From Chitinophagaceae bacterium (GTDB taxonomy: Bacteria > Bacteroidota > Bacteroidia > Chitinophagales > Chitinophagaceae), in assembly GCA_947381435.1 (NCBI GenBank), contig CANCVE010000017.1, forward strand, positions 1-53,276: a DNA stretch of 53,276 nucleotides, written 5' to 3'. The notes below the pieces were generated by a model. That model did not search any database and was not told where the DNA came from. It saw nothing but the letters and a program-made list of their open reading frames with translations. Position numbers and translations under genes: made by a program. This document shows positions 1-53,276 of this stretch, piece by piece (position 1 is the stretch's first letter; each line of letters starts with the position of its first letter).

Positions 1-88
1 TTAGCTTTTGATAGGTATCCCTGTCAGAAGTATTGCGCTGTAATTCCTTGAGTAACGAAAGCTCTGATTCGCTGAATTGTAATGTCAT
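1..88 (-). CDS. N-terminal fragment of a protein, possibly an IS630-type transposase (runs off left edge)
   Basis: An ATG at 88-86 on the minus strand opens a frame that stays open to base 1, giving 29 residues that begin MTLQFSESELSLLKELQRN and end TYQKL. The rest lies outside the window. The acidic and leucine-rich start followed by LKELQRNTSDRD resembles the beginning of the helix-turn-helix domain of IS630-family transposases, but 29 residues are too few to settle this. If correct, an insertion sequence lies next to or inside the genomic island. It could equally be another small DNA-binding protein. Confidence 0.4.
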   Translation of the reverse strand, partial: MTLQFSESELSLLKELQRNTSDRDTYQKL

Positions 89-161
89 CTATAGAATAAC
101 GAATATTTTAGCCATTTAGTGTGCAAACCTAAATCAGATTAGTATAATTAAAAATACACCA

Positions 162-620
162 TTATAATGACAAACACTTTGTCCTACTGTATTCACATTT
201 TTTCAGTAGGTCATAAAATCTCTGTATTTGGTACTTATTCCCTGTGATGTGTAAGATTTGTTCATCAATAAAAATCACCTCCTTTAATATAACTTCGATA
301 AAATTATCTATAACCACCGGTGGGAAAAAGTCGTTCACTTTTAACTCAGTAAAATCAAATTGAATCTCATTATCATTTTTACTTTCTTCATACTTGTCAA
401 TAAAAAAGGAAAGGAAATTCACCCATTCTTTATACGAACCATTCATTACGGTGTCACCTTCCTCTGAGGGTGAATATTCTTTCAAAACTGTCTCTAAGAA
501 GTTTTCAGGGAGTTTATTTTCAGGAACATAATCCTTTACAACATCATTCAACATGATGTAGAAAGTGTCATTGTCATTTGGGTTTACACTTTGGGTTTTA
601 CTGTTAAAGTTATTTTTCAT
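162..620 (-). CDS. hypothetical protein, 152 aa
   Basis: I do not recognise this protein. It is acidic, with no signal peptide, no membrane segment and no cysteine-rich motif. The middle (about residues 50-100) is rich in Asp, Glu and aromatic residues, and the C-terminal third contains an alternating hydrophobic stretch (VIDNFIEVILKEVIFIDEQI) that could form helix and strand. It is the most promoter-distal member of a minus-strand pair with the 211-aa gene at 687-1322. It lies at the 3' side of the restriction-modification operon inside the integrated element, so it is accessory cargo; no function can be assigned. Confidence 0.6.
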   Translation of the reverse strand: MKNNFNSKTQSVNPNDNDTFYIMLNDVVKDYVPENKLPENFLETVLKEYSPSEEGDTVMNGSYKEWVNFLSFFIDKYEESKNDNEIQFDFTELKVNDFFPPVVIDNFIEVILKEVIFIDEQILHITGNKYQIQRFYDLLKKCEYSRTKCLSL

Positions 621-625
621 TTCTA

Positions 626-685
626 TTATGGGTTAAGTTTTCCTACTAACTCAATTAGTTGTTGTTCGGTTATTACTATTGTCAT
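626..685 (-). CDS. possible 19-aa peptide
   Basis: Between the two hypothetical genes there is a short ATG-started frame on the minus strand encoding MTIVITEQQLIELVGKLNP and ending in TAA followed by TAG. It starts two bases after the stop codon of the 211-aa gene and ends five bases before the start of the 152-aa gene, so it fits tightly as a third cistron. Nothing else supports translation, and a frame this short can occur by chance. Confidence 0.2.
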   Translation of the reverse strand: MTIVITEQQLIELVGKLNP

Positions 686-686
686 T

Positions 687-1322
687 TTATTTCGATTTAA
701 AAAGTTGTCCAAAATACTTTGGTGTTTGAAATTCTAAGTTGTAAATCCTTTGAATTGTTTCTTCACCAAGTTTAGTAATTATATTATTTGGGTATTCTTC
801 ATATTGGAAACGGGGTAATTCCTTTAAAATCCTTTCACTTTCAAATTCACCTATATAATTGAATGAAAAGGTAAGTGTTGGGTCTATGTTTCTTAATCTA
901 TTTGAAAGGGTCTTTTGAATTTTCACATCAAGGTTGTCACTATTACTGTACACAAAGTAAATTGTCGTGAATATTGGAAATTCATTACCCACATTATTTT
1001 GTTCTACATTCAAAACTCTGAAACCTCCAATGAAATTCCTGTTCCAAAACTGTCTGTTAGTTATACCCCCTAAAGTGGTTTGACCATTAATTAGTTTCCT
1101 TGAAATTTCTGATAAACGTTCAAATGAAAATGTATGGTAGTCGGTTCGGGTTGGGATTTTTGTAACCTTCAAGTTGTAAAAGTGTTTTCCTTTCAAATCC
1201 TCACCCAAACTTTCAAGTTTATGGTTCACCATTTCTCTTAATATCTCGGACGTATCTATATCCAATCCTGACACATCATTTATGTCCAAATCCCCGTTTT
1301 TATTGTTCTCTATTGTTTTCAT
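687..1322 (-). CDS. hypothetical protein, 211 aa
   Basis: I do not recognise this protein. It is soluble, with no signal peptide or membrane helix. Residues 45-130 contain a run of strand-like segments (YNLKVTKIPTRTDYHTFSF, then FWNRNFIGGFRVLNVEQNN and FPIFTTIYFVYSN), suggesting a mixed alpha/beta domain. It is transcribed in the same direction as the restriction-modification operon but is separated from hsdR by about 430 bp carrying strong hairpins, so it is probably an independent transcription unit. It is likely accessory cargo of the integrated element. Confidence 0.6.
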   Translation of the reverse strand: MKTIENNKNGDLDINDVSGLDIDTSEILREMVNHKLESLGEDLKGKHFYNLKVTKIPTRTDYHTFSFERLSEISRKLINGQTTLGGITNRQFWNRNFIGGFRVLNVEQNNVGNEFPIFTTIYFVYSNSDNLDVKIQKTLSNRLRNIDPTLTFSFNYIGEFESERILKELPRFQYEEYPNNIITKLGEETIQRIYNLEFQTPKYFGQLFKSK

Positions 1323-1624
1323 AACAATAAATACTTCAAAGTGAGGAAAAAGTGAGTTGGTGAGTGAGTTGAAGTAAAATTTATTTTTGATAACACTTTA
1401 CGAAAGGAATAATATCAACGTTGGTTTTTATACAAAAAACAAGTCGATTGAATAGAATTTAACTTAATATCCTGAAAAGTAAAAAACGATTATTAGTGAA
1501 TGTAGGTGAGTAGAACAAATCTGAATTTGAAATCTAACTCTATTTTTGGGATTATCCCCCCTGTACAAACAACATCGAAGAACATGACAAGGAGGGACCC
1601 CGGTCGGATCAGGTATGTAATTAG

Positions 1625-1650
1625 TGGGGCAGGGGGAAACCCCTGCCCCA
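1625..1650. other. perfect 11-bp GC hairpin with GAAA tetraloop
   Basis: TGGGGCAGGGG at 1625-1635 pairs perfectly with CCCCTGCCCCA at 1640-1650 around a GAAA loop, a GNRA tetraloop if transcribed on the plus strand. It stands out because the surroundings are very AT-rich. There is no T-tract directly after either arm, so it is not a canonical terminator. It lies in the 435-bp gap 1323-1757 between the 211-aa gene and hsdR. The rest of that gap holds the hsdR terminator at 1714-1746 and otherwise nothing I can assign. Confidence 0.6.
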
Positions 1651-1709
1651 TAAAATTCGTTGTCTTTTTACCGGGTGTACGATCTGAGAAAATAGGTTGT
1701 TTTCATTAT

Positions 1710-1746
1710 AAAAACCCTGTGCCCCACTATTTGTGGGTCACAGGGT
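1710..1746 (-). terminator. terminator of the hsdM-hsdR operon
   Basis: Read on the minus strand, ACCCTGTG (1746-1739) and CCCAC pair with GTGGG and CACAGGGT (1721-1714), with one internal mismatch and a five-base loop. A TTTTTATA tract follows at 1713-1706. It begins 12 bases after the hsdR stop codon, the expected place and strand for a rho-independent terminator of the restriction-modification operon. Confidence 0.75.
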
Positions 1747-1757
1747 CATGGTCCGAT

Positions 1758-4715
1758 CTAATGAATTTTGTTCTGAGAATACATATTTTTTAAACCTTCA
1801 TAAAATATCTGACCGATATAACCTTTCGTATTAGGGTCTTCGACCTTTTTGAAGAAATCAAACCGTTCGTTGAAGAAACTCATTATGGTTTTATCCAACA
1901 CATCATCGAATTTCTGTTTCTTATTTGTTTCTGAATTATCCCCTGTCATAACCTTTTGTAAGGTCTCGTCTTGGTACACCTTATTCTTCATGGTCTCCAA
2001 ATCCAACTTATCCTGTTCGGAAAGTTCCTTACCGTACACATCATTGATTTGGGAAATAATATGAGACAATAGGTCTAATTCAGGAATATCAGTTGTTTTA
2101 GAACCTCCAACATCAATACCCTTTAGTTTACCACCTTTTTCACCATCCTCTAAATCAATCTTTCCTGAAAATGTTTGAGAAATCCTGAAACTTTCAATAT
2201 CAATCGAACTTAAAATATCATTTATTTCAGGTTTGTTTCGTTTGGGTAATTTCTTATTCAGGTTGGAAACAAATACAAATAGTTTCTCTAATTCAATATC
2301 TGTAAAGGTCATTATTTGGGTTATATACCCATATAAACGAATGTAAGACTGAATATTTGACCTAAAAAGTTCCCGTTGGTCTTCGTCCTCAATTTGTTTC
2401 CACTTGTCAACCACACGTCCTAAAATGGGTTGAAACTCTTCTTTTGTTTTCTTTTCATCATAGAATATTTTACAGAAATCATCAACTTCAAATTTGGTAA
2501 ACAAATGAGTTCCTTCAATGTCGTTCTGTAAAGTGTATAATCGGTTCGGGTCTGTTTCCTCTTCCAAAATCGTATTCTCATAGTAATCCTTGAACGATTT
2601 ATATATGTCTTGGGGTTCGTTTACAAAGTCCAAAACAAAGGTGTCGGTCTTTCCTGACATGGTACGATTTAAACGAGAAAGTGTTTGTACACATTGAAGT
2701 CCACCCATTGTTTTATCAACGTACATGGAGTGAATCATGGGTTCATCATACCCCGTTTGGAATTTATTGGAGACTATCAAAATCCTATATCGTGGGTCTT
2801 TAACACCTTCGGGTATTGATACCTTTGGTGGTAGTTTATTCAAACTATCTTCGGTGTATTCCTGACCATCAAAATTAACCGTACCACTAAACCCTACTAA
2901 ACAACTATATGGTAATCCCATTTCAGTCATTTGTTTGGTCATTTCTTGGAAAAACTGTACACAATGTTTTCTTGAACGTACTACAACCATCCCTCTTCCT
3001 TTACCCTCTATTTTCTTTGAAGTATTTTTGGTAAAGTTTTCAAGAATAATCCTGACCTTGTTGGATATGGTAATAGTATGTCCGTCAACATATTTTACCA
3101 TTTCTTCCATTACCCTGTTCTTGGGTAACTCCTTATCTTCCTTTACTTCCTTGTTCAATTTAAACCATCTTGAATAGGTAGTATAATTTTGTAGTACATC
3201 TAAGGTAAATCCTTCTGTAATCGACTGTTTCATCGAATAAATGTGAGAAGGAACATAGTGTCCTTCCTCATTCTTCCTTCCAAATATCTCTAAGGTCTTG
3301 TTCTTAGGTGTACCTGTAAAACCGAAAAAACTAATATTGGGTTTCTTTCCTCTACTTCTAATTTCATCCAATATTTTTTTATCCAAATCATCGTATTCGT
3401 CATCATCTTGGTCATCTTCTTCACCCTTTGACAATGACTTTTTCAAGTGTTTACTACTTTCACCCGACTGACTACTATGTACTTCATCCACAATTATCCC
3501 GAAATTCCTATTGGGTAGTTCGTTGATACTTTCCGATATTCTTGGAAACTTTTGAATGGTAGTAATAATGATGTCCTTACCATTTTCAATATATTTCTTC
3601 AACTGAGAACTATCAACATCCACCGGATTTACTACACCACTTGTCTGTTCTAATTGTTTTATGGTGTACTGTAACTGTTGGTCTAATACCTTTCTATCTG
3701 TTATGACAATTATGGTATCGAATATCCTTTTGGTATCCTTTGGGGATTTATATAGTGAAGTTAAAAGGTGACTTAACCAACCTATTGAATACGACTTTCC
3801 ACTTCCTGTCGTGTGTTGAATCAGGTAGTTTTTTCCAACACCTTCTTCAAGTAATGTACTACGTATTTTCCTGATTACTTCTAATTGGTGGTAACGTGGA
3901 AAAACCAACAATTCCTTCTTTGTTTCTACTACTCTTTGTTCCTTATCACTCCATTCCTTTTCTTTTTCAACCGATACATGAACAAAGTTTTCAAGTATAT
4001 CCAAAACACTATTGGGGGTTAAAATATCCCTCCATAAGTAGTTGGTTCTTAACCCATCGGTCTCAGGGTTATCAATCCCCTTGTTGTACGGTAAGAACCT
4101 TGTTTTTGAACCCGACAAACGGGTGGTCATACTTACCCTGTCATTATCACTACAAAAGTGAACAATACATCTTTGGAAGTTCAGTAATGGTTCTTTGGGG
4201 TCTCTGTCATATCGGTACTGTCGTTCACTATCCAATATGTTTTGGTTGGTTAATTGGTTTTTTAATTCCATAGTCATAAATGGTAACCCATTTATAAACA
4301 GAACCATATCCAAACTGTTGTTATTCTTAGTAGAATAGTGTAGTTGACGTACGACAACAAACCTATTCTTTTCATACAACTCTTTGTGTTCAGAGTTCAG
4401 GTTGGTCTTTGGTTGAAAGTATAACATCCTAAAATTACTACCCCTGTCTTTTACCCCTTTCCTGAGAACGTCAATTAAACCCCTTGAAGAAATCTCGTTG
4501 TTTATTCGGGTAATTAATTTCTTATCGGTATCTGTACCATATTGGTCTTGAAGTTTATTGTATTCTTTTTCTTGGGTATCTTTTATAAACCCAATAATGT
4601 CTTCCGAAATAGAACAATTTATTCTGTCATATTCAGTATATAAACGGGTCTTATATTCTGACTGATTTAATGACTTTTCAATGTGTTCTTCAAGGTTCTT
4701 TTCAGTATAGTTCAT
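1758..4715 (-). CDS. hsdR: type I restriction enzyme, R subunit (DNA translocase and endonuclease)
   Basis: HsdR cleaves DNA after ATP-driven translocation when bound to the HsdM/HsdS methylase. At 985 aa the length is normal. The N-terminal nuclease domain shows D136 and ELK at 150-152, the D...ExK core of PD-(D/E)XK nucleases. The superfamily 2 motor follows: Walker A TTGSGKS at 302-308, DEVH at 410-413, a GFTGTPKN motif, then the second RecA-like half with VVVRSRKHC, SNKFQTGYDEP and the motif VI segment QTLSRLNRT. It begins five bases after the hsdS stop and is the last gene of the operon. All catalytic motifs are intact, so the system looks active. Confidence 0.96.
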   Translation of the reverse strand: MNYTEKNLEEHIEKSLNQSEYKTRLYTEYDRINCSISEDIIGFIKDTQEKEYNKLQDQYGTDTDKKLITRINNEISSRGLIDVLRKGVKDRGSNFRMLYFQPKTNLNSEHKELYEKNRFVVVRQLHYSTKNNNSLDMVLFINGLPFMTMELKNQLTNQNILDSERQYRYDRDPKEPLLNFQRCIVHFCSDNDRVSMTTRLSGSKTRFLPYNKGIDNPETDGLRTNYLWRDILTPNSVLDILENFVHVSVEKEKEWSDKEQRVVETKKELLVFPRYHQLEVIRKIRSTLLEEGVGKNYLIQHTTGSGKSYSIGWLSHLLTSLYKSPKDTKRIFDTIIVITDRKVLDQQLQYTIKQLEQTSGVVNPVDVDSSQLKKYIENGKDIIITTIQKFPRISESINELPNRNFGIIVDEVHSSQSGESSKHLKKSLSKGEEDDQDDDEYDDLDKKILDEIRSRGKKPNISFFGFTGTPKNKTLEIFGRKNEEGHYVPSHIYSMKQSITEGFTLDVLQNYTTYSRWFKLNKEVKEDKELPKNRVMEEMVKYVDGHTITISNKVRIILENFTKNTSKKIEGKGRGMVVVRSRKHCVQFFQEMTKQMTEMGLPYSCLVGFSGTVNFDGQEYTEDSLNKLPPKVSIPEGVKDPRYRILIVSNKFQTGYDEPMIHSMYVDKTMGGLQCVQTLSRLNRTMSGKTDTFVLDFVNEPQDIYKSFKDYYENTILEEETDPNRLYTLQNDIEGTHLFTKFEVDDFCKIFYDEKKTKEEFQPILGRVVDKWKQIEDEDQRELFRSNIQSYIRLYGYITQIMTFTDIELEKLFVFVSNLNKKLPKRNKPEINDILSSIDIESFRISQTFSGKIDLEDGEKGGKLKGIDVGGSKTTDIPELDLLSHIISQINDVYGKELSEQDKLDLETMKNKVYQDETLQKVMTGDNSETNKKQKFDDVLDKTIMSFFNERFDFFKKVEDPNTKGYIGQIFYEGLKNMYSQNKIH

Positions 4716-4720
4716 TGGAA

Positions 4721-6055
4721 TTAATTTAATTGTGTTCTTACATCTATTTTACCTGTTACTACCTCACTAATTAGTGATTGTCTGTATTGTTTTAATACTT
4801 CAATTTTCCGTTGTTCTAAAGAAACCAATTCATCTATTTCTTTTGTTCGGGTATCTATAAATTCAATTATAATTTTTTGTTGATCAATTGGAGGGAGAGG
4901 TAATTTTATATTTGAAACAATATCAATATTTAGATTGGGTTGACCATATCCACTTTGTTGTTCTCTTAATAGTTCTGTTTGTGTTGTAAGGAAATAATAT
5001 AGATAATCTTGATTGAGTTCACTTTTGATGTCTAAAAAACCAACCGATCCATCATTAATACAACCTTTTATTTTTGTAATTTTAGGTACTCCTAATGTTG
5101 CACCACTATTTGATAACAGAAGTGTATTGGGTTCTATAACTCTACTTTGTTTCATTCCTTCCTCAGTCAACATAGTTTCAGTGGAAGTAATATATTTTCC
5201 AATTGAATTAGTAACTTCTCCAACTGTAATCCACGGAATAAAATTTCCGTTGAAATATTTTGGGTCTCCTGATGGTCTTGGAGAACCACCTCTAATAATT
5301 CGAGTGTAATGACCTAATTTAATGAACTTCCAATGTTCAGGTATCTCTCCAATCCATTCCACACCACTATCCTTCATTTTTACATTAGGGTCAAGTCCTT
5401 TGGTAACAACTTCATTAATGAGTGATGTTCTTTGTTGTTTTAATAGGTCAATTTTCCGTTCTTTCGTTGAAATTAACTTATCTAATATCTCGGTTTTTTC
5501 ATCGAGAAATTGAACTATTTGGAGTTGTTCTGAGAGTGGTGGAACAACTAATCTAATATTTTCAATAACACCCATTCCAATATTGGGTTGTGTTCCAAAA
5601 CTCCATCCTAATTCAACAAACCTTCTGAAATAATAAGATTGTATTGAAGAAAAAGTAAATCTTGGAATTATCTTATTTTGATTTGAACGAACTATACATA
5701 AAGGAGACCAAATATTAAACTCTTCATCAGTTTCAACAATAGTTGATTTTCCTGTTGTTGAACCTGATTTTACAATAAAAATGTCATCTCTTTGAGGTTT
5801 ACATTTCTTAGAATATTCTTCATGAAGTTCTTTGGTTATGTAACCTCGTTTTTTATTAAAATCTAACTTGTTATCTTGAACACTTTCAACAGATAAAAAA
5901 GGTATTCCACCATCAACAAAAGTTGGTGTCTCATGTGGTCCATCTGTTACTTTAGTTGAAACAAGGTGTTTTATTGAAACTAAACTCCAATGTTCAGGTA
6001 TTTCACCAATCCATTCAAATCCCGAAGGTTTATAATTAGAATACCTTTTTATCAT
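4721..6055 (-). CDS. hsdS: type I restriction enzyme, S (specificity) subunit
   Basis: HsdS recognises the bipartite target sequence and holds two HsdM and two HsdR subunits. The 444-aa protein has the expected two-fold design: each half starts with the same phrase (EWIGEIPEHW at about residues 14 and 237), continues with a target recognition domain, and ends in a conserved helical spacer (KERKIDLLKQQRTSLINEVV and the parallel QRKIEVLKQYRQSLISEVV). The recognition domains differ, implying an asymmetric bipartite target. Its start overlaps the stop of the upstream gene in an ATGA, so translation is probably coupled. Confidence 0.96.
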   Translation of the reverse strand: MIKRYSNYKPSGFEWIGEIPEHWSLVSIKHLVSTKVTDGPHETPTFVDGGIPFLSVESVQDNKLDFNKKRGYITKELHEEYSKKCKPQRDDIFIVKSGSTTGKSTIVETDEEFNIWSPLCIVRSNQNKIIPRFTFSSIQSYYFRRFVELGWSFGTQPNIGMGVIENIRLVVPPLSEQLQIVQFLDEKTEILDKLISTKERKIDLLKQQRTSLINEVVTKGLDPNVKMKDSGVEWIGEIPEHWKFIKLGHYTRIIRGGSPRPSGDPKYFNGNFIPWITVGEVTNSIGKYITSTETMLTEEGMKQSRVIEPNTLLLSNSGATLGVPKITKIKGCINDGSVGFLDIKSELNQDYLYYFLTTQTELLREQQSGYGQPNLNIDIVSNIKLPLPPIDQQKIIIEFIDTRTKEIDELVSLEQRKIEVLKQYRQSLISEVVTGKIDVRTQLN

Positions 6056-6972
6056 TTCTGTTTCTTGTAAGATTGATTAATTAAAAACATAACATAGTCT
6101 ACGTCATCCTCTATTTTTACTTTAAGTTCATAATCACCGTTTCCATTATGACCAACTAATTCACTTATATCCCTTGTAATTTTTTTAGGGTCATCAAGTT
6201 CACCATGTTTTAAATTTAGAAACAGTTTCAAGTTTTTACTTTGAACTTCAAAATCTACAAAGTTTGTTTTCTTTGAAAAACAGATATACTGTTTACGTGG
6301 GATTATTTCTACATTTTCAAGATTCAAGATTCTGTCTTTTAATTGTTGATACAACTCTTTAACGTCATCGTTTACACTTTTATTTGTAAAATGAAAATCC
6401 TCTGAATACACTTTAACTTCTCTTGAAACATTTGAAACAATGTTATCTGATTTATCAGTTATGGAAGAAATACTTTCCTGAGAAGTAACCTTATGTTGTA
6501 TAAAACTTACTAACCCATTTTCATACTTTTGAATTTCCCACAACTCAAAAGGTACATCTCTAAAGTTGACTGAATGTTTTTGGTATTCTGTAAATTGTGG
6601 TGAAATGAAAATCACTTTTGATTGTGACCAATCTACATCATCTCTTTTTAGTGTTCCATCACAATTCTCATTGTATTCTAATATGAAATCAGATTTATTA
6701 TTTAACATCAAGGACATATAGGTATATCCCTGATCTATAACTGAAAAGTTTCTATCCTTTTTATATTCAATGACTACGAAAGACTTGTTTTCCTTGTCAT
6801 AACCTAAAGTGTCAATTCTAAAGTTCTTGATTGTTAATTCAGTCTTTATAAATTGTAGGTTGAATAATTCTTCCAAATTATTCTCAATAAGATTCTGAAT
6901 ATCTTTCTCCAATTTAAAATTGTCGGATGAAACACTTTTCAGTTTGTTGTTCGTTATGGAATATAGTTTCAT
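6052..6972 (-). CDS. PD-(D/E)XK nuclease-like protein with C-terminal DUF5655 domain
   Basis: The first half resembles the NucS/DUF91-like nuclease fold: D54 within RIDTLGYD, then VVIEYKKD giving E69-Y-K71, and a Q81-G-Y-T-Y tail, i.e. a D...ExK...Q arrangement. The last hundred residues (about 200-305) match the DUF5655 pattern (ELYQQLKDRIL, LFLNLKHGELDDP, GNGDYELKV, DVDYVMFLINQSY). Proteins of this build are often encoded with type I restriction systems. The gene overlaps both neighbours by ATGA, upstream the HNH-like gene and downstream hsdS, so it is made with the restriction complex. Its exact role is unknown; an accessory nuclease or DNA-binding role is inference. Confidence 0.75.
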   Translation of the reverse strand: MKLYSITNNKLKSVSSDNFKLEKDIQNLIENNLEELFNLQFIKTELTIKNFRIDTLGYDKENKSFVVIEYKKDRNFSVIDQGYTYMSLMLNNKSDFILEYNENCDGTLKRDDVDWSQSKVIFISPQFTEYQKHSVNFRDVPFELWEIQKYENGLVSFIQHKVTSQESISSITDKSDNIVSNVSREVKVYSEDFHFTNKSVNDDVKELYQQLKDRILNLENVEIIPRKQYICFSKKTNFVDFEVQSKNLKLFLNLKHGELDDPKKITRDISELVGHNGNGDYELKVKIEDDVDYVMFLINQSYKKQK

Positions 6973-7394
6973 TCGTTATTGTTTAAAATGTTCCTTAAAA
7001 AACCGATTCTATCGGTTACAAATTCTCGGTACTGAATATCGGTAAAAACATCACTTTTATCATTGTTACAGAAATAACAAGACGGTACACAGTTTTCCCT
7101 TGAATATAATCCATTGGGGTTCCTCTTGTCAACTTCCAACCAATATCCTCTATTTACACCCTGAGAAAATTGACCCTCATTTGGAAAACGTTTTGAGGTT
7201 AATAAACCATTATGTATGATTTTTTGACTTTCTCTTTCTGTCAAACCACAGTAATAACAACTTTGGTCTTTTACTCTATCGTTATACCAATTCTGAAAGT
7301 CTAAAAAGTCAATAAATCCATTGATTCCTTTCCTGACCTTATCATCATACCAATCTTTCAGTTGTTTATCAGATTTGAATTTGTACTCCCACAT
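6969..7394 (-). CDS. HNH-like endonuclease, 141 aa
   Basis: A small protein with two CxxC pairs, C46-Y-Y-C49 and C106-Y-F-C109, that would hold a structural zinc. Between them are LEVDK at 86-90 and RENCVPSCYFCNNDKSD at 99-115. This is the layout of treble-clef HNH proteins, although the classical leading histidine is replaced by E/D residues. It sits four bases after hsdM and overlaps the next gene by ATGA, deep inside the type I operon. It may be an extra nuclease used by the defence system or a nuclease-derived DNA-binding subunit; the sequence does not decide. Confidence 0.7.
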   Translation of the reverse strand: MWEYKFKSDKQLKDWYDDKVRKGINGFIDFLDFQNWYNDRVKDQSCYYCGLTERESQKIIHNGLLTSKRFPNEGQFSQGVNRGYWLEVDKRNPNGLYSRENCVPSCYFCNNDKSDVFTDIQYREFVTDRIGFLRNILNNNE

Positions 7395-7397
7395 AAA

Positions 7398-9107
7398 TTA
7401 CCCAATCAATTTATTCATTAAACCATCACTTTCCTTTTCCAACTCCAATAGTTCTAAGGTTAGTTCCTTTACCGATTTTAAGGGAGTGTATTGGTAAAAA
7501 TACTTGGTAAAGTTTATCTCATATCCAATGGTGTCCTTTGTTCTATCCATCCAACTATTGGGTAAATGTGGTTTCACTTCCTTTTCAAAATATTCATCAA
7601 CGTCTACACCTAATGGTATTCTTTCAGTATCCCTCAGAGAACCATCCGGTTTGGGTTTACCCTGTTTGTCGGTCTCTACTTTTCCATCCTTTACCAATGG
7701 TTGTTCAATGATCACTTTGGTATAACCAAAGTATTCATTAGGGTAAATTTTGGAGTGTTTTGTTTCTTTAAAGTCTTCGTACAACTTGGTCAATTCTCCC
7801 ACCATTTCATCGGTGATAAACTTCCTTTTATTACCCAACGATTTTTTCATGGGTTTATAAAAATCCGAACCATCTATCAACTGAACCTTACCTTTTCTTT
7901 CTTTCTTTTTGTTATTGGTAACAATCCATATATACGTGGTGATACCTGTATTAAAAAACAATTGGTCAGGTAACTGAACAACACATTCCAACCAATCATT
8001 TTCGATTATCCATTTTCGGATATTACTTTCACCGGAACCACTATCACCCGTGAACAATGGAGAACCATTAAAGATGACCCCAATTCGTGACCCTGTTGGT
8101 TCCATCTTACTAATCATGTTCTGTAAGAATAATAATGAACCATCTGAGGAACGTGGAGTACCTACAAAGAACCTACCATTAGGGTTCTTACTCTCATTTT
8201 CAATAAAATCCTGTTCACCTTTCCAACTTACACCAAAAGGAACATTCGACATTAGGTAATCGAATTTCATCCCCTGAAAATGGTCATTACTTAATGATGA
8301 ACCCAACCGGATATTGTTAGGGTTCTCACCCGTAATCAACATATCAGACTTACATACAGAATAGGTCTGAGGGTTTAGTTCCTGACCGTATAAATTAATT
8401 TCAATGTTAGGGTTAATATTCTCCAATATCCAATTCTTTCCAATGGTTAATATACCACCCGTACCACTACAACAATCGAACAAGGAACGAACTTTACCTT
8501 CACCCTGTAAGTCTTCTTTTGACCCACTAAATACCAATGAAACCAATAGTCTTATTTCATCCCGTGGGGTGTAATGTTCTCCACTTGTTTCATTAGACAT
8601 TTCCGAGAAACGTCTCAAAAGTTCTTCAAATATCAACCCCATAGTGTGATTGTCCACTACATTTGGGTGAAGGTCAATGGAAGAAAAGGTTTCCACTAAC
8701 TGATACAACTTTCCGTTTTTATTTAATTTTTCAATCGGTTTATCTAACTGAAAATTCTCGATAATTTCTCTGACATTCTGACTATATCCATTCAAATAGT
8801 TTGTGAAGTTTAAAGATATATTCAAGTGGTCTTGACGTAACCTGTGGAGGTCATATTTAGAATGGTTAAAGAAGGATAAACCGATTTCATTTAAGATTAT
8901 CGGTGTGGGGTCATCAATCTTTTTAGAATAATTCTCATAAAGTTCTATCACTTTATCCTTAGAATTTTCCAAGACACAATCCAATCTTCGTAGGACTACA
9001 AAAGGTAAAATCACATCACCATATTCGTGTCCTTTGAATAAACCCCTTAAAAGGTCATCACATACTGACCAAATAAAGGATGATAATTCTGAATGTTTTT
9101 CCGACAT
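7398..9107 (-). CDS. hsdM: type I restriction enzyme, M (adenine methyltransferase) subunit
   Basis: HsdM methylates adenine in the target recognised by HsdS and protects host DNA. The 569-aa protein has the N-terminal helical HsdM domain (about 1-150), the conserved GEHYTPRDEIRLLV segment at 176-189, the SAM-binding motif I DCCSGTGGIL at 211-220, and the catalytic motif IV at 288-291. Motif IV reads NVPF rather than the usual NPPF/NPPY, which the codons AAT GTT CCT TTT confirm. It is the first gene of the operon, starting 61 bp from the divergent ADP-ribosyltransferase-like gene. The region 9108-9168 must hold both promoters. Confidence 0.95.
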   Translation of the reverse strand: MSEKHSELSSFIWSVCDDLLRGLFKGHEYGDVILPFVVLRRLDCVLENSKDKVIELYENYSKKIDDPTPIILNEIGLSFFNHSKYDLHRLRQDHLNISLNFTNYLNGYSQNVREIIENFQLDKPIEKLNKNGKLYQLVETFSSIDLHPNVVDNHTMGLIFEELLRRFSEMSNETSGEHYTPRDEIRLLVSLVFSGSKEDLQGEGKVRSLFDCCSGTGGILTIGKNWILENINPNIEINLYGQELNPQTYSVCKSDMLITGENPNNIRLGSSLSNDHFQGMKFDYLMSNVPFGVSWKGEQDFIENESKNPNGRFFVGTPRSSDGSLLFLQNMISKMEPTGSRIGVIFNGSPLFTGDSGSGESNIRKWIIENDWLECVVQLPDQLFFNTGITTYIWIVTNNKKKERKGKVQLIDGSDFYKPMKKSLGNKRKFITDEMVGELTKLYEDFKETKHSKIYPNEYFGYTKVIIEQPLVKDGKVETDKQGKPKPDGSLRDTERIPLGVDVDEYFEKEVKPHLPNSWMDRTKDTIGYEINFTKYFYQYTPLKSVKELTLELLELEKESDGLMNKLIG

Positions 9108-9168
9108 ATTTTACTCCTAATTTTGACTGGGAAATTAATGGAATTATAGTAAATAAAGTAATAATAAT

Positions 9169-9954
9169 ATGGAAGATGAAAGAATACATATAGAAGAAGA
9201 ACTTTTAAACAATGAAATAAAAGAACTTGTAACCTACATTAACGGTCAACCACATCTACGACATTTCTTATGTTGGTCTTACTTTCCTTTAGACTTAACA
9301 GGAAAAAGTACTTCCAATACTATGATAAATCAAGAGTTCACCTTCAAAAAGAAAAAATGTGAAGAGTATTTTAAGAAGAAAAAGTATAATGACATTCTTA
9401 CCTTATTAGACAAACAAACTCAAATAGAATGGTTTATTGAACACTACAAAAAAGTTTATAGTGATATTGGTGATAAAAAATATTACAAAATGTTAAAGGA
9501 AATACTTGTATATATCGACAATCATGACCCTTACCGTAAACACTATTCTGACCTTATTTCTATTGGTAATGACAGTACTGAAATGATGACCTCAAATGAG
9601 AAGAAACGTTTCAATAAGTTACCCCAAAAACTTACAATTTACAGGGGAACGTCCTCACACAAAAAAATAACAAAAAGTAATGTAACGGAACTGTTTGGTA
9701 ACTCTTGGTCTATCGACCGGGAAATATCAATTTGGTTCGGTAAAAACCATTCACCAAAATTCAGGGGATCGAAATACATCATTCTACTAACTTATGAATT
9801 AGATAAAAGTGATGTAGTATCGTACTTTACTGAACGTGGTGAAAATGAAATATTTCTCGACTACACAAAAATTGATTTGTCTCGTATCACTATCGAAGAA
9901 ATACCCAAAAAATACATTTGTAAAGTTAATTTCAACCATGAACAGTTTCAGTAA
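9169..9954 (+). CDS. ADP-ribosyltransferase-like protein, 261 aa
   Basis: The C-terminal half has the ordered R-S-E signature of the cholera-toxin-like mono-ADP-ribosyltransferase clade: TIYRGTSS with R159, NSWSIDREISIWFGK with S179 and S181, and ERGENEIF with E225-N-E227. The spacing is typical. The N-terminal 140 residues are helical, charged and of unknown function; there is no signal peptide, so it should act in the cytoplasm. It is divergent from hsdM and its 3' end overlaps the convergent HUH gene by 23 bp. Activity would transfer ADP-ribose from NAD to a protein or nucleic acid, as in toxins and abortive-infection effectors; that role is inferred from fold motifs and location only. Confidence 0.6.
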   Translation: MEDERIHIEEELLNNEIKELVTYINGQPHLRHFLCWSYFPLDLTGKSTSNTMINQEFTFKKKKCEEYFKKKKYNDILTLLDKQTQIEWFIEHYKKVYSDIGDKKYYKMLKEILVYIDNHDPYRKHYSDLISIGNDSTEMMTSNEKKRFNKLPQKLTIYRGTSSHKKITKSNVTELFGNSWSIDREISIWFGKNHSPKFRGSKYIILLTYELDKSDVVSYFTERGENEIFLDYTKIDLSRITIEEIPKKYICKVNFNHEQFQ

Positions 9955-10654
9955 GTAAGTTGGGTAAAACAGGTTTACTTTTTTCTGAAAAATCACCTGA
10001 AATAAACCAATTATCTATCTTTCTTTGTTCCTTGTTTGATGAAGAAAAAGGTTTTAGTTCCTTTACCATGTAACTTAATAACTGTATTCTATTTTCAACC
10101 GGAACGGTTATACACTTACCTAACAACCAACTGTTTTCTGAGGTAATATCAAAGTTGATTTTTTCAGGGTTTGACTTGAAAAGTATGTGTGTGTGGTATT
10201 TGTTGTTTTTACCTTGTTCGAAAACCACAAAACACCTCTCGAACAAGTTTTTTTCTGTCAAGTGTTGTAGGTAACGTTCGGTGTATTTTCTCAATGTATT
10301 TAATCCAATTCTTCGTTCTGTTTTAAACCCCAATTCAAGTTCATATTGTTGGTTTAAATCGGTTATATACCTGTTTTCTGTATTTAATTGGTCACGTTCC
10401 ATTTGGTTCAGGTCAACCGTTCCGGTAAAGAAATAATCATAGTCGAATTGGTTTTGAAATGAAACTATACCTGAACGGTATTCTTCCTCAGTTAATGAAG
10501 TTGTACTATATTCAGAAAGTTTTTGGAGTAGTTTCTTCCTTTCCCGACACCTACGTTGGTTTGTCCTATTTTGTTCTCTTCTACTTTCTACTCTTATTAC
10601 ATCATTAGTATAAATGGATGGTCTTCCTACTCTTCTTTTCATTGTTATATTCAT
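9932..10654 (-). CDS. HUH-type endonuclease (replication or mobilisation protein), 240 aa
   Basis: The protein has the order of rolling-circle initiators: a hydrophobic motif 1 (YFFTGTVDL at about 74-82), motif 2 with H154-T-H156 in KYHTHILFK, and motif 3 with Y195-M-V-K198. These would bind the metal and provide the nicking tyrosine. The N-terminus is very basic: GRPSIY at 10-15 followed by RREQNRTNQRRCRERKK at 25-41, probably a DNA-binding tail. The gene overlaps the convergent ADP-ribosyltransferase-like gene at its 3' end, and an inverted repeat lies across its start codon. It could drive transfer or replication of the element. Cysteine-free motif positions and overall size fit the family. 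Confidence 0.6.
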   Translation of the reverse strand: MNITMKRRVGRPSIYTNDVIRVESRREQNRTNQRRCRERKKLLQKLSEYSTTSLTEEEYRSGIVSFQNQFDYDYFFTGTVDLNQMERDQLNTENRYITDLNQQYELELGFKTERRIGLNTLRKYTERYLQHLTEKNLFERCFVVFEQGKNNKYHTHILFKSNPEKINFDITSENSWLLGKCITVPVENRIQLLSYMVKELKPFSSSNKEQRKIDNWFISGDFSEKSKPVLPNLLTETVHG

Positions 10655-10704
10655 TACTTAATTATTGATGACAAGGTGTTAACCTATTAAGGTCATCAAG
10701 TAAT
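10653..10704. repeat. bulged inverted repeat at the start of the HUH nuclease gene
   Basis: ATTACTT (10653-10659) and GATGAC (10667-10672), separated by seven bases, together pair with the uninterrupted GTCATCAAGTAAT at 10692-10704. The left arm covers the ATG of the HUH gene. Such hairpins next to a rolling-circle initiator gene can be its nicking origin or an operator for self-repression. No nick motif is obvious. Confidence 0.4.
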
Positions 10705-10793
10705 AAATACACAACTTTTTTCAAAAAGTCAAGTATTGAGTGTTTTTTGAGTAAAAAATAATTTCATATTGATGATTCTGACCATGGATTTTC

Positions 10794-11360
10794 TTATTTC
10801 TTGACCTTTGGACTTAAAAAATTTCGTTTGACAAAATACAGGTAAATTGATTCCTTGGAAATTTTTTTCCCATTAGTAGGGTTTACTTTTAAAAACATCC
10901 CATTATTGAAATGTGTTGAAATAGTTTGACGAGTTAATCCCAATAATTCACCGGTTTCAGAGAAGTCGTATTCTTCCTTATTCAATTTGTTATAAAACTT
11001 TAAACAATCAATAGGATGGTTGGGGTTTACATAAATCGGGTATTTTTCCCTGAATTTTTTTAACTTTTCGATGTTTTGGTAGATGTTGTCAACTTTTTTA
11101 ATGGATTTTTCGAAACCCGAATCAACAGATTGAATTATAGTATTGAGTAGTTTTCTTATGTCTCTTAATTCAGTAGTTAAGTCTTCCGGGGTTTGTGGAA
11201 TTGACATCCTATCGAATATAACCCCATCGACAAAAAATTCAGACATTCTCGAAATCTCCCCTTCGTCAAAATCAATATTGGAGACTAACATAATCTGTTC
11301 AAATAGTTTTGAGAGTTGTCCGATTAAGTAGTTGTTATTGTCGAATCCACTTTTTTTCAT
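10794..11360 (-). CDS. helix-turn-helix protein of the integrated element, 188 aa
   Basis: The N-terminal part (1-60) is unassigned. Residues 65-115 (RDIRKLLNTIIQSVDSGFEKS onward) look like a coiled coil. The C-terminal 60 residues contain a helix-turn-helix of the excisionase/MerR-like kind: FSETGELLGLTRQTISTHF followed by a wing-like KVNPTNGKKISKESIYLYF. The gene overlaps the integrase by ATGA (11357-11360), so it is translated with it. That position suggests a recombination directionality factor or a regulator of the element; this is inference. Confidence 0.6.
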   Translation of the reverse strand: MKKSGFDNNNYLIGQLSKLFEQIMLVSNIDFDEGEISRMSEFFVDGVIFDRMSIPQTPEDLTTELRDIRKLLNTIIQSVDSGFEKSIKKVDNIYQNIEKLKKFREKYPIYVNPNHPIDCLKFYNKLNKEEYDFSETGELLGLTRQTISTHFNNGMFLKVNPTNGKKISKESIYLYFVKRNFLSPKVKK

Positions 11361-12667
11361 TTATCAAATATTTTTATGTATTTACTACTCACCTGACGTG
11401 ATTTGTCGACATAACTCATTAAAGTCGATACCTTGGTATGTCCTGTATATTTCATTAATTCATTCACAGGGGTGGAATCAATCAAATTTGTTATAAATGT
11501 GTCTCTTCCTTTGTGAGCGGTTATAAGTTCCCATCTATGTAAATAAACTCCTGTTTCTTTATCTTTAGTTCGTGTAATGTCATTAAAAAGACCACACTCT
11601 TTACCCATCAATTTTAATTTTTCATTGAAATCACCATTATTTGTGATTATACTTTTCAAGTTATAGTTATATTTAATTATAATCTCTTTGACTACATCAC
11701 ACATTGGAATATAACAATCAATCGAACTACTATCTTCAGTCTTTATTGGGGTAAACTCATAAAACCATTCATCACCGTTCTTTCTTATAAACCCGGAATC
11801 AAATAATTCAATATCACTCCAACGTAAACCCATAAAACAAATGAATACAAACAAGTCCTTCGTTTTATTAAGATTATGGTCACTAAAATTAAAACTATAT
11901 AACTTATGAATTTCATCAATTGTCAATGTAACTTTTTTCTTAGTACCCAATTTAATTTCTGACCTTCTTTTTTTGATAAAATCATTTTCGGGTAACAATT
12001 TTTCTGATACTAAAAAATTATTAAACTCATTCAAACAATCTAACCTTTTTCTAAGTGTATCATCCACCATATTCCCTTTGGATTTGAATATGTAAGTATT
12101 ACCATTGGATAATTCAATTTCTTTAGGATGTTTACTTCTCATGAATGAAATAAAATCTTCCAAAAAGTTTTTATTAAAATCTTTAAACTTAATTTTTCTA
12201 TTTTTCAGAATCTCATATCCCTCTAAATGACTTTTTAGAGAATTATAATCTTTCAAACTTTGTGGTTTCTTTTTAAACACCTTCGTCTTGTATTCTAAAA
12301 ACTTTTCATAATGGTCGAATATCAATTTCGTTTTGATAGTGTTACTTACTTTGTAATCATTTTTCAGTAATTCTTGGAGTTCTTTCCCTGTCAAAATCGT
12401 TTCATCCTCTCTATACTTTTCTTGTAAAATATTCGTAACTGAATCTATCTTCTCCCGTAATAATAAGTTCTTACTTTCAAAATCCTCTACTGAAGACTTT
12501 AGTTTGTTGTGTTTATAATCCCAATCTTTAAACTTTCCTTTTGAATCAGTAATATTTGAAATTGATATACCTGTTGAGAACCGACAAGTATTCTCATAGT
12601 GATAGTAAATAACGATTGAACCATTATTTACCTTTAACGATGGTTGATTAAAATACCCTTTACCCAT
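11357..12667 (-). CDS. int: tyrosine recombinase (integrase) of the genomic island
   Basis: A 436-aa phage-type integrase that would insert the element into the tRNA target. It has an N-terminal arm-binding region (1-100), a SAM-like core-binding domain (about 110-220) and the catalytic domain with R282 (GLRWSD), K309, H385 and R388 (AHKGRDTF), H410 (YTGHTKV) and Y419 (STLMSYVD). All catalytic residues are present, so it may be active. The gene starts 151 bp from the presumed right attachment site, with direct repeats between. The layout is typical of Bacteroidota integrative elements. Confidence 0.93.
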   Translation of the reverse strand: MGKGYFNQPSLKVNNGSIVIYYHYENTCRFSTGISISNITDSKGKFKDWDYKHNKLKSSVEDFESKNLLLREKIDSVTNILQEKYREDETILTGKELQELLKNDYKVSNTIKTKLIFDHYEKFLEYKTKVFKKKPQSLKDYNSLKSHLEGYEILKNRKIKFKDFNKNFLEDFISFMRSKHPKEIELSNGNTYIFKSKGNMVDDTLRKRLDCLNEFNNFLVSEKLLPENDFIKKRRSEIKLGTKKKVTLTIDEIHKLYSFNFSDHNLNKTKDLFVFICFMGLRWSDIELFDSGFIRKNGDEWFYEFTPIKTEDSSSIDCYIPMCDVVKEIIIKYNYNLKSIITNNGDFNEKLKLMGKECGLFNDITRTKDKETGVYLHRWELITAHKGRDTFITNLIDSTPVNELMKYTGHTKVSTLMSYVDKSRQVSSKYIKIFDK

Positions 12668-12676
12668 CCTACAAAT

Positions 12677-12716
12677 TTAGAAAATTTTTAGAAAATTTCA
12701 TTTAACATTTAGAAAA
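12677..12716. repeat. three TTAGAAAA direct repeats between integrase and attachment site
   Basis: TTAGAAAA occurs at 12677-12684, 12688-12695 and 12709-12716, with start-to-start steps of 11 and 21 bp, so all three face the same side of the helix. They lie between the integrase start and the tRNA fragment, where arm-type integrase sites or directionality-factor sites are found. The AT-rich context makes chance matches possible. Confidence 0.4.
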
Positions 12717-12817
12717 AATGTTATTTGATTTGTTAATTTGGGGAAGGTGAAATTACTGTCTACCAATACAAATTAACATAAATGACCCGTTTGTTAAATA
12801 TTAGTATTTTTTTTAAT

Positions 12818-12834
12818 AATCCTGTCTTCCCGAC
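12818..12834 (+). other. tRNA-Pro 3' fragment: presumed right attachment site (attR)
   Basis: AATCCTGTCTTCCCGAC has the form of the end of a tRNA: the last bases of a T-loop (AAT), a 3' T-stem strand (CCTGT), a seven-base acceptor strand CTTCCCG and a discriminator. A 5' strand CGGGAAG is typical of tRNA-Pro in this phylum. No other part of a tRNA is upstream. The fragment is followed directly by a terminator, as after a real tRNA gene. This is the scar left when a tyrosine recombinase inserts at a tRNA 3' end; the whole tRNA should stand at the other end of the island, left of the window. Confidence 0.6.
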
Positions 12835-12845
12835 AAAAATTAAGT

Positions 12846-12874
12846 AGCTGTCTCTTATGAGACGGCTATTTTTG
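12846..12874 (+). terminator. rho-independent terminator after the tRNA fragment
   Basis: AGCTGTCTC (12846-12854) pairs with GAGACGGCT (12859-12867) through a nine-base-pair stem including one G-T pair and a TTAT loop, then ATTTTTGTTTT. It is probably the original terminator of the tRNA gene into which the island inserted, so chromosome resumes here. Confidence 0.8.
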
Positions 12875-13075
12875 TTTTGAAGATTTTATTTTTGCTTAAG
12901 CATTTTATCGAATCAAGTTATTACAATTGTTTTTTAAGCTTTTGGAGCAGTTATTAAATTGTGCTGCTAAATAATCATAAGACAAAGAAGCTATTGCCTG
13001 AAAATTCTAGGAGAAAAGTGAAAATTAGTAGTTAATTCTGCTCAGTTTGTTGGTCATTTTGAACACATTGATATT

Positions 13076-13194
13076 CTTCCGGCGAACATTGGTGGCCTTC
13101 CGGTGAACTTTGGTGGTCTTCCGGCTATGTGAAGTATGCCATTCTGTTCTCATTGTTGAAGTTCCGGCTAACAAAGGAGGCTTCCGGCTCTATT
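13076..13194. repeat. intergenic tandem array A, 21-bp period
   Basis: CTTCCGG recurs at 13076, 13097, 13118 and 13181, i.e. at multiples of 21 bp, with a related GTTCCGG at 13161. The first two units are nearly identical over 21 bp (CTTCCGGCGAACATTGG type); the later ones are degenerate. The array sits in the roughly 450-bp non-coding stretch between the island end and the TonB receptor terminator. Outside the array I see nothing in 12875-13320. Confidence 0.7.
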
Positions 13195-13322
13195 AAATAT
13201 GTCATCTGGTCATGCAATTTAGCTTTCTTTAGTTAATAGAAATCAGTTACAAAAGGTTATTTCTTATAATTGACTAAAATCTTTGTAAGAAAGAATTAAT
13301 GTAGGGTAAGTGCTTAGCAACA

Positions 13323-13356
13323 CAAAAAAAGGTATGACTACTGAAAGCCATACCTT
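13323..13356 (-). terminator. terminator of the TonB receptor gene
   Basis: On the minus strand AAGGTATG (13356-13349) pairs with CATACCTT (13336-13329), and a run of T residues follows at 13330-13324. It lies 29 bases beyond the stop codon of the receptor gene. Confidence 0.85.
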
Positions 13357-13384
13357 ATTCTGCTATAAAAGTCTTAAAATTAAC

Positions 13385-16093
13385 TTATAAATTTATTTTT
13401 AAAGTTGCTACCCATGTTCTTCCTATACCTGCATATACTTGATTTTGAGCTCCAGACCCATTATCTCCTATTACAAAATCGTTGGGAGTTGATTTGTTAT
13501 ATGGTATATCTGTATTAGCCCTTGATATGTATTGCTTATTTAAAATATTGTCTACATTAAGTCTCACTGTATATTTTATTCCATCAAATGAAAATCGATA
13601 ATTAACAGATGCATTAAGTAGGCCATAAGCAGGTAGTTTCCAAGCTTGACGACTAGAAGGTGTTCTACGATCAGTTACAGCAAACTGAGCATAAATGTTA
13701 TCCAAATATCTATAATTTGTGCTTATTCTTAATCCTTTTAATATTTCATAACTTCCGCCTACACCAAAGGTAGTTTGCGCAGTGCTTGCCACTTTTAAAC
13801 CATCAAGAAATGCTTTTACGCTATCTTTTAAAACATCGTTGTCGTCATATACGTATGAAATAACATTATTCTTCCATTTCCAATCTCCTAAAGATGCCAT
13901 TACATTGATAAATAATTTTTTAACAGGTCTTGCCGTAGCTTCCAACTCTATCCCTTTATGTTCGGCAGTTAACCCAGTAATATTTACTCTTTGGGTTGTG
14001 CCATCTGGTTGAAGAAGACCAGTATTTGATAACAAACTTTTATTCTTCCAAATGGTTCTGTAAACATTAACCATCACACTAACTATAGGAGAACGATATC
14101 CATAGCCTCCTTCTAATCCAAACACTTTTTCGTTTACAGTATTTTTTAGAATTGAGGTATTATCATTAGCATAAAAAACTGTATTAAAAAAAGGTGCTTT
14201 CTCGAAATAACCAGTATTGAAAAAAGCGAAATGTTGGTTATTAAATCTATAACTTATGCCTCCTTTTGTAACAGGACATAAAAAGTTTTTAACGGCAGTT
14301 TTTCTATTTTTATCTTCTGGTTTGTATAAAAAAAAGTCTTCTCTTTGATAAGAGGTATTGGATACAGTTGCAGCTGCAAAAACAGTTAATTTATTCTTCT
14401 CATACGTACCTGACAAGTATCCTCCATACTGTTTCACGATACCATTCCAATTTCTGAATATTTTTGTATCCTTGTCGCCATTTGCAACATAAGTACCACT
14501 AGGTTGATTTACATTTCTACCAACTTCATAGTAGGCATCCGCACCAAACATATCTTCCACCCTGCTATAGTGTAGTCCAACATAAGAGCGTAAATCTATT
14601 CCGGCATCAATAGTCAAATTTTTAATCGTTCTATTAGATAAATTGATAATGGTACCATACCAATTATGTTCATTCATATTAGCCCTCCTTGCATATCCGA
14701 GAGTAGAACTCGCTGTACCACCGTTAACTACATATTTTCCTTTATAAACTCCGTCAAGTGTCCAAGGAACATTCGTTCTTGAAGGAGAAACACCAGGAAC
14801 ACTTTCTCCTTTATTCAACTTTTCTACATCATCATATCTTATTAATGAGTCAGCAGTTCTTATAGAAAATGGATTAGCGGCACCATTTGCAGTTCCACCA
14901 CCTCTACCCAAAGATCCATATAAAACAACACTGATATCTGTTTTTGAATTTAATTTAAGGTAGTAGTTTATGTTAGCAACTGGTTTGTGATAAAAGTTTT
15001 TTGTATTACTAAATTCTTCTCCACGGTAAAAACCCCATGAACCAGAGTATTGTGGTCCTTTAGGAACATAAGAAGGTGTAGTAGGATTACCATATAAAAT
15101 TGGATACCTTAAAGCAAATGTACCTTGATTGTGCCATTGAGGTGCACCCGTGACAGTTGCAGTAATTGTATTTTTTGCATTTATTTCCCAAGCTGCGGTA
15201 GCAAAATAGTTATATTGTTCATACTCAGTTCCTGCAATATAGCCTTTGCCACTTGTTCTTGAAGCTAACATAGAAAAGGCAAAGCCTTTTTTGGATTTAC
15301 CTGTAGAAAACCCTACACCAGTTTTATAAAAGTCATTATTACCAGCAGAGGCTGTTATGGTTGTTCCTGCCCTCATCTCGGTAGCTTTAGTAACAATATT
15401 AACGTTACCACCTACTGCTGCTATGGATAGTTTAGAAGCACCTAAACCTCTTTGAACTTGAACAGAGCTAGCTATTTCTCGTAGGCCAGACCAGTTGCTC
15501 CAAAAAACATTACCATTTTCCATGTCATTTACAGGTACTCCATTCACCATTACAGCGATGTTTGTTTGATCAAATCCTCTAATGCTCAATTTAGAGTCTC
15601 CAGCACCACCACCTTCATTAGTTACAAAAACAGAAGGTGTACTTTCTAACAATTCAGGAAACTCTTTATTGGCACTAGCTTCCTCTATCTGTAAAGCTCT
15701 AATTGTTGATACTGCAACAGGTGTTTTACGATCAATAGCTATGTTGTTGGTAACCACTACTTCTTTTAAAGTTGTTTCACTTGTGGTAAGCTCGATAGTA
15801 CCTTGGCTACCTTTGGCACTAATCTTTTTTGGTAAATACCCAATTGCCGTAAATTCTAATGTATCGGTATCTACTACTTTAATCGAAAAGCTACCATCGA
15901 TACCAGAAACGAAGGTGGCTTTTTTGCCTTTAATAGATATTGTTACACCCGGAAGTGTTTCTTTAGTGGTGGCATCTACTAGTTTACCTGTTAACTTCAT
16001 CTGGGCAAAAAGAGCCAAGAGTGGAAACAAAACAAAGGATGCAGTAACTGCTACCCTACTTAAAACTGACATGTGTGGTTGTTTAAAATTCAT
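13385..16093 (-). CDS. TonB-dependent outer-membrane receptor with carboxypeptidase-regulatory-like domain, 902 aa
   Basis: The protein imports an unknown substrate across the outer membrane using TonB energy. I place the start at the ATG 16093-16091 because the sequence then begins MNFKQPHMSVLSRVAVTASF, a signal peptide ending near LFAQ; an upstream in-frame ATG would add 47 unlikely residues. Then come a carboxypeptidase-D regulatory-like domain (MKLTGKLVDATTKETLPGVT), a TonB-box-like ETTLKEVVVT, a plug (LSIRGFDQTNIAVMVNGVPV, GGNVNIVT) and a beta-barrel ending in aromatic GRTWVATLKINL. There is no SusD gene beside it, so it is not a typical glycan-utilisation pair. It is monocistronic with a clear terminator. 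Confidence 0.93.
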   Translation of the reverse strand: MNFKQPHMSVLSRVAVTASFVLFPLLALFAQMKLTGKLVDATTKETLPGVTISIKGKKATFVSGIDGSFSIKVVDTDTLEFTAIGYLPKKISAKGSQGTIELTTSETTLKEVVVTNNIAIDRKTPVAVSTIRALQIEEASANKEFPELLESTPSVFVTNEGGGAGDSKLSIRGFDQTNIAVMVNGVPVNDMENGNVFWSNWSGLREIASSVQVQRGLGASKLSIAAVGGNVNIVTKATEMRAGTTITASAGNNDFYKTGVGFSTGKSKKGFAFSMLASRTSGKGYIAGTEYEQYNYFATAAWEINAKNTITATVTGAPQWHNQGTFALRYPILYGNPTTPSYVPKGPQYSGSWGFYRGEEFSNTKNFYHKPVANINYYLKLNSKTDISVVLYGSLGRGGGTANGAANPFSIRTADSLIRYDDVEKLNKGESVPGVSPSRTNVPWTLDGVYKGKYVVNGGTASSTLGYARRANMNEHNWYGTIINLSNRTIKNLTIDAGIDLRSYVGLHYSRVEDMFGADAYYEVGRNVNQPSGTYVANGDKDTKIFRNWNGIVKQYGGYLSGTYEKNKLTVFAAATVSNTSYQREDFFLYKPEDKNRKTAVKNFLCPVTKGGISYRFNNQHFAFFNTGYFEKAPFFNTVFYANDNTSILKNTVNEKVFGLEGGYGYRSPIVSVMVNVYRTIWKNKSLLSNTGLLQPDGTTQRVNITGLTAEHKGIELEATARPVKKLFINVMASLGDWKWKNNVISYVYDDNDVLKDSVKAFLDGLKVASTAQTTFGVGGSYEILKGLRISTNYRYLDNIYAQFAVTDRRTPSSRQAWKLPAYGLLNASVNYRFSFDGIKYTVRLNVDNILNKQYISRANTDIPYNKSTPNDFVIGDNGSGAQNQVYAGIGRTWVATLKINL

Positions 16094-16258
16094 AACTATC
16101 AATTTGAGATTGCGTGTGAGGTGCTGCAAATAAAGGAAATAAAATGCTGCATTGTTAATTATTTGCAAATAAACGCCTTTATATTCAAAAATGTATAAAG
16201 TAATAAAACATAACAGTTTATTAATGTAGAACAAAGATTGTGGCTTTGATTATGAAAA

Positions 16259-17383
16259 TCACTTTTGTAGTAGGTCTGCAATAAGCATATAATGGTCGCT
16301 AAGGCCTTCATCCTGCAAATCGAATTGCATTACTTGAAAGTTGTTATCTGGCAAAATATAGTCGATACGGAGAGTGGGTGCAAGTGCGATAAAGGTTCTG
16401 CCAATACCAAATGATTTTTGTAGAAAAGCATCCTGTCTATTTCCCCTGAGTGAAAAATAAGCATAGCTATTGGGAACATCATTAAAATCGCCAGTAATGA
16501 TGTTTGGATAGGGAGACTTACTGACCCATTGTTTTAATAGATTTACCTGAATAGCCCTTTTGACAAAGGCTGGTTTCATCTTTTCGAAAACATTTTTAGA
16601 AGCGGATAAAACCATACTATCATTAGTTTCTACTTTCTCAATATTCTCATAATCGTTTTTCTTAAACTTAAAAGATTGTAGGTGTGTGGTATATACCCTA
16701 AAAGTATCTTTTCCATTTACTACATCTACAAATAGTGCACTCTCGCCTCTTGGGAATTTAAGTTTGCCCGTATCAATTATTGGGAATCTTGAAAAGATGA
16801 TACTACCAGAAGCATAACCATTGGCTGTTTTATAGTCTTTAGAAAAATAGTAATAAGGTAATGCTTTTGTAAATAAGCCAATATTGTTAGCACGTTCATT
16901 GGGATGAGAAATATTATTATAAGAGTGATTAAATTCTTGAAAACAAACAATGTCGGGCTTCATTTTCAAAATATTCTCTGCTAGTTCTGGTCTTAATAGT
17001 TTTTTTGAAATCCTATCCTCACTTAAGCCATTGAAGCCACGTAGGTTCCAATCAATTATTCGAATATTTGTTGCCGCTTTCTCCTCAGAGAATGAATTGT
17101 TTAAGTGGTAAGCAAACACGACGCTTAGTTGCTTGTAACCTATGGAAAGAATGATAAGTATGGCGATTGCCCAACGAAGAGAAATGAAAAGCCAGTAGAA
17201 TAATGAAAGTGCTAAAACGATGAATAGGTAAGGCGTTGCTAAGCCAATAAAGCCAATAAGCCAAAATTTTGCAGGGGATAAATAGGGTGACAAACAGGTA
17301 ATGAGAAAGCATAAACTAACACAAGTAGTTAATACTTGCATTAGAAATTTGAAAACTCTAGTTGAGATACTTTTATTTATCAC
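16259..17383 (-). CDS. endonuclease/exonuclease/phosphatase-family protein with N-terminal membrane helices, 374 aa
   Basis: Three hydrophobic segments in the first 95 residues anchor the protein in the inner membrane. The catalytic domain follows with all EEP motifs: IDWNLRGFNG, CFQEF (catalytic Glu), YTTHLQS, TGDFNDVP and SDHYML. Such domains hydrolyse phosphodiester bonds in nucleic acids, lipids or sugar phosphates; the substrate is not evident. It is the last gene of a four-gene minus-strand run (rhomboid, rhomboid, EEP, EEP) and a paralogue of the gene just upstream, 23 bp away. Confidence 0.88.
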   Translation of the reverse strand: MINKSISTRVFKFLMQVLTTCVSLCFLITCLSPYLSPAKFWLIGFIGLATPYLFIVLALSLFYWLFISLRWAIAILIILSIGYKQLSVVFAYHLNNSFSEEKAATNIRIIDWNLRGFNGLSEDRISKKLLRPELAENILKMKPDIVCFQEFNHSYNNISHPNERANNIGLFTKALPYYYFSKDYKTANGYASGSIIFSRFPIIDTGKLKFPRGESALFVDVVNGKDTFRVYTTHLQSFKFKKNDYENIEKVETNDSMVLSASKNVFEKMKPAFVKRAIQVNLLKQWVSKSPYPNIITGDFNDVPNSYAYFSLRGNRQDAFLQKSFGIGRTFIALAPTLRIDYILPDNNFQVMQFDLQDEGLSDHYMLIADLLQK

Positions 17384-17406
17384 GCTCTAAAAGTACCTAA
17401 AAAGGC

Positions 17407-18525
17407 TTAATTAATTTTTATATCTGTTACAACAGGGAAATGATCTGAGGCGTTTTGCAACTTTGGAGAGTAATATTGTATTGCATTTAATTGTTTGCTC
17501 ATTAATACAACATCTATTCTGATAGTAGAAGGCATGGTGGAATAAGTACCTCCCCATCCAAAAGAATTTTGTAGAAAAGCATCATTTAAACCTGAACTTA
17601 TTTTTTGATAAACATAACTAGATGGCACAGAATTAAGGTCTGCACAAAAGATATACGGCAACTTGCAATTATTTAATTGTTGTTTAACAATATCTGCTTG
17701 TAATATGTGGACTGAATCGAAATACTTTATTTTTTCAAGCTTTGTACCATCGGTAAGGACTAAAGAATCGTCTTTGAGGAAAGGTTGAATAACTTTATTA
17801 GTGGGTTGCCAACCTAAAAACATCGAACGTAAATGAGTATTGTAAATCCTTACTTCTTTTGATTGAAATTTTATTGTAGCATACATTAAATGTTCAGGCG
17901 CATGTTTGCTTTTATAGGCTACCCTATTGGAATCTATGATTGGCAACCTCGATAAAATAATAGAACCGTATTTTCTAGGAAAATAATCTGGTGTACAAGG
18001 GTCGTCAACAGAAAAGTAATAATAAGGGTATTTTAGCGTATCAACCAAAAGCTTTAAGCTAGAAATCATATATTTATTACTGTGAAAGTCACTGTAATCT
18101 TGCAGGCAAATAATATCTGGGTTTGTAGTTTTAATAAAAGAAAAGATATTTCTTAAGTGAGAATGGGCTGAATCATTTTGCTTTAGACAATCCACAAAAT
18201 CGTCAACATTCCAAGATAAAAGCCTAATTGTACCTTCTTGCTTTTGCTGCACAAATTCCCTTTGCTTGTTAAAGCCTGTGGTAGAGAAGATGTTCTTATA
18301 CCCTAATAATAAAATGATTACTAAAAGTATGCTTCTTTTCTTAAGAATGAAAATACCCAAAAGCAAGGTAAATAGCATTCCAATTAATAAATAAGGAAAC
18401 ATTAAAGCAATGAAAGTTAGTGATCGGAAATGTAATGGACTTATATAGGGTGTTAAACAAGCTGCAAGATATACTGCTGCATAACACCTGATTAGTATTT
18501 TTAATAGTTTTAAAAATTTGTCCAT
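17407..18525 (-). CDS. endonuclease/exonuclease/phosphatase-family protein with altered catalytic motif, 372 aa
   Basis: It has the same build as its downstream neighbour: three N-terminal membrane helices (about 1-85), then the EEP domain with LLSWNVDDFVD, YNTHLRSMFLG, CADLNSVPSSY and SDHFPVV. The motif that normally carries the metal-binding glutamate reads CLQDYSD here, with Asp in place of Glu (codons CAA GAT). This may change metal binding or activity. The start lies 10 bp after the rhomboid-like gene, so they are cotranscribed. The pair probably arose by tandem duplication. Confidence 0.87.
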   Translation of the reverse strand: MDKFLKLLKILIRCYAAVYLAACLTPYISPLHFRSLTFIALMFPYLLIGMLFTLLLGIFILKKRSILLVIILLLGYKNIFSTTGFNKQREFVQQKQEGTIRLLSWNVDDFVDCLKQNDSAHSHLRNIFSFIKTTNPDIICLQDYSDFHSNKYMISSLKLLVDTLKYPYYYFSVDDPCTPDYFPRKYGSIILSRLPIIDSNRVAYKSKHAPEHLMYATIKFQSKEVRIYNTHLRSMFLGWQPTNKVIQPFLKDDSLVLTDGTKLEKIKYFDSVHILQADIVKQQLNNCKLPYIFCADLNSVPSSYVYQKISSGLNDAFLQNSFGWGGTYSTMPSTIRIDVVLMSKQLNAIQYYSPKLQNASDHFPVVTDIKIN

Positions 18526-18535
18526 TTGTTGTATT

Positions 18536-19459
18536 CTATAGTTCTTCTTTGCTTGCTTTTTTCAAAAATGATTTTTCTTCATCAGTAAGCATGTGGTATC
18601 CTTCTTGGTTTATTTTATCTAGAATATCATCTAGTTTCTGTTGTGTTAGGTTTGGAGTCTTTGTATAAGGTGGCTGTGTTGTTTTGTAATAAACTCTATC
18701 CTTTGCCGATATGTTTGCTTCTCTCTTTTCTGGATTAAAAAGGCTATCACACCAGTTCCAAAAAGTAGTCATCCACGCACCCATGTCGTGCCCTTTTCCT
18801 AATTGTTTTATATACAAAAATCCAACGGCACCACCTGCCAAATGTGCTACGGCCATTCCACCACTTGCACTTGCAATGGTAGCATAATCTATAGCTACAA
18901 ATATTAAAGTAAGTACCCATAATGGTATGCCACCGTTTATTAATGGAAATATTCTATACTCGGGTGCCAAAGTTGTTGTACCCACAGCAACTGCCATAAC
19001 TGCCGCACTTCCCCCCATCATTGGAGGAATAAAGTCTACCCTCTGAGCAAAAACAGGGAAGATGTTATTAATTAATAAGAAAAATACGCCGCCTACAAAA
19101 CCACCATACAAATAAATAGGTAGTAGTTTATTATTGCCCGTTAAGTCCTGCAAAATGTAACCGAAACCCCAAAGCCATAAAAGTGTGCTTATAAGTTCCC
19201 AAACACCTATATGGCTAAACATAGCGGTGATTAATGTCCAAGGCCTTGAGCCTATCTTTTCGATAGAGGCTGGCAAACTAAACCAATCAACAATTTGGTG
19301 CTGAAATAAATCTAATGGTACTTCGGAAAAGAAATAGACAAGCTTTAGGAAGTTGAGTAAAATAAAAATGGTACCATTGATAATGATGAGCCATGTAAGT
19401 GCATTATTATCCTGACCTAATAATGGTATCCTTTTATTGCTATATTCTCTGATGCCCAC
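18536..19459 (-). CDS. rhomboid-family membrane protein with C-terminal DUF6576-like tail, 307 aa
   Basis: Six or so membrane helices with rhomboid signatures: PWTLITAMFSHIGVWELIST near helix 2, MMGGSAAVMAVAV carrying the candidate catalytic serine, and AVAHLAGGAVGFL carrying the histidine. Compared with its neighbour, the helix-2 motif has lost the second histidine and the asparagine (HIGVWELIST against HGSLGHIFGN), and GxSG is GGSA. The oxyanion site may thus be impaired. The soluble C-terminus (LTQQKLDDILDKINQEGYHM onward) matches the short domain found on such Bacteroidota rhomboids. It could be a weak protease or a pseudoprotease. Confidence 0.85.
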   Translation of the reverse strand: MGIREYSNKRIPLLGQDNNALTWLIIINGTIFILLNFLKLVYFFSEVPLDLFQHQIVDWFSLPASIEKIGSRPWTLITAMFSHIGVWELISTLLWLWGFGYILQDLTGNNKLLPIYLYGGFVGGVFFLLINNIFPVFAQRVDFIPPMMGGSAAVMAVAVGTTTLAPEYRIFPLINGGIPLWVLTLIFVAIDYATIASASGGMAVAHLAGGAVGFLYIKQLGKGHDMGAWMTTFWNWCDSLFNPEKREANISAKDRVYYKTTQPPYTKTPNLTQQKLDDILDKINQEGYHMLTDEEKSFLKKASKEEL

Positions 19460-19517
19460 GATACTATGTTTTGTGTAAAAATAAAAGCAATTACGTTATG
19501 TAAGTGCTAAAACAATA

Positions 19518-20354
19518 TTAGTAGAACGTTTTCCTATTGGTTTTGTTCCAAGTCATTACCAGTAGCAACCCTACTATTGCACCACCTACATGCGCCCAAC
19601 GTGCCACATTATCTCCTGCAGAATTACGCACAGCAAAGAATAGTTCATAACCAAAATAAGCCAATCCAGCCCATTTTGCTTTAACCGGGAAAAAGAAATA
19701 CAGATATAAATAAGTATTTGGGAACAAATAAACAAACGCTGCCAATACACCAAATACAGCACCGCTTGCGCCAATGGTTGGGGTATCTAATTTTACCTTA
19801 TAATAAGTAGAAAATACATCTAACAATCTTCCAGCCTCAGCATGATCGTTGGGATTATTCCTCAAGTAAGTAATAATAGATTGATCATTTAAAATAATAT
19901 CATTTTTATGAAAAAACTCAAGTATCGCATCTGTAGCACCGCTATTATTACTGGAATTTAAGGCAACTAAATGCAAATACTCGTTGGTAAGCCCAGCAAC
20001 TTCTAGGTTCAAGATAATAAGGTGTAATAATGCAGCTCCCAAGCCACAAACCAAATAAAAGATTATAAAGCGTTTTGCTCCCCATAAGTTTTCAAGAACT
20101 GAACCAAACATCCAAAGGGCAAACATGTTTCCGAAGATGTGTCCTAAGCTACCATGTAAAAACATGTGTGTAACTAATTGCCATGGCTGAAAAAGGGTAC
20201 TCTTCCAAGTATGCAAAGCAAAGTAATCGTCTATAGGAAAATGAAACTGCTTTACGATAGTATTCTGTGCTATAAAAACTAGCACATTAATTATCAGTAG
20301 GTTTTTAATAATTACTGGTAAAACCTCAAACCTGCTTGGCCTAAATTCATTCAT
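19518..20354 (-). CDS. rhomboid-family intramembrane serine protease, 278 aa
   Basis: A membrane protease that cuts transmembrane segments of substrate proteins. The motifs are complete: HMFLHGSLGHIFGNMFALWM with the two histidines and the asparagine, GASGAVFGV with the catalytic serine, and ARWAHVGGAIVGLL with the catalytic histidine. Between helices 2 and 4 a loop of about 60 residues (from LEVAGLTNEYLH to YYKVKLDTP) is longer than usual. It is the first of four clustered genes after rlmD and 58 bp upstream of a second rhomboid gene. Substrate unknown. Confidence 0.92.
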   Translation of the reverse strand: MNEFRPSRFEVLPVIIKNLLIINVLVFIAQNTIVKQFHFPIDDYFALHTWKSTLFQPWQLVTHMFLHGSLGHIFGNMFALWMFGSVLENLWGAKRFIIFYLVCGLGAALLHLIILNLEVAGLTNEYLHLVALNSSNNSGATDAILEFFHKNDIILNDQSIITYLRNNPNDHAEAGRLLDVFSTYYKVKLDTPTIGASGAVFGVLAAFVYLFPNTYLYLYFFFPVKAKWAGLAYFGYELFFAVRNSAGDNVARWAHVGGAIVGLLLVMTWNKTNRKTFY

Positions 20355-20395
20355 AATATCTATCTAAAATAACTTTTAACTAACTCATTCATTGC

Positions 20396-20452
20396 CATTT
20401 TGCCTCCTTCCCTATCCCATCTTATCCTCTTATCCTCATTTCCTATCCCCTC
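20396..20452. repeat. pyrimidine-rich imperfect repeat between rlmD and the rhomboid gene
   Basis: This stretch is almost pure C and T on the plus strand, with repeated CTATCCC and TTATCCTC words (for example CTTATCCTCTTATCCTC). It overlaps the last codons of rlmD and runs towards the rhomboid start. The minus-strand transcript would carry a purine-rich GGAT/GGGATAGG tract. No function is evident. Confidence 0.35.
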
Positions 20453-21876
20453 AACTTTAACTGAACCACGTTTTCTATGTGGTGCGTGTGTGGAAACATA
20501 TCTACGGGCTGCACTTTAGTAACCACATATTTTTCATCTAGCAATGCCAAATCTCTTGCTTGCGTGGCAGGGTTGCAACTTACATAAACCACCAATGGCG
20601 CCGCAATGTCTAGTAGTTTCTTTACCAACTTTTCGTGCATTCCTGCTCTCGGCGGATCGGTAATGATAACATCTGGTTTGCCATGTGTTTCGAAGAATGC
20701 ATCATCACAAATATTTATTACATCGCCCGCCGTGAAGAAAGAGTGATTAATATTGTTTAACGCTGCATTTTCCTTAGCATCTTTTATGGCATCTTCTATC
20801 AGTTCTACGCCAACAATCTTTTTTGCATCCTTACTACAAAAAATACCGATACTTCCTGTACCGCAATACAAATCGTACAGCGTTTGTGTACCATCCAATT
20901 CAGCAAAGTCTCTCGTTATCTGATATAATTTTTCTGCTTGTTTGGTGTTTGTCTGAAAGAAAGATTTAGGACTAATCTTAAACTGAAAATCTTCCAACTT
21001 CTCTATAATGTAACCATTGCCATGGTAAGCCACAGGCGTTAAATCGTAGATACTATCATTAAACTTTCTATTAATCGTATATAGCAAAGTAGTTATGGCA
21101 GGAAATTCTTTCAATAAATAATCAAATAGATTTGTCTGCATTTTCTTATCCTCAAATCCCAATACAATGTTCACCATTATTTCGCCCGTTGTGGCAATGC
21201 GCACCATCATATTTCGTAGCCATCCCTCATGGTTTTTAATGTCCCAAAAGCTGTAACCGTTTTCTTTAGCAAAAGCCACAATTGCCTTGCGCATCAGGTT
21301 TGTAGGTTCCTCTTGTAGGTGGCAAGTATCTATTTCTACCACCTTATCAAACTGACCTTTTGCATGAAAGCCTGCTGCACCAATAGTTCCCTCAATGGCT
21401 TCGGTCAATTTATCTTCGGCACGCAGTTGTTGAAACTCTTCTTTAGGAATAAACCGTCTGGTGGCAAACGTATATTCCAGTTTATTTCTATAGCCTGTAG
21501 TAGCATCTGCCCCAACAATAGGCATTAAATCGGGCATTTCTACCTTACCAATTCTTCCTAAATTATCTGCTACTTGTTGTTGTTTATACCCTAACTGTTG
21601 GCTGTAGGGAAGCATCTGCCACTGGCAACCTCCACATACGCCAAAGTGTTTGCAAAAAGGCGTTACCCTATCTTTCGAATATTCTGTAAAGCTTAGTGGA
21701 TAAGCTTCTGCCCAGTCTTTCTTGTTTTTTTGTAACTGAATAGTAACGATGTCACCAGGGATGGTTCCTTCTATAAATATCACTTTACCATCTACTCTTG
21801 CCAATCCTTTGCCCTCGGCGGCATAGTTTTCTACCAATACATTCTCTAAAATAACGGGCTTCTTAAATTTTCTCAC
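20443..21876 (-). CDS. rlmD: 23S rRNA (uracil-C5)-methyltransferase of the RlmD/RumA family
   Basis: The enzyme methylates a uridine in 23S rRNA (U1939 in E. coli) with SAM. The 477-aa protein begins with a TRAM RNA-binding domain (about 8-65), then cysteines for a 4Fe-4S cluster (C75, C81, C84 in FCKHFGVCGGCQ and a later one in DTCHLQEE). The C-terminal methyltransferase has LYDLYCGTGSIGIF, the ITDPPRAGMHEK motif and the nucleophile-bearing VYVSCNPATQARDL. Family members also include RlmC and TrmA; the Fe-S motif plus TRAM favour RlmD-like. The plus-strand gap 21877-22189 upstream separates it from the divergent kinase. Confidence 0.9.
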   Translation of the reverse strand: MRKFKKPVILENVLVENYAAEGKGLARVDGKVIFIEGTIPGDIVTIQLQKNKKDWAEAYPLSFTEYSKDRVTPFCKHFGVCGGCQWQMLPYSQQLGYKQQQVADNLGRIGKVEMPDLMPIVGADATTGYRNKLEYTFATRRFIPKEEFQQLRAEDKLTEAIEGTIGAAGFHAKGQFDKVVEIDTCHLQEEPTNLMRKAIVAFAKENGYSFWDIKNHEGWLRNMMVRIATTGEIMVNIVLGFEDKKMQTNLFDYLLKEFPAITTLLYTINRKFNDSIYDLTPVAYHGNGYIIEKLEDFQFKISPKSFFQTNTKQAEKLYQITRDFAELDGTQTLYDLYCGTGSIGIFCSKDAKKIVGVELIEDAIKDAKENAALNNINHSFFTAGDVINICDDAFFETHGKPDVIITDPPRAGMHEKLVKKLLDIAAPLVVYVSCNPATQARDLALLDEKYVVTKVQPVDMFPHTHHIENVVQLKLRG

Positions 21877-22189
21877 GGGGTAAAAATAATGTTATTGACA
21901 TAACTACAACTAATTGCTTAGAATGACGAATGAAAAGGACTTTTATTTTAATAAATTTAAGCCTGAATCCTTCTTATGGAGTAAACCCCACAAGAGATAT
22001 TCAGCTTCGGATTTTTACTCTTTGGGTAGTATAAAATTAGGTTTAGAACAAGTCTGTTTACCTCACAATGAATGAAACAGGTTATTTTTTAATCAATTAA
22101 TACAATCATACTCATAAAATAAACAATATTGAATCAGAATGTGTATTTTGCACATCCTAATTGTTTCATAAGATCACCCTCCTTAAAAT
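21877..22189. other. 313-bp divergent intergenic region between rlmD and the PAS kinase
   Basis: This gap must contain the promoters of both divergent genes. I see no exact TAnnTTTG element; the best plus-strand candidate is TATTTTG at about 22143. There is no tRNA, no convincing hairpin and no reading frame of note. Confidence 0.4.
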
Positions 22190-25100
22190 ATGGTCAGACT
22201 TGCATCCACAGAAATCGACAAATCGGGTACCATTATAAAGGTATCTAAGCCAGATTCATCTTATTTACATGGAATTTTGCCTGCTGTGGGCTATAATATA
22301 TTTTCATTTGGCGATAAGGAAACAACAGAAATCATTAAAAAGTATTTAGACCAAGCATTTGAATCTAACCTGCCCATTGAGCTGAAACTAAACATTAAGT
22401 CGCAACAAATACTACTCACTACCCATTGTTATGAAGAAGGAAAGGCCTTTATTTTATGGAAAGATATAAGCATTGTTCCTACAGCTCCTCCTGTTCAGCC
22501 TGATTGGGGTTTTGATGAATTGACGCTTCAAGATAGGATTGATTTTGAAATGCCTAAAAGGCAATATGATGTAAAGAGGTTTACTGACAACTTACCATTG
22601 GTAGTATTTGAAATGTATTTATATCCTGATGGCAGGTTTCAGTTTGGTTTTGTGAACAAAGAGATGGAAACCTTTTTTCCAGCGTTTAATAAAGATGCAA
22701 TCAATACTGACAATAGTTTACTGTTTGTGAGGGTTCATCCAGATGACAAACAAAAATTGTTGGATTCTATAAAAGATGTTTTTAAACTAAAAGTTTGGAA
22801 CATAGAATATAGAATTATAGAGAATGGTGAAACTAGATGGGTGAGGGGCTTTGGTAGACCAGAGATTGGTAACGAGGGAGACAGAATTACTGTTTGCACC
22901 TACTTGGAGGATGTAACTGAAAAGAAACTTATTTCTGAAAGACTTGAGTTGGTAGATTTTTCTTTTCGAAACGCGTCTACACCCATAGTTCTAATAAACA
23001 CAGATGGTACTTTTTTTGATTTTAATGATGCCTTTTGTTTACAGTATTGGTATTCAAGAACCGAACTTGCAACAATGCGGGTGCAAGATGTGGAACCAAA
23101 CCCAGATTATTCAATAGAGAATTGGGCTAAGCATTGGGAAAAATTAAAAGCTAAAAAGCAACATATTATTGAAACAACTCACAAGCGAAAAGATGGTAGC
23201 CTGATAGAGGTAATTATTAAAACAAACATTATTTATCACAATGGACAGGAACTAAACTGTGCCTATATTACCGATGTAACAGAAAAGAATAAGCTAGATG
23301 AAAGATTGAAGCTGGTAGATTATTCATTCAGAAATGCTGCAACACCTATCCTGCTTTTACTGGAGGATGCTACTTTCTTCGACTTTAACGAGTCAATGCT
23401 TCAGCTATTGGGGTACGAGTTCGAGGAGTTTAAACACTTAACCATTTCAGACATAGACCCTGCTTTCGATAAGGAAAGTTGCAAAGAGAGGTGGGTGGAG
23501 TTTAGAAAGATAAAAAAAGCAACATTTCCTAATAGATTAAAGCGGAAGGATGGTGAAATGGTGGATGTAGAGATACGTTCTAACCTGATAAGCTATGGTG
23601 GTAAAGAGATAAACTATTCGTTTATTTTAGACATAACCGAGAAGAAAAAACTAGAAAATAAGCTAGAACTTGTTGATTTTATTTTTAGAAATACGGTAAC
23701 TGCTATAACATTAATTAAAGAAGATGGCTCGTTTTACGATTTTAATGAGGCTGCTTATTCTCTTTTCGGTTATACAAAAGAGGAATATGCTCAGTTGAGT
23801 GTTCAGAAAACAAATACAACATTGAATGAGGAATTATGGAAAGAGCATTGGGCACAACTAAAGAAGCAAAAGAACTTAGTTATAAATAACAAAATTAAAA
23901 ATAAAAAGGGTGAAATATTAGACATTGAAGTTCGGGCAAATCTTATGATGTATGGTGATTTGGAACTCAATTTTACCATTGCAACAGACATTACAGAAAG
24001 TAGAAAGCTTGATGACAAATTGAAATTAGTTGATTTTGCTTTCAGGAATGCAAAGATTCCGATGTATTTCACAGAACAAGATGGTAGAATATTTGACTTT
24101 AACGAAGAGGCTTACAAAGCTTTGGGATATAAAAAGGAAGAATTTCAAGTGCTTTCCGTTTATGATATATCCAATAGGCATACGCCTGAAACTTGGAAAA
24201 TTAGATGGGCAGAGTTGAAAAAGAACAACTCATTGCCTCACATTACTAAGCTTAGGCGTAAAGACAAAACTATAATAGACGCTGAAATGCGCACTAGTGT
24301 AATTAATTATGGGGGACAAGACATTAGTGTAACCTCCTTTATTGATATTACCGAGAAGAAAAAATTAGAAGAACAACTTAAGCTTGTCGGCTTCTCTTTC
24401 GAAAACGTAGATACCGCAATCATCTTTTCCAATGAAGACGCTTCCATACATTCTTGTAATAAGGCATTCTGCGATTTGTACGGATATACAACAGACGAAA
24501 TGAAGCAACTAACCATGCGCGATTTTGGTACTGGCTTCACTACAGAATCGTGGAAATTATACTGGGAAAACTTGAAAGCAAACCAAAAAGTTAGCTTCAT
24601 TACAAAACGTAGAAAAAAGGATGGATCAGAGATTGAAGTCGAAATAAATGCTAACTATATTAAACTTGGAAATCTAGAGGTGAACTGTGCTTTTGTTTAT
24701 GATATTACCGAGAAAAAGAAACTGGAAGATCAATTAGAATTAATCAATTTTTCATTCCAGCACGCAGTAACTCCAATTGTATTTATAAGGGAAGACGGAA
24801 TGTTTCATGATTTCAATGAAGCCTATGTACAGCTATCTGGATATAGCCGAGAAGAACTACAAAGAAGAAAGATTTTTGATATAAATAATTCCTTCGATTC
24901 AAAAAATTGGCCTTGTCATTGGAATGAATTAAAGGAAAAAGGGACATTGAGTTTTATAACCAATAGAACTAAAAAAGATGGTTCAATTACTACTGTGGAT
25001 GTACGGGCAAACCTCATAAACTTTAGAGGTATTGAACTTAATTGCGCTTTTATTACTGACATATCCGAAAAGAAAAAAGCAGAGGAAGCCCTCAAGCTAA

Positions 25101-27703
25101 GTAACGAAAGGTATGAGTTTGCTACTTTAGCTACTTCGGATGTAGTATGGGAAACTGACCTTGTAAACGATATTCTCTATTTGGGAAATAATTTTACCAC
25201 CGTGTTTGGTCTCGAAACCACTGGCATAGAATATGGCCCAAACAACGTATGGAGAAATAACCTTCATCCCGATGATTTGCAAAGTACCTTAGAGAAAGAA
25301 TTAAATAGCATATTAGGAAAAAGCGATAAATGGGAGTCTGAGTATAGGCTTCGTAAAGGAAATGGCGAATATGCAATAGTTTTAGACAGAGGTTTTGTGG
25401 TAAAAGATAATAGCGGAAAATCTATAAGGCTAATTGGGGCGATGCAAGACATTACCGAGAGGAAAAAAATTGAAGATGCGCTAAACTTGGTTGATTTCTC
25501 TTTTAAAAATGCCGTTACGCCAATCATGTACATAAGAGAGGACGCCTCTTTGTATGCTTTTAATGACGCATTTGTTGATATGCTAGGCTATGAAAGAAAT
25601 GAACTGAGCGATATGAAAGTATTCGACATGGATCCAGACTTCTACCCAGAAATTTGGCCGCACCATTGGGCAGAGCTCAAATTGCATGGTAAACTTTCAT
25701 TTACAACCAAGAAAATGAAAAAGGATGGCAGTATTTTAGATGTCGCAGTAAATGCTAATTTGATTAAATATGGTTCAATCGAACTGAATTGTGCTTTTGT
25801 AACTGACATTACCGAAAAGAATAAAATAGAGGAGCAACTAAAACGCAGTAATCAACGATACGAATATGCCACACTTGCTACTTCGGATGTAGTCTGGGAA
25901 ACCGACTTAAAAGCTGAAACCATTTATATAAGTAACAATTTTACACTCATTTATGGACACCCTGTAAAAGATGTTGAACCATTAGGAAATAGTGTCTGGA
26001 CAAGAAATGTTCATCCAGACGATCTTAAAAGAGTAATGGATACTGAGTTTAAGGTAATAAACGACAAAGGCGAAAAGTGGATTGAGGAATACAGATTTAG
26101 AAGGGCAGATGGCACTTATGCTTATGTTTTAGATAGAAGCTTTACCATAAAAGACGAAAATGGAATTGTTACTGGTATGATCGGTTCCATGCAAGACATC
26201 ACAGAAACAAAAAAATACGAGCAAGAGCTCACCAAGAGTAATATGCGTTTTGAGTATGCCACTCTTGCAACATCAGACGTGGTTTGGGAGGCCGATCTTA
26301 TTGAAAATACCTATTTTTCAAGCAAAAACTTCACAGAACTTTTTGGTCATAAGTCAGGCATTTACGAAGATTTAGTCAAAAATGAATGGAATAATAACGT
26401 TCATCCAGATGATTTAGAGATAGTATTAAAGCATACAAACGATTCTATAAATAACGGAGAAAACACTTGGAAAAATGAATATCGTCTAAGAATGTCTAAT
26501 GGAGAATATGCCATAGTACTTGATAGAATTTTTGTAGTACGAGATGAAAAAGGTACGCCAATAAGATTAGTAGGTGCTTTGCAGAATATTACCGAAATAA
26601 AGCAACGTGAAGAAAGACTTAAACTTTTAGAAACTGTTATTACCAACACTACAGATGCAATCATCATTAGAGATTCTAAACGATTAGCAACTGGTGGTTT
26701 ACCTGTATTGTATACCAATAATGCTTTCACACAAATGACTGGTTATAGTTTTGAAGAAGCAAGAGGACGCACTTTAAAGTTTATGAATGGCCCTCTAACC
26801 GATAGAACTGAGAGAGATAAACTAAGAGCAGCCGTAAACCAATTTGTTCCAGGAAACATGGAAGTGATAAATTACAAAAAAGACGGCACTCCTTTCTGGG
26901 CAAGCATTTCAGTATTTCCAGTTGCAAATGCAAATGGAGAATTTACGCACTGGGTTTCAATTCAAAGGGATATTACGCAAAAGAAAAAAGCCGAAGAAGA
27001 AAGAGAACAACTGTTAAATGAACTTATCAGTAATAATAAGGAGCTTAAACAATTTGGGTATATCACCACACATAATCTTAGAGCGCCACTTACAAATCTG
27101 GTTTCAATTTGCAAGCTTTTAGATGTGGAAACAATAAACGACTTGCGCAATAAAAAACTAATTGAAGGGTTCAAACAATCTACTTTTCAATTAAACGATA
27201 CATTAAATGATCTAATCAATATCCTCATTATAAAGGAAAATAGAAATTTGCCTACAGGTGAGTTAGGCTTTCATGATATGCTAAACAGGGTACTAACTTC
27301 CATTTCTAATACCTTTAGTAGTGCAGATGCGGTGATAGTCTCAGACTTTTCGGCAGCACCAATTGTCGAGTTTAGCAACACTTATTTAGAAAGCATTTTC
27401 TTAAACCTGCTCACCAATGCTATAAAATATTCCCACCCCAACAGAAAGCCTTTTATAAAAATTGATACTATAAAAAATGATAATGGAACTACAAAACTCA
27501 CCTTTTCAGATAATGGCATCGGAATGAATATGAATAGAGTTAAAGACAGAATATTTGGGCTTTACCAAAGGTTTCATAACAATGCAGACAGCAAAGGAAT
27601 TGGATTATACCTTATTCATTCACAAATCACTGCCTTAGGAGGAAGTATTGAGGTTGAAAGTGAGGAAAATATTGGAACTACTTTTACCATCACCTTTAGA
27701 TAG
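22190..27703 (+). CDS. soluble multi-PAS sensor histidine kinase, 1837 aa
   Basis: A very large cytoplasmic kinase with no membrane segment. After a unique N-terminal domain (1-120) there are about 12 PAS/PAC modules joined by DITEKKKL-type linkers. Seven are of one type (LVDFSFRNA then EDG..FDFNEA), repeating every 360 bp or so; three are of a second type (ATSDVVWETDL ... VLDR). The last PAS (about 1490-1610) is LOV-like but has L1529 where the photoactive cysteine would be. The kinase core has H1628 in THNLRAPL, an N box NLLTNAIKYS, DNGIGM and SKGIGLYL. No response regulator is adjacent, so its partner is elsewhere. Translation likely begins at the ATG at 22190. Confidence 0.93.
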   Translation: MVRLASTEIDKSGTIIKVSKPDSSYLHGILPAVGYNIFSFGDKETTEIIKKYLDQAFESNLPIELKLNIKSQQILLTTHCYEEGKAFILWKDISIVPTAPPVQPDWGFDELTLQDRIDFEMPKRQYDVKRFTDNLPLVVFEMYLYPDGRFQFGFVNKEMETFFPAFNKDAINTDNSLLFVRVHPDDKQKLLDSIKDVFKLKVWNIEYRIIENGETRWVRGFGRPEIGNEGDRITVCTYLEDVTEKKLISERLELVDFSFRNASTPIVLINTDGTFFDFNDAFCLQYWYSRTELATMRVQDVEPNPDYSIENWAKHWEKLKAKKQHIIETTHKRKDGSLIEVIIKTNIIYHNGQELNCAYITDVTEKNKLDERLKLVDYSFRNAATPILLLLEDATFFDFNESMLQLLGYEFEEFKHLTISDIDPAFDKESCKERWVEFRKIKKATFPNRLKRKDGEMVDVEIRSNLISYGGKEINYSFILDITEKKKLENKLELVDFIFRNTVTAITLIKEDGSFYDFNEAAYSLFGYTKEEYAQLSVQKTNTTLNEELWKEHWAQLKKQKNLVINNKIKNKKGEILDIEVRANLMMYGDLELNFTIATDITESRKLDDKLKLVDFAFRNAKIPMYFTEQDGRIFDFNEEAYKALGYKKEEFQVLSVYDISNRHTPETWKIRWAELKKNNSLPHITKLRRKDKTIIDAEMRTSVINYGGQDISVTSFIDITEKKKLEEQLKLVGFSFENVDTAIIFSNEDASIHSCNKAFCDLYGYTTDEMKQLTMRDFGTGFTTESWKLYWENLKANQKVSFITKRRKKDGSEIEVEINANYIKLGNLEVNCAFVYDITEKKKLEDQLELINFSFQHAVTPIVFIREDGMFHDFNEAYVQLSGYSREELQRRKIFDINNSFDSKNWPCHWNELKEKGTLSFITNRTKKDGSITTVDVRANLINFRGIELNCAFITDISEKKKAEEALKLSNERYEFATLATSDVVWETDLVNDILYLGNNFTTVFGLETTGIEYGPNNVWRNNLHPDDLQSTLEKELNSILGKSDKWESEYRLRKGNGEYAIVLDRGFVVKDNSGKSIRLIGAMQDITERKKIEDALNLVDFSFKNAVTPIMYIREDASLYAFNDAFVDMLGYERNELSDMKVFDMDPDFYPEIWPHHWAELKLHGKLSFTTKKMKKDGSILDVAVNANLIKYGSIELNCAFVTDITEKNKIEEQLKRSNQRYEYATLATSDVVWETDLKAETIYISNNFTLIYGHPVKDVEPLGNSVWTRNVHPDDLKRVMDTEFKVINDKGEKWIEEYRFRRADGTYAYVLDRSFTIKDENGIVTGMIGSMQDITETKKYEQELTKSNMRFEYATLATSDVVWEADLIENTYFSSKNFTELFGHKSGIYEDLVKNEWNNNVHPDDLEIVLKHTNDSINNGENTWKNEYRLRMSNGEYAIVLDRIFVVRDEKGTPIRLVGALQNITEIKQREERLKLLETVITNTTDAIIIRDSKRLATGGLPVLYTNNAFTQMTGYSFEEARGRTLKFMNGPLTDRTERDKLRAAVNQFVPGNMEVINYKKDGTPFWASISVFPVANANGEFTHWVSIQRDITQKKKAEEEREQLLNELISNNKELKQFGYITTHNLRAPLTNLVSICKLLDVETINDLRNKKLIEGFKQSTFQLNDTLNDLINILIIKENRNLPTGELGFHDMLNRVLTSISNTFSSADAVIVSDFSAAPIVEFSNTYLESIFLNLLTNAIKYSHPNRKPFIKIDTIKNDNGTTKLTFSDNGIGMNMNRVKDRIFGLYQRFHNNADSKGIGLYLIHSQITALGGSIEVESEENIGTTFTITFR

Positions 27704-27991
27704 TTCTGAAAATTTCGCTGATTAAACTTCGTATGCCAATGAATGATAAATACCTTCGATAATTGATGATGCCGCACTTAAAGCGATTGCTTAAACTAGG
27801 ATAATACCCTCCAAAACATTGTACGTAAAACTAAAGTTCCCTCAATTTTGCCATTTTTAATGAAAACCTGCCCTTTTGCCCCACTTTTTACCACCATGCC
27901 TTATGCCTTCTTCTTTTTACCCCAACTTTTATTTCACATTAAATGCCTCCATTTGTTAATAAAGGCGCCTTAAACTCACATAAAACTTAGG

Positions 27992-28000
27992 TTATCCACA
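27992..28000 (+). promoter_or_regulatory. DnaA box (perfect TTATCCACA)
   Basis: TTATCCACA matches the bacterial DnaA-box consensus exactly. A second perfect box in opposite orientation lies 84 bp further right. The pair is upstream of mraZ, so DnaA may bind the dcw promoter region. Whether it does is untested. Confidence 0.5.
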
Positions 28001-28083
28001 GGTAATCAACAGAAAAAGTTGCTTCTATTTATTCAAAATAAGCCAAAACCTAATACCACACTGCATTTAAGCCCAAAATGGTA

Positions 28084-28092
28084 TGTGGATAA
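28084..28092 (-). promoter_or_regulatory. DnaA box (perfect, inverted)
   Basis: TGTGGATAA is the exact reverse complement of TTATCCACA. It faces the box at 27992-28000 and lies 25 bp before the MraZ operator. Confidence 0.5.
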
Positions 28093-28116
28093 TAAAAGGA
28101 GGCCTTTTGCGCAACC

Positions 28117-28154
28117 TTGGTGGGAAAAAGTGTTCTTTTGTGTCACAAAGTGTT
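28117..28154 (+). promoter_or_regulatory. MraZ operator: four GTG repeats with 10-bp period
   Basis: GTG occurs at 28120, 28130, 28140 and 28150, exactly every 10 bp, inside repeats AAAGTGTT (28127 and 28147), TTGGTGGG (28117) and TTTGTGTC (28137). MraZ proteins form rings and bind tandem G-rich repeats spaced by 10 bp in their own promoter (TGGGN with five-base spacers in E. coli, AAAGTG-type in Mollicutes). The array ends 24 bp before the mraZ start, the expected autoregulatory site. Confidence 0.7.
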
Positions 28155-28178
28155 ATTTTTACCCTCAAATTATCTCAA

Positions 28179-28625
28179 ATGATGAATTTTCATGGTGAAT
28201 ACGAGGCTACAATAGATGCGAAAGGTCGCTTCTTGTTGCCTGGTGCCCTGAAAAAACAACTAGACGAAGGCGAGGTAAAATTCATGTTAGCAAGAGGATT
28301 CGAAAGGTGTATAACCCTTTACCCAATGAAAACATGGAACGAAATAATGGAAAAGTTTAGTAAACTAAACCAATTTGATCCCAAAGTAAGACAGTTTACT
28401 CGTCAATTTTTGGGAGGAGCTACTGAAATAGAATTGGATTCTGCCGGAAGAATGTTGATGCCAGCTTCTTTTAAAGAATATGGTACAATAGGAAGAGATG
28501 TAATTATAGCTGCTGTTTTGGACAAGTTTGAAATATGGGATGCCGTTAAGTACAAGAAACTCTTTGAAGAAGTATCTCCTACAGAGTACAGCAATCTTGC
28601 CAAGGAGGTAATGGTAGGGTTTTAA
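28179..28625 (+). CDS. mraZ: MraZ transcriptional regulator of the division and cell-wall cluster
   Basis: MraZ is a DNA-binding protein that represses or tunes the dcw operon. It contains two SpoVT/AbrB-like halves, with the signatures DAKGRFLLPG and DSAGRMLMPASF. I take the start at 28179 (ATGATG, the second ATG at 28182 being equally possible) because MNFHGEYEATIDAKG is the family N-terminus. An upstream in-frame ATG at 28083 would add 32 residues lying across the operator and a DnaA box. It is the first gene of the cluster. Confidence 0.93.
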   Translation: MMNFHGEYEATIDAKGRFLLPGALKKQLDEGEVKFMLARGFERCITLYPMKTWNEIMEKFSKLNQFDPKVRQFTRQFLGGATEIELDSAGRMLMPASFKEYGTIGRDVIIAAVLDKFEIWDAVKYKKLFEEVSPTEYSNLAKEVMVGF

Positions 28626-28627
28626 TT

Positions 28628-28700
28628 AAAAATGAATATCGGCAAACCTCTATAATCTGAGGATTTTCTTTGCCCCTTCAAGGGTTGGGGTTCATTTTTT
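28628..28700 (+). terminator. multi-stem hairpin with T-run between mraZ and rsmH (attenuator candidate)
   Basis: AAAAATGAA (28628-28636) pairs with TTCATTTTT (28691-28699) and encloses GGCAAA/TTTGCC (28641 and 28669), CCTC/GAGG (28647 and 28659) and a C-rich/G-rich pair. A run of six T residues overlaps the last arm. It begins three bases after the mraZ stop. It may partly stop transcription so that mraZ is made in excess over the downstream genes. Confidence 0.45.
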
Positions 28701-28742
28701 ATCATTCAAATCATTTAATCAGAGGTAGAAAGAGAAAAGTTT

Positions 28743-29687
28743 ATGAGCAAAGAGGGTAATCATTCAAACGATAATGTAGTAGGTTCAGATTACCATATCC
28801 CAGTATTATGTAATGAAGTAATAGAAGGATTAAATATAAAGCCAGATGGCGTATATGTGGACTGCACTTTTGGTGGAGGCGGTCATAGCAGAGGGATTTT
28901 AGAAAAGTTGGGAAAGAATGGAAGATTGATTGCCTTCGATCAGGATGCAGACGCTATCAACAACCTGCCAAAAGACGATAGGATAACTTTTATTCCAGAA
29001 AATTTCCGCCACTTACAACGATTTCTCAGATTACATAAAGTAACACAAGTAGATGGGTTATTGGCAGATTTGGGTGTAAGCAGTCACCAGTTTGATGAGG
29101 GAGATAGGGGCTTTTCCATACGCTTTGATGGCCCAATGGATATGCGGATGGATAACAGACAATTGCTAACAGCGGCAAATGTGATAGCCAATTATTCGGA
29201 AAGTGAACTGCATAAGTTGTTCGAAAAATATGGTGAGGTTAGTAATTCTAAAACATTGGCTAAGCATATAGTATATACAAGAAAGCAAGTACAGGTGCAA
29301 ACCATATTGCAATTCAAATCGATGATAGAGCCTGTGGTAAAAGGGAATCCTAATAAGTATCTCGCTCAAGTATTTCAGGCTCTACGAATAGAAGTAAATG
29401 CAGAAATGGAAGTACTGAAAGAGATGCTTTTACAGTTGAATGAAGTTATTAAGCCCGGAGGAAGAGCGGCTATAATAACCTTTCACTCGCTAGAGGATAG
29501 GTTGGCAAAACAGTTTTTTAAGTCTGGAAGCTTTGAAGAAGAGGTAGATGACAATCCTTTTATTCAGACTACTAAAGAACAGAAATGGAAGTTGGTAAAT
29601 AAAAAACCAATTACTGCAACCGAGTTAGAATTGAAGCAGAATAAAAGAAGCAGAAGCGCAAAGCTTAGGGTAGCGGAGAGGATATAA
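28743..29687 (+). CDS. rsmH: 16S rRNA (cytosine1402-N4)-methyltransferase
   Basis: RsmH (MraW) methylates N4 of C1402 in the ribosomal P site using SAM. The 314-aa sequence has the family start (YHIPVLCNEVIEGL), SAM motif DCTFGGGGHSRGIL, the ADLGVSSHQFDEGDRGFS signature, VFQALRIEVNAEM and FHSLEDRLAKQFF, and the arginine-rich end RSRSAKLRVAERI. Position after mraZ is conserved across bacteria. Confidence 0.97.
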   Translation: MSKEGNHSNDNVVGSDYHIPVLCNEVIEGLNIKPDGVYVDCTFGGGGHSRGILEKLGKNGRLIAFDQDADAINNLPKDDRITFIPENFRHLQRFLRLHKVTQVDGLLADLGVSSHQFDEGDRGFSIRFDGPMDMRMDNRQLLTAANVIANYSESELHKLFEKYGEVSNSKTLAKHIVYTRKQVQVQTILQFKSMIEPVVKGNPNKYLAQVFQALRIEVNAEMEVLKEMLLQLNEVIKPGGRAAIITFHSLEDRLAKQFFKSGSFEEEVDDNPFIQTTKEQKWKLVNKKPITATELELKQNKRSRSAKLRVAERI

Positions 29688-29690
29688 GTT

Positions 29691-30159
29691 AGTTATGAAT
29701 TATAAGTTATGAGTTAGGGATTATAGAGAAAGGTCTCTAAAATAATAAAGTAATAAAATGGCAGAAGAAGTTAAAGGAACCGCAAAGGGAAGCACTAAAA
29801 CTGGCAAGCTAAAAGGTCTTGGAGAGCTTTTTTCTGGAGGTAAATGGATAACAAAAAACTTAAACTTCTTTTTGTTTTTAACAGGACTTGCTGTTTTATA
29901 TATTGCTAATGGACACATGGCCGATAAAACATTAAGAAACATAAATAAAACTCAACAGGAAATTAAGGATTTGCAGTTTGAATATAAGACAGTAAAAAGT
30001 GAAGTGATGTATAAAAGTGAGGAAGCACAAGTAGAAAAAGCAGCGGAACCACTGGGATTAAAAATAACCAAGGATGTGCCTGTAAGGTTGCAACCCGAAG
30101 AAAGGAAGTAGCACGTTGTATATAAAGGAACTCATATTTATAACTCATAATTCATAACT
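29691..30159. repeat. inverted repeat flanking ftsL
   Basis: AGTTATGAATTAT at 29691-29703, just after rsmH, is found as its exact reverse complement at 30147-30159, just before ftsI. The related words GTTATGAGTT and AACTCATAA extend the match on both sides. The two arms bracket the ftsL gene exactly. They belong to a low-complexity intergenic word family also seen near 41150 (GTTAGTTATTAGTTGTTAG). Confidence 0.5.
29758..30111 (+). CDS. ftsL: FtsL-like cell division protein
   Basis: A 117-aa bitopic membrane protein: a positively charged cytoplasmic tail of about 40 residues, one membrane helix (NFFLFLTGLAVLYIANG), then a coiled coil (NINKTQQEIKDLQFEYKTVKSEVMYKSEE) and a short C-terminus. Size, topology and place between rsmH and ftsI identify it as FtsL, which with FtsB and FtsQ activates septal synthesis. 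Sequence conservation in this family is low, so the call rests mostly on context. Confidence 0.82.
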   Translation: MAEEVKGTAKGSTKTGKLKGLGELFSGGKWITKNLNFFLFLTGLAVLYIANGHMADKTLRNINKTQQEIKDLQFEYKTVKSEVMYKSEEAQVEKAAEPLGLKITKDVPVRLQPEERK

Positions 30160-30165
30160 AAAGAA

Positions 30166-32271
30166 GTGGAAGTTAAAAAAGACATATTATGGAGAGTATA
30201 TCTCAGCTACCTGCTCATAGTAGGTATATGCCTTTTTATATTCGGTAAGGCAGTTTATATCCAACAGGTTCAAGGGCATTACTGGAGAAGCATGAGTGAT
30301 AGTCTTCACCAAAGAATTGAAGAAGTAGACCCTGAACGAGGTACTATTTATAGCGAAGATGGCAAAATGCTTAGTACCAGTATCCCTCAATTTGATATTT
30401 ATATAGACTTTGCTGCAGACGGATTGCGAGAAAAGAGTGGCGTTCGCTTTAGAGACAACCTTGACAGCCTTAGTTATCGTTTATCTGAATTGTTTAAAGA
30501 CAATTCAGAGGGAGAATACAAGAGAATGTTGCTTCATGGGTACAAAACAAAAGATAGATATTTCTTATTGAAGAAAAATATTTCCTATCGTCAGTACCAA
30601 GAAATGAAGACATTTCCTTTGGTTCGTTTAGGCAGAAACAAGAGTGGATTTATTGCCAGTTTAAAAACAATACGCCTCAATCCATATAAAATGTTTGCCT
30701 ACAGAACCATTGGTTTGGCTAGAGATTCATCAAAAGTTGGTTTGGAAAGAACTTACGATACTTTGCTTAAAGGGGTTAGTGGCAGAAGATTAGTTAGATA
30801 TATTGCTGGAGGTGTTAGTGTGCCAGTTGAGGATTATCAGATAGAGCCAGAAAACGGAAAGGATATAGTAACCACATTGGATGTCTTCATTCAGGAAGTG
30901 GCAGAGAATGCACTACTTAAAATGATGACTAAGAACGAAGCAGAACATGGTTGTGCTATTGTAATAGAAACAAAGACTGGCAAGATAAAGGCTATTGCAA
31001 ACCTTGGCAGACGCAATGATGGCAATTATGCCGAGGATTTCAACTATGCAATTAGTCCTTCCGAGCCTGGTTCTACCTTTAAGTTGGCTACTATGATGAG
31101 TTTATTGGAGGACAAAAAAATAAATCTGGAAAGTCAGGTAAACTTAAATGGAGGTGTTTGGCAAATTAATGGTCAGACTGTTTACGACTCAGAAAAGCAT
31201 GGAAGAATGATGGTTTCTGCCAAGCAAGCCTTTGAGTTGAGTAGTAATGTAGGGATGGCAAAAATGGCTTATGCAAACTATGCACATAATCCCAACCAAT
31301 TTATTGGTCACTTGCACCAAATGAAATTGGATACATTAACCGGAATTGATATCACTGGCGAACGTGGATCTATCATCCATAAACCCGGAAGCAGATTTTG
31401 GAATGCCAATAGTTTACCTTGGATGGCATTTGGTTACAATATAGAAGTAACCCCTTTGCAAACAGCTACACTTTATAATGCTGTGGCTAACAATGGCAAA
31501 ATGATGCGCCCTTATTTATTGAGTTCCGTTAAAGATGAAGGAGAAGTGATTGATGCTCGTACACCTTATGTAACGGTTGATAAGTTATGTAGCGATGAAA
31601 CAATAAAGCAACTTCAGGCTTGCTTAGAGGGCGTTTGTATAGAAGGAACTGCTGCTGAATTGTTCAAGAATACTACCTATAAAGTGGCAGGAAAAACAGG
31701 TACAGCTTTGGTTGCCAATGGGAGTAAGGGCTATGACGATATGATTTACCAAAGCTCTTTTGCTGGTTATTTCCCTGCCGAGAATCCACAGTTTACTTGT
31801 GTGGTGGTGATAAAAAATAAGCCTCATGCAGCCGAGTTTTATGGGGCAAGGGTTGCAGGGCCAGTCTTTAAAGAAATCTCGGATAGATTGTATACCACTT
31901 ATGTGCGTCAAGTTAATTATGCGCCTGCAACTGTAAAAAATGACAGTAGCAACTTTCAATATGCTGGATTAAAACAAGACTTAGCTCAGGTTTTAAATGT
32001 CGTAAAAGTTCCTTACAGAGATGATGGAAAAAATGTAGAGGAATTGGTAAGTATGAGCGGAACGAAGTACAGCACCTATTTTACCGAAAAAATGTTCGCC
32101 AATAATTATATGCCATCATTAAAGGGATTAGGTTTAAAGGATGCAGTGGTTTTGTGTGAGGGTATGGGATTGAAGGTTAATGTAAAAGGAAAGGGACGCG
32201 TAGTGGCTCAATCAATTTCTGAAGGACAATCAGTTGGGCATGGACAATTACTAAATATCGAACTTAATTAG
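30166..32271 (+). CDS. ftsI: septal peptidoglycan transpeptidase PBP3/FtsI with PASTA domain
   Basis: FtsI cross-links septal peptidoglycan. It starts with GTG at 30166, chosen because the single membrane helix (VYLSYLLIVGICLFIFG) then lies right behind a short basic tail; no suitable ATG exists. After the pedestal domain (ERGTIYSEDGK) the transpeptidase has S303-T-F-K306, S359-S-N and K510-T-G. A PASTA domain closes the protein (MPSLKGLGLKDAV ... VGHGQLLNIEL). The stop is directly followed by the murE ATG, so they are tightly coupled. Confidence 0.96.
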   Translation: MEVKKDILWRVYLSYLLIVGICLFIFGKAVYIQQVQGHYWRSMSDSLHQRIEEVDPERGTIYSEDGKMLSTSIPQFDIYIDFAADGLREKSGVRFRDNLDSLSYRLSELFKDNSEGEYKRMLLHGYKTKDRYFLLKKNISYRQYQEMKTFPLVRLGRNKSGFIASLKTIRLNPYKMFAYRTIGLARDSSKVGLERTYDTLLKGVSGRRLVRYIAGGVSVPVEDYQIEPENGKDIVTTLDVFIQEVAENALLKMMTKNEAEHGCAIVIETKTGKIKAIANLGRRNDGNYAEDFNYAISPSEPGSTFKLATMMSLLEDKKINLESQVNLNGGVWQINGQTVYDSEKHGRMMVSAKQAFELSSNVGMAKMAYANYAHNPNQFIGHLHQMKLDTLTGIDITGERGSIIHKPGSRFWNANSLPWMAFGYNIEVTPLQTATLYNAVANNGKMMRPYLLSSVKDEGEVIDARTPYVTVDKLCSDETIKQLQACLEGVCIEGTAAELFKNTTYKVAGKTGTALVANGSKGYDDMIYQSSFAGYFPAENPQFTCVVVIKNKPHAAEFYGARVAGPVFKEISDRLYTTYVRQVNYAPATVKNDSSNFQYAGLKQDLAQVLNVVKVPYRDDGKNVEELVSMSGTKYSTYFTEKMFANNYMPSLKGLGLKDAVVLCEGMGLKVNVKGKGRVVAQSISEGQSVGHGQLLNIELN

Positions 32272-33735
32272 ATGCAAACACTGCAAGACATATTATACAA
32301 AGTGCGCTTGAAACAAGTGATAGGCAATACCAACGTTGCGGTAAAGTCTATTGCCATCGATAGCCGAAAGGTCGTTGCAGGTTGTGCTTTTATTGCCATA
32401 AAAGGGGTTCAGAGTGATGGACATTTATTCATCACTAAGGCAATTGATTCTGGTGCGGTGGCAATTGTTTGTGAAACTATCCCTACTGAAATAAAAGAAG
32501 GAATTACTTACATCGAAGTAAAAGATTCTAGTGAAGCAGTTGCCCTGATGGCGCATCAATTTTATGGTGAACCATCTAAAAAGATAAAATTAGTTGGGGT
32601 TACGGGTACTAATGGCAAGACCACCATTGCTACTGTTTTATATAAACTCTTTACCAAACTAGGTTATACCTGTGGATTGGTTAGTACTATTCAGAACATC
32701 ATTGGGAAAGAAATAATTCCAGCCACGCATACCACGCCTGATGCAGTTAGTTTAAATGAGCTGTTGAGTTTGATGGTTGATAAAGATTGTACGCACGTTT
32801 TTATGGAATGCAGCAGTCATGCCATTCATCAAAATAGGATTGCCGGGTTGCAGTTTGCGGGAGGATTGTTTAGTAATATCACACACGACCATTTGGATTA
32901 CCATAAAACTTTTGATGAATATATCAAGGTAAAGAAGAAGTTCTTTGACGATTTGCCTACTACGGCTTTCGCCATTACAAATGCTGATGACAAGCGTGGT
33001 ATGGTGATGTTGCAAAACACAAACGCTAAAAAATATACCTACAGCCTAAAAACAATGGCTGACTTTAAGGGCAAAATATTAGACAATGCCCTGACTGGTT
33101 TGCAGATGTTGGTTAATGAAATAGAGGTTCATTTTAGGTTGATTGGAGAATTTAATGCCTATAATCTGTTGGCGGTTTATGGTGCGGCTGTTTGTTTGGA
33201 AGAAGATAAACTTCAGGTGCTAACTACTTTGAGTATGCTTACCGGTGCAGAGGGCCGTTTCGATTATGTGATTAGCAAAAGCAGAATTATTGGCATTATA
33301 GATTATGCCCATACGCCCGATGCTTTGGAGAATGTGTTGAGCACTATCAAGAAATTGAAGAAGGGTTATGAGCAAGTAATTACCGTGGTTGGGTGTGGTG
33401 GTGATAGGGATAAAACCAAAAGACCCATCATGGCGCAGACGGCTTGCAACTTGAGTGACAAGGTTATCTTAACAAGCGATAACCCTAGAAGCGAAGAGAT
33501 TGCTGATATTTTGAGAGACATGGAAACGGGTTTGGATAGTGCTGCCAAAAGAAAGTATATCTCCATTGCTGATAGAAAGGAGGCCATTAAAACGGCAGTA
33601 AGCTTGGCAAAAGATGATGACATCATCTTGGTGGCAGGAAAAGGTCACGAGAAATATCAGGACATAAAAGGAACAAAATTTCCTTTTGATGACAAGGAGA
33701 TTTTGCGGGAGGTTTTTGAATTATTAGACAAATAA
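32272..33735 (+). CDS. murE: UDP-MurNAc-tripeptide ligase (meso-diaminopimelate adding)
   Basis: MurE adds the third amino acid to UDP-MurNAc-L-Ala-D-Glu in the cytoplasm using ATP. The 487-aa protein has the P-loop GVTGTNGKTT, the central MECSSHAIHQNR segment with THDHLDYH, and the C-terminal DNPRSEE. The DNPR motif is the known determinant for meso-diaminopimelate, so the wall is DAP type. It starts on the base after the ftsI stop. murF, which usually follows, is absent from this cluster. Confidence 0.96.
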   Translation: MQTLQDILYKVRLKQVIGNTNVAVKSIAIDSRKVVAGCAFIAIKGVQSDGHLFITKAIDSGAVAIVCETIPTEIKEGITYIEVKDSSEAVALMAHQFYGEPSKKIKLVGVTGTNGKTTIATVLYKLFTKLGYTCGLVSTIQNIIGKEIIPATHTTPDAVSLNELLSLMVDKDCTHVFMECSSHAIHQNRIAGLQFAGGLFSNITHDHLDYHKTFDEYIKVKKKFFDDLPTTAFAITNADDKRGMVMLQNTNAKKYTYSLKTMADFKGKILDNALTGLQMLVNEIEVHFRLIGEFNAYNLLAVYGAAVCLEEDKLQVLTTLSMLTGAEGRFDYVISKSRIIGIIDYAHTPDALENVLSTIKKLKKGYEQVITVVGCGGDRDKTKRPIMAQTACNLSDKVILTSDNPRSEEIADILRDMETGLDSAAKRKYISIADRKEAIKTAVSLAKDDDIILVAGKGHEKYQDIKGTKFPFDDKEILREVFELLDK

Positions 33736-33752
33736 TTATTTTAAATTCTGAG

Positions 33753-33826
33753 TTTTAAATTTTGAATTGTTTAGAGCGAGAAACTTTTAAGAATATGAGC
33801 TATAATTTAAAATTCAAAATTTAAAA
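33753..33826. repeat. AT-rich inverted-repeat element, copy 1
   Basis: TTTTAAATTTTGAATT at 33753-33768 pairs perfectly with AATTCAAAATTTAAAA at 33811-33826 across a 42-base loop, in the murE-mraY gap. The same 16-mer opens a similar element in the murD-ftsW gap at 36805. The loops also share GAG/AGC.AGAA words. Confidence 0.75.
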
Positions 33827-33846
33827 TTAATAATAACAACAAAAGG

Positions 33847-35160
33847 ATGCTGTATTACTTTTTTATCTGGTTAAAACAAACCTTCCACATTTCGGGTTTC
33901 GGGGTATTTCAATATATCACGTTCAGGGCGGCATTGGCAATTGTTTTTTCTTTGATTATCACAACGGTTTTTGGTAAACAAGTAATTCTATACTTACAAA
34001 AGAAACAAATAGGCGAAAGCGTACGTGAGCTTGGCTTAGCTGGTGAAAACCTAAAGAAAGGAACGCCAACAATGGGCGGTATCATCATTTTGATGGGCAT
34101 TTTAATACCCACTTTATTGTTTGCCAACCTGCACAAAACCTATATCCGTCTAATGATTTTGACCACCGTTTGGTTGGGGATTATTGGTTTTATAGATGAT
34201 TATTTAAAAATTTCAGCCAAAAAGAAAGCCCTAGCAAGTGGCGGTGCTTATAAGAAAAAGGATAGCGATGGATTAGCTGGCAACTTTAAAATTTTTGGAC
34301 AAATAGGGCTTGGGATCATTATTGGCAGTACACTTTATTTTGCTAAAAGTGTTGAAGTTCAACGTGAAATCTATTCGCCTCAACACGTAATTGCGGATTC
34401 TATTTTGAGAAAAGGAGAAAGATTAGTTGGCGATACCATCCGTATTTATGGTGGTAAGGCACATCACTTTGCAAGGGTTCAAACGCCTATCACCACCATT
34501 CCTTTTGTAAAAAATCATGAGTTCAATTATAGCAAACTGATAAGTTGGATTGCTCCTGGGGCAGAGAAATTTACTTGGCTTATATACATTTTGGCGGTCA
34601 CATTTATCATCACGGCGGTATCTAATGGTGCCAATTTAACGGATGGATTAGATGGATTGGCGGCTGGCGTTAGTGCGCTGATAGGCATTTGTCTGGGCGT
34701 GTTTGTTTACGTAAGTAGCAATATTCGTTTTGCCGATTATCTAAACATCATGTACATCCCAAACTCGGCCGAGCTAAGCATTTTCGTGGCGGCTTTTGTG
34801 GGTGCTTGCATCGGGTTTATGTGGTACAATGCCTTTCCGGCGCAGGTTTTTATGGGCGATACAGGCAGTTTGGCACTGGGTGGAATCATTGCCTCATTGG
34901 CCATCATTATCAGAAAAGAATTATTGATACCCATCTTTTGCTGCATCTTCTTGGTAGAGAATTTAAGCGTGGTTATTCAGGTTAGTTATTTTAAATACAC
35001 CAAGAAAAAATATGGTGAGGGACGAAGGGTTTTCTTGATGAGTCCTTTGCATCATCACTATCAGAAAAAAGGGTTTCATGAGAGTAAGATAGCTGTGAGG
35101 TTTTGGATTGTGACGTTGATATGTGTGGTATTATCCATCATTACGCTCAAGATAAGGTAG
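33847..35160 (+). CDS. mraY: phospho-N-acetylmuramoyl-pentapeptide transferase
   Basis: MraY joins UDP-MurNAc-pentapeptide to undecaprenyl phosphate, making lipid I in the inner membrane. About ten membrane helices are visible, with [10 protein letters not shown], the catalytic aspartates in [19 protein letters not shown] and the cytoplasmic [15 protein letters not shown] loop. At 437 aa it is longer than the usual 360 because of an insertion of about 75 residues (around [14 protein letters not shown] to FNYSKLISW) typical of this phylum. Its 3' end is followed by a repeat array. Confidence 0.96.
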
Positions 35161-35169
35161 TGGGAGGTC

Positions 35170-35360
35170 ATTTTCGTGATAACGAAAACCATTTTCTTAG
35201 TGACGAAAATGAAATTTCGTTTCAATTAAATAATTTTCTTAATAAAGAAAATTACTTTATTGATAAGGAAAACCATTTTATTGACAAAGAAAACGACTTT
35301 CTTCATAAAGAAAACGGTTTTCTTAGTAACGAAAATGACTTTCTTGATAACGAAAATTGG
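35170..35360. repeat. intergenic tandem array B, 21-bp period, self-complementary units
   Basis: GAAAA recurs at 35184, 35205, 35247, 35268, 35289, 35310, 35331 and 35352, all multiples of 21 bp apart, with one decayed unit at 35226. Each unit has TTTTCTTNNTAA before GAAAA, so neighbouring words TTTTC and GAAAA can pair. The array fills most of the 257-bp gap between mraY and murD. A frame stays open through it because 21 is divisible by three; I do not regard that as a gene. Confidence 0.85.
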
Positions 35361-35417
35361 GTTAGGCATTAAAATAAATTGATTAATCTGACTGAAAGGA
35401 AAGAAAAAGAAAGATAA

Positions 35418-36794
35418 ATGGAAGAAAAGAAAATACTAGACGAGAAAGATGTGGGGGCTCACCGGATGGTTGTATTGGGTGGGGGAGAAAGCGGTGTGGG
35501 CGCGGCTTTGCTAGGAAAGAAAAATGGCTACGATGTTTTTTTGAGCGATGGAGGTCTTTTAAAGGAGGGATATAAACAAGAATTAATTGCTTGCGGAATT
35601 GATTTTGAAGAAGGCGGTCATACGGAAGAGAAAATTTTATCAGCCGATGAAATCATAAAAAGTCCGGGCATTCCCGAAAAGAATGAACTGGTAAAAAAGA
35701 TTAGGGCGAAGGGGATAAAAGTGATTGGCGAAATAGAATTGGCGTATCGGTTTAAGGGTGATAGTAAAATAATAGCGATAACAGGTAGCAACGGGAAGAG
35801 TACAACCACCAGTTTAATATATCATATCTGTAAAAAAGCTGGATTGGATTGTGCGTTGGTAGGCAACATTGGTTACTCGTTTGCAAAGCAGGTGGCAGAA
35901 GATCCGAAGCCTTTATATGTGGCAGAAATTAGTTCTTTTCAATTGGATGATATAGAGACGTTCAGACCTAATGTGGCTGTTTTATTAAACATCACAGAAG
36001 ATCATCTGGATAGATACGATTACAAGTTCGAAAATTACATAAACAGTAAGTTCAGGATAATCGAAAATCAGCAGAAAGAAGATTATTTTATTTACTGTGA
36101 TGATGATGAAGTAATAACAAACAAATTAAATACACTAACGATAAATACAAACAACCTCCCATTCTCAATGAAGCATGAAGTAAAAAAAGGCGGACAACTT
36201 AAGGGCGATCAAGTACTGCTCCGTATTCAAGAAGAACGCGTAAGCATGAGTATTTATGACTTCGCCATTAAAGGAAAACACAACGTTTATAACACCATGG
36301 CAGCAGGAATAGCAGCATGTACAATCGGTATCCGCAAGGAGATGATTAGGGAATCGGTAGGCGATTTCCAAGGTTTGGAACACCGTGCCGAACATGTAGC
36401 AAGAGTGCGTGGCGTGGAGTTTATAAACGATAGCAAAGCCACCAATGTAAATAGTACGTGGTATGCCTTAGAAAACATTGAGCAGCAAGTAGTGCTTATT
36501 CTTGGCGGTCAAGACAAGGGTAACGACTATAGCATTCTTGATGATTTGGTGAAGGAAAAAGTAAAAGCAATTGTGTGTTTGGGTAAGGATAGCAGCAAAA
36601 TTGTGAATCATTTTAAAAACATGGTTCCTGCCATTAGAGAAACTAGCGACATGGAAACTTGTGTAAAGACATGCTTCAAGATGGCAACGAAGGGAGACGT
36701 TGTTTTGCTTAGCCCAGCATGTGCAAGCTTCGATTTGTTTAAGAACTACGAACAAAGAGGCAAACTATTTAAGGAAGCAGTTAGAGAGTTATAA
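35418..36794 (+). CDS. murD: UDP-MurNAc-L-alanine:D-glutamate ligase
   Basis: MurD adds D-glutamate to UDP-MurNAc-L-Ala. The 458-aa protein has the N-terminal Rossmann segment VVLGGGESGVGAALLGK, the ATP-binding AITGSNGKSTTTSLIYH, the EISSFQLDDI and NITEDHLDRYD motifs, and the C-terminal NDSKATNVNSTWYALEN and LLSPACASFDLFKNYEQRG. All are standard for MurD. Confidence 0.97.
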   Translation: MEEKKILDEKDVGAHRMVVLGGGESGVGAALLGKKNGYDVFLSDGGLLKEGYKQELIACGIDFEEGGHTEEKILSADEIIKSPGIPEKNELVKKIRAKGIKVIGEIELAYRFKGDSKIIAITGSNGKSTTTSLIYHICKKAGLDCALVGNIGYSFAKQVAEDPKPLYVAEISSFQLDDIETFRPNVAVLLNITEDHLDRYDYKFENYINSKFRIIENQQKEDYFIYCDDDEVITNKLNTLTINTNNLPFSMKHEVKKGGQLKGDQVLLRIQEERVSMSIYDFAIKGKHNVYNTMAAGIAACTIGIRKEMIRESVGDFQGLEHRAEHVARVRGVEFINDSKATNVNSTWYALENIEQQVVLILGGQDKGNDYSILDDLVKEKVKAIVCLGKDSSKIVNHFKNMVPAIRETSDMETCVKTCFKMATKGDVVLLSPACASFDLFKNYEQRGKLFKEAVREL

Positions 36795-36804
36795 TTATTT
36801 TGAA

Positions 36805-36884
36805 TTTTAAATTTTGAATTTTGAGGATGAGAGCAAGAACGCAATCGAGGCAATAATTTAAAATTTAAAACACAAAATTTAAAA
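36805..36884. repeat. AT-rich inverted-repeat element, copy 2
   Basis: The 16-mer TTTTAAATTTTGAATT (36805-36820) is identical to the left arm of copy 1. The right side has AAAATTTAAAA twice (36860-36870 and 36874-36884), each able to pair with TTTTAAATTTT. It fills the 100-bp gap between murD and ftsW. Confidence 0.7.
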
Positions 36885-36894
36885 CAACAAAATT

Positions 36895-38235
36895 ATGACA
36901 GATACTTTATTCTCACAAATGCCTTCAATACAAGGAATGCGAAGCCAACTGGCTCTGCGGACGCGTGGCGATAAGTTTATCTGGGGCATTGTGGTATTGC
37001 TAGCACTCATTTCTGTGTTGGTGGTTTACAGTGCCACTGGATCGCTTGCGTACAAAATGAATAAAGGAAATAACGAATTATACTTGTTCAAACAGCTTGC
37101 ATTTATGCTGATTGGCTTGGTTATCATTTACTTTCTGCATCGGGTAAATTATAGTGTTTTCAGACGGATAGCCTTTATTTTATTCATCACGGCTATCCCT
37201 TTTCTTATTTACACTTTGTTTTTTGGTGCTAAAATAAACGAAGGAAGCAGGTGGATACGTGTACCCATCATTAACCTCACCATCCAAACGAGCGACTATG
37301 CACGTTTAGCCTTGTTCATGTATATCTCGAGTGTGATGAGTAAAAAGCAGGAAGTTATCAAAGATTTTAAGGAAGGGTTTCTGCCTATAATTATTCCTGT
37401 AGCCATCATTTGTGTACTCATTATGCCCGCAAATTTATCTACAGCATTACTCACAGGTGCCACATCATTATTGCTAATGTTTATTGGGAGAGTAAGTGTA
37501 AAGCATATCATGTTGGCCATTGGGATAGCAGCCATCCCCATAGGATTATTGATTTCGGTAGCCGTATTAACACATAAAAACAAGCCAGATACTGAGCTAG
37601 TAAAGGAAACAAGCAAGGGAGAAAAGAAGGGAGGAGTGTTGGGGCGTGCTTCTACTTGGATAAAACGGGTACAAGATTTTGTGTATGCTAACAATGAAGA
37701 TGTGCCTTATCAGGTACAACAATCTAAAATAGCCATTGCTAATGGGGGTATTTTGGTAGGGCTTGGTCCCGGCAATAGCATGCAACGTAACTTTTTGCCA
37801 CACTGTTATTCGGATTTCATTTTTGCCATCATCATTGAGGAATATGGTTTATTGGGTGGGGCATTTATCATGTTTGTGTATTTGCTTTTTCTCTTTCGAG
37901 GAATACGGATTTTTAAAAGATGTCCGTATGCTTTTGGGGCGTTTTTGGCATTGGGCTTAAGTTTCACATTGGTCATTCAAGCCTTGGCAAACATGGCCGT
38001 ATCGGTAAATATCGTACCGGTTACGGGTGTAACGCTTCCGTTGGTAAGTATGGGTGGTAGCTCGTTTTTGTTTACGTGTATTTCTATCGGAATCATATTG
38101 AGCGTAGCGAGAAATGTAGAAATAACTGAAGGAAAATTAGAGCCAGAGAGCGTTTTGATGGATTCCGTAGTAGTAAAAGAGGGTGATAAAGAAGTGGCAG
38201 GAGGAAATGTATTAAACACACCTGCAACGGCATAA
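36895..38235 (+). CDS. ftsW: FtsW septal peptidoglycan glycosyltransferase (SEDS family)
   Basis: FtsW polymerises glycan strands at the septum with FtsI. The 446-aa protein has about ten membrane helices, VVYSATGSLAYK in the first extracellular loop, GLGPGNSMQRNFLPHCYSDF with the conserved loop-4 aspartate, IIEEYGLLGG, and the late VTGVTLPLVSMGGSS. A charged cytoplasmic tail of about 50 residues follows. RodA is the alternative, but the position between murD and murG fixes it as FtsW. Confidence 0.95.
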   Translation: MTDTLFSQMPSIQGMRSQLALRTRGDKFIWGIVVLLALISVLVVYSATGSLAYKMNKGNNELYLFKQLAFMLIGLVIIYFLHRVNYSVFRRIAFILFITAIPFLIYTLFFGAKINEGSRWIRVPIINLTIQTSDYARLALFMYISSVMSKKQEVIKDFKEGFLPIIIPVAIICVLIMPANLSTALLTGATSLLLMFIGRVSVKHIMLAIGIAAIPIGLLISVAVLTHKNKPDTELVKETSKGEKKGGVLGRASTWIKRVQDFVYANNEDVPYQVQQSKIAIANGGILVGLGPGNSMQRNFLPHCYSDFIFAIIIEEYGLLGGAFIMFVYLLFLFRGIRIFKRCPYAFGAFLALGLSFTLVIQALANMAVSVNIVPVTGVTLPLVSMGGSSFLFTCISIGIILSVARNVEITEGKLEPESVLMDSVVVKEGDKEVAGGNVLNTPATA

Positions 38236-38246
38236 ATAAATAAGTA

Positions 38247-39386
38247 ATGAGTACATCTGCCTCCGAAAATAATAGTAAAAGCAGCTCCAAGCACCATAAG
38301 GGTATTCGGATAATCATTGCCGGAGGAGGAACGGGTGGGCATATTTTTCCAGCAATTGCCATTGCAAATGCTATTAAAGGAATAGATAGACATGCAAGAA
38401 TATTGTTTGTGGGGGCTAATGGAAAAATGGAGATGGAGAAAGTACCCGAAGCTGGTTATAAGATACAGGGTTTAACCATTTCGGGTTTTAATAGAAGTTC
38501 TTTGATAAAAAATATATGGCTTCCTTTTAAGTTGATTAAGAGCTTTTTTCAAGTCAGAAAAATATTCAGGGAGTTTCATCCTACTGCTGTAATTGGCGTT
38601 GGAGGATATTCTACTTTTCCTGTCCTAAAGTTTGCCCAAAGTAAAAACATACCCACTTTTATTCACGAAAGCAACTCATTTGCCGGAAAGAGTAATATTC
38701 TTTTAGGCAAAAAGGCTACTAAAGTTTTTGTGGCTACTGAAGGAATGGAAAAGTTTTTTCCGAGTAATAAAATTCAAATTACTGGCAATCCAGTAAGAAG
38801 CTCAATTGCCGTTGCAAACATTTTGCAAGAAAATGCTTTGGCCTATTTTGGATTGAAAAAGGAAAAGAAAACGATTTTAATAGTAGGTGGAAGCTTGGGT
38901 GCAAGAAGCATTAACAATGCTATTTACGATTCGATTGATAAACTGGAAGAAGCTGGTTTGCAGCTGATTTGGCAAACAGGAAAATCGAATGCAGAAAAAT
39001 ACAAGAAGATTGCAAAAGGACGAGAAAATATATGGATAAGTGAGTTTATCAAACAAATGGAACAGGCTTATGCTGCCGCCGATATAGTTATTAGCCGTGC
39101 GGGTGCAATGGCGGTTACAGAATTGTGCGTGGTGGGCAAACCTTCCATTTTTGTTCCGTATCCACATGCTGCCGAAGATCATCAAACGGCAAATGCCATG
39201 GCTTTGGTTCAAAAAAAGGCGGCCTTATTGGTGGCCGATAGCGAGGTAAACGAGAAATTGGCAGATACAGTTATTGCCTTGGCAAAAGATGATTTATTGC
39301 TGAATGAACTAAATACAAACATTAGTTTATTGGCCGTAAAAAATGCTGACGAGGTGATAGCAAGAGAAGTTCTTTATAATAATTAG
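38247..39386 (+). CDS. murG: UDP-GlcNAc: lipid I N-acetylglucosaminyltransferase
   Basis: MurG makes lipid II on the inner face of the membrane. The 379-aa sequence shows the first G loop IIIAGGGTGGHIFPAIA, GVGGYSTFPVL, FIHESNSFAGKSN, the central VGGSLGARSINNAI, and the donor-binding SRAGAMAVTELCVVGKPSI followed by YPHAAEDHQTANA. It begins 11 bp after ftsW. About 25 extra polar residues precede the first G loop. Confidence 0.97.
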   Translation: MSTSASENNSKSSSKHHKGIRIIIAGGGTGGHIFPAIAIANAIKGIDRHARILFVGANGKMEMEKVPEAGYKIQGLTISGFNRSSLIKNIWLPFKLIKSFFQVRKIFREFHPTAVIGVGGYSTFPVLKFAQSKNIPTFIHESNSFAGKSNILLGKKATKVFVATEGMEKFFPSNKIQITGNPVRSSIAVANILQENALAYFGLKKEKKTILIVGGSLGARSINNAIYDSIDKLEEAGLQLIWQTGKSNAEKYKKIAKGRENIWISEFIKQMEQAYAAADIVISRAGAMAVTELCVVGKPSIFVPYPHAAEDHQTANAMALVQKKAALLVADSEVNEKLADTVIALAKDDLLLNELNTNISLLAVKNADEVIAREVLYNN

Positions 39387-39393
39387 GTTACTT

Positions 39394-39624
39394 AGCTTAA
39401 AGGTTTTGCTCTGGAACTAATAAGTTTTGCTCTGGAACTAATAAGTTTCGAGATGAAACTAATGAGTAATGCGGTGAAACTAATGAGTAATGCGGCGAAA
39501 CTAATGAGTAATGCGACGGAACTAATGAGTAATGCGGCGAAACTAATGAGTAATGTGACGAAACTAATGAGTAATGCGACGAAACTAATGAGTAATACGG
39601 CGGAACTAAGAAGTAATGTTAGGG
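39394..39624. repeat. intergenic tandem array C, 21-bp period, about 11 copies
   Basis: AACTAA recurs at 39415, 39436, 39457, 39478, 39499, 39520, 39541, 39562, 39583 and 39604, exactly every 21 bp, with a related unit at 39394. The central units are AACTAATGAGTAATGCG plus a variable GGCGA/GACGA end; the first two carry a different half. It is the most regular array in the window, in the 339-bp gap between murG and murC. An open frame with a KLMSNA repeat runs through it but is a by-product of the period. The rest of the gap, 39625-39725, shows nothing. Confidence 0.92.
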
Positions 39625-39725
39625 TACTCTTATTGAATCTTATCAGTTAAAAAAGAAAGTTAATCTGAATAAGAATCAATGCAGCAAAAGGTTTCAAGTT
39701 TTGAATAAGAAAAGAAAGAATAATA

Positions 39726-41156
39726 ATGAGTGATAATAATAAAAATATCGGGAGTTTACTAAGCTCTCCTTCAGGAGTTGGAGGTGGGGATGGGGCTTCT
39801 AATTCCCCTTTAGGGGGTAGGGGTGTTTATTTCATAGGCATCGGTGGAATAGGGATGAGTGCGCTTGCCAGATATTTTCATTCAAAAAATTATAAGGTTT
39901 CTGGTTACGATAAAACATCCACCGAGCTTACTAGAACTTTGGAGGCTAGTGGCATTGACATTCATTACGAAGAAAATTTGGATTTAATTCCAAAAGATGC
40001 GAAGGTGATTGTTTATACGCCTGCCATTCCGGCCCAACATGCCGAGTTGGTTTATTATCAGCAAAATGGGTATAAGGTGGTAAAACGTAGCGACATTTTG
40101 CAATGGATTACCGAGAGTTCTTTTAATATATGTGTGGCTGGTACGCACGGAAAAACAACAACTACCACCATGACGGGGCATATCCTTAGGCATAGTGGTT
40201 ATGGTTGTAATGCTTTTTTGGGAGGCATTGCTGCCAATTATAAAACTAACTTTTGGAGCGATGACAACAATGTGGTTGTGGTAGAAGCGGATGAATATGA
40301 CAGAAGCTTTTTGAAATTGACGCCCGATGTTGCCATCATAACAGCAATGGATGCCGACCATTTGGATATTTATGGTACGCCTGAAGAATTTGGAAATGCC
40401 TTTATTCAGTTTTCACAGAAGATAAAAGAAGGTGGTTGTTTAATAAGCAAATATGGCTTGGAAAGAGATGGAGAATTTGCAGTAAGCAATCATCTCACCT
40501 ACAGTTTTAGTGATGCAAGGGCCACTGTTCATGCAAAAGATATTAAAGTTATTAATGGTTCGTACTTGTTTGATGTGGTGTATAAAGACGAAACCATTAG
40601 CAACATTACGTTGCACATGGGCGGTTTGCACAACATAGAAAATGCAGTGGCTGCAATAGGCGTTGCGAAGTATTTGAAGATTGAGGATGAAAAAATAAAG
40701 GCGGCAGTTGCTGATTTTAAAGGCGTAAAAAGAAGGTTTGAATACATTGTAAAGACAGAAAAGAATGTATTGATTGACGATTACGCACATCATCCAGAAG
40801 AGTTGAGGGCGTTGATAAGTGGCATCAGAAGTTTGTATGGAGATAAGAAGTTGACGTTGATTTTTCAACCACATCTCTATTCAAGAACAAATGATCAGGC
40901 CAACGAATTTGGCGTTAGTTTGAGTATGGCAGATGAAGTGGTTTTATTGCCCATCTATCCTGCAAGAGAATTACCAATACCGGGTGTGACGAGCGAAATG
41001 TTGTTGGATAAAATGACGATAAGCAATAAGCAAGTGTTGGATAAACAGGAAATGATAGAATGGGTGAAGAGTACTAAACCCGAATTGGTGGTAATGGCGG
41101 GTGCAGGAAATATTGATGTATTGGTGGGGGAAGTAGCAGTAGTTATCAGTGGTTAG
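39726..41156 (+). CDS. murC: UDP-MurNAc:L-alanine ligase with unusual N-terminal extension
   Basis: MurC adds L-alanine to UDP-MurNAc. The body is standard: VYFIGIGGIGMSALARYFHS, VAGTHGKTTTTTMTGH, VEADEYDRSFL, DADHLDIYG, DDYAHHPEELRAL and FQPHLYSRT. The family normally begins right at the VYFIGIGG segment, but here about 34 residues precede it, of which roughly 21 (SSPSGVGGG onward to GGRG) come from a GC-rich palindromic repeat read in frame. No ATG, GTG or TTG closer to VYFIGIGG is in frame, so the extension must be translated from the ATG at 39726. Confidence 0.95.
   Translation: MSDNNKNIGSLLSSPSGVGGGDGASNSPLGGRGVYFIGIGGIGMSALARYFHSKNYKVSGYDKTSTELTRTLEASGIDIHYEENLDLIPKDAKVIVYTPAIPAQHAELVYYQQNGYKVVKRSDILQWITESSFNICVAGTHGKTTTTTMTGHILRHSGYGCNAFLGGIAANYKTNFWSDDNNVVVVEADEYDRSFLKLTPDVAIITAMDADHLDIYGTPEEFGNAFIQFSQKIKEGGCLISKYGLERDGEFAVSNHLTYSFSDARATVHAKDIKVINGSYLFDVVYKDETISNITLHMGGLHNIENAVAAIGVAKYLKIEDEKIKAAVADFKGVKRRFEYIVKTEKNVLIDDYAHHPEELRALISGIRSLYGDKKLTLIFQPHLYSRTNDQANEFGVSLSMADEVVLLPIYPARELPIPGVTSEMLLDKMTISNKQVLDKQEMIEWVKSTKPELVVMAGAGNIDVLVGEVAVVISG
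39763..39824. repeat. GC-rich palindromic repeat inside the 5' end of murC
   Basis: The stretch holds CTCTCCTTCAGGAG and CCCCTTTAGGGGGTAGGGG, two hairpin-forming words of a kind scattered between genes in Bacteroidota. A relative (CCCCTTCAAGGGTTGGGG) lies in the mraZ-rsmH gap. It is in frame and adds a Gly/Ser/Pro-rich segment to MurC. Confidence 0.6.
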
Positions 41157-41183
41157 TTATTAGTTGTTAGTGATTAATGTTTA

Positions 41184-42218
41184 TTGATTAATAAAAAAAG
41201 CGACTTGAATTGGAATAAGAAAATAGTGCAAGGTTTATGGCTGCTTTTAGGAGTGGGCACTATTGTATTGTTCTGTGCGGCAATGATTAAGAAAAATAAT
41301 CGGACTTGCGCTGATCTTAAAATAGAAATTACTGGAGCAGAAGAGCATCTGTTTATTGATGAAAAAGATGTGAAGGAGTTGATTAATAAAAATGCTGATT
41401 TATCTAATAAAAAGATAAAAGAAATTGACCTGAAAGCCATTGAAACTGAATTGGAGAAAACGGATTGGGTTAAAAACGCTGAATTGTTCTTTGATAATAA
41501 ACAGGTATTGCAAGTAAAAATAGAAGAGCGCCAACCAATTGCAAGGGTATTTACCATGCAAGGCAATTCGTTTTACTTGGACAGTGCAGGGGTTAGGCTG
41601 CCATTAAGTGAAAAGGTGAGTGCAAGGGTGCCGATGTTTACCAGTTTCCCCAATAATAAAGTGGTGATGGCATCCTCTGATAGTTTGTTGCTGAAGGGAG
41701 TGGTAAAAATGGGTAATTATATAACGGCGGATAGTTTTTGGAGAGCCCAGATAGAACAAGTTGAAATAACACCGCAAGGAACTTTTGAATTAGTACCGGC
41801 CATTGGAGATCAGACTATTTTGTTTGGCAATGCAGATAATTTGGAAGATAAGTTTCAAAATCTGTACACCTTTTACAAAAAAGCTTGGTTACAATACGGA
41901 ATGAATACCTACGAAAAACTAGATGTGCGGTTTAAAAATCAAGTGGTAGCAGTGAAGAAAGGGGCGAGTATGGTTGCAGATACTACTAGGGCAAATGCGG
42001 CGATAAAAGCATTGATGAATGGAAGTTTGGTGGTTTCGTCCGATTCTGTAAGTAATGTTTTAATCCCCAAAAAGGATAGTGTTGTCACTAAAAAAGCGGT
42101 AGTTAAAGAAAATAAAAAAAATATTTTAGAAACAAAGCATGTTTTAAATAATAAAAAGAGAAATAATACGTTTTCATTAGTGAAGAAGTCGAACGCGACA
42201 GGAAAGAAAGAACGGTAA
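41184..42218 (+). CDS. ftsQ: FtsQ/DivIB cell division protein
   Basis: FtsQ links early and late divisome proteins. The 344-aa protein has a short basic tail, one membrane helix (IVQGLWLLLGVGTIVLFCAAMI), a POTRA domain (about 45-120: IEITGAEEHLFIDEKDVKELI ends in DWVKNAELFFDNKQ), the beta domain, and a lysine- and serine-rich tail of about 80 residues. The start appears to be TTG at 41184: an in-frame TGA lies four codons upstream, and the next ATG would fall inside the membrane helix. TTG may keep expression low. Confidence 0.9.
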   Translation: MINKKSDLNWNKKIVQGLWLLLGVGTIVLFCAAMIKKNNRTCADLKIEITGAEEHLFIDEKDVKELINKNADLSNKKIKEIDLKAIETELEKTDWVKNAELFFDNKQVLQVKIEERQPIARVFTMQGNSFYLDSAGVRLPLSEKVSARVPMFTSFPNNKVVMASSDSLLLKGVVKMGNYITADSFWRAQIEQVEITPQGTFELVPAIGDQTILFGNADNLEDKFQNLYTFYKKAWLQYGMNTYEKLDVRFKNQVVAVKKGASMVADTTRANAAIKALMNGSLVVSSDSVSNVLIPKKDSVVTKKAVVKENKKNILETKHVLNNKKRNNTFSLVKKSNATGKKER

Positions 42219-42281
42219 GCTGCTAATCACATAGAAGAGAAGATTTATTTTAAGATATAAAAGGGTATTAAAAGTAATTAT

Positions 42282-43709
42282 ATGAACATTAATGAGTCGC
42301 CAATAATTGTGGGGTTGGATATCGGAACAACAAAAATCGCAGTAATAGCAGGCCGTAAAAACGAATATGGCAAGCTAGAGATTTTGGGATTTGGTCGTTC
42401 GGAAAGCAATGGAGTACAACACGGAAAAGTGTTGAACATAAACGATACAATTAAGGCAATTCATCAAGCTTTAAAAAATTGTGAAGCCAGCAATCCTGAA
42501 CTAGAAGTTGGGGAGGTATATGTTGGTATTGCGGGTCATCATATTAAAAGCATTCAAACAAGAGGTGATTTGGTACGCCAAGATCCAGAAGTTGAGATTA
42601 AACGTACGGAGATTGAGACATTAATCAACGATCAGAAAAAATCTTTCATTCCTCCGGGAGATGAAATTATTGATGTGATACCTCAAGATTTTAAAGTTGA
42701 CAATATTCCAAATATCAAAGACCCGATAGGCTATATCGGCGTTAAGGTAGGCGCAAACTTTCATATCATTACTGGCGATAGAAATGCCATTAAGAATATT
42801 AAGCGTGCAGTAGAGAGGAGTTCATTAACTACAAAAGATTTGGTATTGCAGCCATTAGCAAGTGCTAGTGCGGTAATGTCGGATATGGATATGGAGGCTG
42901 GTGTTGCTATCTTGGATATTGGTGGTGGCACGAGCGATTTAGCCATTTTTCATGATGGTATTCTAAAGCATACAGCGGTAATTCCTTATGGTGGCGAAAA
43001 CATAACCAACGATATTAAGGTTGGCTTAGGCGTGATGAAAACGCAGGCTGAGGCACTAAAAGTTCAGTTTGGTAGTGCATTAGCTACCGAAGCAAATGCA
43101 AATGCCTTCATCACTATTCCTGGTTTGAGAGGGATGCCAGCAAAGCAAATTAGTGTTAGAAATCTTGCGGAAATTATTCAGGCAAGAATGGAAGAGATAC
43201 TAGATTTTGTTTCTTTTGAATTGAAGAAAGTAGGCTTGGATTCCCGTTCACTAAATGGTGGTTTGATAATAACAGGCGGTGGTTCTCAATTGAAACATCT
43301 AATTCAATTAAGTGAATATGTTACAGGACTAAATGCACGCATTGGTTTCCCTAATGAACATTTAGCACCAAATCATTTAGACGAATTGAAGGCACCTATG
43401 TATTCTACCTGTATTGGTTTGATGCTAAAGGGGTTCAACGATTTCGACAATCAGGTTAAAAGATACTATGATGCTAATCCTCAAGTGTTCGAATTAAAGA
43501 AGAACCAAAAGGAAGTAAAGATTGTAGAACCAATTGCTGAAGTAGAAGAGCCGACAGAGGTTGTGGAGAAAGAAAAAGATACTAAACAGAAAAAGGCAAA
43601 AGCAAAAGCCCCTGAAACTCCCAAAGAGCCTAAAGAGCCGTTTTGGGATAAGTTTAAAGGACGCTTGATTGACTTATTTAAAGAAGAAGATGATCACGTT
43701 ATAAAATAA
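42282..43709 (+). CDS. ftsA: FtsA, actin-like membrane anchor of the Z ring
   Basis: FtsA binds FtsZ and ties it to the membrane. The 475-aa protein shows the actin-fold motifs VGLDIGTTKIAVIAG, AILDIGGGTSDLAIF and GLIITGGGSQLKHL, and the FtsA-specific 1C region. After residue 400 comes a charged lysine/glutamate linker and then PFWDKFKGRLIDLFKEE, an amphipathic helix that is the membrane-targeting end. Start ATG at 42282. Confidence 0.97.
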   Translation: MNINESPIIVGLDIGTTKIAVIAGRKNEYGKLEILGFGRSESNGVQHGKVLNINDTIKAIHQALKNCEASNPELEVGEVYVGIAGHHIKSIQTRGDLVRQDPEVEIKRTEIETLINDQKKSFIPPGDEIIDVIPQDFKVDNIPNIKDPIGYIGVKVGANFHIITGDRNAIKNIKRAVERSSLTTKDLVLQPLASASAVMSDMDMEAGVAILDIGGGTSDLAIFHDGILKHTAVIPYGGENITNDIKVGLGVMKTQAEALKVQFGSALATEANANAFITIPGLRGMPAKQISVRNLAEIIQARMEEILDFVSFELKKVGLDSRSLNGGLIITGGGSQLKHLIQLSEYVTGLNARIGFPNEHLAPNHLDELKAPMYSTCIGLMLKGFNDFDNQVKRYYDANPQVFELKKNQKEVKIVEPIAEVEEPTEVVEKEKDTKQKKAKAKAPETPKEPKEPFWDKFKGRLIDLFKEEDDHVIK

Positions 43710-43782
43710 ATACCCAGCCCAAAAGGCTAATCACCCGAATTAATGAAAACAACTATTTTTTTAACAATGTAATCCCCGTACC

Positions 43783-45678
43783 ATGATTCATTTCGATTTG
43801 CCCAAACAAAAATCATCTATCATCAAAGTGATTGGTGTAGGTGGTGGCGGAAGTAACGCCGTAAACTACATGTTTAGTCAAACTGTAGAGGGTGTAGATT
43901 TTATCGTCTGCAATACAGATGCAAAGGCTCTTGAACAAAGTAAAGTTCCCAATAAAATTCAATTAGGCCCTTACCTTACCCAAGGTTTGGGTGCGGGCGC
44001 AAACCCAGAGGTTGGTAAAAAAGCTACCGAAGAAAGCCTTGATGAGATAAGAAAGATTTTGGAAGTAAATACCAAAATGGCTTTTATCACTGTAGGTATG
44101 GGTGGTGGAACCGGCACAGGTGGAGCTCCTATCATTGCCCAGGTTTGTAAAGAACTAGGCATCCTAACCGTAGGTATTGTTACCACTCCATTTAGCTTCG
44201 AAGGTCCACGCCGTTTGGCAATGGCCGAGGAAGGTATCAACCAACTAAAACCTAATGTAGATACACTATTGGTTATTAGTAACGACAAATTGCGTATGCA
44301 GTTCGGTAACCTAAAAATGCGTGAAGCATTTGGTAAAGCCGATAATGTATTGGCAACCGCTGCAAAATGTATCACCGACGTAATTAATAGTCGTGGACAC
44401 ATTATGGTAGATTTTGCCGATGTATGCACCGTTATGAAAAATGGTGGTGTTGCCATTCTTGGTAAAGCAGAAGCAGAAGGAGAAAACAGGGCTCAAGAAG
44501 CTATCGAAGAAGCATTGGCATCACCGTTATTGAATGACAATGACATTAGAGGTGCTAAGTGGGTATTGATAAACATTCATTGTGCAGAAGGAGACGACGA
44601 GTGCACGATGGACGAAATTGAGACTATCAATAATTACTTACGTATGCAAGCTGGCGAAAACACAGATGTAATTGTAGGTACTGGTTATGATAATACTTTA
44701 GGTAAAAAGATTGGTATAACATTGATTGCAACAGGTTTCGATTCTAAAGATCCGTTTGCAAAACCAGTGGTAGCAAAGGCGCCTATAGAGGAGCCTAAGA
44801 AAATAATGATGACATTGGATGTATTGAACAATCCAGTTCAAGCAGCACAACCTGCCCAGCCTGTGGCTGAGGTTAAGCCTACTCCAGTAGCAGAAGTTGA
44901 CCCTTATGCACCAACACTTCAGACAGACTTTTTAAACACGAATCCGTTTAGTACCGATTCTTACTCGTCTACTACAACTCCTGAAAGTGTTCAGCCTACG
45001 TATAATTATGAAGAAAATGATGCGCCATTGTATTTTGAATTGAGTACAAAAATTACGCATGCATTAGAAGAGTTAGATAAAATTCAGGAAGAAAAGAAAG
45101 AGGTAAAAAAGGAAGTAGACGAATCGCTTCAGTTTGTGTTTTCAGAAGCACCTACTACACCTCCTCCTCCTGCTCAACCTGTTAATACTGCGCCAACAAG
45201 GCCTACTAATATTTACACTGAGTTTAAGCCTACAACTGCTTATCCGCCTGCCAATGAAAGTAAGCCTCAAACGCCAACAAATTTCTCTAGCAACGAGTTC
45301 ACCAATTCATTTAGGTACACACAGCCAGAAAAGCAAGTTGAGCCTACGGTGCAACCAATTGTAGAAAGTAATATATATGCCGAAACTGTTCAATCTGTTG
45401 TTTCGAACGAAATAGATACCATCGATGAAATGGAAGAACAGAAAAAAAAGGCGCAAGAACGTTTGAATAAATTGAGAAACCTTAGTTTCAATAAAGATTC
45501 AGACGGAAATGACGATTTTGAAACTGTGCCTGCCTACATCCGCAAAAAGATGGAGCTTGATGGTAATGCGTTTACTTCTGCAGAAAGCTTTTATAGCAAA
45601 TACACGGTAGATAAACAAGAAAACAAGACAGTTTTCTCTGCACTAAATTCTTTCTTAGATGGAAAAAAGCCAGATTAA
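43783..45678 (+). CDS. ftsZ: FtsZ, tubulin-like division GTPase with long linker
   Basis: FtsZ forms the Z ring. The GTPase (about 1-320) has GVGGGGSNAVNYMF, the tubulin signature GMGGGTGTGGAPIIA, TTPFSFEGPRR and NTDAKALEQS. It is followed by an unusually long, proline- and glutamine-rich linker of about 250 residues, a coiled segment (EEQKKKAQERLNKLRNL), and the conserved end VPAYIRKKMELDG. Total 631 aa against about 380-450 in many bacteria, but long FtsZ tails are common in this phylum. A strong terminator follows. Confidence 0.97.
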   Translation: MIHFDLPKQKSSIIKVIGVGGGGSNAVNYMFSQTVEGVDFIVCNTDAKALEQSKVPNKIQLGPYLTQGLGAGANPEVGKKATEESLDEIRKILEVNTKMAFITVGMGGGTGTGGAPIIAQVCKELGILTVGIVTTPFSFEGPRRLAMAEEGINQLKPNVDTLLVISNDKLRMQFGNLKMREAFGKADNVLATAAKCITDVINSRGHIMVDFADVCTVMKNGGVAILGKAEAEGENRAQEAIEEALASPLLNDNDIRGAKWVLINIHCAEGDDECTMDEIETINNYLRMQAGENTDVIVGTGYDNTLGKKIGITLIATGFDSKDPFAKPVVAKAPIEEPKKIMMTLDVLNNPVQAAQPAQPVAEVKPTPVAEVDPYAPTLQTDFLNTNPFSTDSYSSTTTPESVQPTYNYEENDAPLYFELSTKITHALEELDKIQEEKKEVKKEVDESLQFVFSEAPTTPPPPAQPVNTAPTRPTNIYTEFKPTTAYPPANESKPQTPTNFSSNEFTNSFRYTQPEKQVEPTVQPIVESNIYAETVQSVVSNEIDTIDEMEEQKKKAQERLNKLRNLSFNKDSDGNDDFETVPAYIRKKMELDGNAFTSAESFYSKYTVDKQENKTVFSALNSFLDGKKPD

Positions 45679-45707
45679 GTAATAAGTTTTTTTCATTTTT
45701 AATTAAT

Positions 45708-45743
45708 AAGAGAACAATGCCTAGTGTGTTGTTCTCTTTTTTT
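45708..45743 (+). terminator. rho-independent terminator of the dcw cluster
   Basis: AAGAGAACAA (45708-45717) pairs perfectly with TTGTTCTCTT (45729-45738) around an 11-base loop, with a T-run on the 3' side. It begins 29 bp after the ftsZ stop and closes the thirteen-gene cluster. Confidence 0.92.
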
Positions 45744-45897
45744 ATGCTTACACATTCTCACTTCCAATTCAACAAAGGTTGTATTTTATGCACAAGTTGG
45801 TTTACTCTCAAGTACATGTGAGTGTGATATTATACACGAGATGCTAGAGTTTCGAGTTCTAAAAAGGAGAGTATAACCTAGTTTGTGTAGACGTCTA

Positions 45898-45981
45898 CTT
45901 CACGTTACTTCCGAAAAACTTCACGATACTTCATTAAGGCTTCACGATACTTCCGTAAAAACTAACGATAACTCTAATACT
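45898..45981. repeat. intergenic tandem array D, 21-bp period
   Basis: Three units start at 45898, 45919 and 45940 with CTTCACGATACTTCCGTAA-type sequence, and a decayed fourth begins at 45961 and overlaps the end of the YhhN-like gene by a few bases. Within each unit CTTC occurs twice, about half a unit apart. It lies between the convergent ftsZ and YhhN-like genes. Confidence 0.8.
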
Positions 45982-46729
45982 CCAACTTCTTCCAGTATTT
46001 CAGAACCTTTATAACCCCAAGAAGCATAAATATTGTTGCTGAGCCATTGCCTAAAGCTGTAAATACATCCAAAATACGGTGGCGTCTATTATAGTATAGT
46101 GCATCAAAGCAAAAAGTAATATTAGTCAGAATGATAAATAGTACGCCAATTGCAAACAGAAGTCGAGATTTTTCTAATTGTTTAAATTCCCACATATTCA
46201 TACAAACCGCAGCTAGCAGACAAATGATAAATACATGTAAATATAAACCCAATTGGTAAGTTTCGATACCCAATCCTGTTGTCTTCCACAAAACCAAAAC
46301 TGCTAGTAAGGCTACTGTAATAAATGCGGGAACTATCTTTTTTATGTAAAAAACTAATTTCTTCTCTTCATTTGCTCGTCTCCCTACTTCAATATACAAA
46401 AGAAGATAAACAAAGTAAATAGGGATGTACAAAATCATCCAAGCGTACCAAAAAAAGATATTCCAACACAAGGCAAAGAAATCAGATAGGGCAGATAAAA
46501 TGAAAATTGAGTATGTACAAACAAGTATCCTCGACGATTGTGGGGGGATACCGATACCTAATGCAGTGTTTCGATGAAACCAAAAAATTAAAAAGAACAT
46601 TAATATCGGTTTTGAAAATAACCTCGATTTGTAGTTGGCTTTGTATAAAAAATAACAGTCAAGCAAAAGAAATACGAAATATATTACCAATAAAAATATG
46701 CCTCTAGAATATGTCTTTTCATCTTTCAT
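45974..46729 (-). CDS. YhhN/TMEM86-like membrane protein, 251 aa
   Basis: About eight membrane helices and no signal peptide. KPILMFFLIFWF in helix 2, ALSDFFAL in helix 3 and a polar SRLLFAIGVLFIILTN segment resemble the YhhN family, which includes lysoplasmalogenases that hydrolyse vinyl-ether lysophospholipids. The catalytic residues of that family are not certain here, so only the fold-level resemblance is claimed. The gene is convergent with ftsZ and monocistronic; its stop is overlapped by the last unit of array D. Confidence 0.55.
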   Translation of the reverse strand: MKDEKTYSRGIFLLVIYFVFLLLDCYFLYKANYKSRLFSKPILMFFLIFWFHRNTALGIGIPPQSSRILVCTYSIFILSALSDFFALCWNIFFWYAWMILYIPIYFVYLLLYIEVGRRANEEKKLVFYIKKIVPAFITVALLAVLVLWKTTGLGIETYQLGLYLHVFIICLLAAVCMNMWEFKQLEKSRLLFAIGVLFIILTNITFCFDALYYNRRHRILDVFTALGNGSATIFMLLGVIKVLKYWKKLEY

Positions 46730-46948
46730 GCGGCAAATTTAAAGTCTATATCTAAATTTTCTACACAACAAGTAATGCTGTGAACGATGAATTTTTAAAA
46801 AATAATATTAAATTAATATTTATAGTTCACTCATTCATACAAACCTAATTTCTTAGTCCAAAAATCTGCTAAAACCAACCTGTTTTCGTTTCATTTTTCG
46901 TTTACAGATGATTACAAGGGTTTTATATATCCTAGTTTATATTATTAC

Positions 46949-46965
46949 GTAACAATTTGGTAACA
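46949..46965 (+). promoter_or_regulatory. 11-bp direct repeat, Pho-box-like, upstream of TonB receptor
   Basis: GTAACA at 46949-46954 and 46960-46965, separated by ATTTG, so repeated with an 11-bp period. The arrangement equals the B. subtilis PhoP box TTAACA-N5-TTAACA in all but one base per half, and the general PhoB/OmpR-type layout. The second half-site ends 43 bp before a -7 element, the same distance as at 51866. The rest of the 367-bp gap 46730-47096 has no recognisable gene. Confidence 0.5.
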
Positions 46966-47007
46966 ATTTCATAATTATTTGTTTAAGACCTACTTTTTGC
47001 AATCTTT

Positions 47008-47015
47008 TACTTTCG
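47008..47015 (+). promoter_or_regulatory. -7 promoter element TACTTTCG of the TonB receptor gene
   Basis: TACTTTCG matches the Bacteroidota -7 consensus TAnnTTTG in all but one base. No good -33 TTTG is at the right distance, as expected for an activator-dependent promoter. It gives a leader of about 75 bases. Confidence 0.45.
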
Positions 47016-47096
47016 CCGCGGAATTAGTACACCTTAACAAGGTTGCAACACCATCAATAACAACACTACATTACAACTTTAAAAAACAACTGCATA

Positions 47097-50066
47097 ATGA
47101 TGATTAAACATTTTATAAACACTGCTACTTCGATTGTTATATTAGCAAGTAGCTTTCAACAAGCCATTGCCAGAAATTGTAAATTGAATGAAACGTTTAG
47201 CAAGCATGTGACCATTAAATCAAGTTTGACCGAAAAGTTGCCAACTGATACAACACCAAAGCTTCCAAAAAAAGTAACATTAAGTAACGCTGCTAAAGTA
47301 GGAAGTACAACAGGAAAGATTACAGGGAAAATCATATACTCAAAGACTGGCGAGCCAGTTTATGATGCAACCATCACCATTAAAAGTGGTAATGTAACAA
47401 GGATTACCAAGTCTGATTATAATGGTGTTTACACAGTTAATGAGTTGCCAGAAGGGACATATACCATCAATGTTTCGCACATTACCTATGGTAATAAAAA
47501 ATTGGAAGACGTTAAAATAGTTAGTAAAGATGTAACTACACAGGATATTGTCTTGCAAGAATCGAAGGGTAAAAACCTAGAAGAAGTGGTAGTTACCACA
47601 AAGGGTGCAGGAAGAATTAAAGAAAGTGTTTCGGCTTTATTGGTTCAACAGAAGAATGCTGCAAGTGTAAGCGATGGGATTTCTGCTGAGGCTATAAAGC
47701 GTACTCCGGATAAAACCACATCTGATATTATGAAGCGTGTAAGTGGTGCAAGTGTTCAAGATGACAGGTTTGTAGTAATCAGGGGATTGAATGACCGATA
47801 CAATGCTGCATTCATAAATGGTGCGCCTTTACCTAGTTCTGAAAGTGATAGAAAAGCTTTCGCATTTGATGTATTTCCTGCTAATATGTTAGATAATCTT
47901 ATTATTGTAAAAACTGCCACACCAGATATGAATGCTGATTTTGCTGGAGGTACTATTTATATAAATACTAAAGATATACCAGCAAAAAACTTTCAAAGTA
48001 TTTCCATTGGGGCAGGCTATAATACAGCAACAACATTTAAGGAATTTAAATCTGAAAAGAAGGGGCGTTGGGATTGGCTGGGAATTGATGATGGCACAAA
48101 AAAACTATCTTCAGATTTACCATCCGATAATTTAAATAATTACTCTTCTACCGACAAGGCAAGGTTTGGTAGTCTAATTAAAAACAATTGGAAACCCATT
48201 ACTAGTAAAGCACCTATGAATACTAGTTTTCAATTTGTAAAAGGATTGAATGTTCAAAAGCATCAAAAGGATTTCTTAGGAATAATTTTTGCGGCAACTT
48301 ACAATAAAAGCCAAAAGTTTACTGATGGCAGTAGAATATCCCAAGATTTAGTAACTAATTTTTCTGATAAAACGTATACAACACAAGTACTAGCGGGGTT
48401 GATGGGAAATGTATCTCTAAAACTAAATGAGAATAATAAGTTTTCATTCAAAAATTTGTATAGCATTAATTCAGATTATAGAGTTATTGATAGGGTTGGA
48501 ACTTCACAGGAACAAACCGATCTTACAATAATGTCAAAAGCATTATGGTACACATCCAATAAAATAGCATCTTCACAATTATTGGGGGAACATTTTTGGA
48601 AACAACCAAAGATTAAATTTAATTGGACAGGAGGCTATACCTCCATAAAAAGAGAAATACCTAGTTTGAGGAGGATGCTTAGTAACTATGATAACACAGA
48701 CCCTAGTAAAGTATACCAAAATGTTAATGCGCCTAATTCTTTATCTACCTACGAAAACAGTGGAACTATTTTTACTTCGGCTACTAATGAAAATATTAAG
48801 AGTATAGGTGCAGATGCCTTAAGAAAGTTCTCATTCGACAATTACAATTCAATTCAATTGAAAGCTGGTTATTATTACCAAATTAGAAATAGAGATTTCG
48901 CTATTAAGAATTTAACCATTTATCAACAACATAGTGGATCAAGTAATGATAATACATTTGATAATAGTCTAACATATCTACCAGAAGACTCTATATTCCG
49001 TGCAGAAAATTTTGGAAAGTTGAGTAATGGAAAGAATGGATTCGGTTTATCAGAATTTTATCTTCCAGATAATAACTATAATGCAGAATCTAAGCTAAAT
49101 GCTTATTACTTTATGTTGGATGCCAGGATTTCTAAATTCATACGAATTAATGGAGGTATTCGTTCTGAGAAATTCAATCAAGTTCTAAATTCTCTTTCAA
49201 ATAGTGTAAACACTACCATTATTGACAATCTACCTTCTGCCAACTTGATTGTTTCGTTGAATTCAAAACAAAACTTACGTTTCTCATATTCTCAAACCTT
49301 AAACAGACCTGAATATAGAGAGCTAGCACCATTTATTTTTTATGATTATTTTACAGGAATTTCAATTTTTGGAAATACAAAACTGGAACGTGCAAAATTA
49401 GATAACTACGACTTTAGATATGAGTTTTATCCTTCAGGTGGCCAATTAATATCCGCATCATTTTTTTACAAAAAAATTCCAAACTCAATCGAATTTGTTT
49501 ATACTACAGTTGATAAAACAGCCACTTATATTAACGCAGTTGATGGTAAAATTTCTGGTTTAGAATTTGAAATAAGGGCCAATATTGGTTCAACAATAAA
49601 AGCGAATCCATCGAATTTTCTATCACACACCACCTTATTCGGGAATGCGTCATTCATAAATTCTGAAGTTTCCTTTGGTAAAGATTCATTGGTATATGGA
49701 GGAAAACGAAATATGCAAGGTCAATCACCATATATCTATAACGGGGGTATTACCTATTTAGATCAAAATGGTTATTCAGCCACTGCACAAGTAAACTATG
49801 CTGCACCAAGGGTATGGATTGGGGGCAGTTCAAACAATACCTCAATTGTTGAAAATGGAAGGGCAATACTGGATCTGCAGTTGGCGAAGACATTTGAAAA
49901 AAGAAATATAGAATTAAAATTAAATGTGAGTGATATACTTGCTAGACGCATTTTGCGTTTTTATGATATTGATAATGACGGTAAATACGATGAAAGCAAG
50001 GATAGAATATTTTCAACTGCTCAACCAGGACGTGTTATATCTGCAAGTATAACCTATAAATTCTAA
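47097..50066 (+). CDS. TonB-dependent outer-membrane receptor, 989 aa
   Basis: Signal peptide (TSIVILASSFQQAIARN) and a 45-residue linker precede a carboxypeptidase-regulatory-like domain (GKIIYSKTGEPVYDATITIK, about 75-150). ESKGKNLEEVVVTTKG marks the TonB-box region. The plug holds RGLNDRYNAAFINGAPLPSS, SDRKAFAFDVFPANMLDNL and TATPDMNADFAGGTIYINTK, typical of the TonB receptor class also seen in Xanthomonas and Caulobacter. The barrel ends in VISASITYKF. The two ATGs at 47097 and 47100 are equally likely starts. A secreted protein gene follows after 10 bp. Given the upstream Pho-like box the substrate may be phosphorus-related, which is inference. Confidence 0.92.
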   Translation: MMIKHFINTATSIVILASSFQQAIARNCKLNETFSKHVTIKSSLTEKLPTDTTPKLPKKVTLSNAAKVGSTTGKITGKIIYSKTGEPVYDATITIKSGNVTRITKSDYNGVYTVNELPEGTYTINVSHITYGNKKLEDVKIVSKDVTTQDIVLQESKGKNLEEVVVTTKGAGRIKESVSALLVQQKNAASVSDGISAEAIKRTPDKTTSDIMKRVSGASVQDDRFVVIRGLNDRYNAAFINGAPLPSSESDRKAFAFDVFPANMLDNLIIVKTATPDMNADFAGGTIYINTKDIPAKNFQSISIGAGYNTATTFKEFKSEKKGRWDWLGIDDGTKKLSSDLPSDNLNNYSSTDKARFGSLIKNNWKPITSKAPMNTSFQFVKGLNVQKHQKDFLGIIFAATYNKSQKFTDGSRISQDLVTNFSDKTYTTQVLAGLMGNVSLKLNENNKFSFKNLYSINSDYRVIDRVGTSQEQTDLTIMSKALWYTSNKIASSQLLGEHFWKQPKIKFNWTGGYTSIKREIPSLRRMLSNYDNTDPSKVYQNVNAPNSLSTYENSGTIFTSATNENIKSIGADALRKFSFDNYNSIQLKAGYYYQIRNRDFAIKNLTIYQQHSGSSNDNTFDNSLTYLPEDSIFRAENFGKLSNGKNGFGLSEFYLPDNNYNAESKLNAYYFMLDARISKFIRINGGIRSEKFNQVLNSLSNSVNTTIIDNLPSANLIVSLNSKQNLRFSYSQTLNRPEYRELAPFIFYDYFTGISIFGNTKLERAKLDNYDFRYEFYPSGGQLISASFFYKKIPNSIEFVYTTVDKTATYINAVDGKISGLEFEIRANIGSTIKANPSNFLSHTTLFGNASFINSEVSFGKDSLVYGGKRNMQGQSPYIYNGGITYLDQNGYSATAQVNYAAPRVWIGGSSNNTSIVENGRAILDLQLAKTFEKRNIELKLNVSDILARRILRFYDIDNDGKYDESKDRIFSTAQPGRVISASITYKF

Positions 50067-50076
50067 TAAGAATTCG

Positions 50077-51204
50077 ATGAAAAAGAATTCAATTATTGGC
50101 TTGTTGATTTTCATTTTCTTTATTTTCCAATCAAGTGTCAACAAACCATATTATCATCGGTTTCCACCTACTAACTGCACTGGTGCACCTAATGGATATA
50201 CCTGTGGATTTTGTCATAGCGATTTTGCAGAAAATATGGCAGGTGGTGGTATTAGTATTGCGGGAATACCCTCTACGTTTGTTAAGGGGAATACCTATCC
50301 TTTCAGTATTAATATTCACCATTTTACAAAAGACAGAAAAAAGTTTGGTTACGATATTGTTGCGCTTGATGCTCTTGGAAATAAAGTAGGTTCTTTTGGT
50401 ACCTCAAACCCTTATTCGATTTTAGGGGATAGTGAAATTACTTCTAATAATCCACCAATACTTTCAGATACAGACAGAACTACTATTGGTGGATTTTACT
50501 GGACTGCACCAGATTCGACTTTTTCGCCTAATCGACTACCTATTAAATTCTATTTTTGTGGAAATGCCTGCAATTCTGATGGAAAACCCATTGGAGATTA
50601 TGTATACAATGATTCCTTATCTACAACAATAGGTATTTTACCCATTGAAATTGAACGATTTGTTGCCACTAGAAATTCAGCTAACGAAGTTCAGTTAAGT
50701 TGGTCTTTTGGTAATAAACTGTTATTGAAATATTATGTCGTTCAAAAGAGTCTTAACGGGACAATTTATTTAGATTTAGATTCAGTTCATGTAGATAAAG
50801 TTTCTTACGAAAACAATTATTCATACCAAGACAATAAGGCTGTAGGTGGTAATATTTGTATAAAATACCGAATTAAATCTATCTCAAAAGATGGTTCCAT
50901 TAGTTACAGTTCCATTCAGGTTGTTCAATCCAATAATCAGGTATCAAGTACAAGATTATACCCTAATCCAGTAGCTAGAAACAGTTCTTTAACGCTTTCT
51001 TTCAGCTCAAATCAACAGCAGCTTTGCAATGTTTCTGTCTTTAACTTAACTGGAAAGTTGTTGTTTACAGCTAAACAGACAGTTGTTTTGGGCTACAATA
51101 CCTTATCTATTCCTATTGCCCCAAACATCCCGGTGGGTACTTACTTTTCAATAGTATCATCTGCAAATACTATTTTGACAAAACAAACTTTTCTCGTAAA
51201 ATAG
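50077..51204 (+). CDS. secreted choice-of-anchor-V protein with type IX secretion sorting domain, 375 aa
   Basis: The N-terminal signal (IIGLLIFIFFIFQSSV) is followed by TGAPNGYTCGFCHSDF, the hallmark of choice-of-anchor-V domains; CGFCH could bind haem or a metal. A Reeler-like beta domain extends to about residue 185, then a fibronectin-like region, and from about residue 290 a T9SS type A sorting domain (RLYPNPVARNSSLTLSF ... GTYFSIV ... FLVK). It should be exported by Sec and then T9SS to the cell surface. It starts 10 bp after the TonB receptor stop and is very probably cotranscribed with it. Confidence 0.85.
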   Translation: MKKNSIIGLLIFIFFIFQSSVNKPYYHRFPPTNCTGAPNGYTCGFCHSDFAENMAGGGISIAGIPSTFVKGNTYPFSINIHHFTKDRKKFGYDIVALDALGNKVGSFGTSNPYSILGDSEITSNNPPILSDTDRTTIGGFYWTAPDSTFSPNRLPIKFYFCGNACNSDGKPIGDYVYNDSLSTTIGILPIEIERFVATRNSANEVQLSWSFGNKLLLKYYVVQKSLNGTIYLDLDSVHVDKVSYENNYSYQDNKAVGGNICIKYRIKSISKDGSISYSSIQVVQSNNQVSSTRLYPNPVARNSSLTLSFSSNQQQLCNVSVFNLTGKLLFTAKQTVVLGYNTLSIPIAPNIPVGTYFSIVSSANTILTKQTFLVK

Positions 51205-51231
51205 AACATGTTCTTGCTGTAATTATGAATT

Positions 51232-51399
51232 GACCTCTTCGACAATTCATTTCATATTCTCTTTTCTGTTTTCTCAGTGCCTCTGTGGCATTTTTTATTT
51301 AATTTATGGGTATTCCATTTGCCACAGATAACACAGAAAGAAAAGAGAAAAGAAATATTTATTCTATTTTTTTCACGAAAACCAATTATCGAAGAGGTC
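51232..51399. repeat. 168-bp imperfect inverted repeat element
   Basis: GACCTCTTCGACAATT (51232-51247) pairs with AATTATCGAAGAGGTC (51384-51399) with one mismatch. Inside, CTCTTTTCTGTTTTCT and CTCTGTGGCA (51259-51290) pair with TGCCACAG and CACAGAAAGAAAAGAG (51319-51347). It lies 28 bp after the T9SS-sorted gene and resembles GCCACAGA-type palindromic elements scattered in many bacterial genomes. The following 95 bp, 51400-51495, show nothing. Confidence 0.7.
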
Positions 51400-51495
51400 T
51401 AATGTCATTTTTGGAATTAGAGTGGAGAATGCTATTACAACTTAAATTATTCCGGTTCAGTAAGCGGATCGGTTTTCAATTTTAACATTTGAATC

Positions 51496-51539
51496 ATCTT
51501 TCACGGCCCATATAAGATCTTATATGGGCCGTGAAAGAT
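51496..51539. repeat. perfect 44-bp palindrome at the head of array E
   Basis: Bases 51496-51517 are the exact reverse complement of 51518-51539, centred on AGATCT. The right half is one unit of the tandem array that follows and the left half is the same unit inverted. Confidence 0.9.
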
Positions 51540-51683
51540 CTTATATGCTCCCTGAAAGATCTTATACGGGCTGTGAATGATCTTATATGGGCTGTGAAAG
51601 ATCTTATATGGGCTGTGAAAGATCTTATATAGGCTGTGAAAGATCTTATATACTTTGTGAAAGTTCTTATATGCTCTGTGTAA
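51516..51683. repeat. intergenic tandem array E, 21-bp period, eight copies
   Basis: GATCTTATATGGGCTGTGA-type units start at 51516, 51537, 51558 and so on to 51663, eight units of exactly 21 bp. The fourth and fifth are identical; others differ at a few bases in the GGGC/CTCC/CTTT part. The minus-strand frame through it, with a KIFHSPY repeat, is a by-product of a period divisible by three. Between the array and the promoter at 51850 only low-complexity TCACTG words are seen. Confidence 0.92.
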
Positions 51684-51849
51684 GATATTATGAATTACAC
51701 AAAACAACCAACACACAAGCCTCTTAATGCCAGCATGATCTTCACTCTGGTGAGTTTAAATAATTACTACCTGTTTACACAAACTACTTTATACTCTCTT
51801 ATTAGTAATTCATCACTGTTCACTGATTAATGCTCACTGCTCACTTTTG

Positions 51850-51888
51850 TTTACAATTTGGTAACATTAAATTAATCGGCTGGTAACT
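51850..51888 (+). promoter_or_regulatory. Pho-box-like direct repeats upstream of the 51937 gene
   Basis: TTTACA (51850) and GTAACA (51861) are 11 bp apart, and GTAACT (51883) follows exactly 22 bp later, overlapping the -33 region. ACAATTTGGTAACA (51853-51866) is identical to 46952-46965 in the TonB receptor promoter. Confidence 0.55.
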
Positions 51889-51916
51889 TGTCAAGAGCCG
51901 TCGGTTAATAGTTTTG
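51887..51916 (+). promoter_or_regulatory. Bacteroidota-type promoter of the 51937 gene
   Basis: TAGTTTTG (51909-51916) matches TAnnTTTG fully and CTTG (51887-51890) is a -33 candidate 18 bases upstream. Transcription would start about 15 bases before the ATG. Confidence 0.6.
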
Positions 51917-51936
51917 CGGCTTAACTAAATTGTTAA

Positions 51937-53276
51937 ATGATGAAGAAAATTTTTCTCGGATTGGTGCTATTGCTAGCGGTAATGAGTGGCAATGCACAGG
52001 TGCAGTCTCTTAAAGCGGTAAATTATCGTGGAGCATTTGCACCAGCACCCACAGCAATGTGGACAGATGGTTGGGCTAATTGGGACCCAAACAATACTGT
52101 TTATGGTACTCCCAATGTTACTATTAGTGATTCTATTAGAACGAACACTACTTGGACAAAAAACAATGTGTATCAGTTGCAAGGGTTAATTTATGTAACC
52201 AACAATGCCACATTGACTATTGAACCCGGAACTGTTATTCGTGCAATAGGTGATACGTCATCTATTAAAAACACTTCTCTAGTTGTTACAAGAGGTGCTA
52301 AATTGTATGCAGTAGGTACTGCAACAGAACCAATTGTATTTACTTCTGGTTACCCAGCTGGTTCACGTGAGCCTGGCCAATGGGGTGGTATCATCATCTT
52401 AGGTAAAGCGCCTATCAACGTTTCGGGTGGTCAAAACTATATTGAAGGTATTGCTCAATCTGCTGTTACTGCTTATGGTGGAACAGATGCTAATGACAAT
52501 TCAGGTACTTTAAAGTATGTACGTTGTGAATTTGGTGGTTTCATTTTCCAACCTAACAAAGAAATCAATGGTTTCACATTTGGTGGTGTTGGTCGTGGTA
52601 CTACTATTGATTATGTACAATCATCTTTTGCAAATGATGATGCTTTCGAATGGTTTGGTGGTACTGTAAACTGTTCACACCTTGTTTCTTACAGGGGTGT
52701 AGATGATGAGTTTGATACAGACAATGGATTTAGCGGAACAGTCCAGTTTTGTTTAGGTGTTCGTGATCCAAATTTATATGATGCTACTTATGCTGCAGCT
52801 TCTGGAGCTTCAACTTCAGAAGGGTTTGAGTCAGATAATGATGCAAATGGTACAAATAGATCTCCATTTACAAGTGCTATTTTCTCAAATGTAACTTTGG
52901 TAGGTCCATTACGTGGCAATCCAAGTGCAAATAACAATAGCGGTAAACTTACATCTGAATTTAAAAGATGCGCACGTATCCGTCGTAATTCAAGGTTAAA
53001 AATAGTCAATTCAGTCTTGATGGATTATCCAAGTGGATTGTTTATTGATAACAACTTCACAGCAGTATCGGGAGAAACTAATGGTTTAACTACTGATGCA
53101 GCTAAGAATGGTACAATGATTTTTGCTAATAACTTGATAGCTGGTACATTGACTGGTAGAACTATTGATTGGGGCACTCCTTGGCCTGCTTCTTCGCAAA
53201 CGGCAGATTACCCTAGTGTATATGCTTATTTTGCTAAAAATAACAATGATTCTTCAGCCTCTACAAGCGGTATATT
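51937..53276 (+). CDS. secreted beta-rich surface protein, N-terminal 446 residues (runs off right edge)
   Basis: ATGATG at 51937 opens a frame that is unbroken to the end of the window. It starts with a signal peptide (MMKKIFLGLVLLLAVMSGNA) followed by repeated strand-turn motifs: NNATLTIEPGTVIRA, TRGAKLYAVGTATEPIVFTS, WGGIIILGKAPINV, GTLKYVRCEFGGF, GTTIDYVQSSFANDDAFEWF and VDDEFDTDNGFSGTVQF. This belongs to a widespread family of Bacteroidota secreted proteins, probably right-handed beta-helical, often encoded next to TonB receptors and ending in a T9SS domain; that end lies outside the window. Function unknown. It shares a promoter architecture with the TonB receptor at 47097. Confidence 0.85.
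   Translation, partial: MMKKIFLGLVLLLAVMSGNAQVQSLKAVNYRGAFAPAPTAMWTDGWANWDPNNTVYGTPNVTISDSIRTNTTWTKNNVYQLQGLIYVTNNATLTIEPGTVIRAIGDTSSIKNTSLVVTRGAKLYAVGTATEPIVFTSGYPAGSREPGQWGGIIILGKAPINVSGGQNYIEGIAQSAVTAYGGTDANDNSGTLKYVRCEFGGFIFQPNKEINGFTFGGVGRGTTIDYVQSSFANDDAFEWFGGTVNCSHLVSYRGVDDEFDTDNGFSGTVQFCLGVRDPNLYDATYAAASGASTSEGFESDNDANGTNRSPFTSAIFSNVTLVGPLRGNPSANNNSGKLTSEFKRCARIRRNSRLKIVNSVLMDYPSGLFIDNNFTAVSGETNGLTTDAAKNGTMIFANNLIAGTLTGRTIDWGTPWPASSQTADYPSVYAYFAKNNNDSSASTSGI

Follow-up and report, generated by a model that had tools for sequence, protein, structure and literature searches.

Bacterial tandem repeats are usually explained family by family, and the question raised by this locus is why unlike families should here largely obey one length. 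A single length rule would imply some physical ruler, which could be a protein reading DNA at every second helical turn or mutational copying that steps by two turns. Our window, the whole 53,276-nucleotide stretch of Chitinophagaceae DNA that was analysed, had been described in an earlier note as holding five unrelated intergenic arrays with a period of 21 bp. All five are present (Table 1) and lie outside open reading frames of at least 90 aa. In none of the five spacers does any lag from 10 to 89 score higher than 21, for which the self-matches over 42 bp are 0.79, 0.81, 0.95, 0.79 and 0.98 in order along the window, and the score at lag 21 was reached by none of 300 dinucleotide-preserving shuffles of each spacer. 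The description as unrelated stands for the five compared with one another, as their units are mutually unalignable (the sole pair at E ≤ 1 spans 9 bases, E 0.41), but all four arrays for which the genome was searched (1, 2, 3 and 5) have relatives elsewhere in it.

Table 1. Arrays of the window, associated features and neighbouring genes, with the spans called at period 21 by Tandem Repeats Finder
Feature	Positions	Strand	Description	Tandem Repeats Finder
Array 1 (CTTCCGG...), 21-bp	13075..13211	.	~2.4 regular units (13075-13125), then decayed ones to ~13211	13075-13125
Array 2, 21-bp, mraY-murD spacer	35172..35356	.	short palindromic units (TTTTCGTGATAACGAAAA + 3 bp)	35228-35357; also period 42 over 35172-35356
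Array 3, 21-bp, murG-murC spacer	39396..39628	.	core AACTAATGAG	39403-39618 (two overlapping rows)
Array 4, 21-bp (CTTCACGATACTTCC)	45897..45970	.	~3.5 units	45897-45970
Array 5, 21-bp (AAGATCTTATATGGGCTGTGA)	51514..51691	+	~8.5 units	51514-51691
Leader	51477..51498	+	conserved left end of array family 5; unlike outer flanks at five loci	
38-bp perfect palindrome	51499..51536	.	inverted unit + first direct unit; read from sequence	
mraY (context)	33847..35160	+	TIGR00445	
murD (context)	35418..36794	+	TIGR01087	
murG (context)	38247..39386	+	TIGR01133	
murC (context)	39726..41156	+	TIGR01082	

The shared spacing holds well beyond the window. In a sample made up of 17% of this genome and stretches of four congeners (five species in all), the best lag is 21, 42, 63 or 84 in 65 of the 109 repeat-bearing intergenic regions, where ∼4% would be expected if all lags were equally likely; five of these 65 have a heptamer-like look. 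Intergenic regions were delimited by rough ORF calls (≥90 aa, or 120 aa in one analysis used for array 1). Some loci were sampled because they hold arrays, and leaving out the window and those loci of the cell-wall cluster that were picked for this reason gives 55 of 95 regions. Autocorrelation at lags 21, 42, 63, 84, 105 and 126 gives z values of 17.9, 17.1, 9.5, 12.5, 6.7 and 9.7, and a census with Tandem Repeats Finder places 62 of 102 arrays at multiples of 21 bp and 11 at 41 bp, the counts for genomes G002, G003 and G010 being likewise ascertained through their arrays. The earlier note had held that a broad spread of intergenic periods, or a period varying freely between relatives, would speak against a common spacing. 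The former did not appear, as multiples of 21 dominate both censuses, and for the latter congeners mostly retain the period, with one exception in a 14-bp array of the G007 murG-murC spacer. In other genera only two of 153 intergenic regions are repeat-bearing and neither has a best lag at a multiple of 21, while Tandem Repeats Finder reports one 21-bp array among three there. Within the genus, genomes G011 and G012 show no 21-bp excess, and G011 holds one 21-bp array. The 21-bp spacing is common to many unlike intergenic arrays, which as a class have so far been found in one Chitinophagaceae genus.

Other lengths also occur. A second class of arrays has units of 41 or 42 bp, or four turns, and some arrays alternate A and B versions of a 42-bp unit. 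The 41-bp units were called unlike by eye, and two of them (L009 and L134) seem related. A 14-bp class (15 of the 109 regions) does not fit helical phasing, and best lags of 32 and 49 are found in single regions each. At lags 10, 11, 31, 32, 35 and 49 the autocorrelation lies below zero, and together with the 41/42-bp class this lack of excess fits phasing by two and four turns better than a 7-nt step.

Within the arrays it is the spacing that is kept. Of the distances between adjacent cores, 268 are 21 bp, one is 20 bp and none is 22 bp, a ratio favoured by the finding of these arrays through ungapped lags; the set from Tandem Repeats Finder is weaker, with 44 phase-changing events against 2053 substitutions in 76 arrays, 60 of which have no such event. 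Three arrays account for thirty of the 44 events, most of which come there in pairs that cancel each other, and without those three arrays the count is 14 against 1931. Substitutions outnumber indels 47:1 in arrays and 10.5:1 in other intergenic DNA, two figures that come from different methods. Conservation of columns within the unit is clustered (mean z 0.79, SE 0.16, for the 51 of 81 arrays with at least 6 units), as for a core with a variable spacer, and cores are more conserved across loci than spacers. In the family of array 3, 39 of 44 core-to-core distances over five loci equal 21 bp. Together these data show that spacing is better conserved than sequence.

The number of units, on the other hand, is free to change. 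Three of ten array pairs shared with G005 differ in length by a nonzero multiple of 21 (−42, +42 and +105 bp) and one by zero, and one 63-bp block expansion was seen. Being tandem copies whose length changes by whole units, the arrays are intergenic satellites, or VNTRs, in the broad sense. If they are neutral satellites, slippage duplicates blocks and a polymerase or hairpin intermediate favours one step, of 7 nt taken three times or of 21. Besides the whole-unit changes and the fresh block, such a model is consistent with the coexistence of heptamer arrays, with a weak 7-bp harmonic in the A+T content of the arrays (t 2.6), and with a proposal by Mrazek, as given in the excerpts of PMC4679880, that 7 nt reflects contact with the polymerase. 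Nevertheless we consider it decidedly unlikely. Lag-7 self-match exceeds 0.45 in only 7 of 81 arrays, so that 74 are free of a strong 7-bp sub-period, and with no excess at 35 or 49 a 7-nt quantum is not supported; the separate 41-bp class, the clustered conservation of cores and the rarity of indels relative to other intergenic DNA (again across different methods) argue against it as well. Slippage with a fixed step, which the earlier note had offered, accounts for growth by whole units but not for the common length of unlike arrays.

The units were also tested for RNA structure and reading frames. Seven heptamer arrays were removed from the 81 for counts of palindromy, GC and gene orientation (leaving 74) and, where long enough, retained for the palindromy of array 2 and for the alike-pair, strand-pairing, column-conservation, coding, first core-distance, array-length and harmonic tests; coding and harmonics required at least 5 units (59 of 81 arrays). 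Array 2 (35230-35359) has a palindromy of 0.81 compared to 0.59 under column permutation, with 0 of 200 permutations as high. At first sight every unit seemed palindromic, but this holds for 35 of the 74 arrays (p ≤ 0.05), and the 39 that are not detectably palindromic include four of the window's five. RNA elements that fold in the transcript as a series of small hairpins, one per 21 nt, would be in line with the mraY-murD units of several species, which by eye retain the stem through paired changes, and with 166 sense against 120 antisense sites of G·U type. However, one array supplies 26 of these 166, the bias per array is even (11 versus 11), strand-specific pairing gives no consistent signal, no Rfam family matches in the window, and divergent spacers carry arrays as often as codirectional ones (17/139 and 48/440, with 9/111 for convergent regions), all of which makes RNA elements very unlikely. 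We give almost no credence to hidden heptapeptide-coding repeats (7 codons in 21 bp): the unit is divisible by three and an open frame exists in 39 of 59 arrays, but column permutation yields 40.7 of 59, open frames per array number 1.32 versus 1.27, and codon position leaves no pattern in the variability (mean z −0.08, SE 0.12). A CRISPR array does not fit, given a 21-bp period and the recurrence of spacers inside single arrays. Intrinsic bending finds no backing in A+T or AA/TT content, whose profiles in 59 arrays contain no 10.5-bp harmonic; for purines there is a weak excess, at 21 bp (t 2.5) and at 10.5 bp (t 2.2).

The arrays are dispersed as families. Array 1 has a similar place at G000:C5:10113-10184, array 2 has similar places on contigs C5, C88, C51 and C38, and the family of array 3 recurs at four further loci (C12, C47, C28 and C72). 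The left end of family 5 is the same at each of five loci, and one flanking element is common to C8, C31 and C28, beside two different array families. Only 9 pairs among 42 arrays of this genome are alike (0–1 in ten permuted controls), which means that at this sensitivity most arrays of the sample do not resemble one another. The sampled part of one genome holds some thirty unlike families. The earlier contrast with "one mobile repeat family" oversimplifies, since the arrays fall into many dispersed families, of which one keeps a conserved left end. By eye no target-site duplication was noticed, and searches of one array against plasmids and of another against phages gave no match. Y1_Tnp matches occur in 12 of 13 genomes of the genus, including G011 and G012, so a Y1 transposase confined to array-bearing genomes is not supported; at 4 of 11 examined Y1 loci there is a 41/42-bp array of at least three copies.

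The reading we tentatively prefer, while placing it somewhat below an even chance, is that the arrays are DNA sites phased by two turns and partly carried by small mobile elements. The array body consists of tandem units of two (21 bp) or four (41/42 bp) helical turns, and each unit may serve as a single binding site of a DNA-binding protein with two-fold symmetry, such as a transposase-like or array-binding dimer. A putative dimer of this kind would occupy one face of the DNA every two turns, and cores and spacing would consequently be kept while spacers drift. Expansion would proceed by block duplication, and part of the arrays would travel as non-autonomous BIME/MITE-like elements. We count against phased sites that many different cores need many proteins, or one protein that reads structure. 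Also weighing against this reading are the 39 arrays without detectable palindromy, the Y1 transposases of G011 and G012, the small share of whole-unit differences among the ten G005 pairs, the lack of a noticed target-site duplication, the 14-bp class with the single lags of 32 and 49, and the one 21-bp array from other genera.

It is conceivable, if doubtful, that a machine of this lineage reads repeated DNA by helical geometry and not by sequence, touching the same face every two turns whatever the core. If so, any sequence that it caught would become a phased array of 21 or 41/42 bp and ∼200 bp in length, and dozens of unrelated families per genome would share one ruler. The data suggest that something in the cells of this genus measures DNA in pairs of turns. 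As the arrays are many natural replicates of the spacing with the sequence varied, the question of the ruler can be tested experimentally.

Alternatively, the arrays could be non-mobile regulatory or nucleoid sites of the host, on which a host protein polymerises with a two-turn footprint, for example insulating neighbouring genes. In keeping with this, several congeners still have arrays in their mraY-murD and murG-murC spacers even though the units diverge, cores are conserved across loci above spacers, and array GC is 39.2% compared to 31.6% in intergenic DNA. Yet arrays come and go at orthologous spots, one of which can hold different arrays in related species, the preference for gene orientation in the above counts is not clear, and there are many unlike cores; we regard a host function of this type as unlikely.

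Phased direct repeats of about two turns that are bound by protein are known from iterons and from the repeated transposase sites in Tn7 ends. There, a few sites with the same sequence sit at a single origin or end, whereas the arrays here are unlike families spread genome-wide; of ten ORFs in the window, mostly beside arrays, eight matched NCBIfam families other than initiators and two matched none. The excerpts of PMC2817692 describe REP/BIME arrays mobilised by RAYT transposases, which resemble our case in intergenic location, regular arrays, many loci per genome and fast turnover between strains, and for part of our arrays in palindromic units. In contrast to the one or few REP families of such genomes, we find some thirty unlike families with one helical length (the 9 alike pairs above), and roughly every second array is not palindromic. 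The Y1 genes next to arrays (4 of the 11 loci above) would at most be candidates for a cognate RAYT. Heptamer repeats (TAACTGA and relatives) in Beggiatoaceae, Cyanobacteria and Bacteroidetes, as far as the excerpts of PMC4679880 go, share intergenic tandem arrays, whole-unit length differences and occurrence in Bacteroidota, but have a unit of 7 and not 21 bp. Among the VNTR loci of Flavobacterium psychrophilum, another species of Bacteroidota with mostly intergenic tandem repeats, 8 of 12 units listed in the excerpts of PMC4501049 are 7 nt long, in a study that chose units of 4–10 nt only. Structural variants of lake Planctomycetota arise from intergenic, length-variable tandem repeats attributed to slippage, albeit in another phylum and with no common period reported in the excerpts of PMC9426551. 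In the open CC-licensed PMC literature, covered mostly by titles and the beginnings of abstracts, we found no description of intergenic arrays with a common period of 21 bp.

Finally, the commonest array comprises 9–10 units (∼200 bp). An apparent upper limit of 276 bp on array length is not trusted, as contigs C12 and C150 end inside arrays and short-read assembly may therefore censor length; matches over G005:C5:32077-32404 suggest an array longer than 276 bp.

All five window arrays are present, each between ORFs, and lag 21 is the best or joint-best in each, at a value that no dinucleotide shuffle reached (0/300 per spacer), bearing out the 21-bp period reported in the earlier note. The window is one entire contig (C17) of a 4.88-Mb genome in 231 contigs, whose nearest named relatives are Chitinophagaceae MAGs, and it contains a cell-wall gene cluster (mraY, murD, murG, murC) with a MurC 96% identical to that of isolate Jr-11may16-263 (L028).

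Positions of arrays and other features in the window and in sampled loci (L numbers)
Sequence	Position	Feature	Setting
Window	13076	21-bp array
Window	35170	21-bp array	mraY-murD spacer
Window	39394	21-bp array	murG-murC spacer
Window	45898	21-bp array
Window	51516	21-bp array
Window	29691-29716, 33738-33828, 36797-36894, 41140-41190, 51813-51845	short heptamer (7/14-bp) runs
Window	22190-27703	1837-aa ORF
L009	12426-12652	41-bp array
L010	12343-12500	41-bp array
L124, L134, L015		41-bp arrays
L015	~11980-12130	99-149-bp element	adjoining array
L263	35-183	99-149-bp element	adjoining array
L201	1635-1732	99-149-bp element	adjoining array
L026	10895-11161	42-bp units
L026	12796-12948	dispersed ~150-bp repeat
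L127	4828	array expanded in G005

To see how far this period extends we sampled 853 kb of the same genome (the window and 40 stretches, each 20 kb long), together with 588 kb from four congeners. An intergenic region was scored as repeat-bearing when its self-match over 42 bp reached 70% or more at some lag from 10 to 99. The pattern is wider than first noticed: the best lag is 21, 42, 63 or 84 bp (21k) in 65 of the 109 repeat-bearing regions found among 690 (own genome 36/65, G005 16/25, G006 7/11, G001 4/6, G007 2/2), where about 4% would be expected if the 90 lags were equally likely. Five of these 65 are heptamer-like too, and 55/95 are at 21k after removal of the window and the cell-wall-cluster loci picked for their arrays. 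Further genomes gave 3/8 (G009), 0/2 (G012) and 0/1 (G011), while G004 and G008 have too little intergenic DNA for a judgement. Certainly other genera (G013-G038; 441 kb, 153 regions) yielded only two repeat-bearing regions, neither at 21k, and a single 21-bp array among three found by TRF; named loci of unestablished genus gave 0/6.

Averaged over the five species, autocorrelation has its peaks at lags 21, 42, 63, 84, 105, 126 and 147 (z 17.9, 17.1, 9.5, 12.5, 6.7, 9.7 and 3.8), and it is also raised at 7 (z 8.6), 14 (z 7.9) and slightly 41 (z 3.9). With indels and any period permitted, TRF returned 102 arrays with 3.5 or more copies, of which 62 are at 21k, 11 at 41, 18 at 7, 14 or 28, and 11 at other periods (one of 31 bp). 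As autocorrelation shows no excess at 10, 11, 31, 32, 35, 49 or 52, and as a 41-bp class exists, two and four DNA turns describe the data better than multiples of 7. By eye, most 41-bp units are unlike one another (two look related), as are 42-bp units without internal 21-bp similarity, and many arrays of both lengths have one hairpin per unit. The 41-bp arrays in the table are examples among others, and one occurs in G011 (L183) too, though the sample from that genome has no 21-bp excess. Heptamers are a separate class, common in the genus and on record, in the part of the literature consulted, from other Bacteroidota; 7 of 81 arrays first tallied as 21k were in fact heptamers. One 20-kb stretch of G009 (L220) has five intergenic regions with best lag 14 bp beside two with 21 bp.

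Within the units conserved columns are clustered (mean z 0.79, SE 0.16; p<=0.05 in 11/51 arrays), and the clearest arrays consist of a ~10-bp core and a variable spacer, e.g. TAGCCTCCTA, AGGACGTCCT and GGTATACC. Adjacent cores are 21 bp apart 268 times, 20 bp once and 22 bp never, which, with the period common to unlike arrays, supports the spacing constraint proposed earlier. The main alternative, slippage with a preferred step, accounts for array growth but leaves unexplained both the clustered cores and the common length of unlike arrays. Phase-changing indels are absent from 60/76 arrays of the TRF set, which has 44 against 2053 substitutions overall; other intergenic DNA, own genome against G005, has 100 against 1046, the two ratios being derived by different methods. 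Compared with permutation of the 21 columns, 36/81 arrays are palindromic at p<=0.05 (35/74 after dropping heptamers), of the window arrays only 35170. GC is 39.2% in arrays against 31.6% in intergenic DNA overall. In the own genome 37 sampled arrays occupy 5,966 of 107,341 intergenic bases, from which we extrapolate ~210 arrays per genome. Array length has its mode at 9-10 units (27/74) and a maximum of 276 bp, an unreliable upper limit because contigs C12 (at its end) and C150 (at its start) break inside copies of the 51516 family, and the assembly may conceal longer arrays.

A coding role is not supported, as open frames number 1.32 against 1.27 in permuted units and a codon-position pattern is absent. 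Nor is an RNA element supported: in 22 codirectional palindromic arrays G.U-type pairs are in sense excess in 11 and antisense excess in 11 (166 sense versus 120 antisense sites), Rfam has zero matches in the window, and arrays have no clear gene-orientation preference. Neither A+T nor AA/TT content has a 10.5-bp harmonic, and intrinsic curvature and A+T-based bending are not supported as the source of the spacing, though such a harmonic is weakly present in the purine profile (t 2.2). By exclusion, the arrays are of a DNA-level nature.

Between species the arrays turn over. The mraY-murD spacer has 21-bp arrays in G005, G001 and weakly G006, and the murG-murC spacer in G005, G002, G003, G006 and G010, with decayed units only in G001 and a 14-bp array in G007; units at both are diverged or unlike across species, and G008, G011 and G012 have short cell-wall-cluster spacers without arrays. 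At the tabulated L026 array, whose flanks are 97-98% identical to G005, the own array is built of alternating 42-bp units, and the G005 array is 42 bp shorter and consists mainly of single 21-bp units. At this place G006 has an array of the same family and G003 an unlike one of 21/42 bp; in G010 and G007 none was seen next to the left flank that matches. The L127 array has recently expanded by 63-bp blocks in G005 and is just an inverted core pair in G003. Ten own-G005 pairs differ by +105, +39, +832, +1, 0, -42, +103, +42, +60 and +389 bp between matched flanks, hence including non-array sequence.

Sampled own arrays are mostly unalignable with one another: there are 9 alike pairs among 42 arrays, against 0-1 in ten permuted controls, leaving 33 groups by our count. 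Families are nevertheless dispersed over loci, and in place of the earlier view that the arrays are not one mobile family, "many dispersed families with one ruler" is the better wording. The 39394 family has five own loci with a constant AACTAAT core and varied spacers; 39/44 core distances are 21 bp, and the other five (7, 10, 14, 97, 120) involve, judging by the rows of matches, ones at or outside array ends. The 51516 family has six own loci, whole arrays having 2 to 11 units; five have a common ~22-bp left end and an inverted unit, beside unlike outer flanks, and the sixth, on C150, begins within the array. A search for its leader in 12 other genomes of the genus found none. Five own loci hold the ATCCGAGG family, as do several in G006 and others in G003 and G001; of the 147 family genomes sampled, the remaining 145 gave no match. 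Contigs C8, C31 and C28, all chosen for their arrays, have a common adjoining element (99-149 bp, 88-93% identical) that may occur elsewhere, and C28 bears a different array family. Taken together, these findings indicate copying of arrays from one locus to another and show that they can be exchanged at one place. The tabulated copies of this element carry a GGGAGGC...GCCTCCC hairpin. The ~150-bp repeat of L026 has imperfect inverted ends (ACCACTAAG ... CTTAGTGAGCCTTGTGGT) and dozens of matches in G005.

The arrays have a ruler (21, 41/42 bp), change by whole units, are dispersed and in part have core-and-spacer anatomy. One dyad-symmetric protein might sit on every two turns, reading the same helix face, and the arrays may move partly as small non-autonomous elements. 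The nearest model, in the part of the source consulted, is BIME arrays produced by RAYT transposases (PMC2817692). Y1_Tnp genes occur in 12/13 genus genomes, and a 41/42-bp array of at least three copies is present at 4 of the 11 Y1 loci examined; we claim no link because G011 and G012 have such genes and no 21-bp excess. Intergenic tandem arrays are already known as a broad kind, and our search of open papers found no described system joining these features. Elsewhere in the window, the 1837-aa ORF aligns with its counterpart in a congener in more than one shifted register (several in all), which points to internal repeats.
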